Assembly (NCBI RefSeq): GCF_023156505.1
Contig: NZ_JALNMJ010000001.1
Span: forward strand, 558,001-622,000
Direction: 5' to 3'
From: Roseibium sediminicola
GTDB taxonomy: Bacteria; Pseudomonadota; Alphaproteobacteria; Rhizobiales; Stappiaceae
DNA: 64,000 nt
Numbering within the stretch: the stretch's first letter is position 1; every line of letters begins with the position of its first letter. The translations under genes were made by a program, and so were the position numbers. A model generated the notes under the pieces. It did no database searches. It was not told the origin of the DNA and worked only from the letters and a program-made list of their open reading frames with translations. Below are positions 1 through 64,000 of the stretch, in pieces.

Positions 1-296
1 ACGGTTACACCGTGCGACTTGCCAACAAGCGCCGCCATGACCGCAGCTTCATGCTGCATGTCGAAGGCATGCCGCCCAATACGCTGGTCGAAGCTGTTGG
101 AGTGGACGCGAGTTTCGCCGGCCGGCCGATCATTTCCGTCGGGCCGGACACCACACGCGAAGTGCGCATCCTCGTAACCTCGCCGCCATGGGAGAAGATG
201 CCGCATTCGACGCCGGTGACCTTCCGCATCACCGAAAGTGTCATGGGCGAGGTCGTGACCGCCAGGGACACGTTCAAAGCGCCGGACAAGCCTTGA
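1..296 (+). CDS. ccoG: CcoG/FixG cytochrome cbb3 oxidase accessory protein (C-terminal fragment)
   Basis: This is the last ~98 codons of a gene that enters from the left edge (reading frame begins at base 3). The visible part reads as the immunoglobulin-like C-terminal domain of CcoG, a membrane iron-sulfur protein that helps deliver copper during cbb3 oxidase assembly; the segment around YTVRLANKRR and FMLHVEGMP fits that family. The ferredoxin and membrane parts lie outside the window. Assignment is strengthened by ccoH, ccoI and ccoS following directly in the usual order. The stop codon overlaps the GAGGAG ribosome site of the next gene, so translation is probably coupled. Confidence 0.88.
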   Translation, partial: GYTVRLANKRRHDRSFMLHVEGMPPNTLVEAVGVDASFAGRPIISVGPDTTREVRILVTSPPWEKMPHSTPVTFRITESVMGEVVTARDTFKAPDKP

Positions 297-306
297 GGAG
301 CAACAG

Positions 307-819
307 ATGACAATGGTTCAATCGAACATGAAAGACCCTAAGGCGATCACCGGCAAGACGGTGCTCGCCTGGCTGCTCGGCTTCTTCGGCGTGGTCTTTG
401 CCGCCAATGCGGTCTTCATCTACCTCGCGCTCGGATCCTTTCCGGGCGTGGTGGTGGAAAGTTCCTACGAGGCCGGTCAGGCCTACAATCAGGAGATTGC
501 CGCCGCGAAGTTGCAGGCTGACTTGAACTGGCAGGTGTCGAGTGAGCTGGTCCGGTCGGACGCCGAAACGGGCAAACTGGTCGTCACCGCGAAGGATGCG
601 GCCGGCGAGCCCCTTTACGGGATCGAGCTCAACGCCATGCTCCGCAACCCTGTCCACGACGGGGCCGATCTGCGGGTGACGTTCCATGCCGATGGCGGCG
701 GGCGCTATGTCGGTGACGTCGACAATCTGGCACCCGGCAACTGGACGCTGGTTCTTCTGATCAGCAAGGACGGCGAGCGCAAGTTCAAATCCGAAAACCG
801 GATCTTCGTGAAAGAGTGA
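307..819 (+). CDS. ccoH: FixH/CcoH family cbb3 oxidase assembly protein
   Basis: A 170-residue protein with one N-terminal membrane helix (about residues 18-42, WLLGFFGVVFAANAVFIYL) followed by a periplasmic beta-rich domain. FixH-family proteins are needed for assembly or stability of the cbb3 oxidase. The conserved stretch ESSYEAGQAYN just after the helix is typical of FixH. Length matches the family. The ATG at 307 follows GAGGAG at 295-300, which overlaps the ccoG stop. The next gene begins only 4 bases after the stop. Function is inferred from family and gene order. Confidence 0.9.
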   Translation: MTMVQSNMKDPKAITGKTVLAWLLGFFGVVFAANAVFIYLALGSFPGVVVESSYEAGQAYNQEIAAAKLQADLNWQVSSELVRSDAETGKLVVTAKDAAGEPLYGIELNAMLRNPVHDGADLRVTFHADGGGRYVGDVDNLAPGNWTLVLLISKDGERKFKSENRIFVKE

Positions 820-823
820 CACG

Positions 824-3070
824 GTGACGGCACATCAACGAGACTGGCAGGCTTTTGTAACTCCGGGCAAGGACGGCGCGGTCCATATGGATCTTGCCGT
901 CGACGGCATCACCTGCGCCGCCTGCATGGGTGAGATCGAACGCGGCCTGAAACGGCTACCCGGCATCCGCACGGCGCGGGTCAACCTGACCAGCCAGCGG
1001 CTCGCCGTCGACTGGGTGGAGGACGAGACCGGCGCCGATGAAATCGTCGCCGAGCTCACACGTCTCGGCTATACCGCGCATCCCTTTGACCCGGCGAGCC
1101 AGAAACAGCGCCAGGACAACACCGGCAAGCAGCTGCTGCGTTGCCTGGCGGTCGCCGGTTTCGCCGGCATGAACATCATGCTGTTGTCGGTCTCCGTCTG
1201 GTCGGGCAACGCCACCGACATCACGCCGGAAACCCGCGACTTCTTCCATTGGCTGTCGGCGCTGATTGCCTTGCCGACGGTTGCCTATTCCGGCCGGCCC
1301 TTTGTCTCCAGCGCCGTCCGGGCGCTCACCGCAGGACGGCTCAACATGGATGTGCCGATCGTCATCGGCGTGTTTCTGGCTGTCGCCCTGTCGGTCGTGC
1401 AGACGATCCAGCACCAGCATCACGCCTATTTCGAATCCGCCGTGATGCTGCTGTTTTTCCTGCTGGTCGGCCGTTACCTCGATCACAACATGAAGGGACG
1501 CACGCGTTCCTTCGCCGAGAATATCGCGGCACTGAAGGCGGAAGTCGCCGCGCGCATCAACACCGACGGCAGCGTGCGCGAAGTGCCGCTGTCCAAGATC
1601 AATGCCGGAGATCTGGTCCTGGTATCGGGCGGCGAACGCGTGCCCGTTGACGGCGTCGTCCAGACCGGCACGTCGGAAATCGACCAGAGCCTTGTCACCG
1701 GCGAAAGTGTGCTGGTACCTGTGACGGCCGGTCAGCGGGTCTATGCCGGCACGTTGAACGGGGCAGGGGCCCTGCAGGTGCGTGTCGAGGCCGCCTCGGG
1801 CGCGACGCTGCTCGACGAGGTCAACCGGTTGCTGGAGGCTGCTTCCCAGGCCAAGTCGAAATATGTCCGTATCGCCGACCGTGCCGCCCGGCTTTACGCG
1901 CCGCTGGTTCACGGCGCCGCCGCGCTGACCTTTCTCGGCTGGCTGCTGGCCGGGCTCGAATGGCAACCAGCCCTGGTCATTTCCATTTCGGTGCTGATCA
2001 TCACCTGTCCCTGCGCCCTTGGTCTCGCCGTTCCGGCTGTCCAGGTGGTGGCATCCGGGCAATTGTTCCGCCGCGGCGTCCTGCTCAATTCGGGCGATGC
2101 CATCGAACGTCTGGCGGAGATCGACACCATCCTGTTCGACAAGACCGGCACTTTGACCCTTGCCGAGCCGGATCTGAGCAGCAACATCGACCTTGAAGAC
2201 GAAGACGTCGTCCTCGGCGGTCGTCTGGCGCTGGCGAGCCGGCACCCTCTGTCGATGGCCTTGGTCAGGGCGACCGGAGCGCTGGCCCCTTTGCCGGAGG
2301 TCACCGAAGTCTCCGGGGCGGGGCTGGAAACCACGGTCGACGGCGAGCGTCTGCGCCTGGGCAGCCCGCTTTTCTGCGGCGCGTCCATGGATCAGATCGA
2401 TCGCACGCTGGCCGAGACACCCGGCGCCTCCCTGCTGGCCATTCGCCTTGGCGATCGGCCCGTTCGCCTGCTGGCCTTCCGCCAGCGCCTGCGCCCCGAC
2501 GCCAAAGAGGTCATCGAGGATCTGACTGCGATGGACCTTGCGCTTGAAATCCTGTCCGGTGATACGCAGCCGGCCGTTGAGGATTGCGCGAAGAGCCTGG
2601 GCATCTCAGTCTGGCGGTCGGGCATGAAGCCGGCCCAGAAGATCGCCCGGCTGGAAGAATTGCAGCGTCAGGGCCGCAAGGTGCTGATGGTCGGCGACGG
2701 GCTGAACGATGCGCCGGCCCTTGCGGGTGCCCATGTTTCCCTGTCGCCGGTTTCCGCGGTTCATCTCAGCCAGGCAGCCGCCGACGCCGTCTTCCTGGGC
2801 GACAGGCTGCGGCCCGTTGCCGATGCGCTCAGCCTGTCGAAACGCGCGCGGGCGGCGATTGAGCAGAATCTCTGGATCTCCGCGCTCTATAATGTCATTG
2901 CCGTGCCGGTTGCGGTTGCCGGCTTCGTTACACCGTTGATGGCCGCAGTCGCCATGTCCGCTTCGTCCCTGGCGGTGACTGTCAATGCCCTGAAACTGCG
3001 CTGGGGCGAGGGCGGCGCAAAAACGGCGGAGATCGCGTTCAACGCAGCTCCGCAAAAGGCACGGGGATAA
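824..3070 (+). CDS. ccoI: Copper-translocating P-type ATPase CcoI/FixI
   Basis: A 748-residue P1B-type ATPase that exports copper across the inner membrane for insertion into the cbb3 oxidase. An N-terminal heavy-metal-associated domain (about residues 20-85) carries ITCAACMGEI with a CxxC pair. The core has the TGES actuator loop, the transmembrane CPC motif (TCPCALGLA, about residue 395), the phosphorylation motif DKTGTLT (about 438), an HP motif in ASRHPLS, and GDGLNDAPAL (about 623). All key residues are present, so it should be active. It uses a GTG start 4 bases after ccoH. Position between ccoH and ccoS favours the CcoI role over general copper efflux (CopA). Confidence 0.95.
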   Translation: MTAHQRDWQAFVTPGKDGAVHMDLAVDGITCAACMGEIERGLKRLPGIRTARVNLTSQRLAVDWVEDETGADEIVAELTRLGYTAHPFDPASQKQRQDNTGKQLLRCLAVAGFAGMNIMLLSVSVWSGNATDITPETRDFFHWLSALIALPTVAYSGRPFVSSAVRALTAGRLNMDVPIVIGVFLAVALSVVQTIQHQHHAYFESAVMLLFFLLVGRYLDHNMKGRTRSFAENIAALKAEVAARINTDGSVREVPLSKINAGDLVLVSGGERVPVDGVVQTGTSEIDQSLVTGESVLVPVTAGQRVYAGTLNGAGALQVRVEAASGATLLDEVNRLLEAASQAKSKYVRIADRAARLYAPLVHGAAALTFLGWLLAGLEWQPALVISISVLIITCPCALGLAVPAVQVVASGQLFRRGVLLNSGDAIERLAEIDTILFDKTGTLTLAEPDLSSNIDLEDEDVVLGGRLALASRHPLSMALVRATGALAPLPEVTEVSGAGLETTVDGERLRLGSPLFCGASMDQIDRTLAETPGASLLAIRLGDRPVRLLAFRQRLRPDAKEVIEDLTAMDLALEILSGDTQPAVEDCAKSLGISVWRSGMKPAQKIARLEELQRQGRKVLMVGDGLNDAPALAGAHVSLSPVSAVHLSQAAADAVFLGDRLRPVADALSLSKRARAAIEQNLWISALYNVIAVPVAVAGFVTPLMAAVAMSASSLAVTVNALKLRWGEGGAKTAEIAFNAAPQKARG

Positions 3071-3074
3071 CATC

Positions 3075-3224
3075 ATGGATGTGCTGATCTTTCTGATCCC
3101 GATCGCGCTGTTTCTCGGCGCGCTTGGCCTTGGCGCATTTCTCTGGTCGCTGAAAAGCGGTCAGTATGACGACCTGGAAGGGGCCAAGTGGCGCATCCTC
3201 GATGACGATGATCTGCCGGACTGA
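3075..3224 (+). CDS. ccoS: CcoS cbb3 oxidase maturation protein
   Basis: A small 49-residue protein beginning MDVLIFLIPIALFLG and ending DDDDLPD. It has one membrane helix (about residues 3-24) then a short hydrophilic tail with the motif GQYDDLEGAKWRIL, which is the CcoS signature. CcoS is needed to mature the metal centres of the cbb3 oxidase. The start lies 4 bases past the ccoI stop, so it is translationally linked and closes the ccoGHIS operon. Its short length makes it easy to miss, but motif and position make the call firm. Confidence 0.93.
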   Translation: MDVLIFLIPIALFLGALGLGAFLWSLKSGQYDDLEGAKWRILDDDDLPD

Positions 3225-3307
3225 CAGCAGTGCAATCGGGGGGCAGCACTTGACAGTGCCGCTAAGGCATTCTAGCGGGAGCCTCGTCAATTCTGCGAGG
3301 TCGAGGC

Positions 3308-3964
3308 ATGGAACAGTTTCCCGAGGCGCACAAACCTGGTTATGCCGTCTATTCCAGGAAATCCTTGGCCATCTATGACGCCCTGGTTCTGGGCCTGTCG
3401 AACAGCCTGATCTGGCGCTGCGCGAGCAAGCATCTGGTCGATCTCTATTCAAGGCACCTGACGGCGGATCACCTCGATATCGGAGTCGGCACAGGCTATT
3501 TTCTCGACAAGGCCGTCTTTCCGGTCGCCCAGCCGAAGATCACGCTGCTCGATCCGAACGCGGAATGCCTGGAGGCGGCAGCTGCCCGGATCAGCCGCTA
3601 TCAGCCCCGGACCGTTCAGGCCGATGCGCTGATCCCCTGGCCGGAAACACTCGGCCGGTTTCAATCCGTCGGGCTGAATTACGTTTTTCACTGCCTGCCG
3701 GGTACCATGACGGAAAAAACGGTCCTGCTCGACCATCTCAAGCCGCACCTGGCCCCGGGAGGCACGGTCTTCGGATCGACGATCCTGCAGGGAGACGCAC
3801 CGCGCTCCTGGATCGCCCGCAAACTGATGGCAGTCTACAATTCCAAGGGGGTCTTCTCCAACGAGGACGACACCCGGGACACCCTTGAGGCGGCCTTGGC
3901 TTTGCGGTTTGAGGAAGTTCGGATTGAGATGATCGGCTGTGTCGCGCTGTTCAGCGCAAGATGA
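3308..3964 (+). CDS. Class I SAM-dependent methyltransferase
   Basis: A 218-residue soluble protein with a Rossmann-type methyltransferase fold. Motif I is LDIGVGTGYFLDKAV (about residues 57-71), which binds S-adenosylmethionine. The acidic end of strand 2 is in ITLLDPNAECL, and the post-motif segment NYVFHCLPG follows. No substrate-specific signature is recognised, so the methyl acceptor is unknown. It stands alone about 80 bases after ccoS; the gap holds short inverted repeats (GCACT-TGAC-AGTGC, CCGCTA...TAGCGG) that may separate the transcripts. Confidence 0.8.
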   Translation: MEQFPEAHKPGYAVYSRKSLAIYDALVLGLSNSLIWRCASKHLVDLYSRHLTADHLDIGVGTGYFLDKAVFPVAQPKITLLDPNAECLEAAAARISRYQPRTVQADALIPWPETLGRFQSVGLNYVFHCLPGTMTEKTVLLDHLKPHLAPGGTVFGSTILQGDAPRSWIARKLMAVYNSKGVFSNEDDTRDTLEAALALRFEEVRIEMIGCVALFSAR

Positions 3965-4002
3965 AGGAAGCCGAGCCGGTCCGCTTGTGAGGCGGCAGGA
4001 CG

Positions 4003-4170
4003 TCAGGACAGGACATTGGACAGGGCCATTCCCGTCGCGAGTAGAACGAGGCCGACGCCGGCAAGCAGCAGCAGGTTGTCCCGCAGGCGTCCGCCGGCGC
4101 CTGTTTCTGAGGGGTGAGGCTCGTAAGGGAGCGGTTTTTCTTCCCCAAAAGGGTCGGGTTCCCGTGACAT
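4003..4170 (-). CDS. Small single-pass membrane protein, function unknown
   Basis: A 55-residue reading frame starting MSREPDPFGEEKPLPYEP. The first ~32 residues are hydrophilic and proline-rich. The C-terminal half (NLLLLAGVGLVLLATGMALS) is one clear membrane helix. The in-frame codons upstream (to 4191) look non-coding, so the ATG at 4170 is preferred. It converges with the methyltransferase gene. No family is recognised. The amphipathic layout suggests a real protein, but no homologue can be tested here. Confidence 0.45.
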   Translation of the reverse strand: MSREPDPFGEEKPLPYEPHPSETGAGGRLRDNLLLLAGVGLVLLATGMALSNVLS

Positions 4171-4465
4171 GGTTCTTACTGTTGTTGGCAAGGGCAGCTC
4201 ATCAGGTTTGTTTTCTTTGCCGCAAGATGACGCTTCAGTTTTGAAAGTCCCGTTAATTTGGCTTCCCGCAAAAGATTAATTCGCTGCAATATTACCAAGG
4301 CATGAAGCCGCTCCGTGTATTCCGAAGCAATTGTGCAAGAAGTTGCACTGCCCATGAGTTGTGCCCAGGTTGTGCTGTGAAAACGGGAGGGCGAGCTGTG
4401 GAAAAAACGGCTAACTCATTGTTCAGACTTTCATGACAAGACTGGGATCAAACATGGAGGACTAG

Positions 4466-4996
4466 GTGAGCCTCGATCTTGCCTCGCTGACATTCCTGCT
4501 GGTCGAAGACAGCGCCTATATGCGAACCATCCTGCGCACCATGCTGCAGGGGTTCGGCGCGCGCCGTATTGTCGAAGCGGAAGACGGTGCGTCCGGTCTA
4601 GAGGCCATGGACCGCGCGAACCCGGACATTCTCATTCTGGACTGGGTCATGCCGATCCTGGACGGCGCCGACATGGTGCGCATGATCCGCAGCCCCAACA
4701 ATCCCTTCGCCTATATTCCGATCATCATGGTGACGGCCCATACGGAACGCAGCCGGATTGTCGAGGCGCGCCGCCTCGGTGTGCACGAATTGCTGTCGAA
4801 ACCGATCTCGGCAAAATCGCTTTATCAGCGGGTGTCCAGCGTGATCCTGCATCCGCGCGACTTCATCAAGACGGCAACCTATTTCGGTCCGGCCCCGCGT
4901 GAAATCCGCAACCGTCAGAAGATCTGGCAAGGCGGTCCGGGACAGCCTCCCGGTCAGGAAGGCGGCAACGAAGGCGGCATCACCGCGATCGGCTAG
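4466..4996 (+). CDS. Single-domain response regulator (CheY-like) with C-terminal tail
   Basis: A 176-residue receiver-domain protein. FLLVEDSAYMRTILRTML carries the acidic pocket; the phospho-acceptor Asp is in DILILDWVMPILDG (about residue 52); the conserved Thr is in IIMVTAH and the Lys in LLSKPIS. After residue ~128 a short tail contains the motif DFIKTATYFGPAPREIRNRQ, which recurs in proteobacterial single-domain regulators and lacks a DNA-binding fold. It therefore probably acts by protein contact, perhaps in motility or stress signalling. GTG start at 4466 follows GGAGGA. Its TAG stop lies inside the CTAG end of the palindrome that follows. Confidence 0.87.
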   Translation: MSLDLASLTFLLVEDSAYMRTILRTMLQGFGARRIVEAEDGASGLEAMDRANPDILILDWVMPILDGADMVRMIRSPNNPFAYIPIIMVTAHTERSRIVEARRLGVHELLSKPISAKSLYQRVSSVILHPRDFIKTATYFGPAPREIRNRQKIWQGGPGQPPGQEGGNEGGITAIG

Positions 4997-5070
4997 TGTG
5001 GTGAATTTAAAATTCGCCTCATTGTTGCAGCGACCATCGAAGCGAATTTCAAATTCGAAAACCACACTAG
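4993..5070. repeat. CTAG-ended palindromic element, copy 1
   Basis: Left arm CTAGTGTGG then GAATTTAAAATTCGC (4993-5017). Right arm GCGAATTTCAAATTC (5042-5056), then CCACACTAG (5062-5070). The arms are complementary, giving a ~78-base hairpin with a ~24-base loop. The left CTAG contains the stop codon of the response regulator. It resembles copy 2 in size, in its CTAG ends and in a GAATYTGAARTTCG core. Confidence 0.8.
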
Positions 5071-5083
5071 AAACATATGCTTG

Positions 5084-5159
5084 CTAGTCACCCTTTGGAA
5101 TCTGAAGCTCGTTCCGAGTGTGCCGGGAAATAAGACGAACTTCAGATTCGGGTGACTAG
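5084..5159. repeat. CTAG-ended palindromic element, copy 2
   Basis: Left arm CTAGTCACCC then GAATCTGAAGCTCGTT (5084-5113). Right arm GACGAACTTCAGATTC then GGGTGACTAG (5135-5159). The two arms form a ~76-base imperfect hairpin, 13 bases from copy 1. The outer six bases next to CTAG differ from copy 1 but still pair with each other, which suggests compensating change within one repeat family. It could also end transcription of the response regulator. Confidence 0.78.
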
Positions 5160-5182
5160 GTCGTCAATTCAGTGAAATGGGA

Positions 5183-5416
5183 TCAGGCGGCGGACTGTGC
5201 GCCGGACCTGCGATCGGCCACCTGATAGGTGGTGCCGTTCTGCACGCTTGTATTCTCGGCTTCAGCGGCATCGGCGAATTGCGCCAGAACGTCGAGATCA
5301 ACAGTGTAGTGGTCCAGCAGAAATTGAGAGAGCACGTCGATCGGCAGATGTTGATAACCTTCAACCGCCGCCATCAGTGCTTCAAGTGTGTCCAGCCGTT
5401 CCCGCTTTACCATCAT
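5183..5416 (-). CDS. Conserved-looking small hypothetical protein
   Basis: A 77-residue soluble protein, mostly predicted helix (VKRERLDTLEALMAAVEGYQ, then PIDVLSQFLLDHYTVDLDVL), with a polar tail. No known domain is recognised. Two adjacent ATGs occur; the second (5413) has better spacing from GGGAA. It is divergent from aroQ. Overlapping frames on the other strand have arginine- and proline-rich composition and look non-coding. Coding status is inferred from amino-acid composition only. Confidence 0.5.
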   Translation of the reverse strand: MMVKRERLDTLEALMAAVEGYQHLPIDVLSQFLLDHYTVDLDVLAQFADAAEAENTSVQNGTTYQVADRRSGAQSAA

Positions 5417-5610
5417 TTCCCGTTGAGCCGTTCCGTTCGCCCTGGATTTTCATAGTTAATAATGCGTAAAGCCGATCAGCGCAAGGTTATGTCCAGACGA
5501 TGTTGACGCACCCGGAAACCGTCCACAGGGTTTTGCTGAAAAACGGCGAGAATCTTGGTAAAAACCGCAATCCCGCAGCACGCTGCCACGGCAGCACAAG
5601 AGGCAATTTC

Positions 5611-6054
5611 ATGGCACGCAGCATCTACATTCTGAACGGTCCGAATCTCAATCTCCTTGGCCTAAGGGAACCGGAAATCTATGGGGCGCAGACGCTGGAG
5701 GATGTGCGCCACATGTGTGAAACGGCAGCTTCCTCTCACGGCATGGAGATCGTGTTCCGTCAGAGCAACGCCGAACACGATCTGATCGACTGGGTTCACG
5801 AGGCTCGAGTGCAAGCCGCGGGCATTGTCATCAATCCGGCTGCCTACACCCATACATCGATCGCGTTGCTGGACGCTCTGAAGGCCTGTGACTGCCCGGT
5901 GATCGAGGTGCACATATCGAACATCCACAAACGTGAGAGCTTCCGGCACCATTCCTACGTGTCGGCACGGGCCGATGCGGTGATCGCCGGATGTGGTGTT
6001 GAGGGCTACGTTCTGGCACTGCAGCGTATGGCGAGCCTGTGTGGCGGAGCCTGA
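5611..6054 (+). CDS. aroQ: Type II 3-dehydroquinate dehydratase
   Basis: A 147-residue enzyme of the shikimate pathway that converts 3-dehydroquinate to 3-dehydroshikimate in the cytoplasm. The start [17 protein letters not shown] is the family's N-terminal signature. The conserved loop Tyr is in EIYG, the substrate-binding segment is [12 protein letters not shown], and the catalytic His is in [11 protein letters not shown]. Length matches type II enzymes (about 145). An in-frame extension to 5500 exists, but the family start is the ATG at 5611. It is a single gene here. Confidence 0.94.
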
Positions 6055-6063
6055 TCGGCGGGG

Positions 6064-6816
6064 TCAGTACCCTCTGCCTTTGAAAAATTCATTGACGATT
6101 GTCGCCGCGATGATCCTGAGGTCCAGAAGAATGGACTGCTGGCGAATATAGGCGAGGTCGCATTCCAGGCGCATGCGGGCAGCATAGGCTTCCTTGGTCT
6201 CACCACGAAAGCCGCTCACCTGCGCCAAGCCGGTCAGGCCGGGCAGAACCTCGTGCCGAGCCATGTATCTTGGGTCGAAGGTTTCATAGGGAACGCCGGC
6301 CGCCAGCATGCCCGGCACATGCGGACGCGGTCCGACCAGCGACATGTCTCCCCTGAGGACGTTGATCAGCTGCGGGAGTTCATCGAAATTGCTCTTGCGC
6401 AGGAAGGAGCCGACTGTCGTGACACGGGGGTCGTTGGCCACTGTCTGGCTTACGCCGGACGGGTCGCACTGGTGCAAATGCATGGTGCGGAACTTCAGCA
6501 CGGTGAAAGGAGTTCCATTGCGCCCGTAGCGTTTTTGACAGAACAGGACCGGTCCGCGGCTCGTTGCCTTGATTGCAACTGAGATTGCAACGAAGAGGGG
6601 AAAAAGCAGAAGCAGACCCGCTGTGGCGCCGGTCAGGTCGAGCGCTTTTTTCATGGCGCTGTTGAGGGCGCGGCTCGGGCGGTTCCTGCGCGTCCGCCGT
6701 GCCGCGGTCCCGCCGATAGCCCCGGCTGCCAGACCGCCCCAGACGACGTAGCCTGCGAGGTTCAACGCCTCGCGGCTGTGGTCTTCAGCACCGTAGGAAA
6801 CTGTTTCGTCTGCCAA
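6064..6816 (-). CDS. ExoY-like undecaprenyl-phosphate sugar phosphotransferase
   Basis: A 250-residue bacterial sugar transferase that starts exopolysaccharide repeat units by moving a sugar phosphate onto undecaprenyl phosphate. It has one membrane helix (about residues 60-85), then the conserved core with FCQKRYGRNGTPFTVLKFRT, RKSNFDELPQLINVLRGDMS and VGPRPHVPG, followed by PGLTGLAQVSG. This matches monotopic ExoY/WcaJ C-terminal domains. The start codon appears to be TTG, with GAGG 9 bases upstream. The UDP-glucose dehydrogenase gene lies upstream on the same strand but beyond a terminator, which points to a surface polysaccharide role. Confidence 0.88.
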   Translation of the reverse strand: MADETVSYGAEDHSREALNLAGYVVWGGLAAGAIGGTAARRTRRNRPSRALNSAMKKALDLTGATAGLLLLFPLFVAISVAIKATSRGPVLFCQKRYGRNGTPFTVLKFRTMHLHQCDPSGVSQTVANDPRVTTVGSFLRKSNFDELPQLINVLRGDMSLVGPRPHVPGMLAAGVPYETFDPRYMARHEVLPGLTGLAQVSGFRGETKEAYAARMRLECDLAYIRQQSILLDLRIIAATIVNEFFKGRGY

Positions 6817-7019
6817 ATTACGCCAGCCTCAACCCGTTACGCGCTACAAGGGGATGTGCAAAACCATCATATCCGGCCGTATTCTTCAGCGCTACGATAT
6901 CGTTAATACTAGGTTAACGAGAACCGGAAAATTGTTGTCTATTAAGGATTTGGTTACCATGGAGGCGGCGCGGGAGCAATAAACCAGAGTCAAAAGTGAT
7001 GTGAAAAATTGGTAACATT

Positions 7020-7053
7020 TAAAAAAAGCGCCAGATTGTAGAAATCCGGCGCC
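7020..7053 (-). terminator. Rho-independent terminator after ugd
   Basis: Read on the minus strand, a stem GCGCCGGAT / ATCTGGCGC (one mismatch) with a 7-base loop is followed directly by seven T residues. It lies 36 bases after the ugd stop, in the right orientation. Confidence 0.88.
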
Positions 7054-7088
7054 TCTTATTCAGGTTGTATTTGCAAGCTGGCTTGGTG

Positions 7089-8396
7089 TCAGTAGCTACG
7101 ACCGACGCTGGTATAGTCAAACCCTTTGGCGGCCATGTAATCCGGCTTGTAAATGTTCCTGAGGTCCACGACCTTGGGTGCGTTGACTAGGGACTTGACA
7201 CGATCCAGGTCCAGAGCGCGGAACTGGTCCCACTCGGTGACGATTACAACCACGTCCGCGTTTTCAATGGCGTGATAGGGGCCGTCACAGAACATGACGC
7301 CCGACATCAGCTTTTCGGCTTCTTCCATGCCGGCCGGGTCGTAGGCACGGATTTTCGCGCCGGCACTCTGCAGTTTTTCAACGATGTCGATGCTCGGCGC
7401 TTCACGCATGTCGTCCGTGTTCGGCTTGAAGGCGAGACCCAAAAGAGCGACGGTCTTGCCGTTGACGTCGCCGCCCAGGAAATCGATCACCTTGTCGGCC
7501 ATCTTCTTTTTGCGCGCGGCATTCACTTCGATGACGCTGTCGACGATTTTAAGGCTGGACTGGGCATCGGCCGCGATCTTGGAAAGAGCCAGCGTGTCTT
7601 TCGGAAAACACGAACCGCCATAACCGGGGCCGGCGTGCAGGAACTTGCCGCCGATCCGGTTGTCCAGACCGATACCGCGCGAGACTTCCTGCACATTGGC
7701 GCCGACCTTCTCGCACAGGTCGGCAATCTCGTTGATGAAAGTGATCTTGACGGCAAGAAAGGCGTTGGCGGCGTATTTGATCAGTTCCGACGTGCGCCGC
7801 CGGGTGACGATGATCGGCGTCTCGTTCAGATAGAGCGGCCGGTAAAGCTCCTGCATCACCTCGACAGCCCTGTCGCTGTCTGTGCCGACAACAACCCGGT
7901 CGGGGCGCTTGAAGTCGTTGATCGCCGCGCCCTCGCGCAGGAATTCCGGGTTGGAGACCACCGCAAATTCGGCGTCCGGGTTGGTTTTTGCGATGATCGC
8001 CTCAACCTCGTCACCGGTTCCGACCGGAACGGTCGACTTGGTGACGATCACCGTAAACCCGTTCAAAAGACCGGCAATTTCTTCCGCCGCCGCATAGACA
8101 TAGGACAGGTCCGCATGGCCGTCCCCGCGCCGTGTCGGTGTGCCGACCGCGATAAACACCGCGTCGGCTTCGCGGATCGCGTCACTCGGATCGGTGGTGA
8201 AAAACAGGCGCTCTTCGGCAACGTTCTTTGCGACCAGCTCCCGCAGACCGGGTTCATAGATCGGGATCTGGCCCGCGTTGAGCGCATCGATCTTGGATAC
8301 GTCTTTATCGATGCAGGTCACCACGTGACCGAAATCTGCAAAACATGTCCCGGATACCAGACCGACATAGCCGGTTCCAATCATTGCAACGCGCAT
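7089..8396 (-). CDS. ugd: UDP-glucose 6-dehydrogenase
   Basis: A 435-residue NAD-dependent enzyme that oxidises UDP-glucose to UDP-glucuronate for capsule or exopolysaccharide synthesis. The N-terminal Rossmann motif is MIGTGYVGLVSG; GTPTRRGDGHADLSYV follows; the catalytic cysteine is in GPGYGGSCFPKDTLAL (about residue 260). The C-terminal domain includes LGLAFKPNTDDMREAPS. All catalytic residues are present and length is normal. Its own terminator follows, so it is probably a single-gene transcript. The 288 bases between its start and the EIIC-EAL gene hold the divergent promoters, with no gene seen. Confidence 0.95.
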   Translation of the reverse strand: MRVAMIGTGYVGLVSGTCFADFGHVVTCIDKDVSKIDALNAGQIPIYEPGLRELVAKNVAEERLFFTTDPSDAIREADAVFIAVGTPTRRGDGHADLSYVYAAAEEIAGLLNGFTVIVTKSTVPVGTGDEVEAIIAKTNPDAEFAVVSNPEFLREGAAINDFKRPDRVVVGTDSDRAVEVMQELYRPLYLNETPIIVTRRRTSELIKYAANAFLAVKITFINEIADLCEKVGANVQEVSRGIGLDNRIGGKFLHAGPGYGGSCFPKDTLALSKIAADAQSSLKIVDSVIEVNAARKKKMADKVIDFLGGDVNGKTVALLGLAFKPNTDDMREAPSIDIVEKLQSAGAKIRAYDPAGMEEAEKLMSGVMFCDGPYHAIENADVVVIVTEWDQFRALDLDRVKSLVNAPKVVDLRNIYKPDYMAAKGFDYTSVGRSY

Positions 8397-8684
8397 TCTA
8401 ATGTTCCTGCTTCTGGTCGTCTTTCCGGCATGGGCCGGCCGCCATGAGGATGACGAAGTGTGCAGGGATTACATCCCTGCGGAGGAAATTGCCAGACCCG
8501 AAGTCGGCCGCGCCGTCAATTTGCCGCTTCCAAGGCAGCGCCGGCGTGTCCCAAGGCTTTGCAAATGCGGCACCAACGCCAGAAATCATGGCAAAAATAC
8601 GAGGAGGGTATTTGTTAAGAGGGCGTAATATAAAAGAAAAAGATCAAGCTTCCAGGTTCCCGCCTTAGTAAACAGCCGTTTTTT

Positions 8685-10874
8685 TTGGGCGTGTGGGTTG
8701 TGAAGGCAAAGTTTAGACAGGGCCCGATTTTGAAGATTGACGTCATCGGCTTCGCGGATGTCTTGAGCCGCATTCCCATGCTCAACGCCCTGCAAAGGGG
8801 GCTGGCACTTACACTGCCGTTGATCATGGTAGGTGCCTTGGCGCTTCTCTTCCAGCATCCGCCCTTTCCCGAACTGAAGCCTTTCTTCGCAATCCTGTTC
8901 GGTCCGCAGTTTGACACGGTCCTGTCGATCCTTGTGTCCTCGACCTTCGGCATCGCCGCGCTGCTGGCCATGTGCGGCTACGCTTATGTCTATTCAAATC
9001 TGAGAAACACCCGCGAAAGCACTCCGATTGCCAGCCCGGTTCTGGTGGTCATGGTCACGGTCACGTGTTTCTTCGTGCTGGTCGCGCCGACGGAGCAGGC
9101 GACGCTCCAGGCCGCGATCTCTCTCAGCTTCGGATTGCCGGTCGCGCTTCTCGTGGCCATCGGCTCGACGGAAGTGTTTCTGCGTCTGGCAAGGATGCAG
9201 GTGTTGCGGATCAAGTCGAAGTCGATCGGCCAGGAAGGCATGATCGGCGACGTCTTCACCATCATGCCGGCCGCCGGTCTGACCATAATCCTGTTCGCCA
9301 TCCTCAAGGCCGTGCTGTTGAGCCTGGGCTCAACCGATGTCGTAGCCGATCTCAACGGTACCTTGGCGAAGACCCTGACATCCGGTGCAGACACGCTCGG
9401 CTTCGGTCTGACCTATATTATCGTTTCGCAGGTGTTCTGGCTGTTCGGCATTCATGGCCCCAATGTTCTGCAGGCTGTCCAGGATTTGCAAATGGCCCCG
9501 GCCAGCATCGCCAACAACATCGCCGTCATCGACGGGAAGCCACCGGAATTCATTTTTACGTCTCAGTTTTTCGATCTTCTGCATATGGGAGGATCGGGTG
9601 CGACGCTCGGACTGATCATCGCCATGCTGCTGGTCAGCCGGTCCCCAAGCACACGCAACTTCGCCCTTCTGGCCGCCTTGCCGGCGCTCTGCAATGTCAA
9701 CGAGCCGCTGCTTTACGGCTTGCCGATCGTTCTCAACCCGATATTCGCGCTGCCGTTCCTGCTGGTGCCGGTTGTGAACACGATTGTGATGTATCTTGCC
9801 ATGAGCACCGACTTCATGCCTCTGACTGGTCATCAGGTGGCCTGGACAACGCCCGCGATCATCAACGGCTATGCGGTGACCGGTTCGGTGAACGGCGCGC
9901 TTGTCCAGGCCCTCTGCCTTTTGATCAGCGTTGTCGTCTATGCGCCCTTCGTTCGCTTGTCGGAGCGCGTTGCGGCGCTGAAAGGGCAGGCGGCCCTGCA
10001 AAGCCTGCTGGTTATTACCGAGCAGGGCGATAACAGGTCGGCTGGAAAGCGGTTGTTGTCACGGACTGGCGACCTCGGGCGCCTGGCGTTGAGCCTTGCG
10101 GGCGATCTGGAAATCGCCGTTAAACGGCGCGGACACCTGTTTCTGGAGTATCAGCCGCAGATCTGCCTGCGCAGCGGCCGGGCCTTCGGGGCCGAGGCCC
10201 TGCTGCGCTGGGATCATCCGGTTCACGGGCGGATCCCGCCGCCGGTGATCATCCAACTCGCCGAGGACCTTGGCATCATGCCGGAACTCGGAGATTTCGT
10301 GCTGGATCTGGCCTGCGCGCAGCGCAAGGACTGGCAGGGCAGCGTACCGGACGACTTCATGATCGCGGTCAATGTCGCTCCGGCCCAGATTTTGAGCGGC
10401 ACTTTGGACCAAAGGGTGTTCGCACGTCTGGACGCCCATTTTCTGCCGACCCATGTTCTGATGCTGGAAATCACCGAATCCACCATGCTGATTCCCGATG
10501 ACGCCGCTCTGGCATCGCTGGAGCGTATGCGTGAACACGGTGTCCGCATCGCACTCGACGATTTCGGAATGGGGCACACGTCACTGAGATATCTGCGGGC
10601 TCTCCCGCTCGACGAAGTCAAGATCGACCGCTCACTGACCCAGTCCGATCAGGGCGAGGTCAGCGGACACATCATCAGCTCGATCCTGGACCTCAGCCGC
10701 AGCCTGGATTTCAGCACCGTTGTGGAAGGGGTGGAATCGGAAGACCAGCTCGCGCGCCTGCAACGTCTCGGCTGCACCCGGTTTCAAGGGTATTTCTTCA
10801 GCCGTCCGCAGGCACCGGACCAATGCCTGGCCTTCATTCGCTCCCTGGCCGAGAAGGCCGAACGGGCCGCCTGA
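8685..10874 (+). CDS. PTS EIIC-like membrane domain fused to an EAL phosphodiesterase
   Basis: A 729-residue fusion. Residues ~15-430 form a lactose/cellobiose-type PTS EIIC permease with many membrane helices and the segment VFWLFGIHGPNVLQA. Residues ~480-720 form an EAL domain that hydrolyses cyclic-di-GMP. Catalytic residues are intact: EALLRW (about 503), NVAP, EITES, LDDFGMGHTS, VKIDRS, VVEGVE and QGYFFSRPQ. No EIIB or EIIA domain is present. Such a protein would sense, or possibly move, a sugar and lower c-di-GMP. The start is unclear: TTG 8685, GTG 8691 and GTG 8700 are all in frame without a strong ribosome site. Confidence 0.9.
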   Translation: MGVWVVKAKFRQGPILKIDVIGFADVLSRIPMLNALQRGLALTLPLIMVGALALLFQHPPFPELKPFFAILFGPQFDTVLSILVSSTFGIAALLAMCGYAYVYSNLRNTRESTPIASPVLVVMVTVTCFFVLVAPTEQATLQAAISLSFGLPVALLVAIGSTEVFLRLARMQVLRIKSKSIGQEGMIGDVFTIMPAAGLTIILFAILKAVLLSLGSTDVVADLNGTLAKTLTSGADTLGFGLTYIIVSQVFWLFGIHGPNVLQAVQDLQMAPASIANNIAVIDGKPPEFIFTSQFFDLLHMGGSGATLGLIIAMLLVSRSPSTRNFALLAALPALCNVNEPLLYGLPIVLNPIFALPFLLVPVVNTIVMYLAMSTDFMPLTGHQVAWTTPAIINGYAVTGSVNGALVQALCLLISVVVYAPFVRLSERVAALKGQAALQSLLVITEQGDNRSAGKRLLSRTGDLGRLALSLAGDLEIAVKRRGHLFLEYQPQICLRSGRAFGAEALLRWDHPVHGRIPPPVIIQLAEDLGIMPELGDFVLDLACAQRKDWQGSVPDDFMIAVNVAPAQILSGTLDQRVFARLDAHFLPTHVLMLEITESTMLIPDDAALASLERMREHGVRIALDDFGMGHTSLRYLRALPLDEVKIDRSLTQSDQGEVSGHIISSILDLSRSLDFSTVVEGVESEDQLARLQRLGCTRFQGYFFSRPQAPDQCLAFIRSLAEKAERAA

Positions 10875-10880
10875 AGTCGC

Positions 10881-12164
10881 TTATTCCGGAGCAATGCCGC
10901 ACCAGCCGGCCGTAAACAGGGCGATGGTCTTGGTAACCCGCTTCAGGGACGGCAGGCTCACGCATTCGTCGATGCCGTGTATGTTTTTCGACAAAGGACC
11001 ATAGGTGAGGGACGGGATGCCGCAATGGTTCATATAGAGCGCGGCGTCAAGGTAGCAGGCCATGATGGAGCGCTGAAGGCTTGTTCCGGCGACCGCACCA
11101 TGCGCGGCTGCCAGCAGCTTCTCGGCGTCCGTTCCTTCGGCGAGCCGGTAACCGGCCTGGCAGGTGCCGGTCCATTCCAGGCGCGGGTTTGCCTTTTCAA
11201 GGCGCGGATCCAGGGATCCGAGTCCGTTCAGGGCCTGTTCGAACGCTGCCATGCGGTCCTCGGGCCGGTCGCCGGGATAAAAGCCGATCCGGCCCTCGAA
11301 AGTGCATTCGAAGGGGATCGACGACTGCCACTCCCCGCCCGAGATCGTGCCGATATTCATACTGGCGGGATTGGACAGCTTGTCGAAGCCTGCGTGATCG
11401 AGCCTCTCGGCGTTCCAGCGCGCCTCAAGACCCCGTAGCTCCTTGATCACCAGAAAGGCGGCCTCGATGGCGCTAAGACCGGAGTCCGGTTCGCGCGGAT
11501 GGGCGGGAACGCCCTGGACCGTGATCCGGAACTTGATGACGCCTGAATTGGCATAGGTAAGCTCTTCGTCGGTCGGCTCGGGGATCAGCACCGCATCGGC
11601 GCGCGCACCACGCTGGATGGCTGCTGCCGTGCCGTTGCCGGTCACTTCCTCGTCGATCACCGACTGGACTTCCAGCGGCGCCTGCAGCCGGAACCCGGCC
11701 GCTTCGATGGCATCGACCGCAAAGAGATTGGCAGTGAGGCCTGCCTTCATGTCGCCGGCGCCACGGCCATAGAGCCAGTCGCCGACGCGTGTGGCGGAGA
11801 AGGGCGGGTGGGTCCAGAAGTCCGGATTCGCGGTCGGCACCACATCCACATGGGCGTTCAGGATCAGCGAGCGGCCGGAGGAGGTCGCAGGCGTTTTCCG
11901 GCCCGCGACATTGAAGGTATCGGCATAATCGATTGTTGCCGGCGAATAGGCCGGGTGATCCTTCAGCACGGCCACATCAAGCGGATAGGTCTCCACGTCA
12001 TACCCGCGTCCCTTCAGAGCCTTTTCGACAATCCCCTGCACACCGGCTTCCTCGCCGCGCAGCGACGGCGCTCGGACGATGTCCTGCAGAAAGTCGACCT
12101 GGTCCTCGAATTGAGCGTCGACGGCGGCGGTAATGGCGGCAATGGCGTCTTGAGACAGGGGCAT
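10881..12164 (-). CDS. M20-family deacylase (ArgE/DapE type)
   Basis: A 427-residue zinc-dependent amidohydrolase of the ArgE/DapE/peptidase M20 family. Metal and catalytic motifs visible: LILNAHVDVVP (His and Asp), GRGAGDMKAGL (bridging Asp), VIDEEVTGNG (catalytic Glu-Glu), and a C-terminal MNHCGIPSLTYGP His. It likely hydrolyses an N-acyl or N-carbamoyl amino compound. It follows urtE on the same strand after 226 bases that hold a REP-like hairpin, so it may be read from the urt promoter at a lower level. A role linked to urea or N-carbamoyl compounds is only a guess. It ends 6 bases from the convergent EIIC-EAL gene. Confidence 0.85.
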   Translation of the reverse strand: MPLSQDAIAAITAAVDAQFEDQVDFLQDIVRAPSLRGEEAGVQGIVEKALKGRGYDVETYPLDVAVLKDHPAYSPATIDYADTFNVAGRKTPATSSGRSLILNAHVDVVPTANPDFWTHPPFSATRVGDWLYGRGAGDMKAGLTANLFAVDAIEAAGFRLQAPLEVQSVIDEEVTGNGTAAAIQRGARADAVLIPEPTDEELTYANSGVIKFRITVQGVPAHPREPDSGLSAIEAAFLVIKELRGLEARWNAERLDHAGFDKLSNPASMNIGTISGGEWQSSIPFECTFEGRIGFYPGDRPEDRMAAFEQALNGLGSLDPRLEKANPRLEWTGTCQAGYRLAEGTDAEKLLAAAHGAVAGTSLQRSIMACYLDAALYMNHCGIPSLTYGPLSKNIHGIDECVSLPSLKRVTKTIALFTAGWCGIAPE

Positions 12165-12260
12165 GGGAATCCGGCGTGATCGAAAAGAGGCGGGTGATTT
12201 GCTCGCACCCTATCAATCACGCATCGCACGTCAAATCGCGGACGAGGCCAAACAGGACTG

Positions 12261-12367
12261 CGTCATCCTGAGGAGGACCGCAAGGTCCGAATCGAAGGAT
12301 CGGCCACTTGCTCCGGAGCGTGTGGCCCATCCTTCGAGACGGCGCTTGGCGCCTCCTCAGGATGACG
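12261..12367. repeat. REP-like inverted pair (TCATCCTGAGGAG family)
   Basis: Arm 1 (12261-12306) starts CGTCATCCTGAGGAGG and ends TCGAAGGATCGGCCAC. Arm 2 (12322-12367) starts GTGGCCCATCCTTCGA and ends CTCCTCAGGATGACG. The arms are inverted copies around a 15-base loop. A second pair of the same family lies at 37601-37782. It sits between urtE and the M20 gene. Confidence 0.85.
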
Positions 12368-12390
12368 CTGAAGTTTGCTTGATCTCCTGA

Positions 12391-13086
12391 TCAAACCGTC
12401 AGAAAGCGCCGGACCTCCGTTTCCGACAGATCCGCGCCACTGCCGGAGAGCACGATCTCGCCGCGGTCCATCACCGCATAGCCGTCGGCCAGGTCACGGG
12501 CGAATTCGAAATATTGTTCCACCAGAACGATCGCCATGGTGCCCTGGTCGCGCAGCCACGAGATCGCGCGGCCGATATCCTTGATGATCGACGGCTGGAT
12601 GCCCTCGGTCGGTTCGTCCAGGACCAGGAGCTTCGGCCGGGTGACCAGTGCCCGGGCGATTGCTAGCTGCTGCTGCTGGCCGCCGGAAAGGTCGCCGCCG
12701 CGCCGTGACAGCATGTCCTTCAGGACTGGAAAGAGCTCGAAGATCGTCTCCGGGATGAACCGCTCCTTGCGCGGGATCGGCGCGTAGCCGGTTTCCAGGT
12801 TCTCCTTGACGCTCAGCAGCGGAAAGACCTCGCGACCCTGGGGCACGATGGCGATCCCCTTCTTGGCCCTTGCATGGGCAGGCAGCGCCGAGATGTCCTC
12901 GCCGTCCCAGAGGATCTTGCCGGCGCTGATGCCATGCTGGCCCGAGACGGCCCGGAGCGTCGAGGTCTTGCCGACGCCGTTACGGCCCATCAGGCAGGTC
13001 ACCTTGCCGGTCTCGGCGGTGAGCGACACCTTCTTCAGCGCCTGCGCCGCGCCGTAATGGAGATCGATATTGTCGACTTGCAGCAT
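12391..13086 (-). CDS. urtE: Urea ABC transporter ATP-binding protein UrtE
   Basis: A 231-residue ABC ATPase of the branched-chain amino acid/urea class (LivF-like). Walker A is MGRNGVGKTS (about residues 33-42), the signature is LSGGQQQQLAIARAL, and Walker B is LLVLDEPTEGIQP. The phrase DEPTEGIQPSII is typical of UrtE. It pairs with UrtD to power urea uptake. It is the last of the five urt genes, 107 bases after urtD, with a perfect hairpin (13131-13168) in that gap, which may tune its expression. Confidence 0.93.
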   Translation of the reverse strand: MLQVDNIDLHYGAAQALKKVSLTAETGKVTCLMGRNGVGKTSTLRAVSGQHGISAGKILWDGEDISALPAHARAKKGIAIVPQGREVFPLLSVKENLETGYAPIPRKERFIPETIFELFPVLKDMLSRRGGDLSGGQQQQLAIARALVTRPKLLVLDEPTEGIQPSIIKDIGRAISWLRDQGTMAIVLVEQYFEFARDLADGYAVMDRGEIVLSGSGADLSETEVRRFLTV

Positions 13087-13130
13087 GACTTCAGACCTTA
13101 AAGGTGGCGAACGTGCCTGGTTTCTCGTCT

Positions 13131-13168
13131 GTCATCCCGGTCTTGGCATTCAGCCAAACCGGGATGAC
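13131..13168. repeat. Perfect hairpin between urtD and urtE (GTCATCCCGG family)
   Basis: GTCATCCCGGT at the left pairs exactly with ACCGGGATGAC at the right, with an inner TTGGC/GCCAA pairing. This gives a stem of about 16 base pairs with a short loop inside the urt transcript. No T-run follows, so it looks more like an RNA stabiliser or REP copy than a terminator. The same end sequences recur at 45757-45889. Confidence 0.85.
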
Positions 13169-13193
13169 AATGGTTAGGGATCACCATGGTCAC

Positions 13194-13940
13194 TCACCGC
13201 CCCAGATAAACTTCAACGACCCGCTCATCGGCTGAGACGTGGTCGAGCGAACCTTCGGCCAGGACTGAGCCTTCGTGGAGGACCGTGACCTTGACACCCA
13301 GGGAACGCACAAACACCATGTCGTGCTCGACCACGACGACCGAGTGATCATTGGCAATATCTTTCAAGAGTTCTGCGGTTTCAGCCGTTTCCGCGTCGGT
13401 CATGCCGGCGGCGGGTTCATCGACCAGAAGCAGTTTCGGATCCTGGGCGAGTAGCATGCCGATCTCCAGCCACTGTTTCTGGCCGTGGCTGAGATTGGCC
13501 GCCAGTTCGCCGCGCTTCGGCCCCAGCCGGATCAGGTCGAGCAGATAGTCGAGGCGTTTCTTCTCGCTCTGCGCGATCACGTGAAAGAGCGTCGCGAACG
13601 GTCCGCGCGGGGCCTTCAGGGCGAGTTCCAGATTGTCTAGAACCGTGTGGCTTTCAAAGACGGTCGGCTTCTGGAACTTGCGGCCGATGCCGAGTTCGGC
13701 AATCGAGGCCTCGTCTTCGCCGGTCAGGTCGACGGTGCCGTTGAAATAGACCTCGCCCGAATCGGGACGGGTCTTGCCGGTGATCACATCCATCATCGTG
13801 GTCTTGCCGGCGCCGTTTGGGCCGATGATGGCACGCATCTCGCCGGGGGCAATCGTCAGCGACAGCTCGTTCAGCGCCTTGAAGCCATCAAAGGAGACCG
13901 ACACGCCGTCGAGGTAAAGCAGGCTGTTGGATCTGGCCAT
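13194..13940 (-). CDS. urtD: Urea ABC transporter ATP-binding protein UrtD
   Basis: A 248-residue ABC ATPase (LivG-like). Walker A is IGPNGAGKTTMMDVI; the signature is the unusual LSHGQKQWLEIGMLL, where LSHGQ is characteristic of UrtD; Walker B is LLLVDEPAAGMTD. The ATG at 13940 (MARSNSLLYLDG) is chosen because the upstream in-frame extension is arginine-rich and lies inside urtC. It starts 4 bases after the urtC stop. It works with UrtE to energise the UrtB/UrtC channel. Confidence 0.94.
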   Translation of the reverse strand: MARSNSLLYLDGVSVSFDGFKALNELSLTIAPGEMRAIIGPNGAGKTTMMDVITGKTRPDSGEVYFNGTVDLTGEDEASIAELGIGRKFQKPTVFESHTVLDNLELALKAPRGPFATLFHVIAQSEKKRLDYLLDLIRLGPKRGELAANLSHGQKQWLEIGMLLAQDPKLLLVDEPAAGMTDAETAETAELLKDIANDHSVVVVEHDMVFVRSLGVKVTVLHEGSVLAEGSLDHVSADERVVEVYLGR

Positions 13941-13944
13941 CTGA

Positions 13945-15180
13945 TCACTCCGCGGGCTGGGCTTCGGCATCGGCCGGAAGGCGCGAAGCGGCTGGTTTCG
14001 GGTGGATCTTCGCCGGTGCGCTCGGAGACTGCGGCGGTGCGGGCGGTTCATCGGACCCGGCTTCATAATCGGCCGACACCTTGCGTTGGCGCAGCGCGCT
14101 CCAGCCCTGGGAGAGCGTTCCGACAATGCCTTTCGGCAGGAACAGGGTGACGACGACGAACAGGCCGCCGAGGGCGAACAGCCAGATGTCGGGCAGGGCG
14201 GCGGTGAACCAGGTCTTGGCGAAGTTTACCAGAACGGCTCCGAGGACGGCGCCGACCAGCGTGCCGCGGCCGCCGACCGCCACCCAGATCACCACCTCGA
14301 TGGAATTGGCCGGGGCGAATTCACCCGGATTGATGATGCCGACCTGGGGCACGTAGAGCGCACCGGCGATGCCGGCCATCATCGCCGACAGTGTCCAGAC
14401 GAACAGCTTGTAATGCTCCACCCGGTAGCCGAGGAAGCGCGTCCTGCTCTCCGCGTCGCGCACCGCCACCAGCACCTTGCCGAGTTTCGACCGCGTGATC
14501 GCCCGGCAGAGGAGAAAACACAGGACCAGCGCCAGGCCCGAGGCTGCAAACAGGCCGGCGCGGGTCGTGTCGGCTTGAATGTCAAAGCCGAGAATGTCCT
14601 TGAAATCCGTCAGGCCGTTATTGCCGCCAAAGCCCATGTCATTGCGGAAGAAGGCAAGCAGCAGGGCGTAGGTCAGTGCCTGGGTAATGATCGACAGATA
14701 GACCCCGGTGACGCGCGAGCGGAAGGCGAACCAGCCGAAGACGAAGGCGAGCAGACCAGGGACCAGCACCACCATCAGCGCGGCGAACCAGAACATGTCG
14801 AAGCCGTACCAGTACCAGGGCAGCTCCTTCCAGTTCAGGAACACCATGAAATCCGGCAGGATCGGGTCGCCATAAACCCCGCGCGTGCCGATCTGGCGCA
14901 TCAGATACATGCCCATGGCATAACCGCCCAGGGCGAAGAAAGCGGCGTGACCCAACGAGAGAATGCCGCAATAGCCCCAGACCAGGTCCACGGCGAGTGC
15001 CAGCAGCGCATAGGTGAGATACTTGCCCATCAGCGTGACCGCGTAGGTCGGCACATGGAAGGGGGACCCTTCCGGGACCAGCAGATTGCCGGCGGGCACA
15101 AGGATGATCACGGCCGCCATCAAGGCGAGGAAGATCCCCGCGCGGGTGTCCATGGCGCGGAAAAGGAAGGAGGACATCAT
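13945..15180 (-). CDS. urtC: Urea ABC transporter permease UrtC
   Basis: A 411-residue LivM-type membrane permease with about ten helices, including GILSLGHAAFFALGGYAMGMYLM, a conserved permease segment, and VAVGGRGTLVGAVLGAVLVN near the end. The C-terminal ~40 residues are a proline- and alanine-rich tail likely in the cytoplasm. The start overlaps the urtB stop by 4 bases (ATGA), giving the ATG at 15180 rather than the longer frame. With UrtB it forms the urea translocation path. Confidence 0.94.
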   Translation of the reverse strand: MMSSFLFRAMDTRAGIFLALMAAVIILVPAGNLLVPEGSPFHVPTYAVTLMGKYLTYALLALAVDLVWGYCGILSLGHAAFFALGGYAMGMYLMRQIGTRGVYGDPILPDFMVFLNWKELPWYWYGFDMFWFAALMVVLVPGLLAFVFGWFAFRSRVTGVYLSIITQALTYALLLAFFRNDMGFGGNNGLTDFKDILGFDIQADTTRAGLFAASGLALVLCFLLCRAITRSKLGKVLVAVRDAESRTRFLGYRVEHYKLFVWTLSAMMAGIAGALYVPQVGIINPGEFAPANSIEVVIWVAVGGRGTLVGAVLGAVLVNFAKTWFTAALPDIWLFALGGLFVVVTLFLPKGIVGTLSQGWSALRQRKVSADYEAGSDEPPAPPQSPSAPAKIHPKPAASRLPADAEAQPAE

Positions 15181-16799
15181 GCTTCGACTGCCCGGCCCTT
15201 GAGGGCGAACAGGCCTCTTGGACGCTTCTGGATAAAGAGAATGATGAAGACGAGCACGAAGATCTTGCCGAGCACGGCGCCGGCATAGGGCTCGAGGAAC
15301 TTGTTGACCACGCCGAGCGTCATCGCGCCGACCAGCGTGCCCCACAAGTTACCGACCCCGCCGAAGACCACGACCATGAAACTGTCGATGATGTAGCCCT
15401 GACCGAGGTTCGGCGAGACGTTGTCGATCTGGCTGAGCGCAACTCCGGCAATGCCGGCAATGCCGGAGCCGAGGCCGAAGGTGAGGGCATCGACCCAGGG
15501 GGTGCGGATGCCCATGGAGGCGGCCATGCGCCGGTTCTGGGTAACGGCCCGCGTATAGAGACCGAAGGGGGTCTTTTTCAGCACCAGCATCAGTCCGGTA
15601 AAGACCAGCATGGCAAAGACAATGATCCACATGCGATTATAGGTGATGGTCATCTGGCCAATCTCGAAGGCGCCCGACATCCAGTCCGGATTGCCGACTT
15701 CCCGGTTGGTCGGGCCGAACAGAGAGCGCACGGCCTGCTGCAGGACTAGGGAGATGCCCCAGGTGGCGAGCAGCGTTTCAAGCGGGCGGCCGTAGAGCCA
15801 GCGGATCACGCCGCGCTCGATGGCGACCCCGACCGCGCCGGAAACCAGAAACGCCAGCGGCAGGGCGATGAACAGGGAATAGTCAAAGAGGCCCGGTGCG
15901 GAGGTGCGGATCAGTTCCTGGACCACGAAGGTGGTGTAGGCGCCGATCATGACCATCTCGCCATGGGCCATGTTGATGACCCCCATGACCCCGAAGGTGA
16001 TCGCAAGGCCGATGGCGGCCAGGAGCAGCACGGAGCCGAGCGAGAGGCCGTACCAGATGTTCTGTGCCGCATCCCAGGCGGCGATGGATTTCTCGATTTT
16101 TACGATAGCTCTGCCCGCGGCGTCGCGCACCGCGCCCTCAGTCGAGGCTTGCGTTGCAAGCAGCAGCGACAGCGCATCCCGGTTGCCCATGTCGGAAAGG
16201 GTCTGGACCGCGTCCAGTTTCTGCGCCTCGTCCATGCCGGAATTGAGCACCGCGGCGGCCCTGGCCTCTTCCATCACCTTGCGCACGCCAACATCGGTCT
16301 CGGCGGCGAGCGCTGCATCAAGCGCCTCGATGCCGTCCGGGTCCTGGGCCTTGAAAATGGCTTCAGCTGCCTGACGGCGAACTTCGGGATCGGGGGCCCT
16401 CAGCGTCAGCGAACCGAGCGCGGAGCGGATCACCCGGCGCAGCTTGTTGTTGACCTTGATCTTCGAGACTTCGCGCCGGCCTGCTTCGCCAGCCGTTTCC
16501 AGCGTCAGCGGATCGGTCAGCTTGTAACCCTTGCCGTCCTTTTTGGTGATGAACACCAGGCCGTCGGACTTGCGGACATAAAGATCGCCCTCGCCAAGCG
16601 CCTCAAGCGCGGGGGCAACCGCCGGATCGCCCGTGGCTGCCAGCGCTTCAATCTGTTTCTGGGTCTGGTCGTATTTGCCGTCCGCCAGCTCGTTGATCAG
16701 CGGGCGCAGGGTATCCGGATCGGACTGGGCGACCGCCGGGCCAGCGAGAACGCCGGCGATCAGCGCGAAGAGAAGAAGAATTGGTCTTGCCAGGGACAT
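15177..16799 (-). CDS. urtB: Urea ABC transporter permease UrtB with large N-terminal extension
   Basis: A 540-residue protein. Residues 1-22 are a signal peptide (MSLARPILLLFALIAGVLAG...AVAQ). Residues ~23-245 form an alpha-helical, HEAT-like region outside the membrane. Residues ~248-540 form a LivH-type permease (GVMGVINMAHGEMVMIGAY). The extension is a known trait of UrtB proteins and separates them from amino-acid permeases. The ATG at 16799 is chosen for the signal peptide; an in-frame start at 16946 would add a repeat-derived tail. It lies 284 bases from urtA, a gap with repeats and a hairpin. Confidence 0.94.
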   Translation of the reverse strand: MSLARPILLLFALIAGVLAGPAVAQSDPDTLRPLINELADGKYDQTQKQIEALAATGDPAVAPALEALGEGDLYVRKSDGLVFITKKDGKGYKLTDPLTLETAGEAGRREVSKIKVNNKLRRVIRSALGSLTLRAPDPEVRRQAAEAIFKAQDPDGIEALDAALAAETDVGVRKVMEEARAAAVLNSGMDEAQKLDAVQTLSDMGNRDALSLLLATQASTEGAVRDAAGRAIVKIEKSIAAWDAAQNIWYGLSLGSVLLLAAIGLAITFGVMGVINMAHGEMVMIGAYTTFVVQELIRTSAPGLFDYSLFIALPLAFLVSGAVGVAIERGVIRWLYGRPLETLLATWGISLVLQQAVRSLFGPTNREVGNPDWMSGAFEIGQMTITYNRMWIIVFAMLVFTGLMLVLKKTPFGLYTRAVTQNRRMAASMGIRTPWVDALTFGLGSGIAGIAGVALSQIDNVSPNLGQGYIIDSFMVVVFGGVGNLWGTLVGAMTLGVVNKFLEPYAGAVLGKIFVLVFIILFIQKRPRGLFALKGRAVEA

Positions 16800-16858
16800 C
16801 GTGTCCGCCTTGAAGATTGGAGATTTCGGTCGCCTGTCGGCGGTATTTTTGCAGGGAA

Positions 16859-17017
16859 CCCCCACCCCTAACCCCTCCCCACAAGGGGGAAGGGGGATGA
16901 CGCCCCGTTTGCCAAAATGCCGTGCTTCGATTTTCCATCTCACCATGGAAGAAAAGCATCTCGGCGGTTTCGGCGGTGTTCCCCTCCCCCTTGTGGGGAG
17001 GGGTTAGGGGTGGGGGG
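16859..17017. repeat. Inverted pair of GGGGTTAGGGGTGGGG repeats between urtA and urtB
   Basis: Copy 1 (16859-16896) reads CCCCCACCCCTAACCCC and continues CTCCCCACAAGGGGGAAGG. Copy 2 (16981-17017) is its near-exact reverse complement. They are separated by 84 bases. This very G/C-skewed motif is common between genes in alphaproteobacteria. In the urt mRNA the two copies can pair to form a long hairpin. Confidence 0.85.
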
Positions 17018-17034
17018 CTTCTCCGGTAAAGAAC

Positions 17035-17067
17035 CGGGAAAAGGGGACGGGCTAAAGAGCCCGTCCC
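17035..17067 (-). terminator. Stem-loop after urtA, likely partial terminator
   Basis: On the minus strand, GGGACGGGCT pairs exactly with AGCCCGTCCC around a 4-base loop (17044-17067), followed by CCTTTTCCC. The T-run is short (four). It starts 17 bases after the urtA stop, so it probably lowers read-through into urtB and protects the urtA message, giving an excess of binding protein. Confidence 0.7.
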
Positions 17068-17083
17068 AACTCCGTTTCCTCCC

Positions 17084-18370
17084 TTAGGACCCGGAGCCGC
17101 CGCATTTGCCGGTGGCGGTGTTGAAGTTGCCGCAGGAGAGCGGCGCGCGCCAATCGGAGATCAGGTCCTTGGAGCCTTCCAGATAGTCGGACCAGGCATC
17201 GCCCACGACCAGGCCGGAGGTTTCCCACACGGTTTCGAACTGGCCGTCATCCTGGATCTCGCCGATCAGCACCGGCTTGGTGATGTGGTGGTTCGGCATC
17301 ATCGCCGACATGCCGCCGGTCAGGTTCGGAACGCTGACGCCGACAATCGCGTCGATGACCGCGTCCGGATCGGTGGTGCCGGCCTTTTCAACGGCCTCGA
17401 CCCACATGTTGAAGCCGATGAAGTGGGCTTCCATCGGGTCGTTGGTCACGCGTTCCTCGTCGCCGATAAAGGCGTGCCAGGCGTCGATGAACTCAGCGTT
17501 GATCTCGGTGTCGGCGGATTGGAAATAGTTCCAGGCGGCGAGGTGACCGACCAGCGGGCCGGTGTCGAGACCGGCGAGTTCCTCTTCACCCACGGAGAAG
17601 GCAACGACCGGAATATCTTCGGCCTTGATGCCGGCATTGCCGAGTTCCTTGTAGAACGGCACGTTGGCGTCACCGTTGATGGTCGAGACCACAGCGGTTT
17701 TCTTGCCTGCAGAGCCGAAGGCCTTGATGTCGGACACGATCGTCTGCCAGTCGGAATGACCGAACGGCGTGTAGTTGATCATGATGTCTTCTTCGGCAAC
17801 GCCCTTGGCCTTCAGGTAGGCTTCCAGGATCTTGTTGGTCGTGCGCGGATAGACATAGTCGGTGCCGGCCAGGACCCAGCGCTCCACGCCTTCTTCGTTC
17901 ATCAGGTAGTCGACGGCCGGAATGGCCTGCTGGTTCGGCGCGGCGCCGGTGTAGAAGACGTTGCGCTGGCTTTCCTCCCCTTCATACTGCACCGGGTAGA
18001 ACAGCAGCGAGTTCAGTTCTTCAAAGACCGGCAGCACGGACTTGCGCGAGACGGACGTCCAGCAGCCGAAGACGGCATCGACGCCGTTGACTTCGATCAG
18101 CTCACGGGCCTTTTCCGCGAACAGCGGCCAGTCGGAGGCCGGGTCGACAACGACCGCTTCCAGTTTCTTGCCGAGCAGGCCGCCCTTTTTGTTCTGCTCG
18201 TCGATGAGCATCAGCATGGCGTCTTTCAGCGTGGTTTCCGAAATTGCCATCGTGCCCGACAGCGAATGCAGGATACCGACCTTGATGGTGTCTTCCTGGG
18301 CGGACGCGCCGCCAATCATTGTGGAGGCCATCAGGCCTGCCAGTGCGAAGGATGTGAGTGTCTTTTTCAT
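17084..18370 (-). CDS. urtA: Urea ABC transporter substrate-binding protein UrtA
   Basis: A 428-residue periplasmic binding protein with signal peptide MKKTLTSFALAGLMASTMIG, cleaved near ASAQ. The mature part begins with DTIKVGILHSLSGTMAISE, the UrtA hallmark. Further family segments are FGCWTSVSRKSVLPVFEE and LLFYPVQYEGEE, and it ends in CGGSGS. It binds urea (or short amides) and delivers it to UrtBC. The ATG at 18370 follows AAGGGGAACATCC; the longer frame to 18523 has no signal peptide. It is the first gene of the operon and divergent from the sensor kinase. Confidence 0.95.
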   Translation of the reverse strand: MKKTLTSFALAGLMASTMIGGASAQEDTIKVGILHSLSGTMAISETTLKDAMLMLIDEQNKKGGLLGKKLEAVVVDPASDWPLFAEKARELIEVNGVDAVFGCWTSVSRKSVLPVFEELNSLLFYPVQYEGEESQRNVFYTGAAPNQQAIPAVDYLMNEEGVERWVLAGTDYVYPRTTNKILEAYLKAKGVAEEDIMINYTPFGHSDWQTIVSDIKAFGSAGKKTAVVSTINGDANVPFYKELGNAGIKAEDIPVVAFSVGEEELAGLDTGPLVGHLAAWNYFQSADTEINAEFIDAWHAFIGDEERVTNDPMEAHFIGFNMWVEAVEKAGTTDPDAVIDAIVGVSVPNLTGGMSAMMPNHHITKPVLIGEIQDDGQFETVWETSGLVVGDAWSDYLEGSKDLISDWRAPLSCGNFNTATGKCGGSGS

Positions 18371-18479
18371 GGATGTTCCCCTTTTCGTGACGTCACCGGT
18401 TCCCGGGCCGGTGAAAGGCGGCAGGAAGGAGCGCCGCTGTCGGGAACGGATCGTGCGCCGGAACCTTTGCACTGCAACA

Positions 18480-18495
18480 TACGTCAATTGACGTA
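18480..18495. promoter_or_regulatory. 16-base perfect palindrome in the urtA / kinase intergenic region
   Basis: TACGTCAATTGACGTA is an exact palindrome, 110 bases upstream of urtA and 222 bases upstream of the kinase ATG. It is a good candidate operator for the LuxR/NarL-type regulator encoded at 22096-23010. A second, weaker palindrome GTGACGTCAC (18387-18396) lies close to the urtA start and shares the GACGT core. Confidence 0.6.
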
Positions 18496-18716
18496 ATCGG
18501 GCCTGTGGAGGCCTTTGGCACACTTGAGGTCATTCCGGCACGAAATGTGCTGTGAGGAAGGCTTGGCGCAATTAACGGGGCGAAAGACCACGGCATGGCA
18601 GAAAGCGATTGCCAAAAATACAGGCAGTTGATGAAAAGAGTGGCAGGGAGCGTCGAGGGTCTTTGTCCCGGATCGGGGATGGGGAGGGATGCGGTCCGCC
18701 CGCTTCCTGCGAACTC

Positions 18717-21700
18717 ATGACCGCCCGTCAGCGCATTCTGCCGGTCCGGCGGCAATACAACAAATGGGTCAACAACCAGACCCTTGAAGACTATGCCCTG
18801 CGCTTCACCGCCAAGAGCGCACGCCGGTTTTCCTCCCGCGCGATCTCGCAGACGGCCATCGGGGCAATCTCCTTTCTGGCGCTGGAAGCCATCGGCGGCG
18901 CGATCACGCTGTCGCACGGCACGGCCAATGCCTTTCTCGCCATCCTGGTCGGCAGCCTTGTGCTGCTCGTGGTCGGTTTGCCGATCAGCCGCTATGCCAT
19001 GCGCTACGGGGTCGATATCGATCTGCTCACCCGCGGTGCCGGCTTCGGCTATATCGGTTCCACGGTAACATCGCTGATCTATGCCAGCTTCACCTTCATC
19101 CTGTTCGCGATCGAGGCCTCGATCATGTCGAGCGCGCTGGAATTCGCCTTCGGGCTGCCGCTCTGGCTCGGCTATGTCGTCAGTGCGGTCGCGGTGATCC
19201 CGCTGGTGACCCACGGCATCACCTGGATCAGCCGGTTTCAGCTGGCCACACAGCCTTTCTGGATCATTTTGAACATCCTGCCGTTTATCTTCATCGTTTT
19301 CACTGACTGGCAGGCGGTCGGCAGCTGGCTGACATTCACCGGGATCGATCCGGCCACACAGATGCCGAAGACGGGTGTGGGCGGCTGGGCCAGCATCAAC
19401 CTGGTCAGCTTCGGCGCCGCCTCCGCCGTGATCCTGGCGCTGATGGCGCAGATCGGAGAGCAGGTGGACTTCCTGCGTTTCCTGCCCGCCCAGGATTTCG
19501 CCCGCCGCCGCCACCGGCTGGCGCTGTTCCTGGCCGGTCCCGGCTGGGTGTTGCTTGGCGCGCCCAAGATGATCGCCGGGTCGTTCCTGGCCGTGCTGGT
19601 GCTGTCGCACGGCGTCCCGGTCGGCCATGCGGACGAGCCCTCGCGCATGTACACGGTTGCCTTCGGTTACATGATCCCGAACGAAACCGTGGTGCTGCTT
19701 CTGATGGCCGCCTTTGTGGTCGTTGCGCAGCTCAAGATCAACGTCATGAACGCCTATGCGGGCTCGCTCGCCTGGTCGAATTTCTTTTCCCGGCTGACGC
19801 ATTCCCATCCGGGACGGGTTGTCTGGCTGGTGTTCAATGTCGGCATCGCACTCTTGCTGATGGAACTCGGCATCTACCGCCTGCTCGAGGAAACACTCGG
19901 CGTCTTTTCCATTGTGGCCATGGCCTGGCTCTCGGCCATTTCCGCCGATCTTTTTCTCAACAAGCCGCTTGGCCTGTCGCCGCCGGGGATCGAGTTCAAG
20001 CGGGCGCATCTTTATGACATCAACCCGGTCGGTACCGGAGCGATGCTGCTGGCGACAGCACTCTCCCTGGCCGCGCATTTCGGCCTTTTCGGTGAAGCCG
20101 CCGCCGCCCTGGCGACATTTCTCGCCATGGCAATCGCCTTTGTTGCCGCGCCGGCGATCGCCTGGGCGACCGGCGGCCGGTTTTATCTTGCTCGCAAGCC
20201 GCGCCAGAGCTGGCAACAGAAAGACCAGATCGCCTGTTCCATCTGCGAGAACCCGTTCGAGCCGGAGGACATGGCCTATTGCCCGGCCTACCAGGCGCCG
20301 ATCTGTTCGCTGTGCTGCTCGCTCGATGCCCGCTGCCGCGACAGCTGCAAGCCCAAGGCAAGGGTGGCGCACCAGGTCGGCACCGTCGCCGCGCTTGTGT
20401 TGCCGGAGAGTATCCTTGCGACCTTCCGCTCAAGACTTGGCCGCTATGCACTGACCTCCGTTTTCTCCATAACCGGTATCGGACTGGTGCTCTGGGTCAT
20501 CTACGAACAGGCGGCCAGCCGACTGGGAGATCCGACGGGCATCATTGCCCAGACCGTCGCGCTGATCTTCTTTGTCTTTGCAGTCGTCGCCGGCATCGCT
20601 TGCTGGTTCCTGGTGCTCGCGCATGATACGCGCCGGGTCGCGGAGGAGGAATCGGCCCGCCAGAACGCCCTGCTGCAAAAGGAAATCGATGCCCATAGCG
20701 TCACCGACGCGGCCCTGCAAAAGGCCAAGGAGAATGCCGAAGCGGCCAACCTTGCCAAGAGCCGCTATGTGGTCGGCCTCAGTCACGAGTTGCGCACGCC
20801 GCTCAACGCCGTGATGGGCTACGCGCAGGTGCTGGAGCGCGACGACAGTCTGCCGGTGGAGCGCAGGCCCGCGATCAGCACGATCCGGCGCAGCGCGGAG
20901 CATCTCTCCGGCCTGATCGATGGCTTGCTGGACATTTCCAGGATCGAGGCCGGGCGCCTGCAGATCTATTCCAACGAGATCAACATCCACGAATTCCTCG
21001 ACCAGATCGTCGACATGTTCCGCATGCAGGCGGCTTCCAAGGGCCTCGGCTTCAGCTATCAGCGTGCGCCAAACCTGCCGGTTTTCGTGCGCACGGACGA
21101 AAAGCGTTTGCGCCAGATCCTGGTCAATCTCCTGTCCAATGCGATCAAGTTCACGGACAAGGGCTCTGTCTCACTGAAGGTCGGCTACCGGTCTCAGGTC
21201 GCAAGTTTTGTCGTTGATGACAGCGGCCCGGGCGTGGACCTTGAAGACCAGACCAAGATCTTCGAGCCCTTCGGCCGCAGCAAGGCCGCGAGTGGCAAGC
21301 GTGTGCCGGGTCTCGGTCTCGGCCTGACCATCACCAAGCTCCTGACAGAAACCATGGGCGGCGCCATCGCGCTCGCCAGCGAACCGGGCAAGGGCGCCTC
21401 GTTCGAGGTGCGGTTGATGCTGTCCGGTGTCGACCGCCCCGTGGACACCATCCGGCTGGAAAAACAGGTCCGCGGCTACGAAGGGAAAAGGCGTACGATC
21501 GCGGTGGTCGACGACAATCCCGATCACCGGGCGCTCGTAAGCGATATTCTGAAACCCATCGGTTTTGCGGTTGTTGAAGCCGATAGTGGGTACGCCTGTG
21601 TCGACACGGTGGCGCCATTGTCGCCCGATCTTTACGTGATCGATATTCTGATGCCGGGCATGAATGGCTGGGAACTCGCCGAGGCCCTGCGCAAGCGCGG

Positions 21701-22106
21701 CGAAAAAGCACCGATCATCATGCTCTCGGCCAATATCGGCGACCAGAGCCTGCGCCCGGAAGGCCCCGCCCACCATTCCGCGACGCTTGCCAAACCCTTT
21801 GCGATTGGTCAGCTCTACGACCTGTTGCAAAAGCATTTGGGCGTGACCTGGACCGAACTGGCGAACGGGCAGGAAGCATCGGAGGCGCCCACCGGACCCT
21901 TGCGGTCGCCCGGGGCTGTTCATGTCGCTGACCTGATGTCTCTTGCCGATATCGGTTATGTTGAAGGGATCGAGGCAAAATTGAACGAGTTGGCGGCAAC
22001 CCCCGAAAACCAGCCCTTGATCGAAGAACTACAGGACCATCTCTCCCGGTTCGATTTCGACAGTTACAGAAACGTCCTGAGCGAACTGGAAACCCATGAC
22101 GGATGA
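18717..22106 (+). CDS. NCS1 permease-fused hybrid sensor histidine kinase
   Basis: A 1129-residue protein. Residues ~25-500 match an NCS1 (purine/cytosine permease-like) transporter with about twelve helices. A Cys-rich patch (~506-545, CSICENPF, CPAYQAPICSLCC, CRDSC) resembles a zinc site. Two more helices follow (~575-640), then HisKA with the phospho-His in GLSHELRTPLN (~690), HATPase (NLLSNAIKFTDKG, DSGPGVD, GLGLGLTITK), and a receiver (Asp in VIDILMPGMNG, ~975). The tail is helical and lacks an Hpt histidine. It overlaps the response regulator by 11 bases and is divergent from urtA, so a urea or nucleobase-type signal is inferred. ATG 18717 is preferred over TTG 18609. Confidence 0.92.
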   Translation: MTARQRILPVRRQYNKWVNNQTLEDYALRFTAKSARRFSSRAISQTAIGAISFLALEAIGGAITLSHGTANAFLAILVGSLVLLVVGLPISRYAMRYGVDIDLLTRGAGFGYIGSTVTSLIYASFTFILFAIEASIMSSALEFAFGLPLWLGYVVSAVAVIPLVTHGITWISRFQLATQPFWIILNILPFIFIVFTDWQAVGSWLTFTGIDPATQMPKTGVGGWASINLVSFGAASAVILALMAQIGEQVDFLRFLPAQDFARRRHRLALFLAGPGWVLLGAPKMIAGSFLAVLVLSHGVPVGHADEPSRMYTVAFGYMIPNETVVLLLMAAFVVVAQLKINVMNAYAGSLAWSNFFSRLTHSHPGRVVWLVFNVGIALLLMELGIYRLLEETLGVFSIVAMAWLSAISADLFLNKPLGLSPPGIEFKRAHLYDINPVGTGAMLLATALSLAAHFGLFGEAAAALATFLAMAIAFVAAPAIAWATGGRFYLARKPRQSWQQKDQIACSICENPFEPEDMAYCPAYQAPICSLCCSLDARCRDSCKPKARVAHQVGTVAALVLPESILATFRSRLGRYALTSVFSITGIGLVLWVIYEQAASRLGDPTGIIAQTVALIFFVFAVVAGIACWFLVLAHDTRRVAEEESARQNALLQKEIDAHSVTDAALQKAKENAEAANLAKSRYVVGLSHELRTPLNAVMGYAQVLERDDSLPVERRPAISTIRRSAEHLSGLIDGLLDISRIEAGRLQIYSNEINIHEFLDQIVDMFRMQAASKGLGFSYQRAPNLPVFVRTDEKRLRQILVNLLSNAIKFTDKGSVSLKVGYRSQVASFVVDDSGPGVDLEDQTKIFEPFGRSKAASGKRVPGLGLGLTITKLLTETMGGAIALASEPGKGASFEVRLMLSGVDRPVDTIRLEKQVRGYEGKRRTIAVVDDNPDHRALVSDILKPIGFAVVEADSGYACVDTVAPLSPDLYVIDILMPGMNGWELAEALRKRGEKAPIIMLSANIGDQSLRPEGPAHHSATLAKPFAIGQLYDLLQKHLGVTWTELANGQEASEAPTGPLRSPGAVHVADLMSLADIGYVEGIEAKLNELAATPENQPLIEELQDHLSRFDFDSYRNVLSELETHDG

Positions 22107-23010
22107 ACGCCGCGATACGGTCCTGGTGGTGGACGACAGCCCCGAAACGCTCGGTTTCGTCACCGAGGCGCTGAAGAAGACGGGGATTGCCGTTCTGGTT
22201 GCCACCAGCGGCGAGGCGGCGCTGAAGATCTGCGAAAAGGTGACACCGGACACGATCCTCATGGACGCGGTCATGCCCGGTCTCGACGGCTTCGACACCT
22301 GCCGGAAGATCAAGGACAGCCAGGCGCTTCAGCATGTCCCAGTGATCTTCATGACTGGGCTTTCGGAGACGGAGCATATTGTCCGGGCGCTGGAAGCGGG
22401 CGGCGTGGACTTTCTGACCAAGCCGATCGATGTCGACGAGCTGAAGGCCCGGATCAAGGTGCACCTGAAGAACGCCCGCTCCGTGCAGAGTGCTCATGTG
22501 GCGCTCGACGCCGCCGGCCGGCACCTGGTGGCGGTTTCAGGGGAGGGGACGGTGCTTTGGTCGACCCCTCAGATCCACAATCTGCTGTCCCGGACCGGCG
22601 CCGCGGAGACCAGCCTGTTCCGGCTCGGCCGGGCGCTTGGCGACTGGCTGGACAGGTCCTCGGAGGGTGAAGGGCGGCGCAAGAGTTTCATGCTCGGCCT
22701 GTCGGAGGAGCTGGCCGTTCAGCTGCATCCCTTGGGACGCGTGGGACCTGACGAGAACCTTTTCCGGGTGACGGCGGAAGACGAAGCCGGCCAGGTGCAG
22801 GCGCTGCAGGAACGCTTTGAACTGACCCAGCGCGAGGCGGAAGTGCTGATCTGGATCTCCAAGGGCAAGTCCAACAAGGATATCGGCGAGATCCTGGGCC
22901 TGTCTCCGCGCACGGTGAACAAGCATCTTGAGCAGATCTTCGTGAAGCTTGGCGTCGAGAACCGTGCGTCTGCCGCTGTGCGCGCCGCGGAAGTCATCTT
23001 TGCCCTGTGA
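22096..23010 (+). CDS. LuxR-type response regulator paired with the NCS1 kinase
   Basis: A 304-residue two-domain regulator. The receiver (residues 1-125) has VLVVDDSPETLGFVTEAL, the phospho-Asp in ILMDAVMPGLDG (about 55), and the Lys in FLTKPIDVDEL. A middle linker (~130-240) is of unknown fold. The C-terminal LuxR helix-turn-helix (~245-300) contains LTQREAEVLIWISKGKSN, DIGEILGLSPRTVNKHLEQI and FVKLGVENR. It overlaps the kinase gene, so the two form a system. The natural target is the divergent urt operon, through the palindrome at 18480; this is inference. Confidence 0.92.
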   Translation: MTDERRDTVLVVDDSPETLGFVTEALKKTGIAVLVATSGEAALKICEKVTPDTILMDAVMPGLDGFDTCRKIKDSQALQHVPVIFMTGLSETEHIVRALEAGGVDFLTKPIDVDELKARIKVHLKNARSVQSAHVALDAAGRHLVAVSGEGTVLWSTPQIHNLLSRTGAAETSLFRLGRALGDWLDRSSEGEGRRKSFMLGLSEELAVQLHPLGRVGPDENLFRVTAEDEAGQVQALQERFELTQREAEVLIWISKGKSNKDIGEILGLSPRTVNKHLEQIFVKLGVENRASAAVRAAEVIFAL

Positions 23011-23090
23011 TTTTTCAATCAATTTTCCGATTTGACGCGCGTGACGACCTTCCCCTCGGGAAGCATCGCTCGACAAGACCCGCGCCTTGG

Positions 23091-23106
23091 CCTATGCATG
23101 CATTGG
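23091..23106. promoter_or_regulatory. Near-palindrome upstream of GntR regulator
   Basis: CCTATGCATGCATTGG has a perfect 10-base core ATGCATGCAT and symmetric CC/GG ends. It lies about 100 bases before the FadR-type regulator start and may be its own operator. Evidence is symmetry and position only. Confidence 0.3.
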
Positions 23107-23203
23107 TGCGCGGTATTAGCCAAAAGGATAAGACAGGGTATGCCGCGCGCTGAGCCGCTATAACAAAGAAATGCCCGCGGGATGGGGCTAGAGGAGCGTG
23201 GCT

Positions 23204-23926
23204 ATGACGGAATTTCGGGAGGTTCGGCGCACATCGCTTTTGCCGGATCAGATTGCCGCCGACATCATGTCAAAAATTACAGAAGGGCAGCTGGTGCCGG
23301 GGGACACGTTGCCGACCGAGCACGCGCTCGCCGGAACATTCGGTGTCAGCCGCAACGTGGTGCGGGAAGCCATCGCCCGGCTGCGGTCGGATGGCGTGGT
23401 CGAATCGCGCCAGGGGCGCGGCGCGGTGGTGAAGCCGATTACAGAGCGCGAGACGTTTCGGGTCGACATCCAGGCGCTCGGCAAGTCCGGCAATCTGGCG
23501 GACCTGTTCGAATTGCGCGGGCTCCTGGAAATCGAGGCGGCGGGGCTTGCCGCGGTGCGCCGGACGTCGCTCGATCTGGAAGACATGGGCAAGGCGATCG
23601 CGGAACTGGACGGGGAACTCCATTTCGACGAGCGGCGCCTGGAAGCGGACGCCGCCTTTCACCGCGCCGTCGGCAAGGCGACCGGCAATGCCTATCTCTA
23701 TGGCATCATCTGCTACATCTCCTCGCGCCTCAAGGAGACGGCGCGCGTTACCTCCGATGTCTATGAAAAGGACGATCTCCTCCAGGTGACACGAGAAGAG
23801 CACCGCAGGGTTCTGAGAGCGATCGAGGCCGGTGACCGGACCGGAGCCCGGACGGCCATGGCAGCTCACATCAGCGGCGCCTCGGAACGCCTGAAGGTGC
23901 CGGTCAGGTCCGTTAGCCGGCTCTAG
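23204..23926 (+). CDS. FadR/GntR-family transcriptional regulator (FCD domain)
   Basis: A 240-residue DNA-binding repressor or activator. Residues ~8-75 are a winged helix (PTEHALAGTFGVSRNVVREAI, LRSDGVVESRQGRGAVV). Residues ~85-230 are an FCD ligand domain with FELRGLLEIEAAGLAA, the metal-type DAAFHRAV, and EEHRRVLRAI. FCD proteins usually sense organic acids. The ATG at 23204 has GAGGAG 7 bases upstream, a better fit than GTG 23198. It converges on the oligopeptide-type ABC operon, which it probably controls. Confidence 0.87.
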   Translation: MTEFREVRRTSLLPDQIAADIMSKITEGQLVPGDTLPTEHALAGTFGVSRNVVREAIARLRSDGVVESRQGRGAVVKPITERETFRVDIQALGKSGNLADLFELRGLLEIEAAGLAAVRRTSLDLEDMGKAIAELDGELHFDERRLEADAAFHRAVGKATGNAYLYGIICYISSRLKETARVTSDVYEKDDLLQVTREEHRRVLRAIEAGDRTGARTAMAAHISGASERLKVPVRSVSRL

Positions 23927-23956
23927 GGGCCGGACCCCAGGGGCAGAACACTGGTT

Positions 23957-24760
23957 CTAAAACCACGCCTGCGCCGGATCGGGCAAGGGGATGGCGTCGA
24001 GCAATGTGCGGGTATAGGCGGCCTTCGGATCTGCGAAGAGCGCCGGTGTTTCGGCATTCTCGACGATCTCGCCCTGATAGAGCACAAGGATGCGCGTGCA
24101 CAGACGGCGGATCACCGAGAGATCGTGGCTGATGAAGGCGAGCGTCAGGCCGAGGTCCTGGACCAGGCTCTCCAGCAGGTTGAGCACCTGCGCCTGGGAG
24201 GAGACGTCCAGCCCGGAAACGATTTCGTCCGCCAGGATGAAATCCGGTTTCAGCGCGATTGCCCGGGCGATGCCGACCCTCTGTCTCTGTCCCCCGGAGA
24301 GTTCGTGCGGATAGCGTGAGGCGAAGGACCGCGGAAGGCCGACCATGTCGAGCGCCTCGTCGACCCGGCCCTTGACGTTGTCCAGTCCCTGAAGTTTCAG
24401 CGGGCCTGCAATGATGCCGCCGACCCGCCGGCGCGGATTGAGCGAGGACATCGGGTCCTGGAAGATCATCTGGAAACGGCGGCGCAGCGGCCGCAGTCGG
24501 TCCTCGCCCAGATGCGTGATATCCGTGCCTTCGAACAGAATGGCGCCGTCATCAGGCTCGATCAGCCGGATCAGCGCGCGGCCGAGTGTTGACTTGCCAG
24601 AGCCGGACCCGCCGACAATGCCGAGGACCTCGCCCTTCGGAATGTCGAAGGTCAGACCCTTCAGAACATCGATACGCGGAGCGGCTCCCAGAAGCGGCTT
24701 TTTCGACATGTCCGGGAAAGACACCTTCAGGTCTTTCAGTTGGTAGATCATCTCGCTCAT
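23957..24760 (-). CDS. Oligopeptide-type ABC transporter ATP-binding protein (DppF/OppF-like)
   Basis: A 267-residue ATPase. Walker A GGSGSGKSTLGRAL (about residues 50-63), Q-loop QMIFQDPMSSLNPRRRV, signature ELSGGQRQRVGIARAI, Walker B FILADEIVSGLD (Glu followed by Ile rather than Pro), H-loop FISHDLSVIRR. It is the second ATPase of a peptide/nickel/opine class importer and the last gene of the operon. Its ATG overlaps the stop of the preceding ATPase by 4 bases. The cargo cannot be read from the sequence. Confidence 0.9.
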   Translation of the reverse strand: MSEMIYQLKDLKVSFPDMSKKPLLGAAPRIDVLKGLTFDIPKGEVLGIVGGSGSGKSTLGRALIRLIEPDDGAILFEGTDITHLGEDRLRPLRRRFQMIFQDPMSSLNPRRRVGGIIAGPLKLQGLDNVKGRVDEALDMVGLPRSFASRYPHELSGGQRQRVGIARAIALKPDFILADEIVSGLDVSSQAQVLNLLESLVQDLGLTLAFISHDLSVIRRLCTRILVLYQGEIVENAETPALFADPKAAYTRTLLDAIPLPDPAQAWF

Positions 24761-25635
24761 GCGCGCACCGTCCCCATTTGCCCGGCGTCAAAGGCGGCAA
24801 TTTCCGCTTCGACCGCCTGGATCACGCTGTCGGGCACAGGTGTCAGCGATCCATCCGGGTCGGTGTATTTCGGTGTCGCGGCCAGGAGGGCGCGGGAATA
24901 GGCATGAGACGGACCTGCGAAAAAGGCCTTGATATCCGTTTCTTCGATCACCTTGCCGGCATAGAGCACTGTGAGCGATTGGGCGATCTTGGAGACGACA
25001 CCGAGATCATGCGTGACGAACAACAGCGCGGTGCCGTGGCGTTGCTGCATCTCGCGTATCAGCTTCAGGATCTGCTTCTGGACGGTGACATCGAGCGCGG
25101 TGGTCGGCTCGTCCGCAATGATCAGCTTTGGCTCGGCGGCAAAGGCCGACGCGATCAGGATGCGCTGGCGCATGCCGCCAGACAGTTCGTGCGGATAGGC
25201 TTTCATCACCCGGTCCGGCGCCTGGATATGCACCTCCTCCAGCAGCTCCAGTGCCCTGGCTTCGGCCTCGGCGCGCTTCCAGCCGAGAATGTCGACCAGC
25301 CGGTCGGTGATCTGAGGGCCAACCCGGCGTGACGGGTTGAGCGCCGTCAGCGGATCCTGCGGGATCAGGGCAACCCGGGCACCGATGCGCTGACGCCTGG
25401 CTTTGGGTGACAGGGTCTCGAGATCCTCGCCGTCGAGCTGGATGCTGCCTCCGGTCACTTTGGCGGCGCGTGGCAGAATGCCGAGCACGGCCTTGCCGAT
25501 CATGCTCTTGCCGGCGCCGCTTTCGCCCACCAGGGCACGGACTTCTCCGGCGGCGACATCCAGCGACACGCGCCTCAGCAGGGGCGCGCCGTTGGCCAGC
25601 GAGACGTTCAGGTCCCTGATCGAAAGAAAACTCAT
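24757..25635 (-). CDS. Oligopeptide-type ABC transporter ATP-binding protein (DppD/OppD-like)
   Basis: A 292-residue ATPase with Walker A VGESGAGKSMIG, Q-loop ALIPQDPLTALNPSRRV, signature ELSGGMRQRILIASAF, Walker B LIIADEPTTALDVT, and FVTHDLGVVSK. The C-terminal ~60 residues form the oligopeptide-type extension (HAYSRALLAATP). The ATG at 25635 (MSFLSIRDL) overlaps the permease stop by 4 bases; the longer frame to 25734 lies inside the permease gene and is rejected. Confidence 0.9.
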   Translation of the reverse strand: MSFLSIRDLNVSLANGAPLLRRVSLDVAAGEVRALVGESGAGKSMIGKAVLGILPRAAKVTGGSIQLDGEDLETLSPKARRQRIGARVALIPQDPLTALNPSRRVGPQITDRLVDILGWKRAEAEARALELLEEVHIQAPDRVMKAYPHELSGGMRQRILIASAFAAEPKLIIADEPTTALDVTVQKQILKLIREMQQRHGTALLFVTHDLGVVSKIAQSLTVLYAGKVIEETDIKAFFAGPSHAYSRALLAATPKYTDPDGSLTPVPDSVIQAVEAEIAAFDAGQMGTVRA

Positions 25636-26483
25636 CGTAGCACCGGGTCGAAATGTTCTTTCAGGCCTTCCCCGAACTGGGAGAAGCTGAGCACGGTCAG
25701 AAACAGGGTGAAGAGCGGGAACACCAGCACCCACCAGGCCTGGTAGATGGAGGCACGCCCCTCGGCGATCATGCCGCCCCAGGTCGGCTGGTCGGTCGAG
25801 ATGGAAAGGTTCACGAAGGAGAGGATCGCCTCGACGATGATGGCAATGCCCATTTCCAGCGTCAGAAGCGCGACGATCGTCGGCAGCACGTTGGGCAGGA
25901 TCTCGGTCATTGCCGTGCCAAGACGGCCGCGGCCGGCAACCTGCGCCGAGGCGACGTAGTCCATTGCGCCCTGGCTCATCGCCTCGGCGCGGACTACGCG
26001 AGCGAAGCGGGTCCAGTCGATGACGACAATGGCGACGATCACGGAGGTCAGTCCCGTGCCGATGACGGCGATCAGCAGGATCGCGAACAGGACCGGTGGA
26101 AACGCCATCCAGATGTCGATGAGGCGCGAGATGATGAGATCGGCCCAGCCCCGGAAGAAGCCTGCGATCAGGCCGAGCGTCGCCCCGATCAGGCAGGTGA
26201 GCGTGCCGGCGACCAGCGCCACGATCAGGGCAAGACGCGCTCCGTAAAGCATACGGCTCAAAACGTCGCGGCCGAGACTGTCGGTGCCGAGCAGAAAGGC
26301 GGGATCCGAGCCCTGTTCCCAGACCGGCGGCAGGCGACCGGCAAACAGATCCTGGGCCAGCGGATCGTGCGGGCTGATCAGGGGGGCGAAAATTGCAGCG
26401 AGCACCAGCAGCGCCAACCAGCCACCGCTGAGCCAGAGCCTGACGCCCGGAAGGCGGCGGATTTGTCCTCTGGCATCAAGCAT
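25632..26483 (-). CDS. Oligopeptide-type ABC transporter permease (DppC-like)
   Basis: A 283-residue inner-membrane permease with six helices. It has the family N-terminal pattern LLVLAAIFAPLISPHDPLAQD, GTDSLGRDVLSRMLYGARLAL, and the EAA loop VASAQVAGRGRLGTAMTEIL near residue 180. It pairs with the DppB-like permease upstream, overlapping its gene by 8 bases. Confidence 0.91.
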   Translation of the reverse strand: MLDARGQIRRLPGVRLWLSGGWLALLVLAAIFAPLISPHDPLAQDLFAGRLPPVWEQGSDPAFLLGTDSLGRDVLSRMLYGARLALIVALVAGTLTCLIGATLGLIAGFFRGWADLIISRLIDIWMAFPPVLFAILLIAVIGTGLTSVIVAIVVIDWTRFARVVRAEAMSQGAMDYVASAQVAGRGRLGTAMTEILPNVLPTIVALLTLEMGIAIIVEAILSFVNLSISTDQPTWGGMIAEGRASIYQAWWVLVFPLFTLFLTVLSFSQFGEGLKEHFDPVLR

Positions 26484-27486
26484 GACGGAGCCTCGGGTTC
26501 AGGGCGGCATAGGTCATGTCGACCACCAGGTTGACCAGCGTGAACAGGAGCGCGAACACCAGCACGATGCCCTGGATGAGCGGCAGGTCGCGGTTGATGA
26601 CCGCGTCGATGGCCATGTTGCCGAGCCCCTCATAGGAGAACAGCCGTTCGATGATCACCGTGCCGCCGATCAGGAAGGTGAACTGCACGCCGATCAGCGT
26701 CAGGGTCGGCAGGATGGCATTCGGCAGGGCGTCGCGCAGGATGATCGAGCTTTCCGAATACCCCTTGGTTCGGGCGAGCGTGATGTAGTCGTCGTGCATG
26801 CATTCCTTCAGGGATTGCTTCAACAGCTGCAGGATGATCGCGGCCAGTGGAATGGCGAGCGCGAGGGCCGGCATCAGCATGTGGGCGATCAGGTCTCCAA
26901 CGACGTTGAACTGCAGCCGGGCGAGTGCCTCGAACAGGTAGAAGTTGGAGCCGAACTCGAAGCCGAGCGAGGGCGAGACGCGGCCGGAAATGTGAAACAG
27001 CGGCCAGAGCACGCCGAGGACCAGGATCAGCGCCAGGCCCCAGAGAAAGTCGGGCAGGGAGAGCGCAACGCCGCCGGCGACATCGATGCCGCCCTCGATC
27101 TTTGTGCCCCGGTAAAGCGTTGCGGTCAGCGCCGCGGCACCGCCCAGGAAAACGGCGATCAGGAGCGCCAGGATCGACAACTCGAGCGTTGCGGGCAGGC
27201 GGCCTATGACGAGGTCATAGACCGGCTGGCGCAGGGTTATGGACATGCCGAAGTCGCCCTGGACGACATTGCCGATCCAGATCCAGAACTGCTCGAGTAT
27301 GCTCTTGTCCAGGCCGTAAAGCGCCTTGAGGCGATCGATATCGGCATCGGTCGCGCCGGGAGGCAGCATCATGGCAATCGGATTGCCCGGCACCACGCGG
27401 ATGACGACAAAGACGATGACGGCCGCGCCCAGGAGCGTGACCAGGGTGGTAATGAGGCGCGTGATCAACGCGCGCGCAATCTGCAT
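26476..27486 (-). CDS. Oligopeptide-type ABC transporter permease (DppB-like)
   Basis: A 336-residue permease with six helices. Family segments: FVVIRVVPGNPIAMMLPPGA after the first helix, LRQPVYDLVIGRLPATLELS, the EAA loop YITLARTKGYSESSIILRDA, and GGTVIIERLFSYEGLGNMAI. It follows the binding-protein gene after a terminator-like stem, so its expression is likely lower than that of the binding protein. Confidence 0.92.
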   Translation of the reverse strand: MQIARALITRLITTLVTLLGAAVIVFVVIRVVPGNPIAMMLPPGATDADIDRLKALYGLDKSILEQFWIWIGNVVQGDFGMSITLRQPVYDLVIGRLPATLELSILALLIAVFLGGAAALTATLYRGTKIEGGIDVAGGVALSLPDFLWGLALILVLGVLWPLFHISGRVSPSLGFEFGSNFYLFEALARLQFNVVGDLIAHMLMPALALAIPLAAIILQLLKQSLKECMHDDYITLARTKGYSESSIILRDALPNAILPTLTLIGVQFTFLIGGTVIIERLFSYEGLGNMAIDAVINRDLPLIQGIVLVFALLFTLVNLVVDMTYAALNPRLRHA

Positions 27487-27510
27487 GTGGGCCGGCCCGT
27501 ATTCCGTTCA

Positions 27511-27563
27511 GAAAAAACCGCCGCAACGCTCCGGGAGCTCGGAACAGCTTGAGCGCTGCGGCG
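27511..27563 (-). terminator. Terminator-like stem between binding protein and permease genes
   Basis: On the minus strand, CGCCGCAGCGCTC pairs with GAGCGTTGCGGCG (one mismatch) across a 19-base loop, followed by GTTTTTT. It lies 21 bases past the binding-protein stop. This is the classic place for partial termination that gives more binding protein than permease. Confidence 0.8.
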
Positions 27564-27584
27564 TAGGCGGGGTGTGTGGCTGTA

Positions 27585-29111
27585 TCAGGACCTGGTCATC
27601 AGGGCCGGTAGCAGCGCGCCGGAGGCGTGCGGTGTGACCTTGACCTTGTCCGAATGCAGGATCGGCTGCACATACTGGATCAGCGGAATGACCAGGGCAT
27701 TGTCGGCTATGAACCGGTCGACCTCCTTCCAGCCGGCAATGCGTTTGTCCTCGTCGACCTCGCCCCAGAGCGGCAGGATCTTCTGCATCAGGTCCTCGCC
27801 GTCCCAGACGGAATGGGGCGAGGGGCCGAACATGGCAAAGCCTGTCGAAGTGGTCGGGTCACCGATGGCATTGCCCCAGTTGTAGAAGGCGGCCGGGGCG
27901 AGCGTGTCGGCGGCGCGCAGCTCGTAATGCTTGGCGATTTCGTAGACTTCGATCTCGGCCTCGATGCCGATCTTGCGCCACAGGCCGACAATCGCCTGGA
28001 TGATCTCGTAATCCTTGGGCTTGAAGCCGCGCGTGGTCTGGATCTTGAAGGAGACCGGGTTATCCGGGCCGTAACCGGACGCCGCCAGCAGTTCCTTGGC
28101 CTTCTCCGGATCGTATGGCACGGTGATCGACGGGTCATAGGCCGTGTAGTCGGGCGTCTGCAGCGTGTCGATCGGCACACCGTAATTCGACAGCAGCCGC
28201 TCGATGATGGTCTTCTTGTCGATGGCGTGGGCCATCGCCTTGCGCACATTCGGATCGTTCATCGGCTCGATATCGTTGATGAAGATCATGCCGATATCGG
28301 AGATCGGCGTGGCCGTGCCGACGATGCCGTCCTGTTCCTTCAGCCGGTCGAATTCCTCATAGGGCATTTCCAGGGTGACATGGGCGTTGCCGGACATGAC
28401 CTCGAAGGTGCGGCTGGAGGCGTCGGTGACGAACTTGATGGTCACCGTCTTGAACTCCGGCGCACCGCCCCAGTAGTTTTCGTTGGCTTTCAGGCGGACA
28501 AACGCATTGCGCTCGAACTTGTCGACCATGTAGGGGCCGGTCCCGATGGGCGCGGCCTCGAAGCCGTCGGCGCCGACTTCTTCATAGTATTTCTTCGGCA
28601 TGACATAGCCGGTCAGGAAGCTCATCCACTTGAAGATGGTCGGCTCGTATTCCTTGACGTCCGCGGTGACGCGGTTGCCGTCGATCGAAAAATTGCCGAT
28701 CTTGCCCCAGATGAACTGGATCGGGTTGCCTGTGTCGGAGCTGCCGGCGCGCTCAAGCGACCAGACGATGTCTTCCGGCGTCAGCGGGTCGCCATTGTGC
28801 CAGGTGACGCCCTCGCGCACATCCATCCAGACCTTGGACTTGTCCTCGTTCCAGCCCCAGTCGGTGAGAATGCCGGAGGCAAAGCTCAGGTCCGGGTTCT
28901 GGTGGATGAACATGTCGAACACCGACTGGTAGATGCCCTGGATCGTCGGGTTCACCGCCGACGGGCCGACGGTCGGGTCCCAGCTCGGCAGGTTGACGTT
29001 GTAGGCGATCACCAGTTCCTCGATGTCATTGGCGAAAACCGGTGTTCCGACGGCGGTCAGCATGCCGCTGACGGCCGCACTTTTCAGCAATGTGCGTCTT
29101 GATACTGTCAT
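27585..29111 (-). CDS. Oligopeptide-type ABC substrate-binding protein with twin-arginine signal
   Basis: A 508-residue family 5 extracellular solute-binding protein (DppA/OppA class). The N-terminus MTVSRRTLLKSAAVSGM carries SRRTLLK, a twin-arginine (Tat) motif, with cleavage near VFAND. The body has WDPTVGPSAVNPTIQGIYQ, DVREGVTWHNGDPLTPEDIV and IGTGPYMVDKFE, all family marks. Tat export implies folding in the cytoplasm before export. The gene upstream on the same strand encodes a flavoprotein 51 bases away, so the ligand may be that enzyme's substrate. Confidence 0.9.
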   Translation of the reverse strand: MTVSRRTLLKSAAVSGMLTAVGTPVFANDIEELVIAYNVNLPSWDPTVGPSAVNPTIQGIYQSVFDMFIHQNPDLSFASGILTDWGWNEDKSKVWMDVREGVTWHNGDPLTPEDIVWSLERAGSSDTGNPIQFIWGKIGNFSIDGNRVTADVKEYEPTIFKWMSFLTGYVMPKKYYEEVGADGFEAAPIGTGPYMVDKFERNAFVRLKANENYWGGAPEFKTVTIKFVTDASSRTFEVMSGNAHVTLEMPYEEFDRLKEQDGIVGTATPISDIGMIFINDIEPMNDPNVRKAMAHAIDKKTIIERLLSNYGVPIDTLQTPDYTAYDPSITVPYDPEKAKELLAASGYGPDNPVSFKIQTTRGFKPKDYEIIQAIVGLWRKIGIEAEIEVYEIAKHYELRAADTLAPAAFYNWGNAIGDPTTSTGFAMFGPSPHSVWDGEDLMQKILPLWGEVDEDKRIAGWKEVDRFIADNALVIPLIQYVQPILHSDKVKVTPHASGALLPALMTRS

Positions 29112-29162
29112 GGTTTCAGTTCCCCATCTGGTCTCTGGCGCCGGTGCGTTTGTCTTTTGTCG

Positions 29163-30731
29163 CTATCCGGCGAGTTTTTGCGCGAGCAGGTATCCGGGCC
29201 CGGCTCCGGTTCCCGCTCCCGGCCAGACGGCGGCGCCGGTGTGGAACAGGTTCCCCACCGGAGTTGAGCCGTCGGCAAAGCCGCGAACGGGCCTGAACAG
29301 GAAGTGCTGGGTGAGATGATGACTTCCGCAGATCTGGTCTCCTCCGACCAGGTTCGGATTGTCCGCCTCCAGCATGGCGGGTGTCACAATGTGCCGGCCA
29401 AGGATCCTGGCCCGCGTTCCGGGCGCATAGCGCTCCAGAATGTCGAGCGCCCGTTCGGCAAAGGGCTCGGCCGCGGTCTCCCAATCGGTCGCCGCGATTG
29501 TGCCGGCGGCATCGCCCCTGATGGTGCCGGGCGCCATGCGTACCTGAAGCCAGAGCACATGCTTTCCCTCCGGCGCGCGACTCGGATCGATTGCAGTCGG
29601 CTGGCCGCAGACAACGACCGGCTCGTCGGGCAACAGGCCTGCCCGGGCCTGGGTATAGGTGCGTGCCATCTGGTCGAGATCCGGCGCCAGGTGCACATAG
29701 GCGAATTTCTTGAGGTCTTCAGCAGCGGTCCAGTCGGGCAGGGCGTCCATGGCCAGATGGATCATCATCGTGCCCGGTGCGTGGGCCGATTTTTTCAGGC
29801 CCTGGTCGTAGGATGTGTTGCCGGTGTCGCCGGTCAGTTTCAGAAGGGCGTCGGGTGCCACATTGGCGATCACCGCTTTCTTCGCCATGATCCTGCGCCC
29901 GTCGGCAAGCTCAATGCCGCGCGCCTGGCCGTTTTCAACGATTACGCGGCTGACCTCTGCGTTGCAGGTGACCGAGCCACACCGCGCCTCGATGCTGGCG
30001 ACCATGGCCCTGACGATCGTGTCGGCGCCGCCCTGGCCAAGCACCATGCCGAAGGCCTGGTTGGCCATGCCTTCCAGGTAGGGAAAGAGCGCGCCGCCGG
30101 AAATGTCCGGCGCAAAATCCAGATGCATGCCCCAAGCGGCAAGCATGGCGCGCACCTTGGGCGACGCAAAGGTCTCCGTCAGCCAGTCCCTCGGGGAAGC
30201 GAGCAGGAAACGGCCAAGATCGAGCACGCCGCCTGTGCCGTTCCGGCGCCATTCCTTGAACAGGATATGTGCAAATGCACGTTTTTTTGCCGGGCTGCCC
30301 AGAAGGCCGAACAAGGTCTCTGCCTGAGTGGGGAAATCCGCTGTCAGCGCACGCCAGGTGTCGGCGTCATCTGCATTCTCCGCGGCCATGCGCTTGGCTG
30401 TCGTTTCAAGATCATTGCTGACGCCGAGCCAGGTTCCGTCCGGAAAGACAGAGGAAAAACAATCGGCTACAGGTGCAAATGCCAGTCCGTGAGTGGAGAG
30501 TTCTTGCCCGTATTCCTTGAAAAAGGCTGAGCCTGCAAACAGCGACAGGTTCATGGCGGCCCAGTCGTGGCGGTATCCGGGGAGCGTGTATTCGCCGGTT
30601 TTGACCGCGCCGCCAGGTTCGGACGCGCGCTCGAACACGCCGACGTTCCAGCCTTTGGAGGCCAGATGCACAGCGCAGGCGAGACTGTTGTGTCCGCTGC
30701 CGATGATCACGCTGTCCAATGTCTCGCTCAC
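29163..30731 (-). CDS. Phytoene desaturase/PYROXD2-like FAD oxidoreductase, paralogue 1
   Basis: A 522-residue flavoprotein. The dinucleotide motif is VIIGSGHNSLACAVHLASKG (about residues 8-27), then VFERASEPGGAVKTGE and LPGYRHDWAA. Near the C-terminus GAAVWPGAGTGAGPGYLLAQ completes the FAD site. The family includes amine-oxidase-like desaturases; no carotenoid genes are nearby, so carotenoid work is unlikely. GTG 30731 is chosen: it has GGAGGGGAATT just upstream and precedes the FAD motif by the normal ~7 residues. It leads the binding-protein/permease operon. Related to the protein at 31644-33200. Confidence 0.86.
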   Translation of the reverse strand: MSETLDSVIIGSGHNSLACAVHLASKGWNVGVFERASEPGGAVKTGEYTLPGYRHDWAAMNLSLFAGSAFFKEYGQELSTHGLAFAPVADCFSSVFPDGTWLGVSNDLETTAKRMAAENADDADTWRALTADFPTQAETLFGLLGSPAKKRAFAHILFKEWRRNGTGGVLDLGRFLLASPRDWLTETFASPKVRAMLAAWGMHLDFAPDISGGALFPYLEGMANQAFGMVLGQGGADTIVRAMVASIEARCGSVTCNAEVSRVIVENGQARGIELADGRRIMAKKAVIANVAPDALLKLTGDTGNTSYDQGLKKSAHAPGTMMIHLAMDALPDWTAAEDLKKFAYVHLAPDLDQMARTYTQARAGLLPDEPVVVCGQPTAIDPSRAPEGKHVLWLQVRMAPGTIRGDAAGTIAATDWETAAEPFAERALDILERYAPGTRARILGRHIVTPAMLEADNPNLVGGDQICGSHHLTQHFLFRPVRGFADGSTPVGNLFHTGAAVWPGAGTGAGPGYLLAQKLAG

Positions 30732-30770
30732 GCAATTCCCCTCCGCTCGTTGAAGAAGATAATTGCAAAT

Positions 30771-30799
30771 ACAAATAAATCTGTCTAGCATCGATTTGT
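30771..30799. promoter_or_regulatory. Inverted repeat in the divergent flavoprotein/cyclase promoter
   Basis: ACAAAT (30771-30776) and ATTTGT (30794-30799) form an inverted repeat in the 110-base AT-rich gap between two divergent operons. It could be the site for the MarR regulator encoded at 33197. Support is symmetry and position only. Confidence 0.3.
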
Positions 30800-30841
30800 G
30801 ATAAAGAGCCGACAGGCCGTACACATACAGAGGGAACGATT

Positions 30842-31633
30842 ATGTCTGCAGAGAACGCGCTCGGCGGACTGGGGGCCATGCTCCTGTCCGGAGATGTGGA
30901 AGTGGTGGATTGCACGGGCGTTCTGGGTCCCGACACACCGATCATCCAGTTGCCGCCAGATTTCGCCAAGAACACACCGAAGGTCGAGATCCACAAGATC
31001 AGCGAATACGATTCAGACGGGCCGTTTTTTGCCTGGAACTGGATGGTTTTGGGTGAGCATTCGGGCACTCATTTCGACGCCCCGCATCACTGGATCACCG
31101 GCAAGGACTATTCCGACGGCTTCACTGACACGCTGAACGTCCAGCGTCTGGTGGCGCCGGTCAACGTGATCGACTGTTCGAAGGAAACCGAGGCAAACCC
31201 GGATTTCCTGCTGACCGCCGACCTGATCAAGGCCTGGGAGGCCGAACATGGTGAAATCGGCGCTGGCGAATGGGTGGTCATGCGCACCGACTGGGACAAG
31301 CGCGCCGATGACGAGGCCCTGTTCCTGAATGCCGACGAAACCGGGCCGCATAGCCCCGGGCCGACCCCGGATGCTATCGAATATCTTCTGTCAAAGAAGA
31401 TTGTCGGCTGGGGCAGCCAGTGCATCGGAACCGATGCCGGCCAGGCCGGTGGCATGGAGCCGCCTTATCCGGCGCATAATCTTTTGCACCGGGACAATTG
31501 CTTTGGCCTCGCTTCGTTGGCCAATCTCGACAAGCTGCCCGCCAAGGGCGCGATCCTGATTGCCGCGCCGCTCAAGATCGAACGCGGCACGGGCAGCCCG
31601 ATCCGCGCTTTGGCGCTGGTTCCGAAAGCCTGA
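30842..31633 (+). CDS. Cyclase-family (KynB-like) metal-dependent hydrolase
   Basis: A 263-residue enzyme of the cyclase/arylformamidase superfamily. The metal motif is in GEHSGTHFDAPHHWI (HxGTHxDxPxH pattern, about residues 73-87). Other family segments are VVDCTGVLGPDTP near the start, GEWVVMRTDWDKR, and a C-terminal DNCFGLASLANLDKLPAKG. The family hydrolyses amide or lactone bonds; KynB removes formate from N-formylkynurenine. With a kynureninase-like gene 7 kb away an aromatic amide substrate is possible but not shown. It heads an operon with flavoprotein 2, MarR and the oxidoreductase pair. Confidence 0.85.
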   Translation: MSAENALGGLGAMLLSGDVEVVDCTGVLGPDTPIIQLPPDFAKNTPKVEIHKISEYDSDGPFFAWNWMVLGEHSGTHFDAPHHWITGKDYSDGFTDTLNVQRLVAPVNVIDCSKETEANPDFLLTADLIKAWEAEHGEIGAGEWVVMRTDWDKRADDEALFLNADETGPHSPGPTPDAIEYLLSKKIVGWGSQCIGTDAGQAGGMEPPYPAHNLLHRDNCFGLASLANLDKLPAKGAILIAAPLKIERGTGSPIRALALVPKA

Positions 31634-31643
31634 GGACGCGACC

Positions 31644-33200
31644 GTGGCCGCCCCGCATGTGATCATCGGCTCCGGCATCAACGCCCTGGTCGCGGCAGCT
31701 CTGCTGTCGCGCAAGGGCGAGCCGGTGCTGGTGCTTGAGCGCTCCGAGACAATCGGCGGCTGCATGCGCACCGAGGAGATCACGCTGCCGGGTTACCGGC
31801 ATGACGTCATGGCGGCCACCTTTGTCCTGTTCCTGACATCGCCCGCCTATGCGGAGCTGGCGGAAGATCTCGGCCGGCACGGCCTGGAGTTCTGTCACAC
31901 GCAGCATCCGACCGCCGTAATCCGGCCAAATGGAGAAGCGGCGCGCCTCGCCATGGACCGGGCCGCCAATGTCGCCGCCTTCAGCCAGCTGGCTGCCGGG
32001 GACGGAGAGCAGCATGCCGCCGATGTCGGCGGTATCGAGGCCGATGCGGACTTCCTGTTTGCCCTGCTTGGCAATCCGCTCTGGTCGATGAAAATGGCCG
32101 GGCTACTCGCCAAACAAGCCTGGAAGCGCGGGCTGACAGGCCTCAAGGCCTGGTTCGGCGCGGCCTTGCAGCCCGCGCGGGGCTGGCTGGAAGGAAGTTA
32201 TTCAAGCGAGACCGTTCAGGCGCTCTGGGCGCCCTGGGTCCTGCACACCGGCTTGACGCCTGAAAGCACCTATTCGGGCCAGATGGGCAAGGTGATTGCC
32301 TTTGCCCTGGAAGCCGCCGGTGCACCGGTCGCCAAGGGTGGTTCCGCCAGCGTGCCGGAGGCGTTTCGTAAGCTGATCGAGGCAAAGGGCGGAAAGATCC
32401 GCACAGGCGTCGATGTCGACCAGATCCTGGTAAAGGACGGCAGGGCGATCGGTGTGAAGACCTCGGACGGGGACACCATCAAGGCACAGTCCGTCATTGC
32501 CTCGGTCACGCCGTCACAGCTCTATCAGCGCCTTTTGAAGCAAGAGCCCGCGCCCGAGGCAGTGAAGACCTATCGTTATGGCCGGGGCAATTTCCAGCTC
32601 CACTACGCGCTGGATGGTGAGCCTGACTGGATCGCGGACGGACTGGAAGACGTGGCCCTGATCCATCTGGCGGACGGCATCGACAGCGTCTCGAAATCCG
32701 CCAATGAGGCCGAACGGGGTCTCTTGCCTGAAGTGCCCACCATTTGCGTCGGTCAGCCCCATCGTCTCGACCCCTCCCGGGTTCCGGACGGCAAAGCGGT
32801 TTTGTGGCTGCAGATCCCGGACGCACCGCGGGTAATCAAGGGCGACGCTGCCAATGCTATCGAAACCGGACCGGAGTGGACGGAAGCCGTCAGAGAAGCC
32901 TTCGCGGACCGGCTGGAGCAGATCCTGGCGCGGCACATCCGGAATTTCGATCAGATCAAGCTGGCGCGGCGTGCCTATTCGCCAGCCGATCTCAACAACC
33001 TCAATATCAATCTGGTCGGCGGCGATCCTTATGGCGGGTCCTGCGGCATTGACCAGTTTTTCATCTGGCGCCCCTTTGCCCAGTCCGTTAATAGCGCCAC
33101 CCAAATCCGGAATCTCCACATGATCGGTGCCTCGACCCATCCCGGTCCAGGGCTCGGCGGCGGCTCCGGCTACAATCTGGCGAAATGGATGGGTGCATGA
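31644..33200 (+). CDS. Phytoene desaturase/PYROXD2-like FAD oxidoreductase, paralogue 2
   Basis: A 518-residue flavoprotein with VIIGSGINALVAAALLSRKG near the N-terminus, VLERSETIGGCMRTEE, LPGYRHDVMAA, and C-terminal IGASTHPGPGLGGGSGYNLA. It is parallel along its length to paralogue 1 at 29163. The GTG at 31644 has GAGGA 7 bases upstream and lies 10 bases past the cyclase stop; the longer frame from 31560 overlaps the cyclase. Its stop overlaps the MarR start by 4 bases. The substrate is unknown; oxidation of a C-C or C-N bond in an amino-acid-like compound is a reasonable guess. Confidence 0.86.
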   Translation: MAAPHVIIGSGINALVAAALLSRKGEPVLVLERSETIGGCMRTEEITLPGYRHDVMAATFVLFLTSPAYAELAEDLGRHGLEFCHTQHPTAVIRPNGEAARLAMDRAANVAAFSQLAAGDGEQHAADVGGIEADADFLFALLGNPLWSMKMAGLLAKQAWKRGLTGLKAWFGAALQPARGWLEGSYSSETVQALWAPWVLHTGLTPESTYSGQMGKVIAFALEAAGAPVAKGGSASVPEAFRKLIEAKGGKIRTGVDVDQILVKDGRAIGVKTSDGDTIKAQSVIASVTPSQLYQRLLKQEPAPEAVKTYRYGRGNFQLHYALDGEPDWIADGLEDVALIHLADGIDSVSKSANEAERGLLPEVPTICVGQPHRLDPSRVPDGKAVLWLQIPDAPRVIKGDAANAIETGPEWTEAVREAFADRLEQILARHIRNFDQIKLARRAYSPADLNNLNINLVGGDPYGGSCGIDQFFIWRPFAQSVNSATQIRNLHMIGASTHPGPGLGGGSGYNLAKWMGA

Positions 33201-33691
33201 GCGACGAGGATCGGACGGACGAGCTGGCGGAAGAAGCCCGCACGCCACGGCTGGGTGAAATCGGACTGGAGAACTTCCCGCCTTACCTGATGAACCGCAT
33301 CATGGGCCGCTACAACGCGGCCCTGCGCGAGGAAATGGCCAATCTGGGCCTGACAACGCCGAAGATGCGAACCCTGGCCGTGCTCTCGGTGATTGACGGC
33401 CTTTTGATCGGCGAATTGGCGATTTACGCAATCACCGAAGTTTCGACCCTGAGCAGAGCATTGGATGCGCTGGAGCGCGACGGGCTGGTTCGGCGCGTTG
33501 CCGACAAGGACGACAGCCGTGCGGTGCGTGTTCATATCACGGCCAAGGGGCGGGAGACCCATGAACAGCTCTGGCCGCATCTGGCGAGCGCCTATCAGCA
33601 GATGTTCAAGGGCATCAGCGATGCCGAGCAGCGCGCCTTTGTCGCCACGCTGCAGACCATTTTGAAGAACGTGCGCAAGCACCCGATATGA
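33197..33691 (+). CDS. MarR-family transcriptional regulator
   Basis: A 164-residue winged-helix regulator. The core reads MRTLAVLSVIDGLLIGELAI, then ITEVSTLSRALDALERDGLV (recognition helix) and RRVADKDDSRAVRVHITAKG, the MarR wing signature. MarR proteins often respond to aromatic acids. The ATG at 33197 overlaps the stop of flavoprotein 2 (ATGA), so it is co-translated within a catabolic operon and probably controls the divergent promoter at 30.75 kb. Confidence 0.9.
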   Translation: MSDEDRTDELAEEARTPRLGEIGLENFPPYLMNRIMGRYNAALREEMANLGLTTPKMRTLAVLSVIDGLLIGELAIYAITEVSTLSRALDALERDGLVRRVADKDDSRAVRVHITAKGRETHEQLWPHLASAYQQMFKGISDAEQRAFVATLQTILKNVRKHPI

Positions 33692-33714
33692 GTTGACCGT
33701 GGAGGGAGGAGCCG

Positions 33715-35865
33715 ATGGCCGAAAGGTCGTTCAAGGCTGAGGTTGAGCATCTAAGAAAAGGCACCGGAGACACCTTTACCGGTGAAGGCATTCTGGCCAT
33801 CACCAAGGCGCTCCTGGAAAACGGGGTCGGCTATGTCGGCGGCTATCAGGGCGCTCCGATCTCGCACCTGATGGATGTGCTCGCCGATGCCGAGGACCTG
33901 ATGGGCGAACTCGGCATCCGCTTCGAGGCGAATGCCTCCGAGGCGGCGGCCGCGGCCATGCTGGCAGCCTCCGTGCATTATCCCATTCGCGGCGCGGTGA
34001 CCTTCAAGGGATCGGTTGGCGTCAATGTTGCCTCCGACGCGCTCGCGAACCTCGCGTCTTCCGGCGTCAATGGCGGTGCGCTGGTGATCGTCGGTGAGGA
34101 TTACGGCGAAGGCTCCTCCATCATGCAGGAGCGTTCCTACGCCTTTGCCATGAAATCCCAGTTCTGGCTGCTCGATCCACGGCCGAACCTGACATCAATC
34201 GTCAAATCCGTTGGCGACGGCTTTGCGCTTTCCGAGGCCAGCAACACGCCGGTCATGCTGATGGTCCGGATTCGCTCCTGTCATGTCACCGGCAGTTTTG
34301 AGACCAGCGACAACGTTCCGCCGCCGCTGTCCGTCAGGGACGCGCTCTCCAGCCCGATGCGCGACTTCAAGCGCGTCGTGCTGCCGCCGATGTCCTATGC
34401 CCACGAGCATGACAAGATCGACAACCGCTGGCCGGCGGCCGAGACATTCATTCTGGAAAATCAGCTGAACGAGCGCTTCGGTCCTGACGAGGGCAAGGTT
34501 GGCATTGTCTGTCTCGGCGGCATCTACAACAGTGTCATCCGCGCGCTGCAGCGGCTGGGCCTCGCCGATATCAGCGGCAACACGTCCGTGCCGCTTTACG
34601 TTCTGAACGTCACCTATCCGCTGGTAAAATCCGATCTTCTCGATTTCTGCGATGGCAAGGAAGCCGTCCTGATGGTCGAGGAAGGTCAGCCGGAATTCAT
34701 CGAGCAGCAGCTCGGTGCCATGCTCTACAAGGAAGGCCGGAGCACCAGGCTGGAAGGCAAGGGAACGTTTCCGCGCGCCGGCGAATATACCGGCCAGATC
34801 ATGCTGGACGGCATCGACGCCTTCATCCGCCAGCACGCGCCGGACCTTCTGCCGGGCAAGGTGCTGGCGCCGAACGCACCCAAGCCGGAATTGCCGGACC
34901 TGTCGCAGACCGTACCGATCCGCCCGCCCGGCTTTTGCACCGGCTGCCCGGAGCGGCCGATCTTCGCCTCGCTGAAAATGGTCGAACAGGATCTCGGCCA
35001 GCACCAGATCACCGGCGACATCGGCTGTCACCTCTTTGCCTGCCTGCCGCCCTTCGAGATCGGCGGCTCGACCATGGGCTACGGGCTTGGACCCGCCTCC
35101 AACGCCGCATTTGACGGCGGCGGTGAAAAGCGGGCGATCTCGATCCTTGGCGATGGCGGCTTCTGGCACAACGGCCTCAGTTCCTCTATCGGCAACATGG
35201 TCTTCAACAAGTCCGACAGCGTCGCCATCATCGTCGACAACTATTATTCCGCCGCGACCGGCGGCCAGGACATTCCCTCCAGCCGGGCGAAAAACAAGTC
35301 CAAGTCGACCAACAACCCGATCACCAAGGCGCTGGAAGGCGCCGGGGTGAAGTGGATCCGGCAGATCGACCGGACCTATGACGTCACCAAAATGCGCGCC
35401 ACCATCCGCGAGGCGCTGACCACCGACTATGACGGTCCAAAGGTCATCGTGGCCTCGTCGGAATGCATGCTCAATCGCCAGCGGCGCGAAAAGCCCTTGC
35501 GCAACAAGGCGATTTCCGGTGGCGAGCGGGTTGAAGTGCCACGCTTCGGTGTCGATCAGGATGTGTGTACGGGCGATCACGCCTGTATCCGCTTGTCCGG
35601 CTGCCCGTCTCTGTCGCTGAAGAAACTGGACGATCCGCTGCGCGACGATCCGGTCGCCCATATCGACCAGTCCTGCGTTGGCTGCGGCAATTGCGGCGAG
35701 GTTGCCGATGCGGCGATCCTGTGCCCGTCCTTTTTCGAGGCCAAGGTGGTCCACAACCCGGGTGGCCTTGAAAGCTGGCTGGCCGGGTTTCGCACCAAAC
35801 TCATTTCCTGGCTGCAGACCCGGCGTGCAGGCCGGCGTCTGACCTTCAACGCGGAGGGCGTTTGA
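33715..35865 (+). CDS. Indolepyruvate:ferredoxin oxidoreductase alpha-like TPP enzyme
   Basis: A 716-residue protein of the 2-oxoacid:ferredoxin oxidoreductase class, which turns aryl-pyruvates plus CoA into aryl-acetyl-CoA. The pyrimidine-binding domain is N-terminal (GGYQGAPISHLMDVL, EANASEAAAAAM). The TPP-binding part has GFCTGCPERPIFASL, ILGDGGFWHNGLSS and VDNYYSAATGGQD (~405-525). The C-terminus (~615-690) holds two [4Fe-4S] clusters (CTGDHACIRLSGC..., CVGCGNCGEVADAAILC). The iron-sulfur sites are complete. Its stop overlaps the beta gene start by 4 bases. Substrate choice among aryl-pyruvates is not readable. Confidence 0.87.
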   Translation: MAERSFKAEVEHLRKGTGDTFTGEGILAITKALLENGVGYVGGYQGAPISHLMDVLADAEDLMGELGIRFEANASEAAAAAMLAASVHYPIRGAVTFKGSVGVNVASDALANLASSGVNGGALVIVGEDYGEGSSIMQERSYAFAMKSQFWLLDPRPNLTSIVKSVGDGFALSEASNTPVMLMVRIRSCHVTGSFETSDNVPPPLSVRDALSSPMRDFKRVVLPPMSYAHEHDKIDNRWPAAETFILENQLNERFGPDEGKVGIVCLGGIYNSVIRALQRLGLADISGNTSVPLYVLNVTYPLVKSDLLDFCDGKEAVLMVEEGQPEFIEQQLGAMLYKEGRSTRLEGKGTFPRAGEYTGQIMLDGIDAFIRQHAPDLLPGKVLAPNAPKPELPDLSQTVPIRPPGFCTGCPERPIFASLKMVEQDLGQHQITGDIGCHLFACLPPFEIGGSTMGYGLGPASNAAFDGGGEKRAISILGDGGFWHNGLSSSIGNMVFNKSDSVAIIVDNYYSAATGGQDIPSSRAKNKSKSTNNPITKALEGAGVKWIRQIDRTYDVTKMRATIREALTTDYDGPKVIVASSECMLNRQRREKPLRNKAISGGERVEVPRFGVDQDVCTGDHACIRLSGCPSLSLKKLDDPLRDDPVAHIDQSCVGCGNCGEVADAAILCPSFFEAKVVHNPGGLESWLAGFRTKLISWLQTRRAGRRLTFNAEGV

Positions 35866-37424
35866 TGTCTCTGTCCCTTCCTCTCGATGCCCAGCCTGCC
35901 GATCCGGCGCTTGACGGCATCATCAAGCTTGCAGTCATGGCGGTGGGGGGCCAGGGCGGCGGTGTCCTGACCAACTGGATCGAGGGTCTTGCCCGCTCGG
36001 AAGGCTATCACTGCCAGGCAACAAGCGTCGCAGGCGTCGCGCAGCGCACGGGCGCGACCATCTATTATATCGAGATGGCACCTGGAACCGTGGCCGCGCC
36101 GGTGTTCTCGCTGGCACCGTCAGCCGGGGATGTCGATATCATCATCGCCGCGGAGATGATGGAGGCGGGGCGCGCGATCATGCGCGGGTTTGTGACGCCG
36201 GACCGCACGACCTTGATCGCCTCCAGCCACCGCATGCTGGCGGTCTCTGAAAAGACCGTGCCGGGCGATGGCATGGCTTCCTCCGAGGAAGTGAAGGCCG
36301 CAGCGGAACTCGCGGCGCACAAGCTTGTGCTGGCGGATATGGATGCGGCCGCGCTGAGGGTCGGGTCGGTGATTTCGGCCTCCCTGTTTGGTGCCTTGGC
36401 CGGCTCCGAAGCACTGCCGTTTCCGCGCGAAGCCTTCGAGGAGGCAATCCGGGCCGGTGGCAAGGGCGTCGAGGCCAGCTTGCGAGCCTTTGCGGCGGGA
36501 TATGAACTTGCCAAAAACGGTGAGCCGGAAAAGGCGGCGCCTTTGCGTCCCGCCAAGGCTGAGATCGTTGCGCCTTCCGGTCCAAAAGGAAGCCGCGATG
36601 CCTATTCCAGCCTGGAAGCACGCATCGCTTCATTGCCCGAACCGTGCCGGGAAATGGCGAGGGCGGGCCTGCAAAAGGTCGTCGACTTTCAGGACTGCGC
36701 CTATGGCGGGGACTATCTCGACCGTCTGGAAGCGCTTGCCGCAAAGGACAGCGTGGACAGGCATTTCAAACTCACCCGCGAGGCCGCCAAATACATCGCC
36801 AACGCCATGGCCTATGATGACGTCATCCGGGTGGCCGACCTGAAGACCCGTCCGCAGCGCTTCCGCCGCATCGAGGCGGAGATGAAACTGGCGGACGGCA
36901 ACCTGCTGCAGCTGACCGACTACCTGCATCCGCGGGCGGAGGAAATCATCGGGCTTCTGCCGGCCACGCTGGGGGTCAAACTCGACGCCGATCCGGTCTG
37001 GCGGGCCCGCATCGACCGCTGGTTCAATCGTGGCCGCCGGATCCGTTCCGACAGTCTGCGCGGATTTCTGATGCTCTATGTCTTGGGCGGACTTCGTGGC
37101 TGGCGTCTGAAAACCCTTCGTCACCGGATGGAGCAGGCGCATTTGGACGATTGGCTGAAAATGGTTTCAGGCTACCTGCCGGACCGCTATGGCATGGCGG
37201 TTGAAATCCTGAAATGCCGTCGCCTCATCAAGGGCTATTCCGACACCCATGCGCGCGGCCTGACGAAATTCGACAAGGTGCTGGCCGGTGCAAGGCTGGT
37301 GGAGGGCCGCGACGACGGTCCCGACTGGGTCGCCCGACTGCGCGAGGCCGCGCTCAAGGACGAAAAGGGCGCGGATCTGGATGGGGCGCTGAAGACGGTG
37401 GAGAGCTTTGCCGGGGCGGGGTGA
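35862..37424 (+). CDS. Indolepyruvate oxidoreductase beta-like subunit with extra C-terminal domain
   Basis: A 520-residue subunit. Residues ~20-210 are the POR gamma-type domain with AVMAVGGQGGGVLTNWIEGL and TSVAGVAQRTGATIYYIEM. Residues ~250-515 form a further all-helical domain (TREAAKYIANAMAYDDVIRV, GYLPDRYGMAVEILKCRRLI) known from IorB-like proteins of aerobic bacteria; its role is unclear. It partners the alpha-like subunit through the 4-base gene overlap. Typical archaeal IorB is only ~200 residues, so this is the long form. It is the last gene of its operon, followed by a repeat-rich gap. Confidence 0.87.
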   Translation: MMSLSLPLDAQPADPALDGIIKLAVMAVGGQGGGVLTNWIEGLARSEGYHCQATSVAGVAQRTGATIYYIEMAPGTVAAPVFSLAPSAGDVDIIIAAEMMEAGRAIMRGFVTPDRTTLIASSHRMLAVSEKTVPGDGMASSEEVKAAAELAAHKLVLADMDAAALRVGSVISASLFGALAGSEALPFPREAFEEAIRAGGKGVEASLRAFAAGYELAKNGEPEKAAPLRPAKAEIVAPSGPKGSRDAYSSLEARIASLPEPCREMARAGLQKVVDFQDCAYGGDYLDRLEALAAKDSVDRHFKLTREAAKYIANAMAYDDVIRVADLKTRPQRFRRIEAEMKLADGNLLQLTDYLHPRAEEIIGLLPATLGVKLDADPVWRARIDRWFNRGRRIRSDSLRGFLMLYVLGGLRGWRLKTLRHRMEQAHLDDWLKMVSGYLPDRYGMAVEILKCRRLIKGYSDTHARGLTKFDKVLAGARLVEGRDDGPDWVARLREAALKDEKGADLDGALKTVESFAGAG

Positions 37425-37437
37425 CGAATTAAAACCC

Positions 37438-37577
37438 TCCATCGCCTTCCCGGCCAAGCGAAGCGCGAGCCGGGACCGGAGGCCACCAGGCTGTCGTAAG
37501 GCAGCGCAAATCTTCCCAAGAGGCCTCGGCTCGCCGGTCCCGGATCTTCGCTGCGCTCTGTCCGGGATGACGATGGA
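37438..37577. repeat. Long imperfect palindrome with CCGGGA motifs
   Basis: CTCCATCG (37438-37445) near the left end pairs with CGATGGAG at the right end. Inside, GAGCCGGGACCGGAGGCC pairs with GGCCTCGGCTCGCCGGTCCC after small offsets, and CCCGG...AAGCGAAGCG matches CTTCGCTGCGCTCTGTCCGGG. This ~140-base element follows the beta-subunit gene and could serve as a convergent transcription barrier. Confidence 0.65.
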
Positions 37578-37600
37578 GAGGGATTAGAGTATGCAGCCGT

Positions 37601-37782
37601 CTCCTTCGAGACGGGCCTAGCGGCCCTCCTCAGGATGACGCTGAGTGTGTTGATGGATCAAGGGGCTGTCCCACTCTCGGGGTGACACTGAATGTGTTGA
37701 TAGTTCAATGGGCTGCTACACCCTTAAGCGTCATCCTGAGGAGCCGCGTCAGCGGCGTCTCGAAGGAGCGGCCACTTGCTCC
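37601..37782. repeat. Second REP-like inverted pair plus a 28-base direct repeat
   Basis: Arm CTCCTTCGAGACGGGC... to CTCCTCAGGATGACG (37601-37640) is inverted relative to CGTCATCCTGAGGAG...TCTCGAAGGAG (37729-37768), followed by CGGCCACTTGCTCC as at 12300-12313. Between them, a 28-base unit beginning CTGAGTGTGTTGATGG (37641-37668) recurs with 4 changes at 37689-37716. Same family as 12261-12367. The gap 37425-37826 holds only repeats and no gene. Confidence 0.8.
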
Positions 37783-37826
37783 ATTCCACATGCGGGCTCT
37801 CTCAAAACGTCTCGTCTGACCGGCGC

Positions 37827-38966
37827 CTAGCCCGCAGTGCCCAGCGACCTGCCCAGCACCTCCAGGACTTCCCGGGTCGCGTCTTCCGTGGTCTGAACGC
37901 CCGGCGACAGCCGCAGGGTCGCCCCGCGCGTGTCGGCGGAAATGCCGACATCCCGGAGATCATTCAACACTTTGCCGGCCTCTTCCGTCGACGACAGCGC
38001 GATCATCAGGCTGCCGCCGCGCTCTTTTTCCGTCCGAGGCGTCAGCAGCTTCAGGCCGAGTTTGTCCACACCGCCGATCAGGATGTCACTGAGCCGCCTG
38101 TTATGAGCAAGGATCGCATCCGTGTCGGCATTCGCATGCCATGTCAGGGCTGGAACCGTGGCGGCCGCCGGCAGGATGGCGGGAGTGCCGTTGTCGAAGC
38201 GGCGGATGTCCGGCGCATAGTCGAAGGCTTCGATGTCCCAGTTGAACGGGTTGTCCTGGCTGAACCAGCCGCGCAGCTCCGGCCGGCATTCAGGGATCAG
38301 GTCCGGGCGGACATGGAAGACGCCTGCGCCCGGCGTGCCGCACATCCATTTGAGGCTTGTCGAGACGGCAAAATCGACCTGGGGCTCCTGGACAGAGAAA
38401 GGCAGCAGTCCGGCCGCCTGGGTGATGTCCACGCCGATCAGGCTGCCCATGGCGCGGCCATGAGCGACAAGGGCCTCGAGATCGATCCGGTGGGAGGTGG
38501 TCGAGCTGACCCAGGTGAGCAGCGCCAGCGCCACGTCGCCATCCCATTCGGCGATCATGTCCTCGTCCGCGACCCAGCCGGAACCCTGGCGCATCTTGAC
38601 CGTGACCAATTCGAAGCCAAGACGGTCCTGCAGCCGGGTGAGGAGGAAATGGTTGGAGGGAAAACAGTCGGCGGCGACCAGAACCTTGCGCCCGCGCAGA
38701 TAGTTGTCCGGCAGGGCCGTCAGGAACATGTGCACGCCCTGGGTGACATTCTCGCAGGTCGTCGCAGAGCCGTCAGGCGCACCAAGAAGGCGGCGCCACA
38801 GGTCGATGAATTCAGCCCGCTTGCCGAGAAGATAGGGCCATTGCCGGTCGTCGGAGGCGCACCAGATCGTCCCGAAATCAGCCATCGCGGCGGCGAGATC
38901 CGCCTCCTTGCCTGGGTACTGGCCGATCGAGTGATAGAGGAAATAGCCGTCTTCTCTGGTGGTCAT
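37827..38966 (-). CDS. Class V aminotransferase/kynureninase-like PLP enzyme
   Basis: A 379-residue fold-type I PLP enzyme. The cofactor-binding Asp region is in SLIGVDITQAAGLLPF and the Schiff-base Lys in DFAVSTSLKWMCGTPGAGVF (about residue 218). The segment YFLYHSIGQYPGK near the start and RRFDNGTPAILPA fit kynureninase/cysteine-desulfurase-like proteins. It may cleave or transaminate an amino acid with an aromatic side chain. ATG 38966 is chosen for GGGAGGAA just upstream. It is divergent from the GntR gene and probably controlled by it. Confidence 0.83.
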   Translation of the reverse strand: MTTREDGYFLYHSIGQYPGKEADLAAAMADFGTIWCASDDRQWPYLLGKRAEFIDLWRRLLGAPDGSATTCENVTQGVHMFLTALPDNYLRGRKVLVAADCFPSNHFLLTRLQDRLGFELVTVKMRQGSGWVADEDMIAEWDGDVALALLTWVSSTTSHRIDLEALVAHGRAMGSLIGVDITQAAGLLPFSVQEPQVDFAVSTSLKWMCGTPGAGVFHVRPDLIPECRPELRGWFSQDNPFNWDIEAFDYAPDIRRFDNGTPAILPAAATVPALTWHANADTDAILAHNRRLSDILIGGVDKLGLKLLTPRTEKERGGSLMIALSSTEEAGKVLNDLRDVGISADTRGATLRLSPGVQTTEDATREVLEVLGRSLGTAG

Positions 38967-39060
38967 GGTTCCTCCCGAACGTCTTTGTCTGGTGTCCGGC
39001 CGGTGCATGGACAAATCGTCGTTTCACCGGCTTCACCGCTATTGACCAGTATGTGATTAT

Positions 39061-39077
39061 TCGTATACAGTTTTTGG
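39061..39077. promoter_or_regulatory. Putative GntR operator, copy 1
   Basis: TCGTATACAGTTTTTGG. The core GTATAC is self-complementary and GTATACAGTTTT recurs exactly 97 bases away in the same orientation. It lies about 95 bases upstream of the PLP enzyme start, in the divergent promoter region. Confidence 0.55.
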
Positions 39078-39157
39078 AATAGTTCAAGCTTAAAGGATTT
39101 TTCCTTTGCAGAATTCTGGAGAAAATGGTCCGTACGTTTCCGGTTTGCGTCCTAGTT

Positions 39158-39174
39158 CTGTATACAGTTTTGGG
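39158..39174. promoter_or_regulatory. Putative GntR operator, copy 2
   Basis: CTGTATACAGTTTTGGG contains the perfect 10-base palindrome CTGTATACAG, like the sites bound by many FadR/FCD regulators. It lies about 40 bases before the GntR start, well placed for autoregulation. Confidence 0.6.
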
Positions 39175-39205
39175 CTGATCGGAGCGCGCTCCAGGAGTTC
39201 TCTGG

Positions 39206-39913
39206 ATGACTGAAGCCAAGATCTCCACAGCAGCTGCGAGCGGACAGAGCACCAGTGGCCAGATCCATGATGTTTTGATGGGGCGCATCCAGCGCGGCGA
39301 GCTTGTGCAAGGGGTGCGGCTGGTGGATACGGCGGTCGCCGCCGAGTTCGGGGTCTCCCGCATGCCGGCGCGCGATGCGCTGATGCGGCTTGCCCATGAG
39401 GGCTATCTGGAGCCGACTACCCGGGGCTTCGTTCTGCCGAGGCTGGACCATGAGGAAATCCTGGAGATCTTCGACCTGCGCCGTCTGCTGGAGCCGCGTG
39501 CAGCTGCCATGGCGGCGCATGGTCTGACGGAGGATGAGCTTGCCGCCCTCGGCGGCATCCTGGACGATGCCCGATCGGCCATGACTGAGGGTGATCCGGA
39601 GCGCCTGTTCCGGGCCTGTGAGATCTTCAGAAACGGCTGGATTGCCGCCGTGTCGAACGCCTCGCTGCGCAAGGCCTTGCAGCGCTACATGACCCAGGTC
39701 CAGGCCGTGCGCATGATGACCTTTGCCGACAAGGCCAACCATCCGCTGATCGTCGCCGGCAATGCAAGGCTTTACGAGGCCTTTTGCCAACGGGACGCAG
39801 TGGCGGCGAGTGACCGCATTCTGCGCTTCGTCTTCGACGGCGAAACCGCCTATCTCGCCGCGCATGCGGCAGCTTTGAAAGAACAATCCGGATCAACCGC
39901 GCGGGCTGGATAA
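39206..39913 (+). CDS. GntR-family transcriptional regulator (FCD domain)
   Basis: A 235-residue regulator. The winged helix (~15-80) contains LVDTAVAAEFGVSRMPARDAL and LAHEGYLEPTTRGFVL. The FCD domain (~90-225) has IFDLRRLLEPRAAAMAA and helical ligand-pocket segments. It differs clearly from the FadR-type protein at 23204. It sits between the PLP-enzyme gene (divergent) and the bicupin-transporter operon (same strand), with two GTATACAG repeats in front, so it likely controls both. Confidence 0.88.
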   Translation: MTEAKISTAAASGQSTSGQIHDVLMGRIQRGELVQGVRLVDTAVAAEFGVSRMPARDALMRLAHEGYLEPTTRGFVLPRLDHEEILEIFDLRRLLEPRAAAMAAHGLTEDELAALGGILDDARSAMTEGDPERLFRACEIFRNGWIAAVSNASLRKALQRYMTQVQAVRMMTFADKANHPLIVAGNARLYEAFCQRDAVAASDRILRFVFDGETAYLAAHAAALKEQSGSTARAG

Positions 39914-39943
39914 TCGCGCGGGTCCAGGGGAGGGGAAAGTTTA

Positions 39944-41071
39944 ATGACGGAAACACGCGCCGAGATACGCCTGCCGACGAAGGATCTGGCCAGGGACCTG
40001 CCGTTTTTCACCAAGACGCTGAAGATGCGGCTCGACATGATCTACCCGGCGGACAATCCGGAAATCGCCGTCTTTTCCGGTCACGGCTTGCGCGTGCGGG
40101 TGGAAAAGGACGCGCCGGAAGGGCCGGGCACCTTGCGCATCCTGACCGAGGATCCGGGCGGCTTTGCCGGCGGTGAACGCCTGCTGGTCGCGCCCAACGG
40201 CACCCGTGTTGAAATCGACGAACTGAACCCGCCACTGGTTCTGCCCGAAACCGAACATGCTTTCGTTGTGCGCCGTCTTGCCGATCAGGCGCCCTGGGTG
40301 ATCGGGCGCGCTGGCATGGAATACCGCGACCTGGTCCCAACCCGCCTCGGCGGCGCGATGATTGCCTCGCATATCCGTGTGCCCGACGGGCCCGTGCCCG
40401 ACATGGTGCATTTCCACAAGGTCGGTTTCCAGCTGATCTTCTGCGTGCGCGGCTGGGTCGACGTGCTTTACGAGGATCAGGGCGGCATGCGACGTCTGAC
40501 GGCGGGCGACTGTTTCATCCAGCCGCCGGAAATCCGGCACCGGGTGATGCATGCCGCTGACGGCATCGAGGTGGTCGAAATCGGTGTGCCAGCCGAGCAC
40601 ATCACCGAGATCGATCACGACATGACCCTGCCGACCCCGCAGGAACGGCCTGACAGGGAGTGGCAGGGACAGAAATTCGTGCATAATCTGGCAAAGGAGG
40701 GTGTTTTCGCGCCGTTCCGCGTTCCCGGATTTGAAGCGCGCGACACGACCATTTGCGACAACACCAAGGGTGTCGCCTCCGTTTTGGTGGCGCGACCGAC
40801 CGGGGAGACCGCTCCCTGGACGCGCCATCACGGCGACATCCTGTTCAACTTTGTGCTGGCAGGCGAGATGACCCTTGAGGGCGAAGGCAAAGATCCTTTC
40901 CGCCTGTCCGCCGGAGACGCCTTCGTTATCCCGCCGAAAATGGCGACCAGATACACGGGCGCGACAACCGACCTGGAACTGCTGGAAGTCAGCCTGCCGG
41001 GCCGGTTCGATACGGAAATCCTGCGCGAGGAAAGTTTGCCGAGGAGGAATGAGCAAACCGTGCAGGCGTAA
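39944..41071 (+). CDS. VOC-like domain plus double cupin protein
   Basis: A 375-residue protein with three parts. Residues 1-95 resemble a glyoxalase/VOC half (EIRLPTKDLARDLPFFTKTL). Residues ~140-225 form a cupin with metal-type HFHKVGFQLIFCVRG and PPEIRHRV. Residues ~275-360 form a second cupin (WTRHHGDILFNFVLAGE, GDAFVIPPKMATRYTG) that appears to lack the last metal His. Bicupins include aromatic-ring dioxygenases and isomerases, but no specific family is recognised. It is the first gene after GntR and directly precedes a branched-chain amino acid-type importer, suggesting catabolism of the imported compound. Confidence 0.75.
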   Translation: MTETRAEIRLPTKDLARDLPFFTKTLKMRLDMIYPADNPEIAVFSGHGLRVRVEKDAPEGPGTLRILTEDPGGFAGGERLLVAPNGTRVEIDELNPPLVLPETEHAFVVRRLADQAPWVIGRAGMEYRDLVPTRLGGAMIASHIRVPDGPVPDMVHFHKVGFQLIFCVRGWVDVLYEDQGGMRRLTAGDCFIQPPEIRHRVMHAADGIEVVEIGVPAEHITEIDHDMTLPTPQERPDREWQGQKFVHNLAKEGVFAPFRVPGFEARDTTICDNTKGVASVLVARPTGETAPWTRHHGDILFNFVLAGEMTLEGEGKDPFRLSAGDAFVIPPKMATRYTGATTDLELLEVSLPGRFDTEILREESLPRRNEQTVQA

Positions 41072-41101
41072 TGACAGCAAGCTTCAAGAGGGGATGACAG
41101 C

Positions 41102-42304
41102 ATGAGGAAGTTGACGACATTTGTGGCGGCCGCAGCCTTGCTGGGCGCAGGCTCCGCCGCCTTCGCGGACGACACCAAGATCGGCGTTCTGATGGATATC
41201 ACCGGACCGATCGCAAACTTCATTCCGCCGCTGCAGAACGCGGCCAATCTCGCCGTGAAACAGGTGAACGACCAGGGCGGCCTGCTCGGCGGTACGGCCG
41301 TGGCGGTTTATGGCGACACCACCGGCACGGCCCAGGGCGCGGTCGATGCGGCGCAGAAGCTGGTCAATATCGAGAACGTGCCGATCGTCATGGGTTCGCT
41401 CATGTCCGGCACCACCATCGCCGCCGCCGAAGCCGCGATCATTCCGGCCGGCGTTGCCCAGATCTCGCCGACGGCGACCTCGCCGGCCATGACCGACCTT
41501 CAGGACGACGGTCTCGTCTTCCGCATCGTGCCTTCCGACAACTACCAGGGCGAGATCCTCGCCAAGATGGTGCTTGCCGACGGCCTCGACAAAGTCGCGC
41601 TGACCTATGTCAACAACGACTACGGCGTGGGCATCGGCCAGACCTTCCAGGCTGCCTATGAGGCCGCTGGCGGCACGATCACCGCGTCCAACAAGCACGA
41701 GGAAAAGAAGGATTCCTACCGCTCCGAACTGGCAAGTCTCGCCAAGGGTGAGCCGCAGGCTCTGGTCGTGATCGCCTATGCCGGTGACAGTGGCGGCAAG
41801 ATCGTGCGCCAGGCCATCGAGGGCGGTCTCTTCACCAAGTTTGTCGGCACCGACGGCCTGCGTGACGAGCTCCTGATCGAGAATGTCGGCGCTGACGCGC
41901 TGAAGACCTCGTTCTTCTCCTCGCCGACGTCTCCGGCCGAGAACCCGGCTCAGAAGACCCTGCATGACGCCTTCAACGCCGAATATGGCGAAGGCGCCGA
42001 CAAGGCCTTTGTCGACCAGACCTATGACGCCACCTTCCTGGCGTTGCTGGCCATCGAGAAGGCCGGCTCGACCGACCGGGCCGCAATGGCTCAGGCGCTG
42101 CGCGATGTCGCCATGGCTCCCGGCGAGAAAGTCGGTCCGGGCGAATGGGCCAAGGCCGTAGCCCTCCTTAAGGAAGGCAAGGACATCGACTATGACGGCG
42201 CCAGTGGCAACGCTGAATTCGACGCCAATGGCGATGTCGGCGGTTACATCGGCAAGTTCGTCGTCGATGGCGACGGCTATAAGCAAGTCGAAATCGTCGA
42301 ATAA
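41102..42304 (+). CDS. Branched-chain amino acid-type ABC substrate-binding protein
   Basis: A 400-residue periplasmic binding protein (LivJ/LivK class) with signal peptide MRKLTTFVAAAALLGAGSAA cleaved near AFAD. The mature part begins KIGVLMDITGPIANFIPPLQ, and QVNDQGGLLGGTAVAVYGDT is a family mark. Despite the class name, members bind many ligands including aromatic acids. It sits 30 bases after the bicupin gene and precedes a full set of transporter genes. Confidence 0.91.
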   Translation: MRKLTTFVAAAALLGAGSAAFADDTKIGVLMDITGPIANFIPPLQNAANLAVKQVNDQGGLLGGTAVAVYGDTTGTAQGAVDAAQKLVNIENVPIVMGSLMSGTTIAAAEAAIIPAGVAQISPTATSPAMTDLQDDGLVFRIVPSDNYQGEILAKMVLADGLDKVALTYVNNDYGVGIGQTFQAAYEAAGGTITASNKHEEKKDSYRSELASLAKGEPQALVVIAYAGDSGGKIVRQAIEGGLFTKFVGTDGLRDELLIENVGADALKTSFFSSPTSPAENPAQKTLHDAFNAEYGEGADKAFVDQTYDATFLALLAIEKAGSTDRAAMAQALRDVAMAPGEKVGPGEWAKAVALLKEGKDIDYDGASGNAEFDANGDVGGYIGKFVVDGDGYKQVEIVE

Positions 42305-42316
42305 GCCGGACCTGAC

Positions 42317-43090
42317 GTGATCCGACTGGACAAGATCTGCGTCGATTTCGGAGGACTGCGGGCGGTTGACCACGCAAGCTTCGAAATCGGTGCAGGCCGC
42401 ATCACCGGCCTGATCGGGCCGAATGGTGCGGGCAAGACCACCGCCTTCAACGTGATCGCCGGCGCTGTCCGGCCAACTTCCGGACGGGTGATCCTGGACG
42501 GGCGCGACATCACCCGCCTGAAACCCCACCAGCGGGCAGCGGCGGGCCTCGCGCGCACCTTCCAGATCCCACATGAATTCGACCGTCTCTCGGTGCTTGA
42601 AAACCTGATGGCCGCCGCGTCGGCCCCGGAAGGCGAGAATGTCATCAACGTGATCTTTCGCCGTGGTCGCTATGCCGCCGAGGAGCGGGAGATCTACGAC
42701 ACCGCGCGTGACACCATTCGCCTTTTGGAACTGGAGCATGTCATCGACGAGAAAGCCGGCAATCTTTCTGGTGGCCAGAAAAAACTGGTCGAGCTTGGCC
42801 GGGCCCTGATGCGCAAGCCCAAGGTGGTGCTGCTCGACGAGATCGGCGCCGGCATCAACCGAACGCTGTTAGGCAAGCTCGCCGACAAGATCCTGATGCT
42901 CAACCGCGAGCGCGGGCTGACCTTTTGCCTGATCGAGCACGATCTCGACTATGTCTCCAAGCTTTGCGACCACGTGCTGGTCATGGCGCAAGGCACGCTC
43001 CTGACCGAAGGCACGGTCGAGGCTGTCCGCAATGACGAACGGGTCATTGAAGCCTATTTCGGCGGCGGCAAATACGAGGCCCGCCTATGA
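42317..43090 (+). CDS. ABC transporter ATP-binding protein (LivG-like)
   Basis: A 257-residue ATPase with Walker A IGPNGAGKTTAFNVI, signature LSGGQKKLVELGRAL and Walker B VVLLDEIGAGIN, where Ile replaces the usual Pro after the catalytic Glu. FCLIEHDLDYVSKLC carries the H-loop. It starts with GTG 12 bases after the binding-protein stop and overlaps the LivF-like gene by 4 bases. Confidence 0.91.
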   Translation: MIRLDKICVDFGGLRAVDHASFEIGAGRITGLIGPNGAGKTTAFNVIAGAVRPTSGRVILDGRDITRLKPHQRAAAGLARTFQIPHEFDRLSVLENLMAAASAPEGENVINVIFRRGRYAAEEREIYDTARDTIRLLELEHVIDEKAGNLSGGQKKLVELGRALMRKPKVVLLDEIGAGINRTLLGKLADKILMLNRERGLTFCLIEHDLDYVSKLCDHVLVMAQGTLLTEGTVEAVRNDERVIEAYFGGGKYEARL

Positions 43091-43806
43091 CCGAACGTCT
43101 GTCGGTTACGGATCTGACGGCCGGCTATGGCGGCCCGCCGATCATCGAGGACATTTCACTCACCGTCGAGCCGGGCGAGATCGCGGTCATTCTGGGCCCG
43201 AACGGGGCCGGCAAGTCGACGCTTCTAAAGACCATTTTCGCGCTGACGCAAGTCGCCGCCGGCTCAATCCGCCTTGGCGCCAAGGAACTGGTCGGCTGCA
43301 AGACCTCTGCGCTGGTGCCGCTCGGGGTCTCGGCCGTGCCCCAGTCGAAAAACGTCTTTGCCACCCTGTCGGTGGAAGAGAACCTGGATGTGGGCACCTA
43401 TGCCGCCCCGCCGAAGGACAAGGCCGCCACACGCGAGAAGATCCTCGCCCTGTTCCCGGACCTGAAGGACAAGCTCGGCCAGCCGGCGGGGGAGCTCTCC
43501 GGCGGTCAGCGCCAGATGGTTGCCATGGGCCGGGCCTTGATGAGCGAGCCGAAGCTTATCCTGCTGGACGAACCGACCGCGGGCCTTTCGCCCGCCTATC
43601 TGGAACGGATCTTCGATCTGCTTCTCGACATCCGCAAAACCGGGATCACGATCTTGATGGTGGAACAGAACGCGCGCCAGGCGCTGCAGATCGCCGATCA
43701 TGGCCATATCCTTGTGGCCGGGCGGAACCATGTCAGCGGCACGGGCAAGGAACTGCTCGCCGATGAAGACGTCCGCCGCCTGTTTCTGGGAGGCGCGGCC
43801 GCATGA
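43087..43806 (+). CDS. ABC transporter ATP-binding protein (LivF-like)
   Basis: A 239-residue ATPase: Walker A LGPNGAGKSTLLKTI, Q-loop VSAVPQSKNVFATLSVEENL, signature LSGGQRQMVAMGRAL, Walker B LILLDEPTAGLSPA, and MVEQNARQALQ, the LivF hallmark. It overlaps its neighbours by 4 bases on both sides and forms the ATPase heterodimer with the LivG-like protein. Confidence 0.92.
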   Translation: MTERLSVTDLTAGYGGPPIIEDISLTVEPGEIAVILGPNGAGKSTLLKTIFALTQVAAGSIRLGAKELVGCKTSALVPLGVSAVPQSKNVFATLSVEENLDVGTYAAPPKDKAATREKILALFPDLKDKLGQPAGELSGGQRQMVAMGRALMSEPKLILLDEPTAGLSPAYLERIFDLLLDIRKTGITILMVEQNARQALQIADHGHILVAGRNHVSGTGKELLADEDVRRLFLGGAAA

Positions 43807-44693
43807 TCGAATTCATCAATTTCTATCTGTTTCCGGCGCTGACCATCGGCAGCATCTATGCGCTCGGCGCCGTCGGCATCTCGATGATCTTCGGCATTCT
43901 GCGTTTTGCCCATTTCGCCCATGGCGATCTGATGACGCTCGGCACCTACGGCATCCTCGCCGCGGCGGCGATCCTGCCGGTCAATCCGCTGCTGCTGATC
44001 CCCTTCGGCATGGTGCTGACCATCGTTTCCGCGCTGCTGGTGGACCGGTTATTCTACCAGCCGCTGCGCGCGCTCCCGACCATCTACACCGTGATCTCCT
44101 CCTTCGGCATTGCGCTGGTGTTCCGCTCGCTCGTGCAGCTGATCTGGGGCTCGGAAAACCAGGTGTTCTCGACAGGCGTCAAGCCGCCCCTGGTGCTGTT
44201 CGACACGATCCGGGTGTCCGTCCTGCATCTCCAGGCAATCGTCGCCACCGCCATCATCGCCGTGCTGCTGCATTTCTTCCTGAGCCGGACCCGAACCGGC
44301 CGGTCGATGCGCGCCGTGGCGGATGATCCGGAACTGGCCGAAGTCTCGGGTCTCGATACCGCAAAAGTGGTGCGCTGGACTTGGATCATCGGCGCGGCGC
44401 TTGCGGCCATTGCCGGCGCTTTCGCGGCGCTCAACACCAGCGCCCATCCGAACCTCGGCTGGAACCTGCTCCTGCCGATGTTCGCCGCGGCGATCCTCGG
44501 CGGTATCGGCAAACCCATGGGCGCCATGGCCGGCGGGTTCCTGATCGGCCTTGCCGAGGAGCTGTCCTCCTATCACTGGATCGGCGACGACGCACTGATC
44601 TCGCCGTCCTACAAGACAGCGGTTGCCTTCATCTGCATGATCGCGCTCTTGATCTTCCGGCCGCAGGGCCTCTTCAAGGGGAGGCTGCTCTGA
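43803..44693 (+). CDS. ABC transporter permease (LivH-like)
   Basis: A 296-residue membrane permease with about eight helices. Family segments: IYALGAVGISMIFGILRFAH near the start, SRTRTGRSMRAVADDPELAE (EAA-like loop, ~165-185), and FAAAILGGIGKPMGAMAGGF near the end. No large N-terminal extension is present, unlike UrtB, so this is not a second urea permease. Confidence 0.92.
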   Translation: MIEFINFYLFPALTIGSIYALGAVGISMIFGILRFAHFAHGDLMTLGTYGILAAAAILPVNPLLLIPFGMVLTIVSALLVDRLFYQPLRALPTIYTVISSFGIALVFRSLVQLIWGSENQVFSTGVKPPLVLFDTIRVSVLHLQAIVATAIIAVLLHFFLSRTRTGRSMRAVADDPELAEVSGLDTAKVVRWTWIIGAALAAIAGAFAALNTSAHPNLGWNLLLPMFAAAILGGIGKPMGAMAGGFLIGLAEELSSYHWIGDDALISPSYKTAVAFICMIALLIFRPQGLFKGRLL

Positions 44694-45661
44694 TGGAACT
44701 CACAGGTCTCTTTTTCTATCTCGTCAGCCTTTTGATCCTCGGCGGCATCTACGCGCTGCTCTGCCTCGCCCTCAACATTCAGTGGGGCATGGGCGGGCTC
44801 TTCAATGCGGGAATCGCCGGGTTCTACGGCGTCGGCGCTTATTCGTCGGCGATCCTGACCACGGCAGCCTCGTCCCGGCATCTCGGCGGTTACGGTCTGC
44901 CTGTGCCGCTCGGACTTGTCGGCGCGGCGATCCTCGCCGGTTTGGCTGGATGGGCGGTTGCCAAGATCTGTGTGCGCCTCAAGAGCGACTATCTGGCCAT
45001 GGCCTCGATCGGCATTGCCGAGATCCTGCGGCTGGTCATCGTCAACGAGGACTGGCTCACCAATGGCAGCCTAGGCGTGTCCAGAATTCCGCGCCCGCTT
45101 GGCGACCTGGCCACAGGCCGCATGAGCGACGTTGTGTTTCTGGGCTTTGTCTGGCTGGTGGTGCTGCTGGTCTTCGTGGCCTCCAGCCGTCTCTATGACA
45201 GTCCCTGGGGGCGGAGCCTCCGGGCCATTCGCGACAACGAGACTTCGGCGGCGGCGGCCGGCAAGAACATCGAGAAATTCCGCATCCAGACCTTCGTCAT
45301 CGGCTGCGCCGTCATGGGCATCGCCGGCGGCCTGTCGGCGCATTATTTCCGCTTCCTGTCGCCGACCGCGACCGATCCGCTGCTCGTGACCTTCCTTGTC
45401 TGGGTGATGCTGATGGCAGGTGGCTCGGGCAACAACAAGGGGGCGATCCTGGGCGCGCTCGCCATCTGGACCCTGTGGTCGGTGACGGAAATCTTCACCA
45501 ACCGTCTGCCGCCAGAATGGGCCACACGCAGCTCCTTCATCCGCATGCTGCTGGTCGGTCTGTTGCTGCAGGTGGTGCTGCAGCGGTTCCGCGCCGGTCT
45601 CATTCCGGAAAAGTCACCGCCCGTAAGGTTCAAGGAGGAGGGGCCGGAACCGGACAGGTAA
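44693..45661 (+). CDS. ABC transporter permease (LivM-like)
   Basis: A 322-residue permease with about nine helices. It has QWGMGGLFNAGIAGFYGVGA, the loop YDSPWGRSLRAIRDNETSAA (~170-190), and VWVMLMAGGSGNNKGAILGA. The ATG at 44693 overlaps the LivH-like stop by one base (TGATG); the longer frame from 44381 lies inside that gene. It is the last gene of the bicupin-importer operon. Confidence 0.92.
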   Translation: MELTGLFFYLVSLLILGGIYALLCLALNIQWGMGGLFNAGIAGFYGVGAYSSAILTTAASSRHLGGYGLPVPLGLVGAAILAGLAGWAVAKICVRLKSDYLAMASIGIAEILRLVIVNEDWLTNGSLGVSRIPRPLGDLATGRMSDVVFLGFVWLVVLLVFVASSRLYDSPWGRSLRAIRDNETSAAAAGKNIEKFRIQTFVIGCAVMGIAGGLSAHYFRFLSPTATDPLLVTFLVWVMLMAGGSGNNKGAILGALAIWTLWSVTEIFTNRLPPEWATRSSFIRMLLVGLLLQVVLQRFRAGLIPEKSPPVRFKEEGPEPDR

Positions 45662-45755
45662 GCGCTGCGGGGAGGTATGAGGTTAGACCCACTGCCAAGA
45701 GCAGAAACTCCTCCGGAAGCGTCGCTGCCTTACGCAAAAGATACACGCTCTCATT

Positions 45756-45889
45756 TTGTCATCCCGGCTGGAGCGAAGCGGAAGGTCGGGGCCCGGTAAC
45801 TACGTAGTTGTGTTTGGTTTTCAAGCGTTTGCGACACGGTGTACTGGGGCGTGGTCTTGCCGCTATCGCGTCAAACCGGAATGACAATG
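45756..45889. repeat. REP-like palindromic element (GTCATCCCGG family)
   Basis: TTGTCATCCCGGC at the left and CGTCAAACCGGAATGACAA at the right form an imperfect inverted pair like the compact hairpin at 13131-13168, with ~100 bases between them that include TAACTACGTAGTTG, itself a near-palindrome. It follows the LivM-like gene. No gene is seen from 45662 to 46050. Confidence 0.6.
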
Positions 45890-45943
45890 GAAGCGCACAG
45901 GTCAATGGGTTCTCTCTCGAAATCGGTGCGAGAGTATTTATGA

Positions 45944-45964
45944 TTGTTCGATATTGTTGAACAA
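45944..45964. promoter_or_regulatory. Inverted repeat upstream of DoxX gene
   Basis: TTGTTC-N9-GAACAA is an exact 6+6 inverted repeat in an AT-rich stretch about 90 bases before the DoxX start. The TTC-N9-GAA arrangement is like sites used by LysR-type regulators. The regulator is not identified. Confidence 0.45.
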
Positions 45965-46050
45965 ACAGGCGAAAAATACTTACCTTATAAAATATTAGAT
46001 AAACAGTATCGTGATCTCACAGCAAGGCGCTCAGGGGGATCGCCGGACAG

Positions 46051-46506
46051 ATGAGGACAAGACCCATGACTGTTCTCAATGTGAATACCGGTGCCGATAC
46101 TACCGGAGCTGCACTCTTCGGGACCCTGGACGGCCTGGCACCGCTCGCCGCGCGGTTTCTGATCGCGCCGCTGTTTCTTCTTGCGGGCATCAACAAACTG
46201 GGCTCGGCGGAAGCGACCATCGCCTGGATCGACGCGGCCGGATTGCCCTTTGCAACGCTTGGCTATATTGCCGCCGTTGTTGTCGAAATCTTCGGCAGTC
46301 TCGCGCTGATCGCCGGATACAAGACCCGCTATGCCGCTGGCATCATGGCCCTCTTCACGGTCGCTGCCGCACTGGCGTTCCACAACCAGCTGGGCGATCA
46401 GAACCAGTTCATCCACTTCTTCAAGAACATCGCCATTGCTGGTGGCCTTTTGCAGATTGTTGCCTTCGGCGCCGGCCGATACAGCCTGGACGCAAAGACG
46501 AAGTAG
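46051..46506 (+). CDS. DoxX-family membrane protein
   Basis: A 151-residue inner-membrane protein with four helices. The DoxX/SURF4-like pattern is LAARFLIAPLFLLAGINKLG (first helix and loop), then GYIAAVVVEIFGSLALIAGY, and FHNQLGDQNQFIHFFKNIAI before the last helix. DoxX proteins are often linked to redox or stress responses, without a fixed reaction. Either ATG 46051 or ATG 46066 (with GAGGA 8 bases upstream) may be the start. A good terminator follows, so it is a single-gene transcript. Confidence 0.85.
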   Translation: MRTRPMTVLNVNTGADTTGAALFGTLDGLAPLAARFLIAPLFLLAGINKLGSAEATIAWIDAAGLPFATLGYIAAVVVEIFGSLALIAGYKTRYAAGIMALFTVAAALAFHNQLGDQNQFIHFFKNIAIAGGLLQIVAFGAGRYSLDAKTK

Positions 46507-46538
46507 GGCGATACGCCCGACAATCGGCACATGAACCC

Positions 46539-46577
46539 GCACCGGCTTCCGTTTTGACGGGAGCCGTGCGTGTTTTT
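46539..46577 (+). terminator. Rho-independent terminator after the DoxX gene
   Basis: GCACCGGCTTCCGT pairs with ACGGGAGCCGTGC (one bulge, one G-T pair) around a TTTG loop, followed by GTGTTTTTG. It lies 32 bases after the DoxX stop. Confidence 0.8.
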
Positions 46578-46648
46578 GCGTTTTGCAGGTTCGTGTCAAC
46601 GATTTGACTAAGGTGAAGTTTGGGCAGTAGACCCTTGGGGCAATGTAG

Positions 46649-47683
46649 TTGCAAAGCATCTTGACCGGTGCCGCGCCCGAAACCCGAACGCCGCAATCGA
46701 AGAGCCAAGTGCCGACTGACAACCAAAAACAAGATGACAAGCTCACGTTTGAAATCTTCATTCAACCCGGCTTTTCCGATCTCGAACTGGCCTCGGTTCT
46801 GTCCGTCCTGAGAACGGCCAACGACGTCCTGAACCGGGACCGGTTTGCCTGGCAATTGACATCGGACACGCCGGGTTTCGTCGACAGCCGGTCGGACATG
46901 ATTGCGCGCGCGGAGCCGACCATCGGCGACCAGTTCCTGCGCGATTGCCTGATCGTGATAGCCGGTCCCGGCAACCGGCATGAGGGCTGGCTGCGCCGCC
47001 TCCGGGCCATGCAGAAGCTTCAGCGGCGGGTGCTGCTTCTTTCCGATGCGTCGCGCGAATATATCAAGGCCGCCAATCTGGAAGACGGCAGCGCGACCGC
47101 GCATTGGCGCGATGCCGGATTGCTGCGCGAGGTTGGCAACACGCCGCAGCTTTCGGACAGCCTTGCCCAGGAAAACGGCAGCATCGTCACCAGTTCCGGC
47201 GAGGGCTTTTCCGTCGAAGCCGTGATCGGGGTACTGGCCAGCCATCTGGAAAGCTGGCAATGCGCCGAGATCGCCAGCCTGTTGATTGTCGAGAATGTAC
47301 GCGGGTTTTCCCATCCGCAGCCCAAGGGCATGAGCGACAACACAAACCTGTTCGAGAAGCGGCTTCAGAAGGTCGTCCAGCTAATGGAGCAGAATGTCGA
47401 GGCGCCGTTGCGCCTGTCGGACCTTGCCAGCCAGGTCGGCCTGTCGCCGCGCCATCTGGAACGGCTCTTCACCGTCTATCTCAACACGACCCCGGCCCGG
47501 TTCTACAAGAAGATCCGCCTCAAGAAGGCCCACACACTGGTGACCAGCACGCATATTTCCCTGATCGAGATTGCGATCGCCTGCGGATTCCTGACCGCGC
47601 CGACCTTCTCGCAAGCCTACAAGGCCGAGTTCGGTGAAACGCCGACAAAGGTGCGACGGAAGAAGGTCGGGCCAGCGTCGTGA
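46649..47683 (+). CDS. GlxA-like AraC-family regulator (DJ-1/PfpI domain plus HTH)
   Basis: A 344-residue regulator. Residues ~30-205 form a DJ-1/PfpI-like domain (FEIFIQPGFSDLELASVLSV, CLIVIAGPGNRHEGW); no nucleophilic Cys is seen at the usual elbow, as in most GlxA-type regulators. Residues ~235-340 are an AraC helix-turn-helix pair (LRLSDLASQVGLSPRHLERL, VYLNTTPARFYKKIRLKKA, IAIACGFLTAPTFSQAYKAE). Relatives control quaternary-amine catabolism, but no such genes are near. The start may be TTG 46649 or GTG 46709; neither has a strong ribosome site. Confidence 0.85.
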   Translation: MQSILTGAAPETRTPQSKSQVPTDNQKQDDKLTFEIFIQPGFSDLELASVLSVLRTANDVLNRDRFAWQLTSDTPGFVDSRSDMIARAEPTIGDQFLRDCLIVIAGPGNRHEGWLRRLRAMQKLQRRVLLLSDASREYIKAANLEDGSATAHWRDAGLLREVGNTPQLSDSLAQENGSIVTSSGEGFSVEAVIGVLASHLESWQCAEIASLLIVENVRGFSHPQPKGMSDNTNLFEKRLQKVVQLMEQNVEAPLRLSDLASQVGLSPRHLERLFTVYLNTTPARFYKKIRLKKAHTLVTSTHISLIEIAIACGFLTAPTFSQAYKAEFGETPTKVRRKKVGPAS

Positions 47684-47827
47684 CATCCGCAATTGCCGAA
47701 GCTAGCGCCCATTAAAACCATCTCTCTCCTTTCCATGCCGAGCGTTGCCTGAAACGCCTTGCAAAGGTCTCGCTTGTAGAGCGCGAAGCGCAGTGCTTCT
47801 AAATTTCGGATTCCTTTCTTGACAAAT

Positions 47828-47841
47828 TTGGAACGTTCCAA
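47828..47841. promoter_or_regulatory. LacI-type operator O1
   Basis: TTGGAACGTTCCAA, a perfect 14-base palindrome, 65 bases before the first gene of the long operon. An identical copy is centred exactly 30 bases downstream. The central CG with A-T flanks is typical of LacI-family sites. Confidence 0.82.
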
Positions 47842-47857
47842 TATTCAGAAACAAGAT

Positions 47858-47871
47858 TTGGAACGTTCCAA
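47858..47871. promoter_or_regulatory. LacI-type operator O2
   Basis: Second exact copy of TTGGAACGTTCCAA; here symmetry extends to TTTGGAACGTTCCAAA (16 bases). The 30-base spacing is about three helix turns, so two repressor dimers could bind the same face. The likely ligand is the LacI repressor at the operon's end (62396). Confidence 0.82.
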
Positions 47872-47905
47872 AAAAGGCAAGCAACAAGATATCTGGGAGG
47901 TCTGA

Positions 47906-48904
47906 ATGCGTTGGGCCCTGATCGGCGCGAGCCGGATTGCGTCGAGCTACATGATTGAGGCGATCCGCGCACAGGGCGGTGACATCCTGTCGGTGCTCAG
48001 TTCGGATGCCGCGCGTGGCGAAGGCTATGCCCGCGAGAACGGCATTGGCCGGAGCCTTACCGATCTGGACCAGCTGCTTGCGGATGACAGCGTCGACGCG
48101 GTCTATATCTCCACGACCAACGAGAAGCATCATGCCCAGGCTCTGGCGGCGATCGCGGCCGGCAAGCATATCCTGTGCGAAAAGCCGTTGGCGATGACGT
48201 TGGACGACGCCTGCGAAATGGTCCGGGCTGCAAAGGAAAAGGGTGTCGTCTTTGCCACCAATCACCATCTGCGCAATGCCGGCTCCCATCTCGCCATTCG
48301 CGACCTGATCCGCTCGGGCCGTATCGGCGAAGTGCTGAGCGCTCGTGTCTTCCACGCGGTGCATCTGCCCGAAGTGCTGCAGGGCTGGCGGATCAACGAC
48401 GCGGCCGCCGGCGGCGGGGTTATTCCCGACATCACGGTGCATGACGCGGACACGGTCCGTTTTCACCTGGGTGAAGACCCGCAGGAAGTTGTTGCGAAAG
48501 CGGGTGCCTCCGGGATGGGGCAGGGGGTCGAGGACAGCGTCATGTCCGTCTGGTCGATGCCCTCGGGCGCCATGGTCGAGAGCCATGAGAGCTTCACCCA
48601 TCCCTTTGCCGGCACCGGCATCGAATTCCACGGCACAAAGGGCTCGCTCTTCGCCCGCAACGTCATGACCCAGGAGCCGACCGGCGAGATCGTCCTGGTC
48701 GATGCGGATGGCGAGCACGCGATCCCGTTCGCAAAACACAATCTCTACGAATATGCGCTTGGTCTCTTCAAGGGTGCAGTCGCGGGCACCGGCGCCCCGT
48801 CGGCGGACGGTGTCGACGGCATCAAGTCGCTCGCGGTCGCCCTTGCCGTGCGCGAGGCCGCGCAGACCGGCCAGGCCGTCACCGTCAATTACGGAGGCTT
48901 TTGA
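47906..48904 (+). CDS. Gfo/Idh/MocA oxidoreductase, 1,5-anhydro-D-fructose reductase-like
   Basis: A 332-residue NAD(P)-dependent sugar oxidoreductase. The Rossmann start is WALIGASRIASSYMIEAIRA; the family motif EKP is in ILCEKPLAMTLDDA (about residue 95); the catalytic region has VIPDITVHDADTVRFHL (His and Asp, ~175-190). The whole pattern, including TNHHLRNAGSHLAIRD and ARVFHAVHLPEVLQGWR, closely recalls the 1,5-anhydro-D-fructose reductase of Sinorhizobium morelense as I remember it. It likely reduces a keto-sugar. GGGAGG lies 5 bases before the ATG. First gene of the LacI operon. Confidence 0.88.
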   Translation: MRWALIGASRIASSYMIEAIRAQGGDILSVLSSDAARGEGYARENGIGRSLTDLDQLLADDSVDAVYISTTNEKHHAQALAAIAAGKHILCEKPLAMTLDDACEMVRAAKEKGVVFATNHHLRNAGSHLAIRDLIRSGRIGEVLSARVFHAVHLPEVLQGWRINDAAAGGGVIPDITVHDADTVRFHLGEDPQEVVAKAGASGMGQGVEDSVMSVWSMPSGAMVESHESFTHPFAGTGIEFHGTKGSLFARNVMTQEPTGEIVLVDADGEHAIPFAKHNLYEYALGLFKGAVAGTGAPSADGVDGIKSLAVALAVREAAQTGQAVTVNYGGF

Positions 48905-48906
48905 AC

Positions 48907-50481
48907 ATGACCTCCAAGATCGTTTCCATGGAAGACGCCGCCGGACGCATCGCGGATGGCGCGGTTGTCACCGTTTCCTCTTCCTCCGGCCTCGGATGCC
49001 CGGACCGGATCCTGAAAGCCATCGGCGACAGGTTCGACCGGGAAGGGCATCCGAGAAACCTTACGACGCTGCACCCGATCGCGGCCGGCGACATGTACGG
49101 CATCAAGGGCATCGACCACATCGCCAAGGATGGACTGCTGTCGACGATCATCGCCGGGTCCTATCCCTCCGGACCGTCGTCGCTGCCCATGCCGGAGATC
49201 TGGCGCATGCTCGTCGACAATCGGGTCGCTGCTTATAACGTGCCGTCGGGCATCCTGTTCGACATGCATCGCGATGTCGCGGCGCGTCGTCCGGGCGTGA
49301 TGACCAAGGTCGGCCTCGACACGTTTGTCGATCCCGTTCGCCAGGGCTGCGCCATGAACGAGGCGGCCGAAGCCAAACCGATCGTCAACCGCCTGGAGCT
49401 TGCCGGCGAAACCTGGCTGCATTTCCCGAACATCGTGCCCGATGTTGCTATTGTCCGGGCGACGACGGCGGATGAAAGCGGCAACCTGACCTATGAACAC
49501 GAGGGCGCCTATCTCGGCGGTCTGGAACAGGCCATTGCGACCCGCAACCATGGCGGCCTGGTGATCGCGCAGGTCAAGCGGGTCACCGCCTGCGGGTCCC
49601 TGCGCCCTCATGACGTGCGTATTCCCGGCCACCTGGTCGATCTGATCGTGGTCGATCCCGACCAGCGCCAGACCACGGAAACGGATTACGATCCGGCCAT
49701 CTCCGGTGAAATCATGCGGCCCTGGTCCAGCTTCTCCCTGGCCGAGCACAGCGTGGAAAAGGTGGTCGCGCGCCGCGCCGCCATGGAGCTGCGCGCCGGC
49801 CAGACCGCCAATCTCGGCTTCGGTATTTCCGCGATCGTGCCGCGGGTGCTTCTGGAGGCCGGCCGCGAACAGGCGGTCACCTGGGCAATCGAGCAGGGTG
49901 CAACGGGCGGCATGCCGCTGACCGGCTTTGCCTTTGGCTGCGCTTCGAACGCGGACGCCTTCATGCCGTCGCCACAGCAATTCACCTATTTTCAGGGAGG
50001 TGGCTTCGACGTTTCCTTCCTGTCGTTTCTCGAGGTCGACCTGGACGGCAACGTCAATGTCTCCAAGCTCGGCAAGAAACCTTACCTGACAGCGGGTTGC
50101 GGCGGTTTTGTCGACATCACGGCCAATGCGCGCAAGATCGTCTTCTCTGGCCTGTTTGAGGCCGGCGCAGAGATCGAGCTGACACCGGACGCCCTCAAGG
50201 TGAAAACGCCGGGCAAGTTCACCAAGATGGTCGACGAGGTCGAACACGTCACCTTCTCCGGACGCCGGGCTCGCGAGCTCGGCCAGCAAGTGCTTTACGT
50301 CACCGAGCGCTGTGTCATCGAGCTGACTGGCGACGGCCTGACAGCGACCGAGATCATGCCGGGCATTGATCCGCAAAGGGACATTGTCGAAGCCTCCGGT
50401 GGGCGGGTGAAACTGGCAGGCAACCTGCAGATGATGCCGAAGGCTCTGCTCAATGAAGGCGCGATGGAGCTTGCCCTATGA
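48907..50481 (+). CDS. Acyl-CoA:acetate/3-oxoacid CoA-transferase-like protein
   Basis: A 524-residue family I CoA-transferase with both halves fused (YdiF/PCT-like). The N-half has VVTVSSSSGLGCPDRILKAI and TTLHPIAAGDMYGIKG; the C-half has AVTWAIEQGATGGMPLTGFA, where the Glu of EQGATGG is the expected CoA-thioester-forming residue (about 330). It moves CoA between short acids, activating a carboxylate. The ATG at 48907 follows the reductase stop by 2 bases. Such an enzyme is unexpected in a sugar-import operon. Confidence 0.88.
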   Translation: MTSKIVSMEDAAGRIADGAVVTVSSSSGLGCPDRILKAIGDRFDREGHPRNLTTLHPIAAGDMYGIKGIDHIAKDGLLSTIIAGSYPSGPSSLPMPEIWRMLVDNRVAAYNVPSGILFDMHRDVAARRPGVMTKVGLDTFVDPVRQGCAMNEAAEAKPIVNRLELAGETWLHFPNIVPDVAIVRATTADESGNLTYEHEGAYLGGLEQAIATRNHGGLVIAQVKRVTACGSLRPHDVRIPGHLVDLIVVDPDQRQTTETDYDPAISGEIMRPWSSFSLAEHSVEKVVARRAAMELRAGQTANLGFGISAIVPRVLLEAGREQAVTWAIEQGATGGMPLTGFAFGCASNADAFMPSPQQFTYFQGGGFDVSFLSFLEVDLDGNVNVSKLGKKPYLTAGCGGFVDITANARKIVFSGLFEAGAEIELTPDALKVKTPGKFTKMVDEVEHVTFSGRRARELGQQVLYVTERCVIELTGDGLTATEIMPGIDPQRDIVEASGGRVKLAGNLQMMPKALLNEGAMELAL

Positions 50482-51245
50482 GCGCGCTGCACCTGATCCG
50501 CCATGGCAGTGTCGCCGAGCTGCGCCTGGACAATCCGGCCAAGCTGAACGCCTTCACGCTGGAAATGCTGGAAGCCGTCGAACCGCATTGCGTGGAGATC
50601 GAGCGGGACGACAGCATCCGCGCAGTGGTTATCAGCGCGGAGGAGGGCCGCGCCTTCTGTGCCGGGGCCGACATTCTCGCCTGGTCCGAGCTGGAACCCT
50701 GGGACTTTGCCCGCCACTGGGTGCGCTATGGCCACCGGATCTTCGACCGCCTGGCGCGCCTTGCCAAACCCACAGTCGCGGCGATGAACGGCCATGCCTT
50801 TGGCGGCGGGCTGGAATTTGCGGGCACCGCCGACATGCGCGTCATGTCGCCGGCGGCAACGCTGGCCCTGCCGGAGGCCGCGGTCGGGATCGTACCCGGC
50901 TGGTCGGGTACCCAGCGGCTGATCCGCCTGCTTGGCGAGCCGCTGGTGAAGGAAATGGCGCTGTTCGGCCGAAGGATCTCGGCAGAGCGCGCCCACGCGG
51001 CCGGGTTCTGCGCGGAGATCGCCGAGGACCCGCGCTCAAGGGCCTTTGAAATCGCGGAAGCACAGGCGTCGCGCTCGCCCTGCGCCATCGAAGTGGCGAA
51101 ATACATGATCCACGCGGCTGTCGACGAAGACCGGGGCGCCATGATCGAGGCGCTGGGAGCCGGCATGATCGGGCCGACCGCCGATCGCGACGAGGGCGTC
51201 ACCGCCTTTCGCGAAAAACGCAAACCGACTTTTCCTGGAAAATGA
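50478..51245 (+). CDS. Enoyl-CoA hydratase/isomerase family protein
   Basis: A 255-residue crotonase. The oxyanion-hole segment is SAEEGRAFCAGADILAW (about residues 54-70). Both catalytic glutamates of hydratases appear: in NGHAFGGGLEFAGTADMRV (about 114) and ALPEAAVGIVPGWSGTQRL (about 134). So hydration of a double bond in a CoA thioester is plausible. Its gene overlaps those of the CoA-transferase and the aldehyde dehydrogenase by 4 bases each, showing tight coupling. Confidence 0.9.
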   Translation: MSALHLIRHGSVAELRLDNPAKLNAFTLEMLEAVEPHCVEIERDDSIRAVVISAEEGRAFCAGADILAWSELEPWDFARHWVRYGHRIFDRLARLAKPTVAAMNGHAFGGGLEFAGTADMRVMSPAATLALPEAAVGIVPGWSGTQRLIRLLGEPLVKEMALFGRRISAERAHAAGFCAEIAEDPRSRAFEIAEAQASRSPCAIEVAKYMIHAAVDEDRGAMIEALGAGMIGPTADRDEGVTAFREKRKPTFPGK

Positions 51246-52777
51246 CCATGAGTGACCTCAACGTTGTTTCGATCAGCGAAGCCAAAATCCCGAACGAGTC
51301 TTTCCTTGCCCGGCACCTGATCGACGGCAGCTGGCGGGAAAGCGCGGACGGGGCGACCTTCGAGCGCCTGTCGCCCTCCCATGCGAGCCTGGTGACCCGC
51401 GCGAGCAAGGGCGGCGTGCAGGATGTCGATGCGGCGATCTCCGCCGCGAGGCTGGCCTTCGACAAGGGGCGCTGGTCGTGGACCAGCGGCAAGGACCGGG
51501 CGACGCTTCTTTTGAAGGTTGCCGATCTGATCGACCGCGACCGGGAGCGGATCGCGCTCATGGAAACGCTGGAATCCGGCAAGCCGATCAGTCAGGCGCG
51601 GGCGGAAATCGAAGGCGCTGCCGACATCTGGCGCTTTGCCGCCTCGCTCGCCCGCACGCTTCACGGCGAGAGCTACAATTCCCTCGGCAACGACTTTCTC
51701 GGCCTGGTGCTGAAGGAACCGATCGGCGTCGTCTCCATCATCACGCCGTGGAACTTCCCGTTCCTGATCGTGTCCCAGAAACTGCCCTTCGCCCTGGCTG
51801 CCGGCTGCACCGCGGTGATCAAGCCCTCGGAAATGACACCGGCCACGACCGTCATTCTCGGCGAACTCCTGATCGAGGCCGGACTTCCCGCCGGCGTCGT
51901 CAACATCGTGCTCGGCTATGGCGACCCGGTGGGAACGGCGATGACGGCGGACAAGCGCGTCGACATGGTCACCTTCACCGGCTCGACCGGCGTCGGCAAG
52001 GCCATCGTCAAGGCAGCCGCAGGCACCCTGAAGAAGGTGTCGCTCGAACTTGGCGGGAAAAATCCCCAGGTTATCTTTCCGGACGCGGATCTTGAAAGTG
52101 CCGTCGATGCAGTCGTCTTCGGCGTCTATTTCAATGCCGGCGAATGCTGCAATTCCGGATCCAGAATTATCGTGCACGAGGACATAGCCGAGGCCTTCGT
52201 TGCGCGCATCGTGGAGGTGTCGCGCAAGGTTCCCTTCGGAGATCCGCTGGACCCATCGACCAAGGTCGGGGCGATCATCACCCCCGGCCACCAGCAGAAG
52301 ATCGACACCTATGTGCAGGAGGCCGCGAAGGCTGGGGCGGATGTGCGCCTCGGCGGCGCTGCTCTCGAAGTGCCGGGACTTGCCGGCCAGTTCTACCAGC
52401 CGACCGTGGTCGCCAATGTGAAAGGCCACATGCCGATCGCCCGCGAGGAAGTGTTCGGCCCGGTACTGTCGGTGCTGACTTTCAAGACGCTGGACGAGGC
52501 CATCGCGCTGGTCAACGACGCGGATTACGGCCTTTCCGCAGGCGTGTGGAGCGAGAACGTCCACACCTGCATGGAATTCGCGCGCCGCGCCCAGGCCGGC
52601 ACGGTCTGGACCAACACCTGGATGGACGGCTTTGCCGAACTGCCCTTTGGCGGCGTCAAGGAAAGCGGCCAGGGAAGGGAGCTGGGCAAATACGGATTGG
52701 AGGAGTTTCTCGAGGCGAAAACCGTGACGATGCGGATCGGCCGCACGCGCGCGCCTTGGGTCGACCCGGGGACCTGA
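51242..52777 (+). CDS. NAD(P)-dependent aldehyde dehydrogenase
   Basis: A 511-residue ALDH-superfamily enzyme. Family motifs: SIITPWNFPFLIVSQKLPFA (~165-185), FTGSTGVGKAIVKAAAGTLK (cofactor), the general-base Glu in VSLELGGKNPQVIFPDADLE (~265), and the catalytic Cys in YFNAGECCNSGSRIIVHED (~300). It has the normal length. It oxidises an aldehyde made in the pathway to an acid, which the neighbouring CoA-transferase could then activate. No substrate-specific feature is clear. Confidence 0.92.
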   Translation: MTMSDLNVVSISEAKIPNESFLARHLIDGSWRESADGATFERLSPSHASLVTRASKGGVQDVDAAISAARLAFDKGRWSWTSGKDRATLLLKVADLIDRDRERIALMETLESGKPISQARAEIEGAADIWRFAASLARTLHGESYNSLGNDFLGLVLKEPIGVVSIITPWNFPFLIVSQKLPFALAAGCTAVIKPSEMTPATTVILGELLIEAGLPAGVVNIVLGYGDPVGTAMTADKRVDMVTFTGSTGVGKAIVKAAAGTLKKVSLELGGKNPQVIFPDADLESAVDAVVFGVYFNAGECCNSGSRIIVHEDIAEAFVARIVEVSRKVPFGDPLDPSTKVGAIITPGHQQKIDTYVQEAAKAGADVRLGGAALEVPGLAGQFYQPTVVANVKGHMPIAREEVFGPVLSVLTFKTLDEAIALVNDADYGLSAGVWSENVHTCMEFARRAQAGTVWTNTWMDGFAELPFGGVKESGQGRELGKYGLEEFLEAKTVTMRIGRTRAPWVDPGT

Positions 52778-52822
52778 TCCCCGGACTGGAAGGATGAAGA
52801 TACGCAGTCAGGGAGGAAATCT

Positions 52823-54070
52823 ATGCGTAAGTTCACAACCATGATGACAGCGGCCGCCGCGCTTCTTGCGGCCGGCACAGCGACAAAGGCAGCGGATGTC
52901 GAGGTCCTGCACTGGTGGACCTCCGGCGGTGAGGCTGCGGCCCTCAACGTTCTGAAGGAAGACCTGGAAAGCCAGGGCATCGGCTGGCAGGACATGCCGG
53001 TCGCCGGTGGCGGCGGTACCCAGGCCATGACCGTGCTGCGCGCGCGCGTGACCTCCGGCAACCCGCCGACCGCCGTGCAGATGCTCGGCTTCGACATCAC
53101 CGACTGGGCCCAGGAAGGCGCGCTCGCCGACCTGAACATCCTGGCCGGCATGGAAGGCTGGGACGATGTCGTGCCCGAAGCCCTGCAGAAATTCTCCAAA
53201 TATGACGGCAAGTGGGTCGCAGCACCCGTGAACGTGCACTCCACAAACTGGGTCTGGGCCAACAAGGCCGTTCTAGACGAGCTCGGCATTGCGCCGCCGC
53301 AGACCTGGGACGAATTCGTCGCCGCGCTGGAAAAGGTCAAGGCCTCCGGCAAGACCGCCATCGCTCATGGCGGTCAGGCCTGGCAGGAAGCGACGGTGTT
53401 CGATGCGGTCGTCCTATCGACTGGCGGACCTGAGTTCTACAACAAGGTCTTTGTCGATCTCGACGAGGAAGCCCTCGGCTCTGATACGATGAAGCAGGCT
53501 TTCGACCGGATGGCCGTGATCCGCTCCTATGTGGATGACAACTTCTCCGGTCGCGACTGGAACCTGTCCTCTGCGATGGTCATCAACGGCGACGCCGCTT
53601 TCCAGATGATGGGCGACTGGGCGAAGGGTGAATTCCTCAATGCCGGCAAGCAGCCCGATACGGATTTCCTCTGCTTCCGCTTCCCGGGTACAGAAGGAAA
53701 GGTGACCTTCCTTTCCGACCAGTTTGCACTTTTTGCTCAAGGACCCGAAGTCGGTAAGGAACAGGCTGCACTTGCGGCCGCGATAATGTCGCCAAACTTT
53801 CAGTCAGCGTTCAACGTGGTGAAAGGCTCGGTTCCTGCGCGAACCGATGTTTCGGACGAAGCTTTCGATGCCTGCGGCAAAAAGGGTATAGCCGATCTGA
53901 AGGCTGCTGCAGCAAGTGGAAATTTGGTGGGCTCCATGGCGCATGGCCATGCCAACCCGGCAGCCATCAAGAATGCGATGTATGACGTCATCACCGCCCA
54001 CTTCAACGGTGAATACGACAGCGAGACCGCCGTCGAGGAACTCGTCAACGCGGTTCAGATCAACAAATAA
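52823..54070 (+). CDS. Sugar ABC transporter substrate-binding protein
   Basis: A 415-residue family 1 binding protein with signal peptide [20 protein letters not shown] cleaved near TKAAD. The mature protein starts [20 protein letters not shown], a hallmark of the glucose/mannose (GtsA-like) binding proteins, with [20 protein letters not shown] and [19 protein letters not shown] also in keeping. It is preceded by GGGAGGAAATCT. The ligand is a mono- or small oligosaccharide or sugar derivative. Confidence 0.91.
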
Positions 54071-54129
54071 GCGTGCCAATGAGAGCGGTGATCCGTCACC
54101 GCTCTCTCCAAAACGGCCGGGGACTGACA

Positions 54130-55035
54130 ATGTCTATTTCTGAAACAGCGAACCCGCGCGGTTCCGTTGCTGACAGACTGCGTGACGCGTTGCCCAAACT
54201 GGTGTTGAGCCCGACCGTCGCCATCGTGGCGATCTTCGTCTATGGCTTCATCCTGTTCACGCTCTATCTCTCCTTCACCGACAGCCGGATCCTGCCGACC
54301 TTCGGGCTTGTGGGCTTCGAGAACTACGACAAGCTGTTCCGGCTGCGCGCCTGGGACACCGCCGTTTCCAACCTGGTGATCTTCGGTGTTCTCTACATCG
54401 CGATCTGCTGCGTGCTGGGGCTGTTGCTGGCGATCCTGCTCGACCAGCGCATTCGCGCGGAAGGCTTCATCCGGACCATCTATCTCTACCCGATGGCGCT
54501 CAGCTTCATCGTAACCGGCGTGGCCTGGAAATGGTTCCTGGATCCCGGCATCGGCATCGAGGCGGTCGTCCAGGGCTGGGGCTGGACCGATTTCAAGTTC
54601 AACTGGATCAAGGATCGCGAAATGGCGATCTACACCATTGTCATCGCGGCGGTCTGGCAGACTTCCGGCTTTGTCATGGCGATGTTCCTGGCAGGCCTGC
54701 GCGGCATCGACAGCGAGATGATGAAGGCGGCCCAGATCGACGGCGCCTCGACCTTCGCGCTCTACCGCCGGATTATCATTCCGCAGCTGCGCCCGGCCTT
54801 CATGTCCGCCTTCGTGGTGCTGGCACACATGGCGATCAAGTCCTATGACCTGGTCATCGCGCTGACAGGCGGCGGGCCGGGGACATCGACCGAATTGCCT
54901 GCAACCTTCATGTATTCCTACACCTTCACCCGGAACCAGATGGGCATCGGCGCGGCTTCCGCCGTGATCATGCTGATGACGATCGCCGCGATCATCGTGC
55001 CCTATCTCTGGTCGGAACTGCGGGAGAAAAAGTGA
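54130..55035 (+). CDS. Sugar ABC transporter permease (MalF-like)
   Basis: A 301-residue permease with six helices. The EAA loop is EMMKAAQIDGASTFALYRRI (~200-220), and TGGGPGTSTELPATFMYSYT is typical of carbohydrate-type permeases. The ATG at 54130 (MSISETANPRG) is chosen; the frame is open to 54073, but the first 19 codons look like leader sequence. It pairs with the next permease. Confidence 0.91.
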   Translation: MSISETANPRGSVADRLRDALPKLVLSPTVAIVAIFVYGFILFTLYLSFTDSRILPTFGLVGFENYDKLFRLRAWDTAVSNLVIFGVLYIAICCVLGLLLAILLDQRIRAEGFIRTIYLYPMALSFIVTGVAWKWFLDPGIGIEAVVQGWGWTDFKFNWIKDREMAIYTIVIAAVWQTSGFVMAMFLAGLRGIDSEMMKAAQIDGASTFALYRRIIIPQLRPAFMSAFVVLAHMAIKSYDLVIALTGGGPGTSTELPATFMYSYTFTRNQMGIGAASAVIMLMTIAAIIVPYLWSELREKK

Positions 55036-55907
55036 TGGTGACCGTAACCAGTTCCCGCTCGTTCAGTCCAGGCCGGTTTGTCCTTTACGCCCTGCTGGCC
55101 CTGTTCTGCATCTACTACCTGCTGCCGCTCTATGTGATGCTGGTCAATTCCCTGAAGCCCCTGTCGGAAATCACCGCGGGCGGCATGATGGCGCTGCCGA
55201 AGGACTGGACGCTCGCGCCCTGGCTCAGTGCCTGGTCGAGTGCCCAGGTCGGCGTCGAGGCAACAGGCCTGAAGCCCTATTTCCTCAATTCCATCATCAT
55301 GGTCGTACCGGCGGTCGCCCTGTCGACGCTGGTCGGCGCGCTCAACGGCTATGTTCTGACCAAGTGGACGTTCCGTGGCGCGACCATTGTCTTCGGCCTG
55401 CTGCTCTTCGGCTGCTTCATCCCGTTCCAGATGGTGCTGATCCCGATGGCCCGCATGCTCGGCCTGATGGGCCTGGCAGGTTCCGTGACCGGGCTGATCT
55501 TCGTGCATTTCGTCTACGGCATCGGCTTCTCGACGCTCTATTTCCGCAACTACTACGCGGCCTTTCCGACCGAGCTGGTCCGGGCCGCGCAGATCGACGG
55601 GGCCGGCTTCTTCCGGATCTTCTGGCGCATCCTGTTGCCGTCGTCGGGGCCGATCGCGGTGGTGTGCATCATCTGGCAGTTCACCAACATCTGGAACGAC
55701 TTCCTGTTCGGCGCCTCCTTCTCCGATTTCAGCAGCCAGCCGATGACCGTCGCGCTGAACAACCTGGTGCAGTCGTCAACGGGCGTGAAGGAATACAACG
55801 TCCATTTCGCCGGCGCGATCATGGCCGCGCTGCCCACGCTGCTCGTCTATATTGTCGCGGGCCGTTACTTCGTCCGCGGCCTGATGGCCGGCTCAGTCAA
55901 AGGATAA
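55035..55907 (+). CDS. Sugar ABC transporter permease (MalG-like)
   Basis: A 290-residue permease with six helices. The EAA loop is ELVRAAQIDGAGFFRIFWRI (~182-202); YYLLPLYVMLVNSLKPLSEI opens the first periplasmic loop, and IIWQFTNIWNDFLFGASFSD follows. ATG 55035 overlaps the previous stop by one base and has GGGAG 8 bases upstream; GTG 55032 is an alternative. It completes the channel with the MalF-like permease. Confidence 0.92.
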   Translation: MVTVTSSRSFSPGRFVLYALLALFCIYYLLPLYVMLVNSLKPLSEITAGGMMALPKDWTLAPWLSAWSSAQVGVEATGLKPYFLNSIIMVVPAVALSTLVGALNGYVLTKWTFRGATIVFGLLLFGCFIPFQMVLIPMARMLGLMGLAGSVTGLIFVHFVYGIGFSTLYFRNYYAAFPTELVRAAQIDGAGFFRIFWRILLPSSGPIAVVCIIWQFTNIWNDFLFGASFSDFSSQPMTVALNNLVQSSTGVKEYNVHFAGAIMAALPTLLVYIVAGRYFVRGLMAGSVKG

Positions 55908-55911
55908 GACC

Positions 55912-57021
55912 ATGGGCTTCCTGGATATCAAAAAAGCCACAAAATCATACGGCTCCCTGCAAGTCCTGCACGAGACGGACATCTCCGTTGAGGAAGGCGA
56001 GTTTCTGGTGCTGGTTGGCCCATCCGGCTGCGGCAAGTCCACGCTGCTCAACATGATTGCGGGACTGGAGGACATCACCTCTGGCGAGATCGCGATCCGT
56101 GGCCGCAGCATGAACGGCGTCAAGCCGGCGGACCGGAACATCGCCATGGTGTTCCAGTCCTACGCGCTCTACCCGAACATGACCGTTGCCGGAAACATCT
56201 CCTTCGGCATGGAAATGCACGGCATCCCGAAACCGGAACGGCAGAAACGCATTGACCAGGTCGCAGACCTTCTGCAGATCAGCCATCTGCTCGACCGCAA
56301 GCCGGGACAACTGTCGGGCGGCCAGCGCCAGCGTGTTGCCATGGGCCGCGCCCTGGTGCGCGAACCCGACGTGTTCCTGTTCGACGAGCCGCTCTCCAAC
56401 CTCGACGCCAAGCTGCGTGTCGACATGCGCACCGAAATCAAGAAGCTGCACCAGAAGCTCGGCACCACCATCGTCTACGTGACCCACGACCAGATCGAGG
56501 CGCTGACGCTGTCGACACGGATCGCGGTGATGTATGGCGGTTATGTCCAGCAGCTCGGCACGCCCAAGGAGATCTACGACAACCCGGCCAACATGTTCGT
56601 CGCAGGCTTCATGGGTTCGCCCTCGATGAACCTCTTCCCGGCCAAGGTTGTCTCGCTCGACGGACGTCCGGCGGCCGAAATCGCGCTCGCGGACGGCAAG
56701 TCCGCTGCAGTGCCCTTTGCCGGTGAGACCCTTGCCTCCAGTGTCGGCCGTGACATCGTCCTCGGCATTCGCCCGGAAGCGATCACCGACAAGGACGGCG
56801 CCGATCGCAACTCCAACGCGGTCCACATGGTGGAGGCTCCGGTGGAAGTGACCGAACCCGCGGGCTCGGATACGTTTGTGGTCAGCCAGATCGGCGGCAA
56901 GGATGTCACCGGCCGGTTCCGCGCAGACGTCAATGTGCGGGCAGGGGACGTCTTCCCCTTTGCCTTCAACATGGAAAAGGCGGTTGCCTTCGATCCGCAG
57001 ACAGAAAACAGGATTGCCTGA
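55912..57021 (+). CDS. Sugar ABC transporter ATP-binding protein (MalK/UgpC-like)
   Basis: A 369-residue ATPase. Walker A LVGPSGCGKSTLLNMI, Q-loop AMVFQSYALYPNMTVAGNI, signature LSGGQRQRVAMGRALV, Walker B VFLFDEPLSNLDAKLR, H-loop IVYVTHDQIEALTLSTR. Residues ~240-365 form the C-terminal TOBE/OB regulatory domain of sugar-type ATPases. It is the single ATPase that drives this importer as a homodimer. It lies 4 bases after the permease. Confidence 0.93.
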   Translation: MGFLDIKKATKSYGSLQVLHETDISVEEGEFLVLVGPSGCGKSTLLNMIAGLEDITSGEIAIRGRSMNGVKPADRNIAMVFQSYALYPNMTVAGNISFGMEMHGIPKPERQKRIDQVADLLQISHLLDRKPGQLSGGQRQRVAMGRALVREPDVFLFDEPLSNLDAKLRVDMRTEIKKLHQKLGTTIVYVTHDQIEALTLSTRIAVMYGGYVQQLGTPKEIYDNPANMFVAGFMGSPSMNLFPAKVVSLDGRPAAEIALADGKSAAVPFAGETLASSVGRDIVLGIRPEAITDKDGADRNSNAVHMVEAPVEVTEPAGSDTFVVSQIGGKDVTGRFRADVNVRAGDVFPFAFNMEKAVAFDPQTENRIA

Positions 57022-57024
57022 CCC

Positions 57025-58509
57025 GTGACCAACGCCCCGGACATCGTGATCATCGGCAGCGGCATGGGCGGCGCGACACTCGCCGCCGGCCTTGCGCCGT
57101 CCGGTGCGCGTATTGTCATCCTGGAGCGGGGCAACCGTATCCCGGACGACGCACCGGCGCGCGATCCCTGGCGCATCTACACCAACAGCGCCTTCCGCTC
57201 CAACGAGACCTGGCTTGATGCCGATGGCGAGGCGTTCGAGCCGGGCAACTACTACAATGTCGGCGGCAACTCGAAGCTCTACGGCGCGGTCCTGATCCGC
57301 TACCGGAAAGAGGATTTCGCCGCCCTTGAGCATTATGACGGCGTTTCGCCCGCCTGGCCCTTTGCCTATGAGGAGCTGTCGCCCTGGTACGATGCGGCAG
57401 AGCAGCTGTTCCAGGTCCGCGGCGATGCCCATTCCGATGCCACCGAGCCGCCCCATGGCAAACCCTATCCGTTCCCGCCCGTGCCGGACGAAGAGGCGAT
57501 CCGTCACGCCAGGCGGCGCCTGGAACAGGCCGGCGTCGTGCCTTTCAGCCTGCCGCTCGGGGTCGATATCGACCGCTGGCTCGACGCGGGGCAGACCGGC
57601 TGGGACGGCTATCCGGATCTGCGCTGCGGCAAGATGGACGCCGAGACCTGTCCCCTGGCGGCAGCGCTTTCCCACGACAATGTCAGCCTCGTCACCGGGG
57701 CCGAGGTGAGGGAGCTGCGCACCGGCTACAAGACCGACCGGATCGAGGAAGTCGTCTATGAGAAGGACGGCGAGGACATCTGCCTGACGCCGGGAGTGGT
57801 GGCGCTGTGCGCCGGGGCTGTCCAGTCCGCCGCGCTGCTGTTGCGCTCGGGCATTGCAAACAGCTCCGACTATGTCGGCCGCTGCTTCATGAACCACAAT
57901 GCAACGGCGATGATCGCCATCGACCCACGCTTCCGCAACACCTCCGTCTACCAGAAGACCTTCGGCATCAACGAGTGGTACCTGGACGACGGTGAGGACG
58001 GCAGGCCGCTCGGCAATGTTCAGCTTCTGGGGCGGGTCACCCCGGACATCCTGAAGATCCAGGTACCGCAACTGCCGAAAATCGCCGCGCGCTGGATTTC
58101 CGGTCACGCGCTCGATCTTTATCTCATTTCCGAGGACCTGCCAGATCCCGAGAGCCGGGTGGTCCTGAACGAGGGCAAGGTGCAGCTGATCTGGCGCCGG
58201 TCCAACATGACCGCCCATGACAAGCTGGTCTCAAAAATGCGGCAGACATTGCGCCGGGCCGGCTTTCCGCTGGTGATGACCCGTCTCTTCGACGGCCAGG
58301 TCCCCTCCCACCAATGCGGCACCGTGAGACTGGGCGACGATCCCGCAACGTCGGTGCTCAGGCCCGACTGCCGGACCTGGGACCATCCGAACCTTTATGT
58401 CGCCGACGCAGGCGCACTGCCAACCTCGGCGGCGGTGAACCCGGCCCTGACGGTTGCGGCGCTTGCGCTCCGGACGGCGGAAACGATTCAAAAGGATCTG
58501 GCGGCATGA
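57025..58509 (+). CDS. GMC-family FAD oxidoreductase, copy 1
   Basis: A 494-residue flavoprotein. The FAD motif is IVIIGSGMGGATLAAGLAPS at the N-terminus; NYYNVGGNSKLYGAVLIRYR is the second FAD-contact loop; the C-terminal domain has VPSHQCGTVRLGDD (active-site His, ~430) and AGALPTSAAVNPALTVAALA (paired Asn). Relatives oxidise sugar or polyol hydroxyls, feeding electrons to the respiratory chain or oxygen. GTG start 3 bases after the ATPase stop. It is distant from the second GMC protein at 59289, so it probably acts on another intermediate. Confidence 0.87.
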   Translation: MTNAPDIVIIGSGMGGATLAAGLAPSGARIVILERGNRIPDDAPARDPWRIYTNSAFRSNETWLDADGEAFEPGNYYNVGGNSKLYGAVLIRYRKEDFAALEHYDGVSPAWPFAYEELSPWYDAAEQLFQVRGDAHSDATEPPHGKPYPFPPVPDEEAIRHARRRLEQAGVVPFSLPLGVDIDRWLDAGQTGWDGYPDLRCGKMDAETCPLAAALSHDNVSLVTGAEVRELRTGYKTDRIEEVVYEKDGEDICLTPGVVALCAGAVQSAALLLRSGIANSSDYVGRCFMNHNATAMIAIDPRFRNTSVYQKTFGINEWYLDDGEDGRPLGNVQLLGRVTPDILKIQVPQLPKIAARWISGHALDLYLISEDLPDPESRVVLNEGKVQLIWRRSNMTAHDKLVSKMRQTLRRAGFPLVMTRLFDGQVPSHQCGTVRLGDDPATSVLRPDCRTWDHPNLYVADAGALPTSAAVNPALTVAALALRTAETIQKDLAA

Positions 58510-59264
58510 GCAAGCTGGCACTGGTCACCGGCGGACAGCGCGGCATCGGTCTCGGCATTTCCGAGGCGCTTGTTGCGGCGGGATACAGGGTTGCGATCCT
58601 GGCCCAGCTTTCGGCCGGCGATCCGGAAGTCACCGAGGCACTCGCCCGTCTCGGCCCTGATGCAGCCTATTTCCAGCACGATCTCCAGGAGATCGATGGT
58701 CATGCGGCCGTGCTCGACCGGATCGAACAGGAACTTGGGCCCGTTTTCACGCTGGTCTCCAATGCAGGCGTTCCGGCAAAGATCCGCGGCGATCTCCTGG
58801 ATCTGCAGCCGGACAATTTCGACTTCGTCATGGGCGTCAACCTGCGCGGGGCGTTTTTCCTGGCCCAGGAGGTTGCCCGGCGGATGCTCACACGCGATGC
58901 CGGCAGCTACCGCTCCCTGATCTTCATCACCTCGGTCAGCGCAAGCATGGTCTCGGTTGAGCGCGCCGAATACTGCCTGTCGAAGGCGGGCGCCGCGATG
59001 ATGGCCGAGCTCTTTGCCGTGCGCCTGGCGCCGCACGGCATCGGCGTCTTCGAAATTCGCCCGGGCATCATCGAGACGCCGATGACGGCAGGGGTAAAGG
59101 ACAAATACACCGCGCAGATCGAACAGGGGCTGGTGCCGGCGGCGCGCTGGGGCCAGCCGGCAGACATCGCCGCAGCCGTGGTGCCGCTTGCAGAAGGCCA
59201 GATGGCGTTTGCGACCGGTACGACCATCAAGGTGGATGGCGGGCTGTCGATCCCGCGTCTTTGA
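58506..59264 (+). CDS. Short-chain dehydrogenase/reductase (SDR)
   Basis: A 252-residue classical SDR. The cofactor motif is ALVTGGQRGIGLGISEALVA; LVSNAGVP is the NNAG-like motif; the catalytic Ser lies in FITSVSAS and the YxxxK pair in AEYCLSKAGAA (about residues 155-159). RPGIIETPMTAG follows. So it should be an active NAD(P)-dependent hydroxyl/keto oxidoreductase. The ATG at 58506 overlaps the GMC stop by 4 bases; the longer frame from 58314 lies inside the GMC gene. Confidence 0.92.
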   Translation: MSKLALVTGGQRGIGLGISEALVAAGYRVAILAQLSAGDPEVTEALARLGPDAAYFQHDLQEIDGHAAVLDRIEQELGPVFTLVSNAGVPAKIRGDLLDLQPDNFDFVMGVNLRGAFFLAQEVARRMLTRDAGSYRSLIFITSVSASMVSVERAEYCLSKAGAAMMAELFAVRLAPHGIGVFEIRPGIIETPMTAGVKDKYTAQIEQGLVPAARWGQPADIAAAVVPLAEGQMAFATGTTIKVDGGLSIPRL

Positions 59265-59288
59265 GAAACAGCACTCTTTGGGTTGAAC

Positions 59289-60875
59289 ATGGAAAAAGGC
59301 TACGATTTCATCATCATCGGCGGCGGCAGCGCCGGCTCCGTCGTCGCGGCCCGGCTGACGGAAAATCCCGATATCAAGGTGCTGCTGCTGGAGGCGGGCG
59401 GACGCGACTGGCATCCGTTCTATCACCTGCCGGCAGGCTTCGCGAAAATGACCAAGGGCATCGGTTCCTGGGGCTGGCACACGGTGCCGCAAAAGCACAT
59501 GAACGACCGGGTCTTCCGCTACACCCAGGCCAAAGTGATCGGCGGCGGCTCCGCCATCAACGCCCAGATCTACACCCGCGGCAACGCGCTCGATTATGAC
59601 GAATGGCGCCAGCTGGGCTGCGAGGGGTGGGGCTATGAGGACGTGCTGCCCTATTACCGCAAGGCCGAGGACAACGACACCTACGACAACCGCTATCACG
59701 GTAAGGGCGGGCCGCTCGGCGTTTCAAAACCCTGCGCGCCGCTCCCCATATGCGAGGCCTATTTCGAGGCCGCGGCCGCCCTCGGCATTCCGAAGAACGA
59801 GGATGTCACCGGCGAGAAACAGGATGGCGTCGCCTATTACCAGCTGACCCAGCGCAACGCCCGCCGGTCCTCCGCGGCCATGGCCTATCTGGCCCCCAAC
59901 AAGAACCGGCCGAACCTCGAGGTCCGCACGGGCGCCAATGTGCGTCGGATCGTGGTGGAAGCGGGCAAGGCCACCGGGGTCGAACTGGTCGATGGCACCA
60001 GGTTGACCGCGGACGCGGAAGTGATCCTCTCCTCCGGCTCGATCGGCTCGCCGAGGCTGCTGCAGCTCTCCGGGATCGGCCCGGCCGACAATCTGCATGG
60101 CCTTGGCATCGATGTGGTGCTCGACCAGCCGAATGTCGGCGCCAACCTGCAGGATCATCTTGATCTCTACTGCATTTGCGAGGTCAGCGGACCGCACACC
60201 TATGACCGGTTCGCCAAGCCGCACCTGTCTGTGATGGCCGGCCTGCAATATCTCCTGACCCGGCGCGGCCCGGTCTCCTCAAGCCTGTTCGAGACCGGCG
60301 GTTTCTGGTACGCGGATCCGGAAGCGCGCTCACCCGATCTTCAGTTTCACCTGGGCCTCGGCACCGGTATTGAATCGGGCGTGGCCGCCATGCCCGATGG
60401 CGGCGTCACCCTGAATTCCTGCTACCTGCGGCCGCGCTCCAGAGGCACAGTACGCCTGCGCAGCGCCGATCCGTCGGCCGAACCGTTGATCGATCCGAAT
60501 TACCTGGAAGATCCGCGTGACCGGGAAATGTCGATCCGCGGCCTGAAGCTGACCCAGGAGATCCTGGCTCAGGCACCCTTGAAACCCTTCATCAAGGCCG
60601 AGCGGCTGCCTGGACCGGATCTCAAGACGGACGATGAGTATTTCCGGTTCATCTGTGAGCATTCCAAGACCTCGCATCACCCGGCGGGCACTTGCCGCAT
60701 GGGCGTCGATGACGGCGCTGTTGTGACGCCGCGCCTGAAATTCAATGGCATTGAAAACTTGCGCGTCGTCGACGCCTCCATCATGCCGAACGTCATTTCC
60801 TCCAACACCAATGCCGCGGCCATCATGATCGGCGAAAAAGCCTCCGACATGATCCGTGAAGACCTGAAAGCCTGA
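59289..60875 (+). CDS. GMC-family FAD oxidoreductase (choline dehydrogenase-like), copy 2
   Basis: A 528-residue flavoprotein of the alcohol/choline dehydrogenase branch. FAD motif FIIIGGGSAGSVVAARL, GMC signature 1 region YTQAKVIGGGSAINAQIY, signature 2 GSIGSPRLLQLSGIG, the catalytic His in SKTSHHPAGTCRMGVDD (~465) and Asn in MPNVISSNTNAAAIMIGEKA. It oxidises a primary or secondary alcohol. The ATG at 59289 is preferred over TTG 59283. A true choline role is unlikely without other bet genes nearby. Confidence 0.91.
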   Translation: MEKGYDFIIIGGGSAGSVVAARLTENPDIKVLLLEAGGRDWHPFYHLPAGFAKMTKGIGSWGWHTVPQKHMNDRVFRYTQAKVIGGGSAINAQIYTRGNALDYDEWRQLGCEGWGYEDVLPYYRKAEDNDTYDNRYHGKGGPLGVSKPCAPLPICEAYFEAAAALGIPKNEDVTGEKQDGVAYYQLTQRNARRSSAAMAYLAPNKNRPNLEVRTGANVRRIVVEAGKATGVELVDGTRLTADAEVILSSGSIGSPRLLQLSGIGPADNLHGLGIDVVLDQPNVGANLQDHLDLYCICEVSGPHTYDRFAKPHLSVMAGLQYLLTRRGPVSSSLFETGGFWYADPEARSPDLQFHLGLGTGIESGVAAMPDGGVTLNSCYLRPRSRGTVRLRSADPSAEPLIDPNYLEDPRDREMSIRGLKLTQEILAQAPLKPFIKAERLPGPDLKTDDEYFRFICEHSKTSHHPAGTCRMGVDDGAVVTPRLKFNGIENLRVVDASIMPNVISSNTNAAAIMIGEKASDMIREDLKA

Positions 60876-60877
60876 CC

Positions 60878-61192
60878 ATGATCCGTCACATCGTCCTCAT
60901 CAAGTTCAAGCCAGACGTCTCGGAAGAGACGATCTCGGACCTCTTCGCCGAGCTGCGCGAGATCGAAAAGCAGGTCTCCGGCATCCGCGGCATCACTTCC
61001 GGGCGCAGCGAAAGTCCTGAAAAGATCGAACGGGGTTATATGCACGGTTTTGTCGTCGATTTCGACGACTGGGACGCTTTGGAACGCTACCAAACCCACC
61101 CGGACCACAAGGCCCTTGGTGGCAAGCTCGTCGCCAACGCAATCGGCGGGATCGACGGCATCCTGGTGCTGGACATTCCGGTCGCGGCCTGA
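60878..61192 (+). CDS. Dabb (stress-responsive A/B barrel) domain protein
   Basis: A 104-residue protein with the Dabb fold. IRHIVLIKFKPDVSEETISD opens the ferredoxin-like barrel, and YMHGFVVDFDDWDALERYQT followed by HPDHKALG is the family mark. Dabb proteins form dimers and some act as small lyases or cyclases in catabolic operons, while others have unknown roles. It starts 2 bases after the GMC stop. Its place inside the operon suggests a catalytic step rather than a stress role. Confidence 0.85.
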   Translation: MIRHIVLIKFKPDVSEETISDLFAELREIEKQVSGIRGITSGRSESPEKIERGYMHGFVVDFDDWDALERYQTHPDHKALGGKLVANAIGGIDGILVLDIPVAA

Positions 61193-61222
61193 CCTGGCCC
61201 ACCGCCCATTCTGGAGTTTCCG

Positions 61223-62386
61223 ATGCTGACCCTTCCGACCTATGCCAATAAACTGGAACCCTACCGGCTGACCGGGGAGCCGCTGGTGCCACGCGCGCCC
61301 GAAGTGCCGCTCACCCGCACCGCCTTTGCCGCCGCCCACGTCGTCTCCGATCCGCTCGCCGAGCGCGATCCCTGGGTCGGGTCTCCTGCGGTCGACTGGG
61401 AGAACACGCTCCGGTTCCGCAACTGGCTGTTCGATCAGGGCCTTGGCCTTGCCGAAGCCATGGACACGGCACAGCGCGGCATGGGGGTCGACTGGCCGAC
61501 GGCGAAGGAACTCATCGAACGCACGATGCGGGAAGCAAAGGCCCATCCGCTGAAACCCCGCGTTGCCTGCGGCGCCGGCACCGATCAGAAGCTGCTGTCC
61601 GAGCTGAAGAATCGTGACGATATCCTGGCTGCTTATGCCGAACAGATGGAGGCGGTTGAGGCGGCCGGCGGGCAGGTGATCCTGATGGCCTCGCGCGCGT
61701 TTCCGGCAATCGGCGCCACAGCGGACGATTACGCCTTTGTCTATGGCAGGCTGCTGGATCAGGCGGCGGCGCCGGTCGTGCTGCACTGGCTCGGCGACAT
61801 GTTCGATCCGGCGCTTGCCGGCTACTGGGGTGCCGCCGATTTCGAAACCGCGTCCTCGGCGGTTCTGGATATCATCAAGGCGCACGCGAAAAAGGTCGAC
61901 GGCATCAAGATCTCGCTGCTCAACCAGGCCTATGAAGAACGGTTCCGGGCGAGACTTCCTGAAGGGGTCCGGCTCTATACCGGCGACGATTTCAACTATG
62001 CCGACCTGATCGCCGGCGACGGAACACATTATTCCCATGCGCTTCTGGGAGCCTTCGCAGCGATCGCGCCTGCCGCGAGCCAGGCGTTGGAAGCGCTGGC
62101 CAAGGACGACATGGAGACCTACCACACGCTGTTCGCGCCGACCGTGCCGCTCAGCCGCGAGATCTTCAAGGCGCCGACCCAGTTTTACAAGGCCGGCATT
62201 GCCTTCCTTGCCTGGCTGAACGGCGCGCAGAGCCACTTCATCATGCCGGCAGGTTTCCAGTCCGCCCGGGAGATCACTCATTATGCGGAAGTGTTTCGGC
62301 TTGCGGATCAGGCCCGGGTGTTGTCAAAGCCGGAGGTGGCGGTTGACCGGATGAAGCTGCTATTGAAGCTCCACGGCGTGGAATAG
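61223..62386 (+). CDS. DUF993 / dihydrodipicolinate synthase-like TIM-barrel protein
   Basis: A 387-residue protein that fits the DUF993 family, a branch of the class I aldolase/DHDPS superfamily. Family segments include LTRTAFAAAHVVSDPLAERD, PRVACGAGTDQKL and QVILMASRAFPAIGATADDY. The Lys in KKVDGIKISLLNQAYE (about residue 232) is at the place expected for Schiff-base formation on a barrel strand, and YTGDDFNYADLIAGDG follows. A retro-aldol cleavage of an oxidised sugar acid is plausible but unproven. It starts 30 bases after the Dabb gene. Confidence 0.84.
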   Translation: MLTLPTYANKLEPYRLTGEPLVPRAPEVPLTRTAFAAAHVVSDPLAERDPWVGSPAVDWENTLRFRNWLFDQGLGLAEAMDTAQRGMGVDWPTAKELIERTMREAKAHPLKPRVACGAGTDQKLLSELKNRDDILAAYAEQMEAVEAAGGQVILMASRAFPAIGATADDYAFVYGRLLDQAAAPVVLHWLGDMFDPALAGYWGAADFETASSAVLDIIKAHAKKVDGIKISLLNQAYEERFRARLPEGVRLYTGDDFNYADLIAGDGTHYSHALLGAFAAIAPAASQALEALAKDDMETYHTLFAPTVPLSREIFKAPTQFYKAGIAFLAWLNGAQSHFIMPAGFQSAREITHYAEVFRLADQARVLSKPEVAVDRMKLLLKLHGVE

Positions 62387-62395
62387 GGACAGGGA

Positions 62396-63415
62396 ATGGG
62401 CAAGCGGGCGACCATACTGGATGTGGCCAAAAAGGCGGGGGTCTCGAAATCCACCGTCTCCCTTGTCCTGCAGAATTCCTCGCTGGTGAAGCAGCAGACC
62501 CGGGACCAGGTCACCGCGGCCATGGAAACGCTCGGCTATGTCTATAACCGCTCGGCCGCCGGCCTGCGCGGCGCGGCGTCCGGCCTGATCGGCCTGATCA
62601 TCAACGATCTGCGCAACCCATTCTTCACCGAATTCGCCGCCAGTGCCCAGATGTGTTTTGCCCGTCAGGGCTATTCCACCGTCATTGCCAACACCGACGA
62701 AAAACCGGACATCCAGGCGCAGGTGATCGACAGCATGATCGAACATGGTGTCTCGGCCTTTGTCATATCGCCGACCTATGGCGGCGAGGACCGGCCGTTC
62801 GACCGTATCGAGCGCGCGGGCATTCCGACCATGCAGGTGCTGCGTCAGGTGGACGAGCGTACGGACCTGTTTCCCTTCGCCTCCCATGACTACACGGCCG
62901 GCGGCCGGCTGGCGGGAGAACACCTGATCGCGCAAGGATGCAGAAAAATCGCGTTTGTCGGCGGCATCGAGGACCGTCCGATCACGCTGGAACGCATGTC
63001 CGGTTATCACGAAGCAATGACGGCGGGCGGTCTTGCACCCCAAGCCTTTTACGGTCGCCCCTCGCGAGCCTTCGGCCGCGACATCGCCCTGCATCTTGCA
63101 AAGGAGCACCGGGACATCGAGGCGGCAATCTGTTTCAGCGACCTGGTCGCTCTTGGCATGCTCAGCGGCTTTGCCGAGGCCGGTATCCGGGCCGGCCGGG
63201 ATTTCAGGATCGTCGGCTTCGACGACATCGAGGAAAGTTCCATCGCCTATCCAAGGCTCAGTTCCGTTCGCTGTGATTCCGCCCTGTTCGGCCAAAACGC
63301 CGCCGAGGCGATGCTCGCCTGGATCACGGCAGGCAAGCGCCCGCCGGACCAGAAGCGCTACGACGTCGATTTGGTGACGCGACAGTCCAGTCTTTGGGAG
63401 GAACGGGACGTCTGA
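62396..63415 (+). CDS. LacI-family transcriptional repressor
   Basis: A 339-residue regulator. The N-terminal helix-turn-helix is ATILDVAKKAGVSKSTVSLV (about residues 4-23) with the hinge helix NRSAAGLRGAAS near residue 55. The rest is a periplasmic-binding-like sugar domain (LIGLIINDLRNPFFTEFAAS, IVGFDDIEESSIAYPRLSSV). It starts 9 bases after the DUF993 stop and closes the operon. It is the natural candidate to bind the two TTGGAACGTTCCAA operators in front of the first gene and to respond to the imported sugar or an intermediate. Confidence 0.93.
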   Translation: MGKRATILDVAKKAGVSKSTVSLVLQNSSLVKQQTRDQVTAAMETLGYVYNRSAAGLRGAASGLIGLIINDLRNPFFTEFAASAQMCFARQGYSTVIANTDEKPDIQAQVIDSMIEHGVSAFVISPTYGGEDRPFDRIERAGIPTMQVLRQVDERTDLFPFASHDYTAGGRLAGEHLIAQGCRKIAFVGGIEDRPITLERMSGYHEAMTAGGLAPQAFYGRPSRAFGRDIALHLAKEHRDIEAAICFSDLVALGMLSGFAEAGIRAGRDFRIVGFDDIEESSIAYPRLSSVRCDSALFGQNAAEAMLAWITAGKRPPDQKRYDVDLVTRQSSLWEERDV

Positions 63416-63656
63416 TGTCCCGGTTTGCCGGGGCCTTGTTTCGGAACATCAGGAGCTCATGGGTCCCGGTGAAATAATTACGCCATCTTGAGTTGTTATT
63501 TGGAAGTCAAATCCAGTTGAAATTCTTGTGAGGTGTGACGAGATTCACATGTCTGCGCGATTTTTTGCCGCTTTTCTTGAGGTTACATTGATGAGCCGCT
63601 CCCGATTGCCATGTGTATGAAGCGTTTTACGCAAATATTCATGACAGGAGCCCGAA

Positions 63657-64000
63657 ATGCCAGGAGATCAGTCAAGGCGCACTCGACGCCTCGTTGAATT
63701 GGATACCGCGATCGCCGCCTTGGCGATCCTGCAACAGAAACGTTCGGAAGTGGTCGTCTACGGCGCCCATCGTCAGGCCATTGCCGGCAGCTTGCACGAG
63801 GCGGCCACGCATTCACAATTTGCCGCGGATCTGGAGCAGGCAAGCCGGGACGTCAAGATCGTCGCGGTGACAGGAATTGCCGCCTGTTTCGGAGCGTTTG
63901 TGGTTTCCCAGATCCTGTCCCGGGCCTATGGAGCCGCCTTTGTGACCGGCCGGCTCGGCGCACCCGTTGTGGCCCGGACGGTGTCCGTTGCGACTCCGTT
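63657..64000 (+). CDS. Unrecognised membrane protein (N-terminal part, runs off the right edge)
   Basis: An open frame of at least 114 codons starting MPGDQSRRTRRLVELDTAIA, with AGGAG 8 bases before the ATG. Residues ~1-65 are soluble and helical; residues ~67-90 (IVAVTGIAACFGAFVVSQIL) look like a membrane helix. No family is recognised. The 241-base gap after the LacI gene holds no other gene. The protein continues beyond the window. Confidence 0.6.
   Translation, partial: MPGDQSRRTRRLVELDTAIAALAILQQKRSEVVVYGAHRQAIAGSLHEAATHSQFAADLEQASRDVKIVAVTGIAACFGAFVVSQILSRAYGAAFVTGRLGAPVVARTVSVATP

What the first reader, a model, noticed from the sequence alone, without database searches (positions are those of the whole stretch)
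47906..63415. LacI-controlled 14-gene operon joining sugar import, flavin oxidation and CoA-thioester chemistry
The genes are co-directional and mostly touching: AFR-like reductase, CoA-transferase, enoyl-CoA hydratase, ALDH, a four-gene sugar importer, GMC, SDR, GMC, Dabb, DUF993, LacI. Sugar operons rarely hold a CoA-transferase plus a crotonase. A route can be imagined in which a sugar or anhydro-sugar is oxidised by the GMC/SDR enzymes, cleaved by the DUF993 aldolase-like protein, and its acid fragment activated by CoA transfer and hydrated. I know of no described pathway with this gene set.
Basis: partly seen in the sequence, partly recalled or inferred. Interest (0 to 1): 0.9.

Follow-up and report, generated by a model that had tools for sequence, protein, structure and literature searches.

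The report
Anhydrofructose-reductase operon with CoA enzymes
Fourteen adjacent genes, kept together in dozens of marine and soil bacteria, begin with a close relative of a known enzyme for the starch-derived sugar 1,5-anhydrofructose and likely form an apparently undescribed pathway that would take such sugars apart through CoA-bound acids to glycerate.

Summary
Seven core enzymes stand in the same order in 40 of 40 loci fetched from other genomes. A LacI-type palindrome, TTTGGAACGTTCCAAA, lies twice in front of gene 1; its degenerate pattern matches nowhere else in the 6.35-Mb genome. Relatives carry it at the same promoter, some also before GMC1, LacI or DUF993.

Gene 1 is an orthologue of crystallised 1,5-anhydro-D-fructose reductase (402 bits; next family 87). 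The S. meliloti operon copy encodes that crystallised enzyme, 331 of 332 residues. The recorded step after it is a still unidentified C1 hydroxylase giving mannose (review passage); no oxygenase is in the operon. A glycerate kinase follows in 25 of 40 of those loci, but in only 3 of 20 Roseibium loci.

Best reading: an aerobic route for 1,5-anhydro sugars. The sugar acid would be activated by CoA transfer, dehydrated by the crotonase, cleaved by DUF993 (DHDPS-type aldolase fold) and drained through D-glycerate. Substrate class likely (about 0.7); exact order uncertain (about 0.35). A 3-hydroxypropionate branch is the main rival.

The parts
47819..47847 (+). promoter-like TTGACA - 17 nt - TATTCA in front of the operon
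   Evidence: read by eye from the sequence printed; not reported by the consensus scan
47827..47842 (.). LacI-type operator O1, TTTGGAACGTTCCAAT, in the promoter spacer
   Evidence: the core is conserved upstream of AFR in 55 of 59 other loci
47857..47872 (.). LacI-type operator O2, perfect palindrome TTTGGAACGTTCCAAA, 30 bp from O1
   Evidence: O1 and O2 are the only matches to the degenerate pattern in the 6.35-Mb genome
47906..48904 (+). 1,5-anhydro-D-fructose reductase orthologue (Gfo/Idh/MocA), 332 aa
   Evidence: 402 bits to 4koa, 401 to 2glx, next 87; 195/331 identical to the S. meliloti enzyme; EKPLA and VHDADT present
48907..50481 (+). family I CoA-transferase of the YdiF type
   Evidence: PF01144; best solved relative YdiF 2ahu, 328 bits
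50478..51245 (+). short-chain enoyl-CoA hydratase (crotonase)
   Evidence: PF00378; best solved relative 3-hydroxypropionyl-CoA dehydratase 5zai, 169 bits, next 134; GGGLE and LPE kept in the alignment
51242..52777 (+). aldehyde dehydrogenase, betaine-aldehyde-dehydrogenase-like
   Evidence: PF00171; NCBIfam best row TIGR01804, 486 bits, below its cut-off of 669
52823..54070 (+). sugar ABC transporter, substrate-binding protein
   Evidence: PF01547
54130..55035 (+). sugar ABC transporter, permease 1
   Evidence: PF00528
55032..55907 (+). sugar ABC transporter, permease 2
   Evidence: PF00528
55912..57021 (+). sugar ABC transporter, MalK-type ATPase
   Evidence: PF00005 + PF17912
57025..58509 (+). 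GMC1, flavin dehydrogenase related to FAD glucose dehydrogenase / fructose dehydrogenase
   Evidence: PF05199/PF00732; best solved relatives 8hdd/6a2u about 117 bits, fructose dehydrogenase 82
58506..59264 (+). short-chain dehydrogenase
   Evidence: PF13561; PRK12745 above its cut-off, 335 vs 250 bits
59289..60875 (+). GMC2, choline-dehydrogenase-like flavoprotein
   Evidence: PF00732/PF05199; best solved relative choline dehydrogenase 9lq0, 370 bits
60878..61192 (+). Dabb-domain protein
   Evidence: PF07876; best solved relative 3bb5, weaker similarity to olivetolic acid cyclase
61223..62386 (+). DUF993 protein, class I aldolase fold
62396..63415 (+). LacI-family regulator of the operon
   Evidence: PF00356 + PF13377; palindromic sites
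63417..63434 (+). terminator-like hairpin directly after LacI
   Evidence: 9 such hits in the region, 12.6 expected by chance

Best explanation
This is likely the dedicated operon for aerobic use of 1,5-anhydro sugars (1,5-anhydrofructose, and possibly 1,5-anhydroglucitol), predicted to be switched by its own LacI repressor and predicted to run from an anhydrofructose reductase through CoA-bound intermediates to D-glycerate. Proposed order: (1) the ABC importer takes up the sugar (inferred). (2) GMC1 would oxidise 1,5-anhydroglucitol to 1,5-anhydrofructose (inferred). (3) AFR reduces 1,5-anhydrofructose to 1,5-anhydromannitol; this is reported for its characterised relatives (review passage) and predicted here from orthology. 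(4) GMC2 plus ALDH would turn the C6 alcohol into an acid, as choline dehydrogenase and betaine aldehyde dehydrogenase do for choline (inferred). (5) The CoA-transferase would make the C6 thioester, in which the C4 hydroxyl is a beta-hydroxyl (inferred). (6) The crotonase would eliminate it, giving a ring enol ether that opens, perhaps with Dabb, to a 2-keto-3-deoxy sugar acid (inferred). (7) DUF993 would cleave this by retro-aldol to pyruvate and glyceraldehyde (inferred). (8) ALDH and a glycerate 2-kinase (next to the operon in many relatives, elsewhere in this genome) would give 2-phosphoglycerate (inferred). The manno configuration set by AFR at C2 would become D-glyceraldehyde; the gluco form would give L. 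This would explain why a C2 reductase opens the pathway. The role of the SDR is unassigned. Confidence about 0.7 for the substrate class and glycerate exit, about 0.35 for this exact order.
For: AFR orthology with a 315-bit gap to the next family, and the S. meliloti operon copy that encodes the crystallised enzyme 4koa at 331/332 residues. AFR, CoA-transferase, ECH, GMC1, SDR, GMC2 and DUF993 in the same order in 40 of 40 fetched loci; transporter genes 38, LacI 38, ALDH 37, Dabb 36, glycerate kinase 25 of 40. The transporter is absent from two of the 40 while all enzymes stay (L173, L199). LacI operator pattern only here in the whole genome, its core in front of AFR in 55 of 59 loci, also directly before GMC1 in 12 loci, before LacI in the two rearranged operons (S. 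meliloti, Microvirga) and before the divergent DUF993 of Microvirga. Glycerate kinase also stands near DUF993 in operons without AFR. DUF993 has the DHDPS/NAL aldolase fold, with a lysine (K229) invariant in 29 sequences on strand 6 of the model. A gene annotated enolase, or a relative of it, accompanies DUF993 in 6 of 20 AFR-less loci (19 and L147). The substrate-binding gene SMc04396 is cited as dextrin-induced (passage of PMC4960864).
Against: The published S. morelense route, as summarised in a review passage, goes from 1,5-anhydromannitol to mannose by C1 hydroxylation; nothing in this operon does that. The crotonase is closest to 3-hydroxypropionyl-CoA dehydratase and the CoA-transferase to YdiF; both suggest a small acyl group, not a sugar acid. 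DUF993 keeps the lysine but not the Tyr133 or the TTGE motif of DapA; the alignment behind this is weak (probability 2.5%, E 0.019). SDR or Gfo dehydrogenases are regular DUF993 partners, which step 7 as written does not explain. AFR can occur alone: G179 has it at 55% identity with no module. 10 of 142 class genomes have DUF993 but no AFR. In the window's own genus the glycerate kinase is beside the operon in only 3 of 20 loci (four of the 20 are cut by contig ends). In this genome it is not within 18.6 kb downstream; the single copy lies on another contig and no operator match lies near it.
Confidence: 0.5

Rival explanations
1. Same substrate, different chemistry: GMC1 or SDR oxidises C3 of 1,5-anhydromannitol, beta-elimination of the ring oxygen from C5 opens the ring to a 5-deoxy-3,4-diketone, and cleavage between C3 and C4 gives D-glycerate plus 3-hydroxypropanal. 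ALDH makes 3-hydroxypropionate, CoA-transferase and crotonase make acryloyl-CoA, and a housekeeping reductase gives propionyl-CoA.
For: Crotonase is closest among solved structures to 3-hydroxypropionyl-CoA dehydratase by 35 bits; the CoA-transferase is of the short-chain YdiF type; one YhdH/AcuI-type reductase above cut-off is in the genome. It uses the SDR, balances C3 + C3, and also explains why AFR sets the manno form.
Against: No enzyme in the set is known to me to cleave an alpha-diketone; DUF993's fold suggests retro-aldol chemistry. GMC2 is left without a task. Of the 24 recurring non-operon ORF families, I scanned 19 with Pfam; none matched an acryloyl-CoA reductase or propionate gene (several had no match).
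Confidence: 0.25
2. The published route holds: 1,5-anhydromannitol is hydroxylated at C1 to mannose by an oxygenase encoded elsewhere. The flavin enzymes oxidise mannose, DUF993 splits 2-keto-3-deoxygluconate, and the CoA enzymes serve a side reaction.
For: Review passage on Kuhn et al. 2006.
Against: No oxygenase and no aldonate dehydratase among the Pfam matches of the 14 genes, nor among the 19 of 24 recurring neighbour families scanned. CoA-transferase and crotonase are present in 40 of 40 loci, which is constant for a side reaction.
Confidence: 0.1
3. The operon serves another keto-sugar or osone, and AFR only acts on 1,5-anhydrofructose by resemblance; the CoA branch degrades a deoxy-acid fragment after DUF993 has cut the sugar.
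For: DUF993 with SDR and CoA-transferase occurs without a listed AFR-type gene in Caballeronia, Sagittula, Janthinobacterium, S. meliloti pSymA and one of 10 class-sample loci, with a crotonase in all but pSymA, where none is listed. So the CoA core is wider than anhydro-sugars. AFR is recalled to reduce osones too.
Against: AFR-type operons form one tight, co-regulated lineage, and isolation on 1,5-anhydrofructose led to the AFR discovery (review passage).
Confidence: 0.15

Closest known systems
1,5-anhydro-D-fructose reductase of Sinorhizobium (2glx, 4koa)
   Same: Orthologous first gene; the crystallised S. meliloti enzyme is encoded in the same operon.
   Different: Only this reductase is characterised as far as I saw. 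Papers seen as passages list single operon genes of S. meliloti; none found or 108 describes the set.
Anaerobic glycyl-radical route for 1,5-anhydroglucitol 6-phosphate in gut bacteria (review passage)
   Same: Same class of substrate.
   Different: That route is phosphorylated and anaerobic; this operon has no PTS and no glycyl-radical enzyme, but has flavin dehydrogenases and CoA enzymes.
Non-phosphorylative Entner-Doudoroff pathway (recalled)
   Same: Class I aldolase fold, ALDH and DUF4147/MOFRL glycerate kinase together would form the same lower half.
   Different: No aldonate dehydratase in the operon; dehydration would run on a CoA thioester; DUF993 is a separate Pfam family.
3-hydroxypropionate/acrylate conversion by CoA-transferase and crotonase in DMSP users (recalled)
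   Same: Pair of a CoA-transferase and a crotonase.
   Different: Here embedded in a sugar operon with a LacI regulator.
DUF993 triads Gfo-DUF993-sugar isomerase
   Same: Same DUF993 family beside a dehydrogenase; some have an enolase-type gene or a glycerate kinase.
   Different: No AFR orthologue and no CoA-transferase seen beside them; DUF993 51-58% identical to the window's.

Membership tests
1,5-anhydro-D-fructose reductase | orthology to 2glx/4koa well above other Gfo/Idh/MocA enzymes | tested here: met
   402 and 401 bits against 87 for the next; 195/331 identities to the S. meliloti enzyme
1,5-anhydro-D-fructose reductase | catalytic Lys in EKP and His in the VHDADT motif (roles recalled) | tested here: met
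   EKPLA at 92-96, VHDADT at 178-183; aligned with 4koa
1,5-anhydro-D-fructose reductase | NADPH-dependent reduction of 1,5-anhydrofructose to 1,5-anhydromannitol | not testable with these tools
   needs the purified enzyme
class I aldolase (DHDPS/NAL) superfamily | TIM-barrel fold of the family | tested here: met
class I aldolase (DHDPS/NAL) superfamily | Schiff-base lysine on strand 6 | tested here: inconclusive
   K229 invariant in 29 sequences, on model strand 225-231, opposite DapA K161 in a weak alignment
class I aldolase (DHDPS/NAL) superfamily | pyruvate-binding TTGE-type motif and catalytic Tyr of DapA | tested here: inconclusive
   opposite MDTA and His188 in the weak alignment; a pyruvate aldolase is not claimed as shown
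enoyl-CoA hydratase (crotonase) | the two catalytic glutamates of hydratases (positions recalled) | tested here: met
   GGGLE and LPE aligned with 5zai and 5z7r (positions)
3-hydroxypropionyl-CoA dehydratase | activity on 3-hydroxypropionyl-CoA | not testable with these tools
   only best similarity, 169 vs 134 bits
family I CoA-transferase | PF01144 and a glutamate in a GG-type motif at about residue 331 | tested here: met
   PF01144 80.8 bits; EQGATGG at 331-337; the catalytic role of this Glu is recalled, not tested
LacI-regulated operon | LacI-type palindrome with central CG at the operon promoter, conserved in relatives | tested here: met
   binding itself is untested
non-phosphorylative Entner-Doudoroff pathway | aldonate dehydratase feeding a 2-keto-3-deoxy acid aldolase | tested here: not met
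   no such dehydratase among the 14 genes; only the lower half is alike

The most novel reading that the evidence does not exclude
First aerobic pathway for 1,5-anhydro-hexitols: a sugar ring is attacked as in fatty-acid beta-oxidation, by loading its acid form on CoA and dehydrating it with a crotonase, and is then cut by DUF993, a new aldolase class. It would replace the postulated, never identified C1 hydroxylase.
Probability: 0.35. Interest if true: 0.85.

Novelty: new variant of a known kind. Interest (0 to 1): 0.7.

Why it matters
A 2025 review states that the enzyme after AFR is still unidentified and that no analogous oxidative route for 1,5-anhydroglucitol has been described, and says a probiotic against a form of neutropenia would need an aerobic enzyme (passages of PMC12441222). 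This operon supplies a compact, co-regulated candidate gene set for that gap. It would give DUF993 (no paper in the held library contains the name) its first function, and would show CoA-thioester chemistry used on a sugar.

Tried and rejected
Considered and set aside: (a) deoxyribose-type oxidative route with a keto-acid cleavage enzyme: no DUF849-type gene among the 14, and AFR does not fit. (b) Levoglucosan or 3-keto-glycoside route: NCBIfam levoglucosan dehydrogenase scores 91 against a cut-off of 650, disaccharide and glycoside 3-dehydrogenases 68 and 38 against 650 and 750, and no sugar isomerase in the operon. (c) Feruloyl-type hydratase-lyase for the crotonase: both hydratase glutamates are kept (contrast recalled). 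(d) Retro-aldol directly on 1,5-anhydrofructose or on 3- or 4-keto-anhydromannitol: drawn by reasoning, gives no glycerate.

Led nowhere: paper searches for DUF993, for the gene set and for anhydrofructose with enoyl-CoA (no paper); pAO1 sugar-operon literature (nothing relevant in the listing). One search found nothing, probably because its term had a space for the comma that the tool does not accept. Kuhn et al. 2006 is not held, so it is known here only through a review passage and recall. NCBIfam: of the 10 proteins scanned, only the SDR passed a cut-off among the rows shown (at most 25 per protein). The consensus promoter scan found no promoter.

Results against: AFR without the module in G179; DUF993 without AFR in 10 of 142 class genomes; two upstream regions of 59 with only degenerate operators (L178, L181) and two (L145, L146) where the operator stands before LacI instead; 7 core matches in the loci not near any mapped gene. 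Operon-type DUF993 (78% identity or more) is in 21 of 37 genomes of the window's genus, own genome counted: the operon is patchy. Only 21 of the 40 loci have all 14 genes in the window's order; 8 of 40 lack at least one of the 14, and in the others Dabb or a second SBP-like match stands elsewhere. One genome is in twice (L131 and L180, same DNA), so 59 loci are 58 distinct ones. Neighbour families: 9 of 24 scanned and 10; the five left are two minus-strand ORF families lying where the glycerate kinase lies and three short ones.


Full report
OBSERVATION. The 14 ORFs are present as described, on one strand, with spacings of -4 to 59 bases. Pfam assigns Gfo/Idh/MocA, CoA-transferase, crotonase, ALDH, binding protein, two permeases, MalK-type ATPase, GMC, SDR, GMC, Dabb, DUF993 and LacI. 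The unit is bounded by a promoter-like sequence (TTGACA 47819-47824, TATTCA 47842-47847, read by eye) and a hairpin after LacI (63417-63434; such hairpins are frequent by chance).

CONSERVATION. DUF993 was used to draw 80 loci from the species-genome collection (105 stretches qualified, the best 80 were kept), then to search 61 genomes of relatives, own included. Roseibium is inferred as the window's genus from these relatives. Of 20 extended loci from that genus (L112-L131), 15 have all 14 genes in order, one (L131) lacks Dabb, and four are cut by a contig end; in eight of them an extra reverse LacI-like ORF stands between ALDH and SBP. AFR was then sought in the genomes of 50 of the 80 loci: 49 were held, and all 49 have it, the best copy at 62-78% identity. 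I fetched 40 of those 49 as regions of about 20 kb (two of the 40, L179 and L180, are Roseibium). AFR, CoA-transferase, crotonase, GMC1, SDR, GMC2 and DUF993 stand in the same order in 40 of 40; all 14 genes in the window's order in 21 of 40; 8 of 40 lack at least one gene. Binding protein, both permeases, ATPase and LacI are in 38; ALDH in 37; Dabb in 36; glycerate kinase in 25. The loci were chosen through DUF993 and then AFR, so these two counts say nothing; the others are informative. The set also stands in records of Peteryoungia, S. meliloti and Microvirga; in the latter two DUF993 is on the opposite strand, and no Dabb gene was listed in the S. meliloti stretch.

REGULATION. A scan of the 300 bases before AFR showed one palindrome, TTTGGAACGTTCCAAA or close to it, in nearly all loci. 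In the window it stands at 47827-47842 and 47857-47872. The degenerate pattern matches only these two places in the whole genome, with none for the reversed control. Its 12-base core with at most one mismatch lies within 150 bases of AFR in 55 of 59 other loci, twice or more in 42 (one genome is in twice). The four exceptions are L178 and L181 (degenerate sites) and L145 and L146. Elsewhere in the same loci the core was found 22 times in 1.19 Mb: 12 lie 25-57 bases before GMC1, two before LacI (S. meliloti, Microvirga), one 98 bases before the divergent DUF993 of Microvirga, and seven near no mapped gene. So the site tends to follow the genes when they move. This makes LacI control and pathway membership of DUF993 firmer than gene order alone. 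Binding is untested.

IDENTITY OF THE ENTRY ENZYME. The first gene scores 402 and 401 bits against crystallised 1,5-anhydro-D-fructose reductases 4koa and 2glx, the next solved relative 87. The reductase encoded in the S. meliloti Ak57 operon matches 4koa at 331 of 332 residues, counted by eye on the alignment. Counting back from leuB (SMc04405; leuB is near the operon), the S. meliloti genes would be SMc04389 to SMc04402. The names fit: SMc04390-04392 are listed as L-sorbose dehydrogenase, SDR and dehydrogenase (PMC12542648, passages), SMc04396 as a putative sugar transporter gene induced by dextrin (PMC4960864, passage), SMc04401 as a regulator (PMC4560400, passages). The numbering is my inference. 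That SMc04400 was named in the AFR discovery paper is recalled, not read.

STATE OF KNOWLEDGE. A 2025 review (PMC12441222, passages read) says that Rhizobiaceae reduce 1,5-anhydrofructose to 1,5-anhydromannitol, that an unidentified P450-like enzyme then hydroxylates C1 to give mannose, that gut bacteria use an anaerobic glycyl-radical route, and that an analogous oxidative route for 1,5-anhydroglucitol has not been described. The held library has no paper with DUF993, none with five of six pathway gene names, and none joining anhydrofructose and enoyl-CoA. Absence there is not absence from print.

MECHANISM. I commit to the CoA-assisted dehydration order given under best explanation, at about 0.35. 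Its appeal is that every step but those of SDR and GMC1 has a natural enzyme, that a CoA-transferase could recycle CoA between product and substrate acids, and that the manno configuration made by AFR would end as D-glyceraldehyde and D-glycerate, the form recalled as the kinase substrate. The main rival, a 3-hydroxypropionate branch, is favoured by the closest crotonase relative. Isotope labelling would separate them.

WIDER DUF993. In an even sample of 142 class genomes DUF993 (E up to 1e-60) is in 11 and AFR (E up to 1e-80) in 2, own genome included in both. Of the 10 other DUF993 loci, seven are Gfo-DUF993-sugar isomerase, one has the isomerase without Gfo, one is a CoA-transferase/crotonase/SDR/isomerase/GMC2/glycerate kinase cluster, and one shows none of the partners searched for. 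The only other AFR genome, G179, has it without any of them. AFR by itself is therefore not diagnostic; the operon is.

VERDICT. A real, conserved operon with its own conserved operator, whose entry enzyme is known and whose remaining pathway appears undescribed. It turns an open question, the aerobic fate of 1,5-anhydro sugars, into a set of named genes.

Noticed in passing
L140, L141, L142 (other Roseibium genomes): Paralogous clusters with DUF993, CoA-transferase, ALDH, GMC, SDR and Dabb at 31-59% identity, plus acyl-CoA dehydrogenase or MaoC, aldo-keto reductases and (L140, L141) a sugar isomerase: a second CoA-linked sugar-type pathway.
   Followed up: partly
L148 1158-19501 (directly downstream; its first ORF starts in the window at 63657): A second cluster with LacI-like, MalK-like, permease-like and SDR matches and, by eye from the translations, several NTF2-like proteins, a histidinol-dehydrogenase-like and a cupin-like protein.
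   Followed up: no
L113, L118, L121, L124, L125, L126, L128, L129 between ALDH and SBP: An extra LacI-like ORF on the opposite strand (25-27% identical to the operon's LacI) splits the operon in 8 of 20 Roseibium loci; absent from the window.
   Followed up: partly
beside LacI in Roseibium loci (e.g. L007 12160-12813): A HAD-family phosphatase gene is beside the operon in 15 of 20 Roseibium loci but has no match within 18.6 kb downstream of the window's copy.
   Followed up: partly
L208 (plasmid pAO1 of Paenarthrobacter nicotinovorans): ABC transporter, GMC, ALDH, Gfo, DUF993 and glycerate kinase side by side: DUF993 with glycerate kinase also in Actinomycetota.
   Followed up: no
L226, L232, L136, L139, L206, L147: An enolase-type gene stands near Gfo-DUF993-isomerase triads, which would fit a 2-keto-3-deoxy acid as DUF993 substrate.
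   Followed up: partly
L215 13148-14158: A solitary AFR gene (55% identity) without the operon; neighbours look malic-enzyme-like and carboxylase-like by eye.
   Followed up: partly
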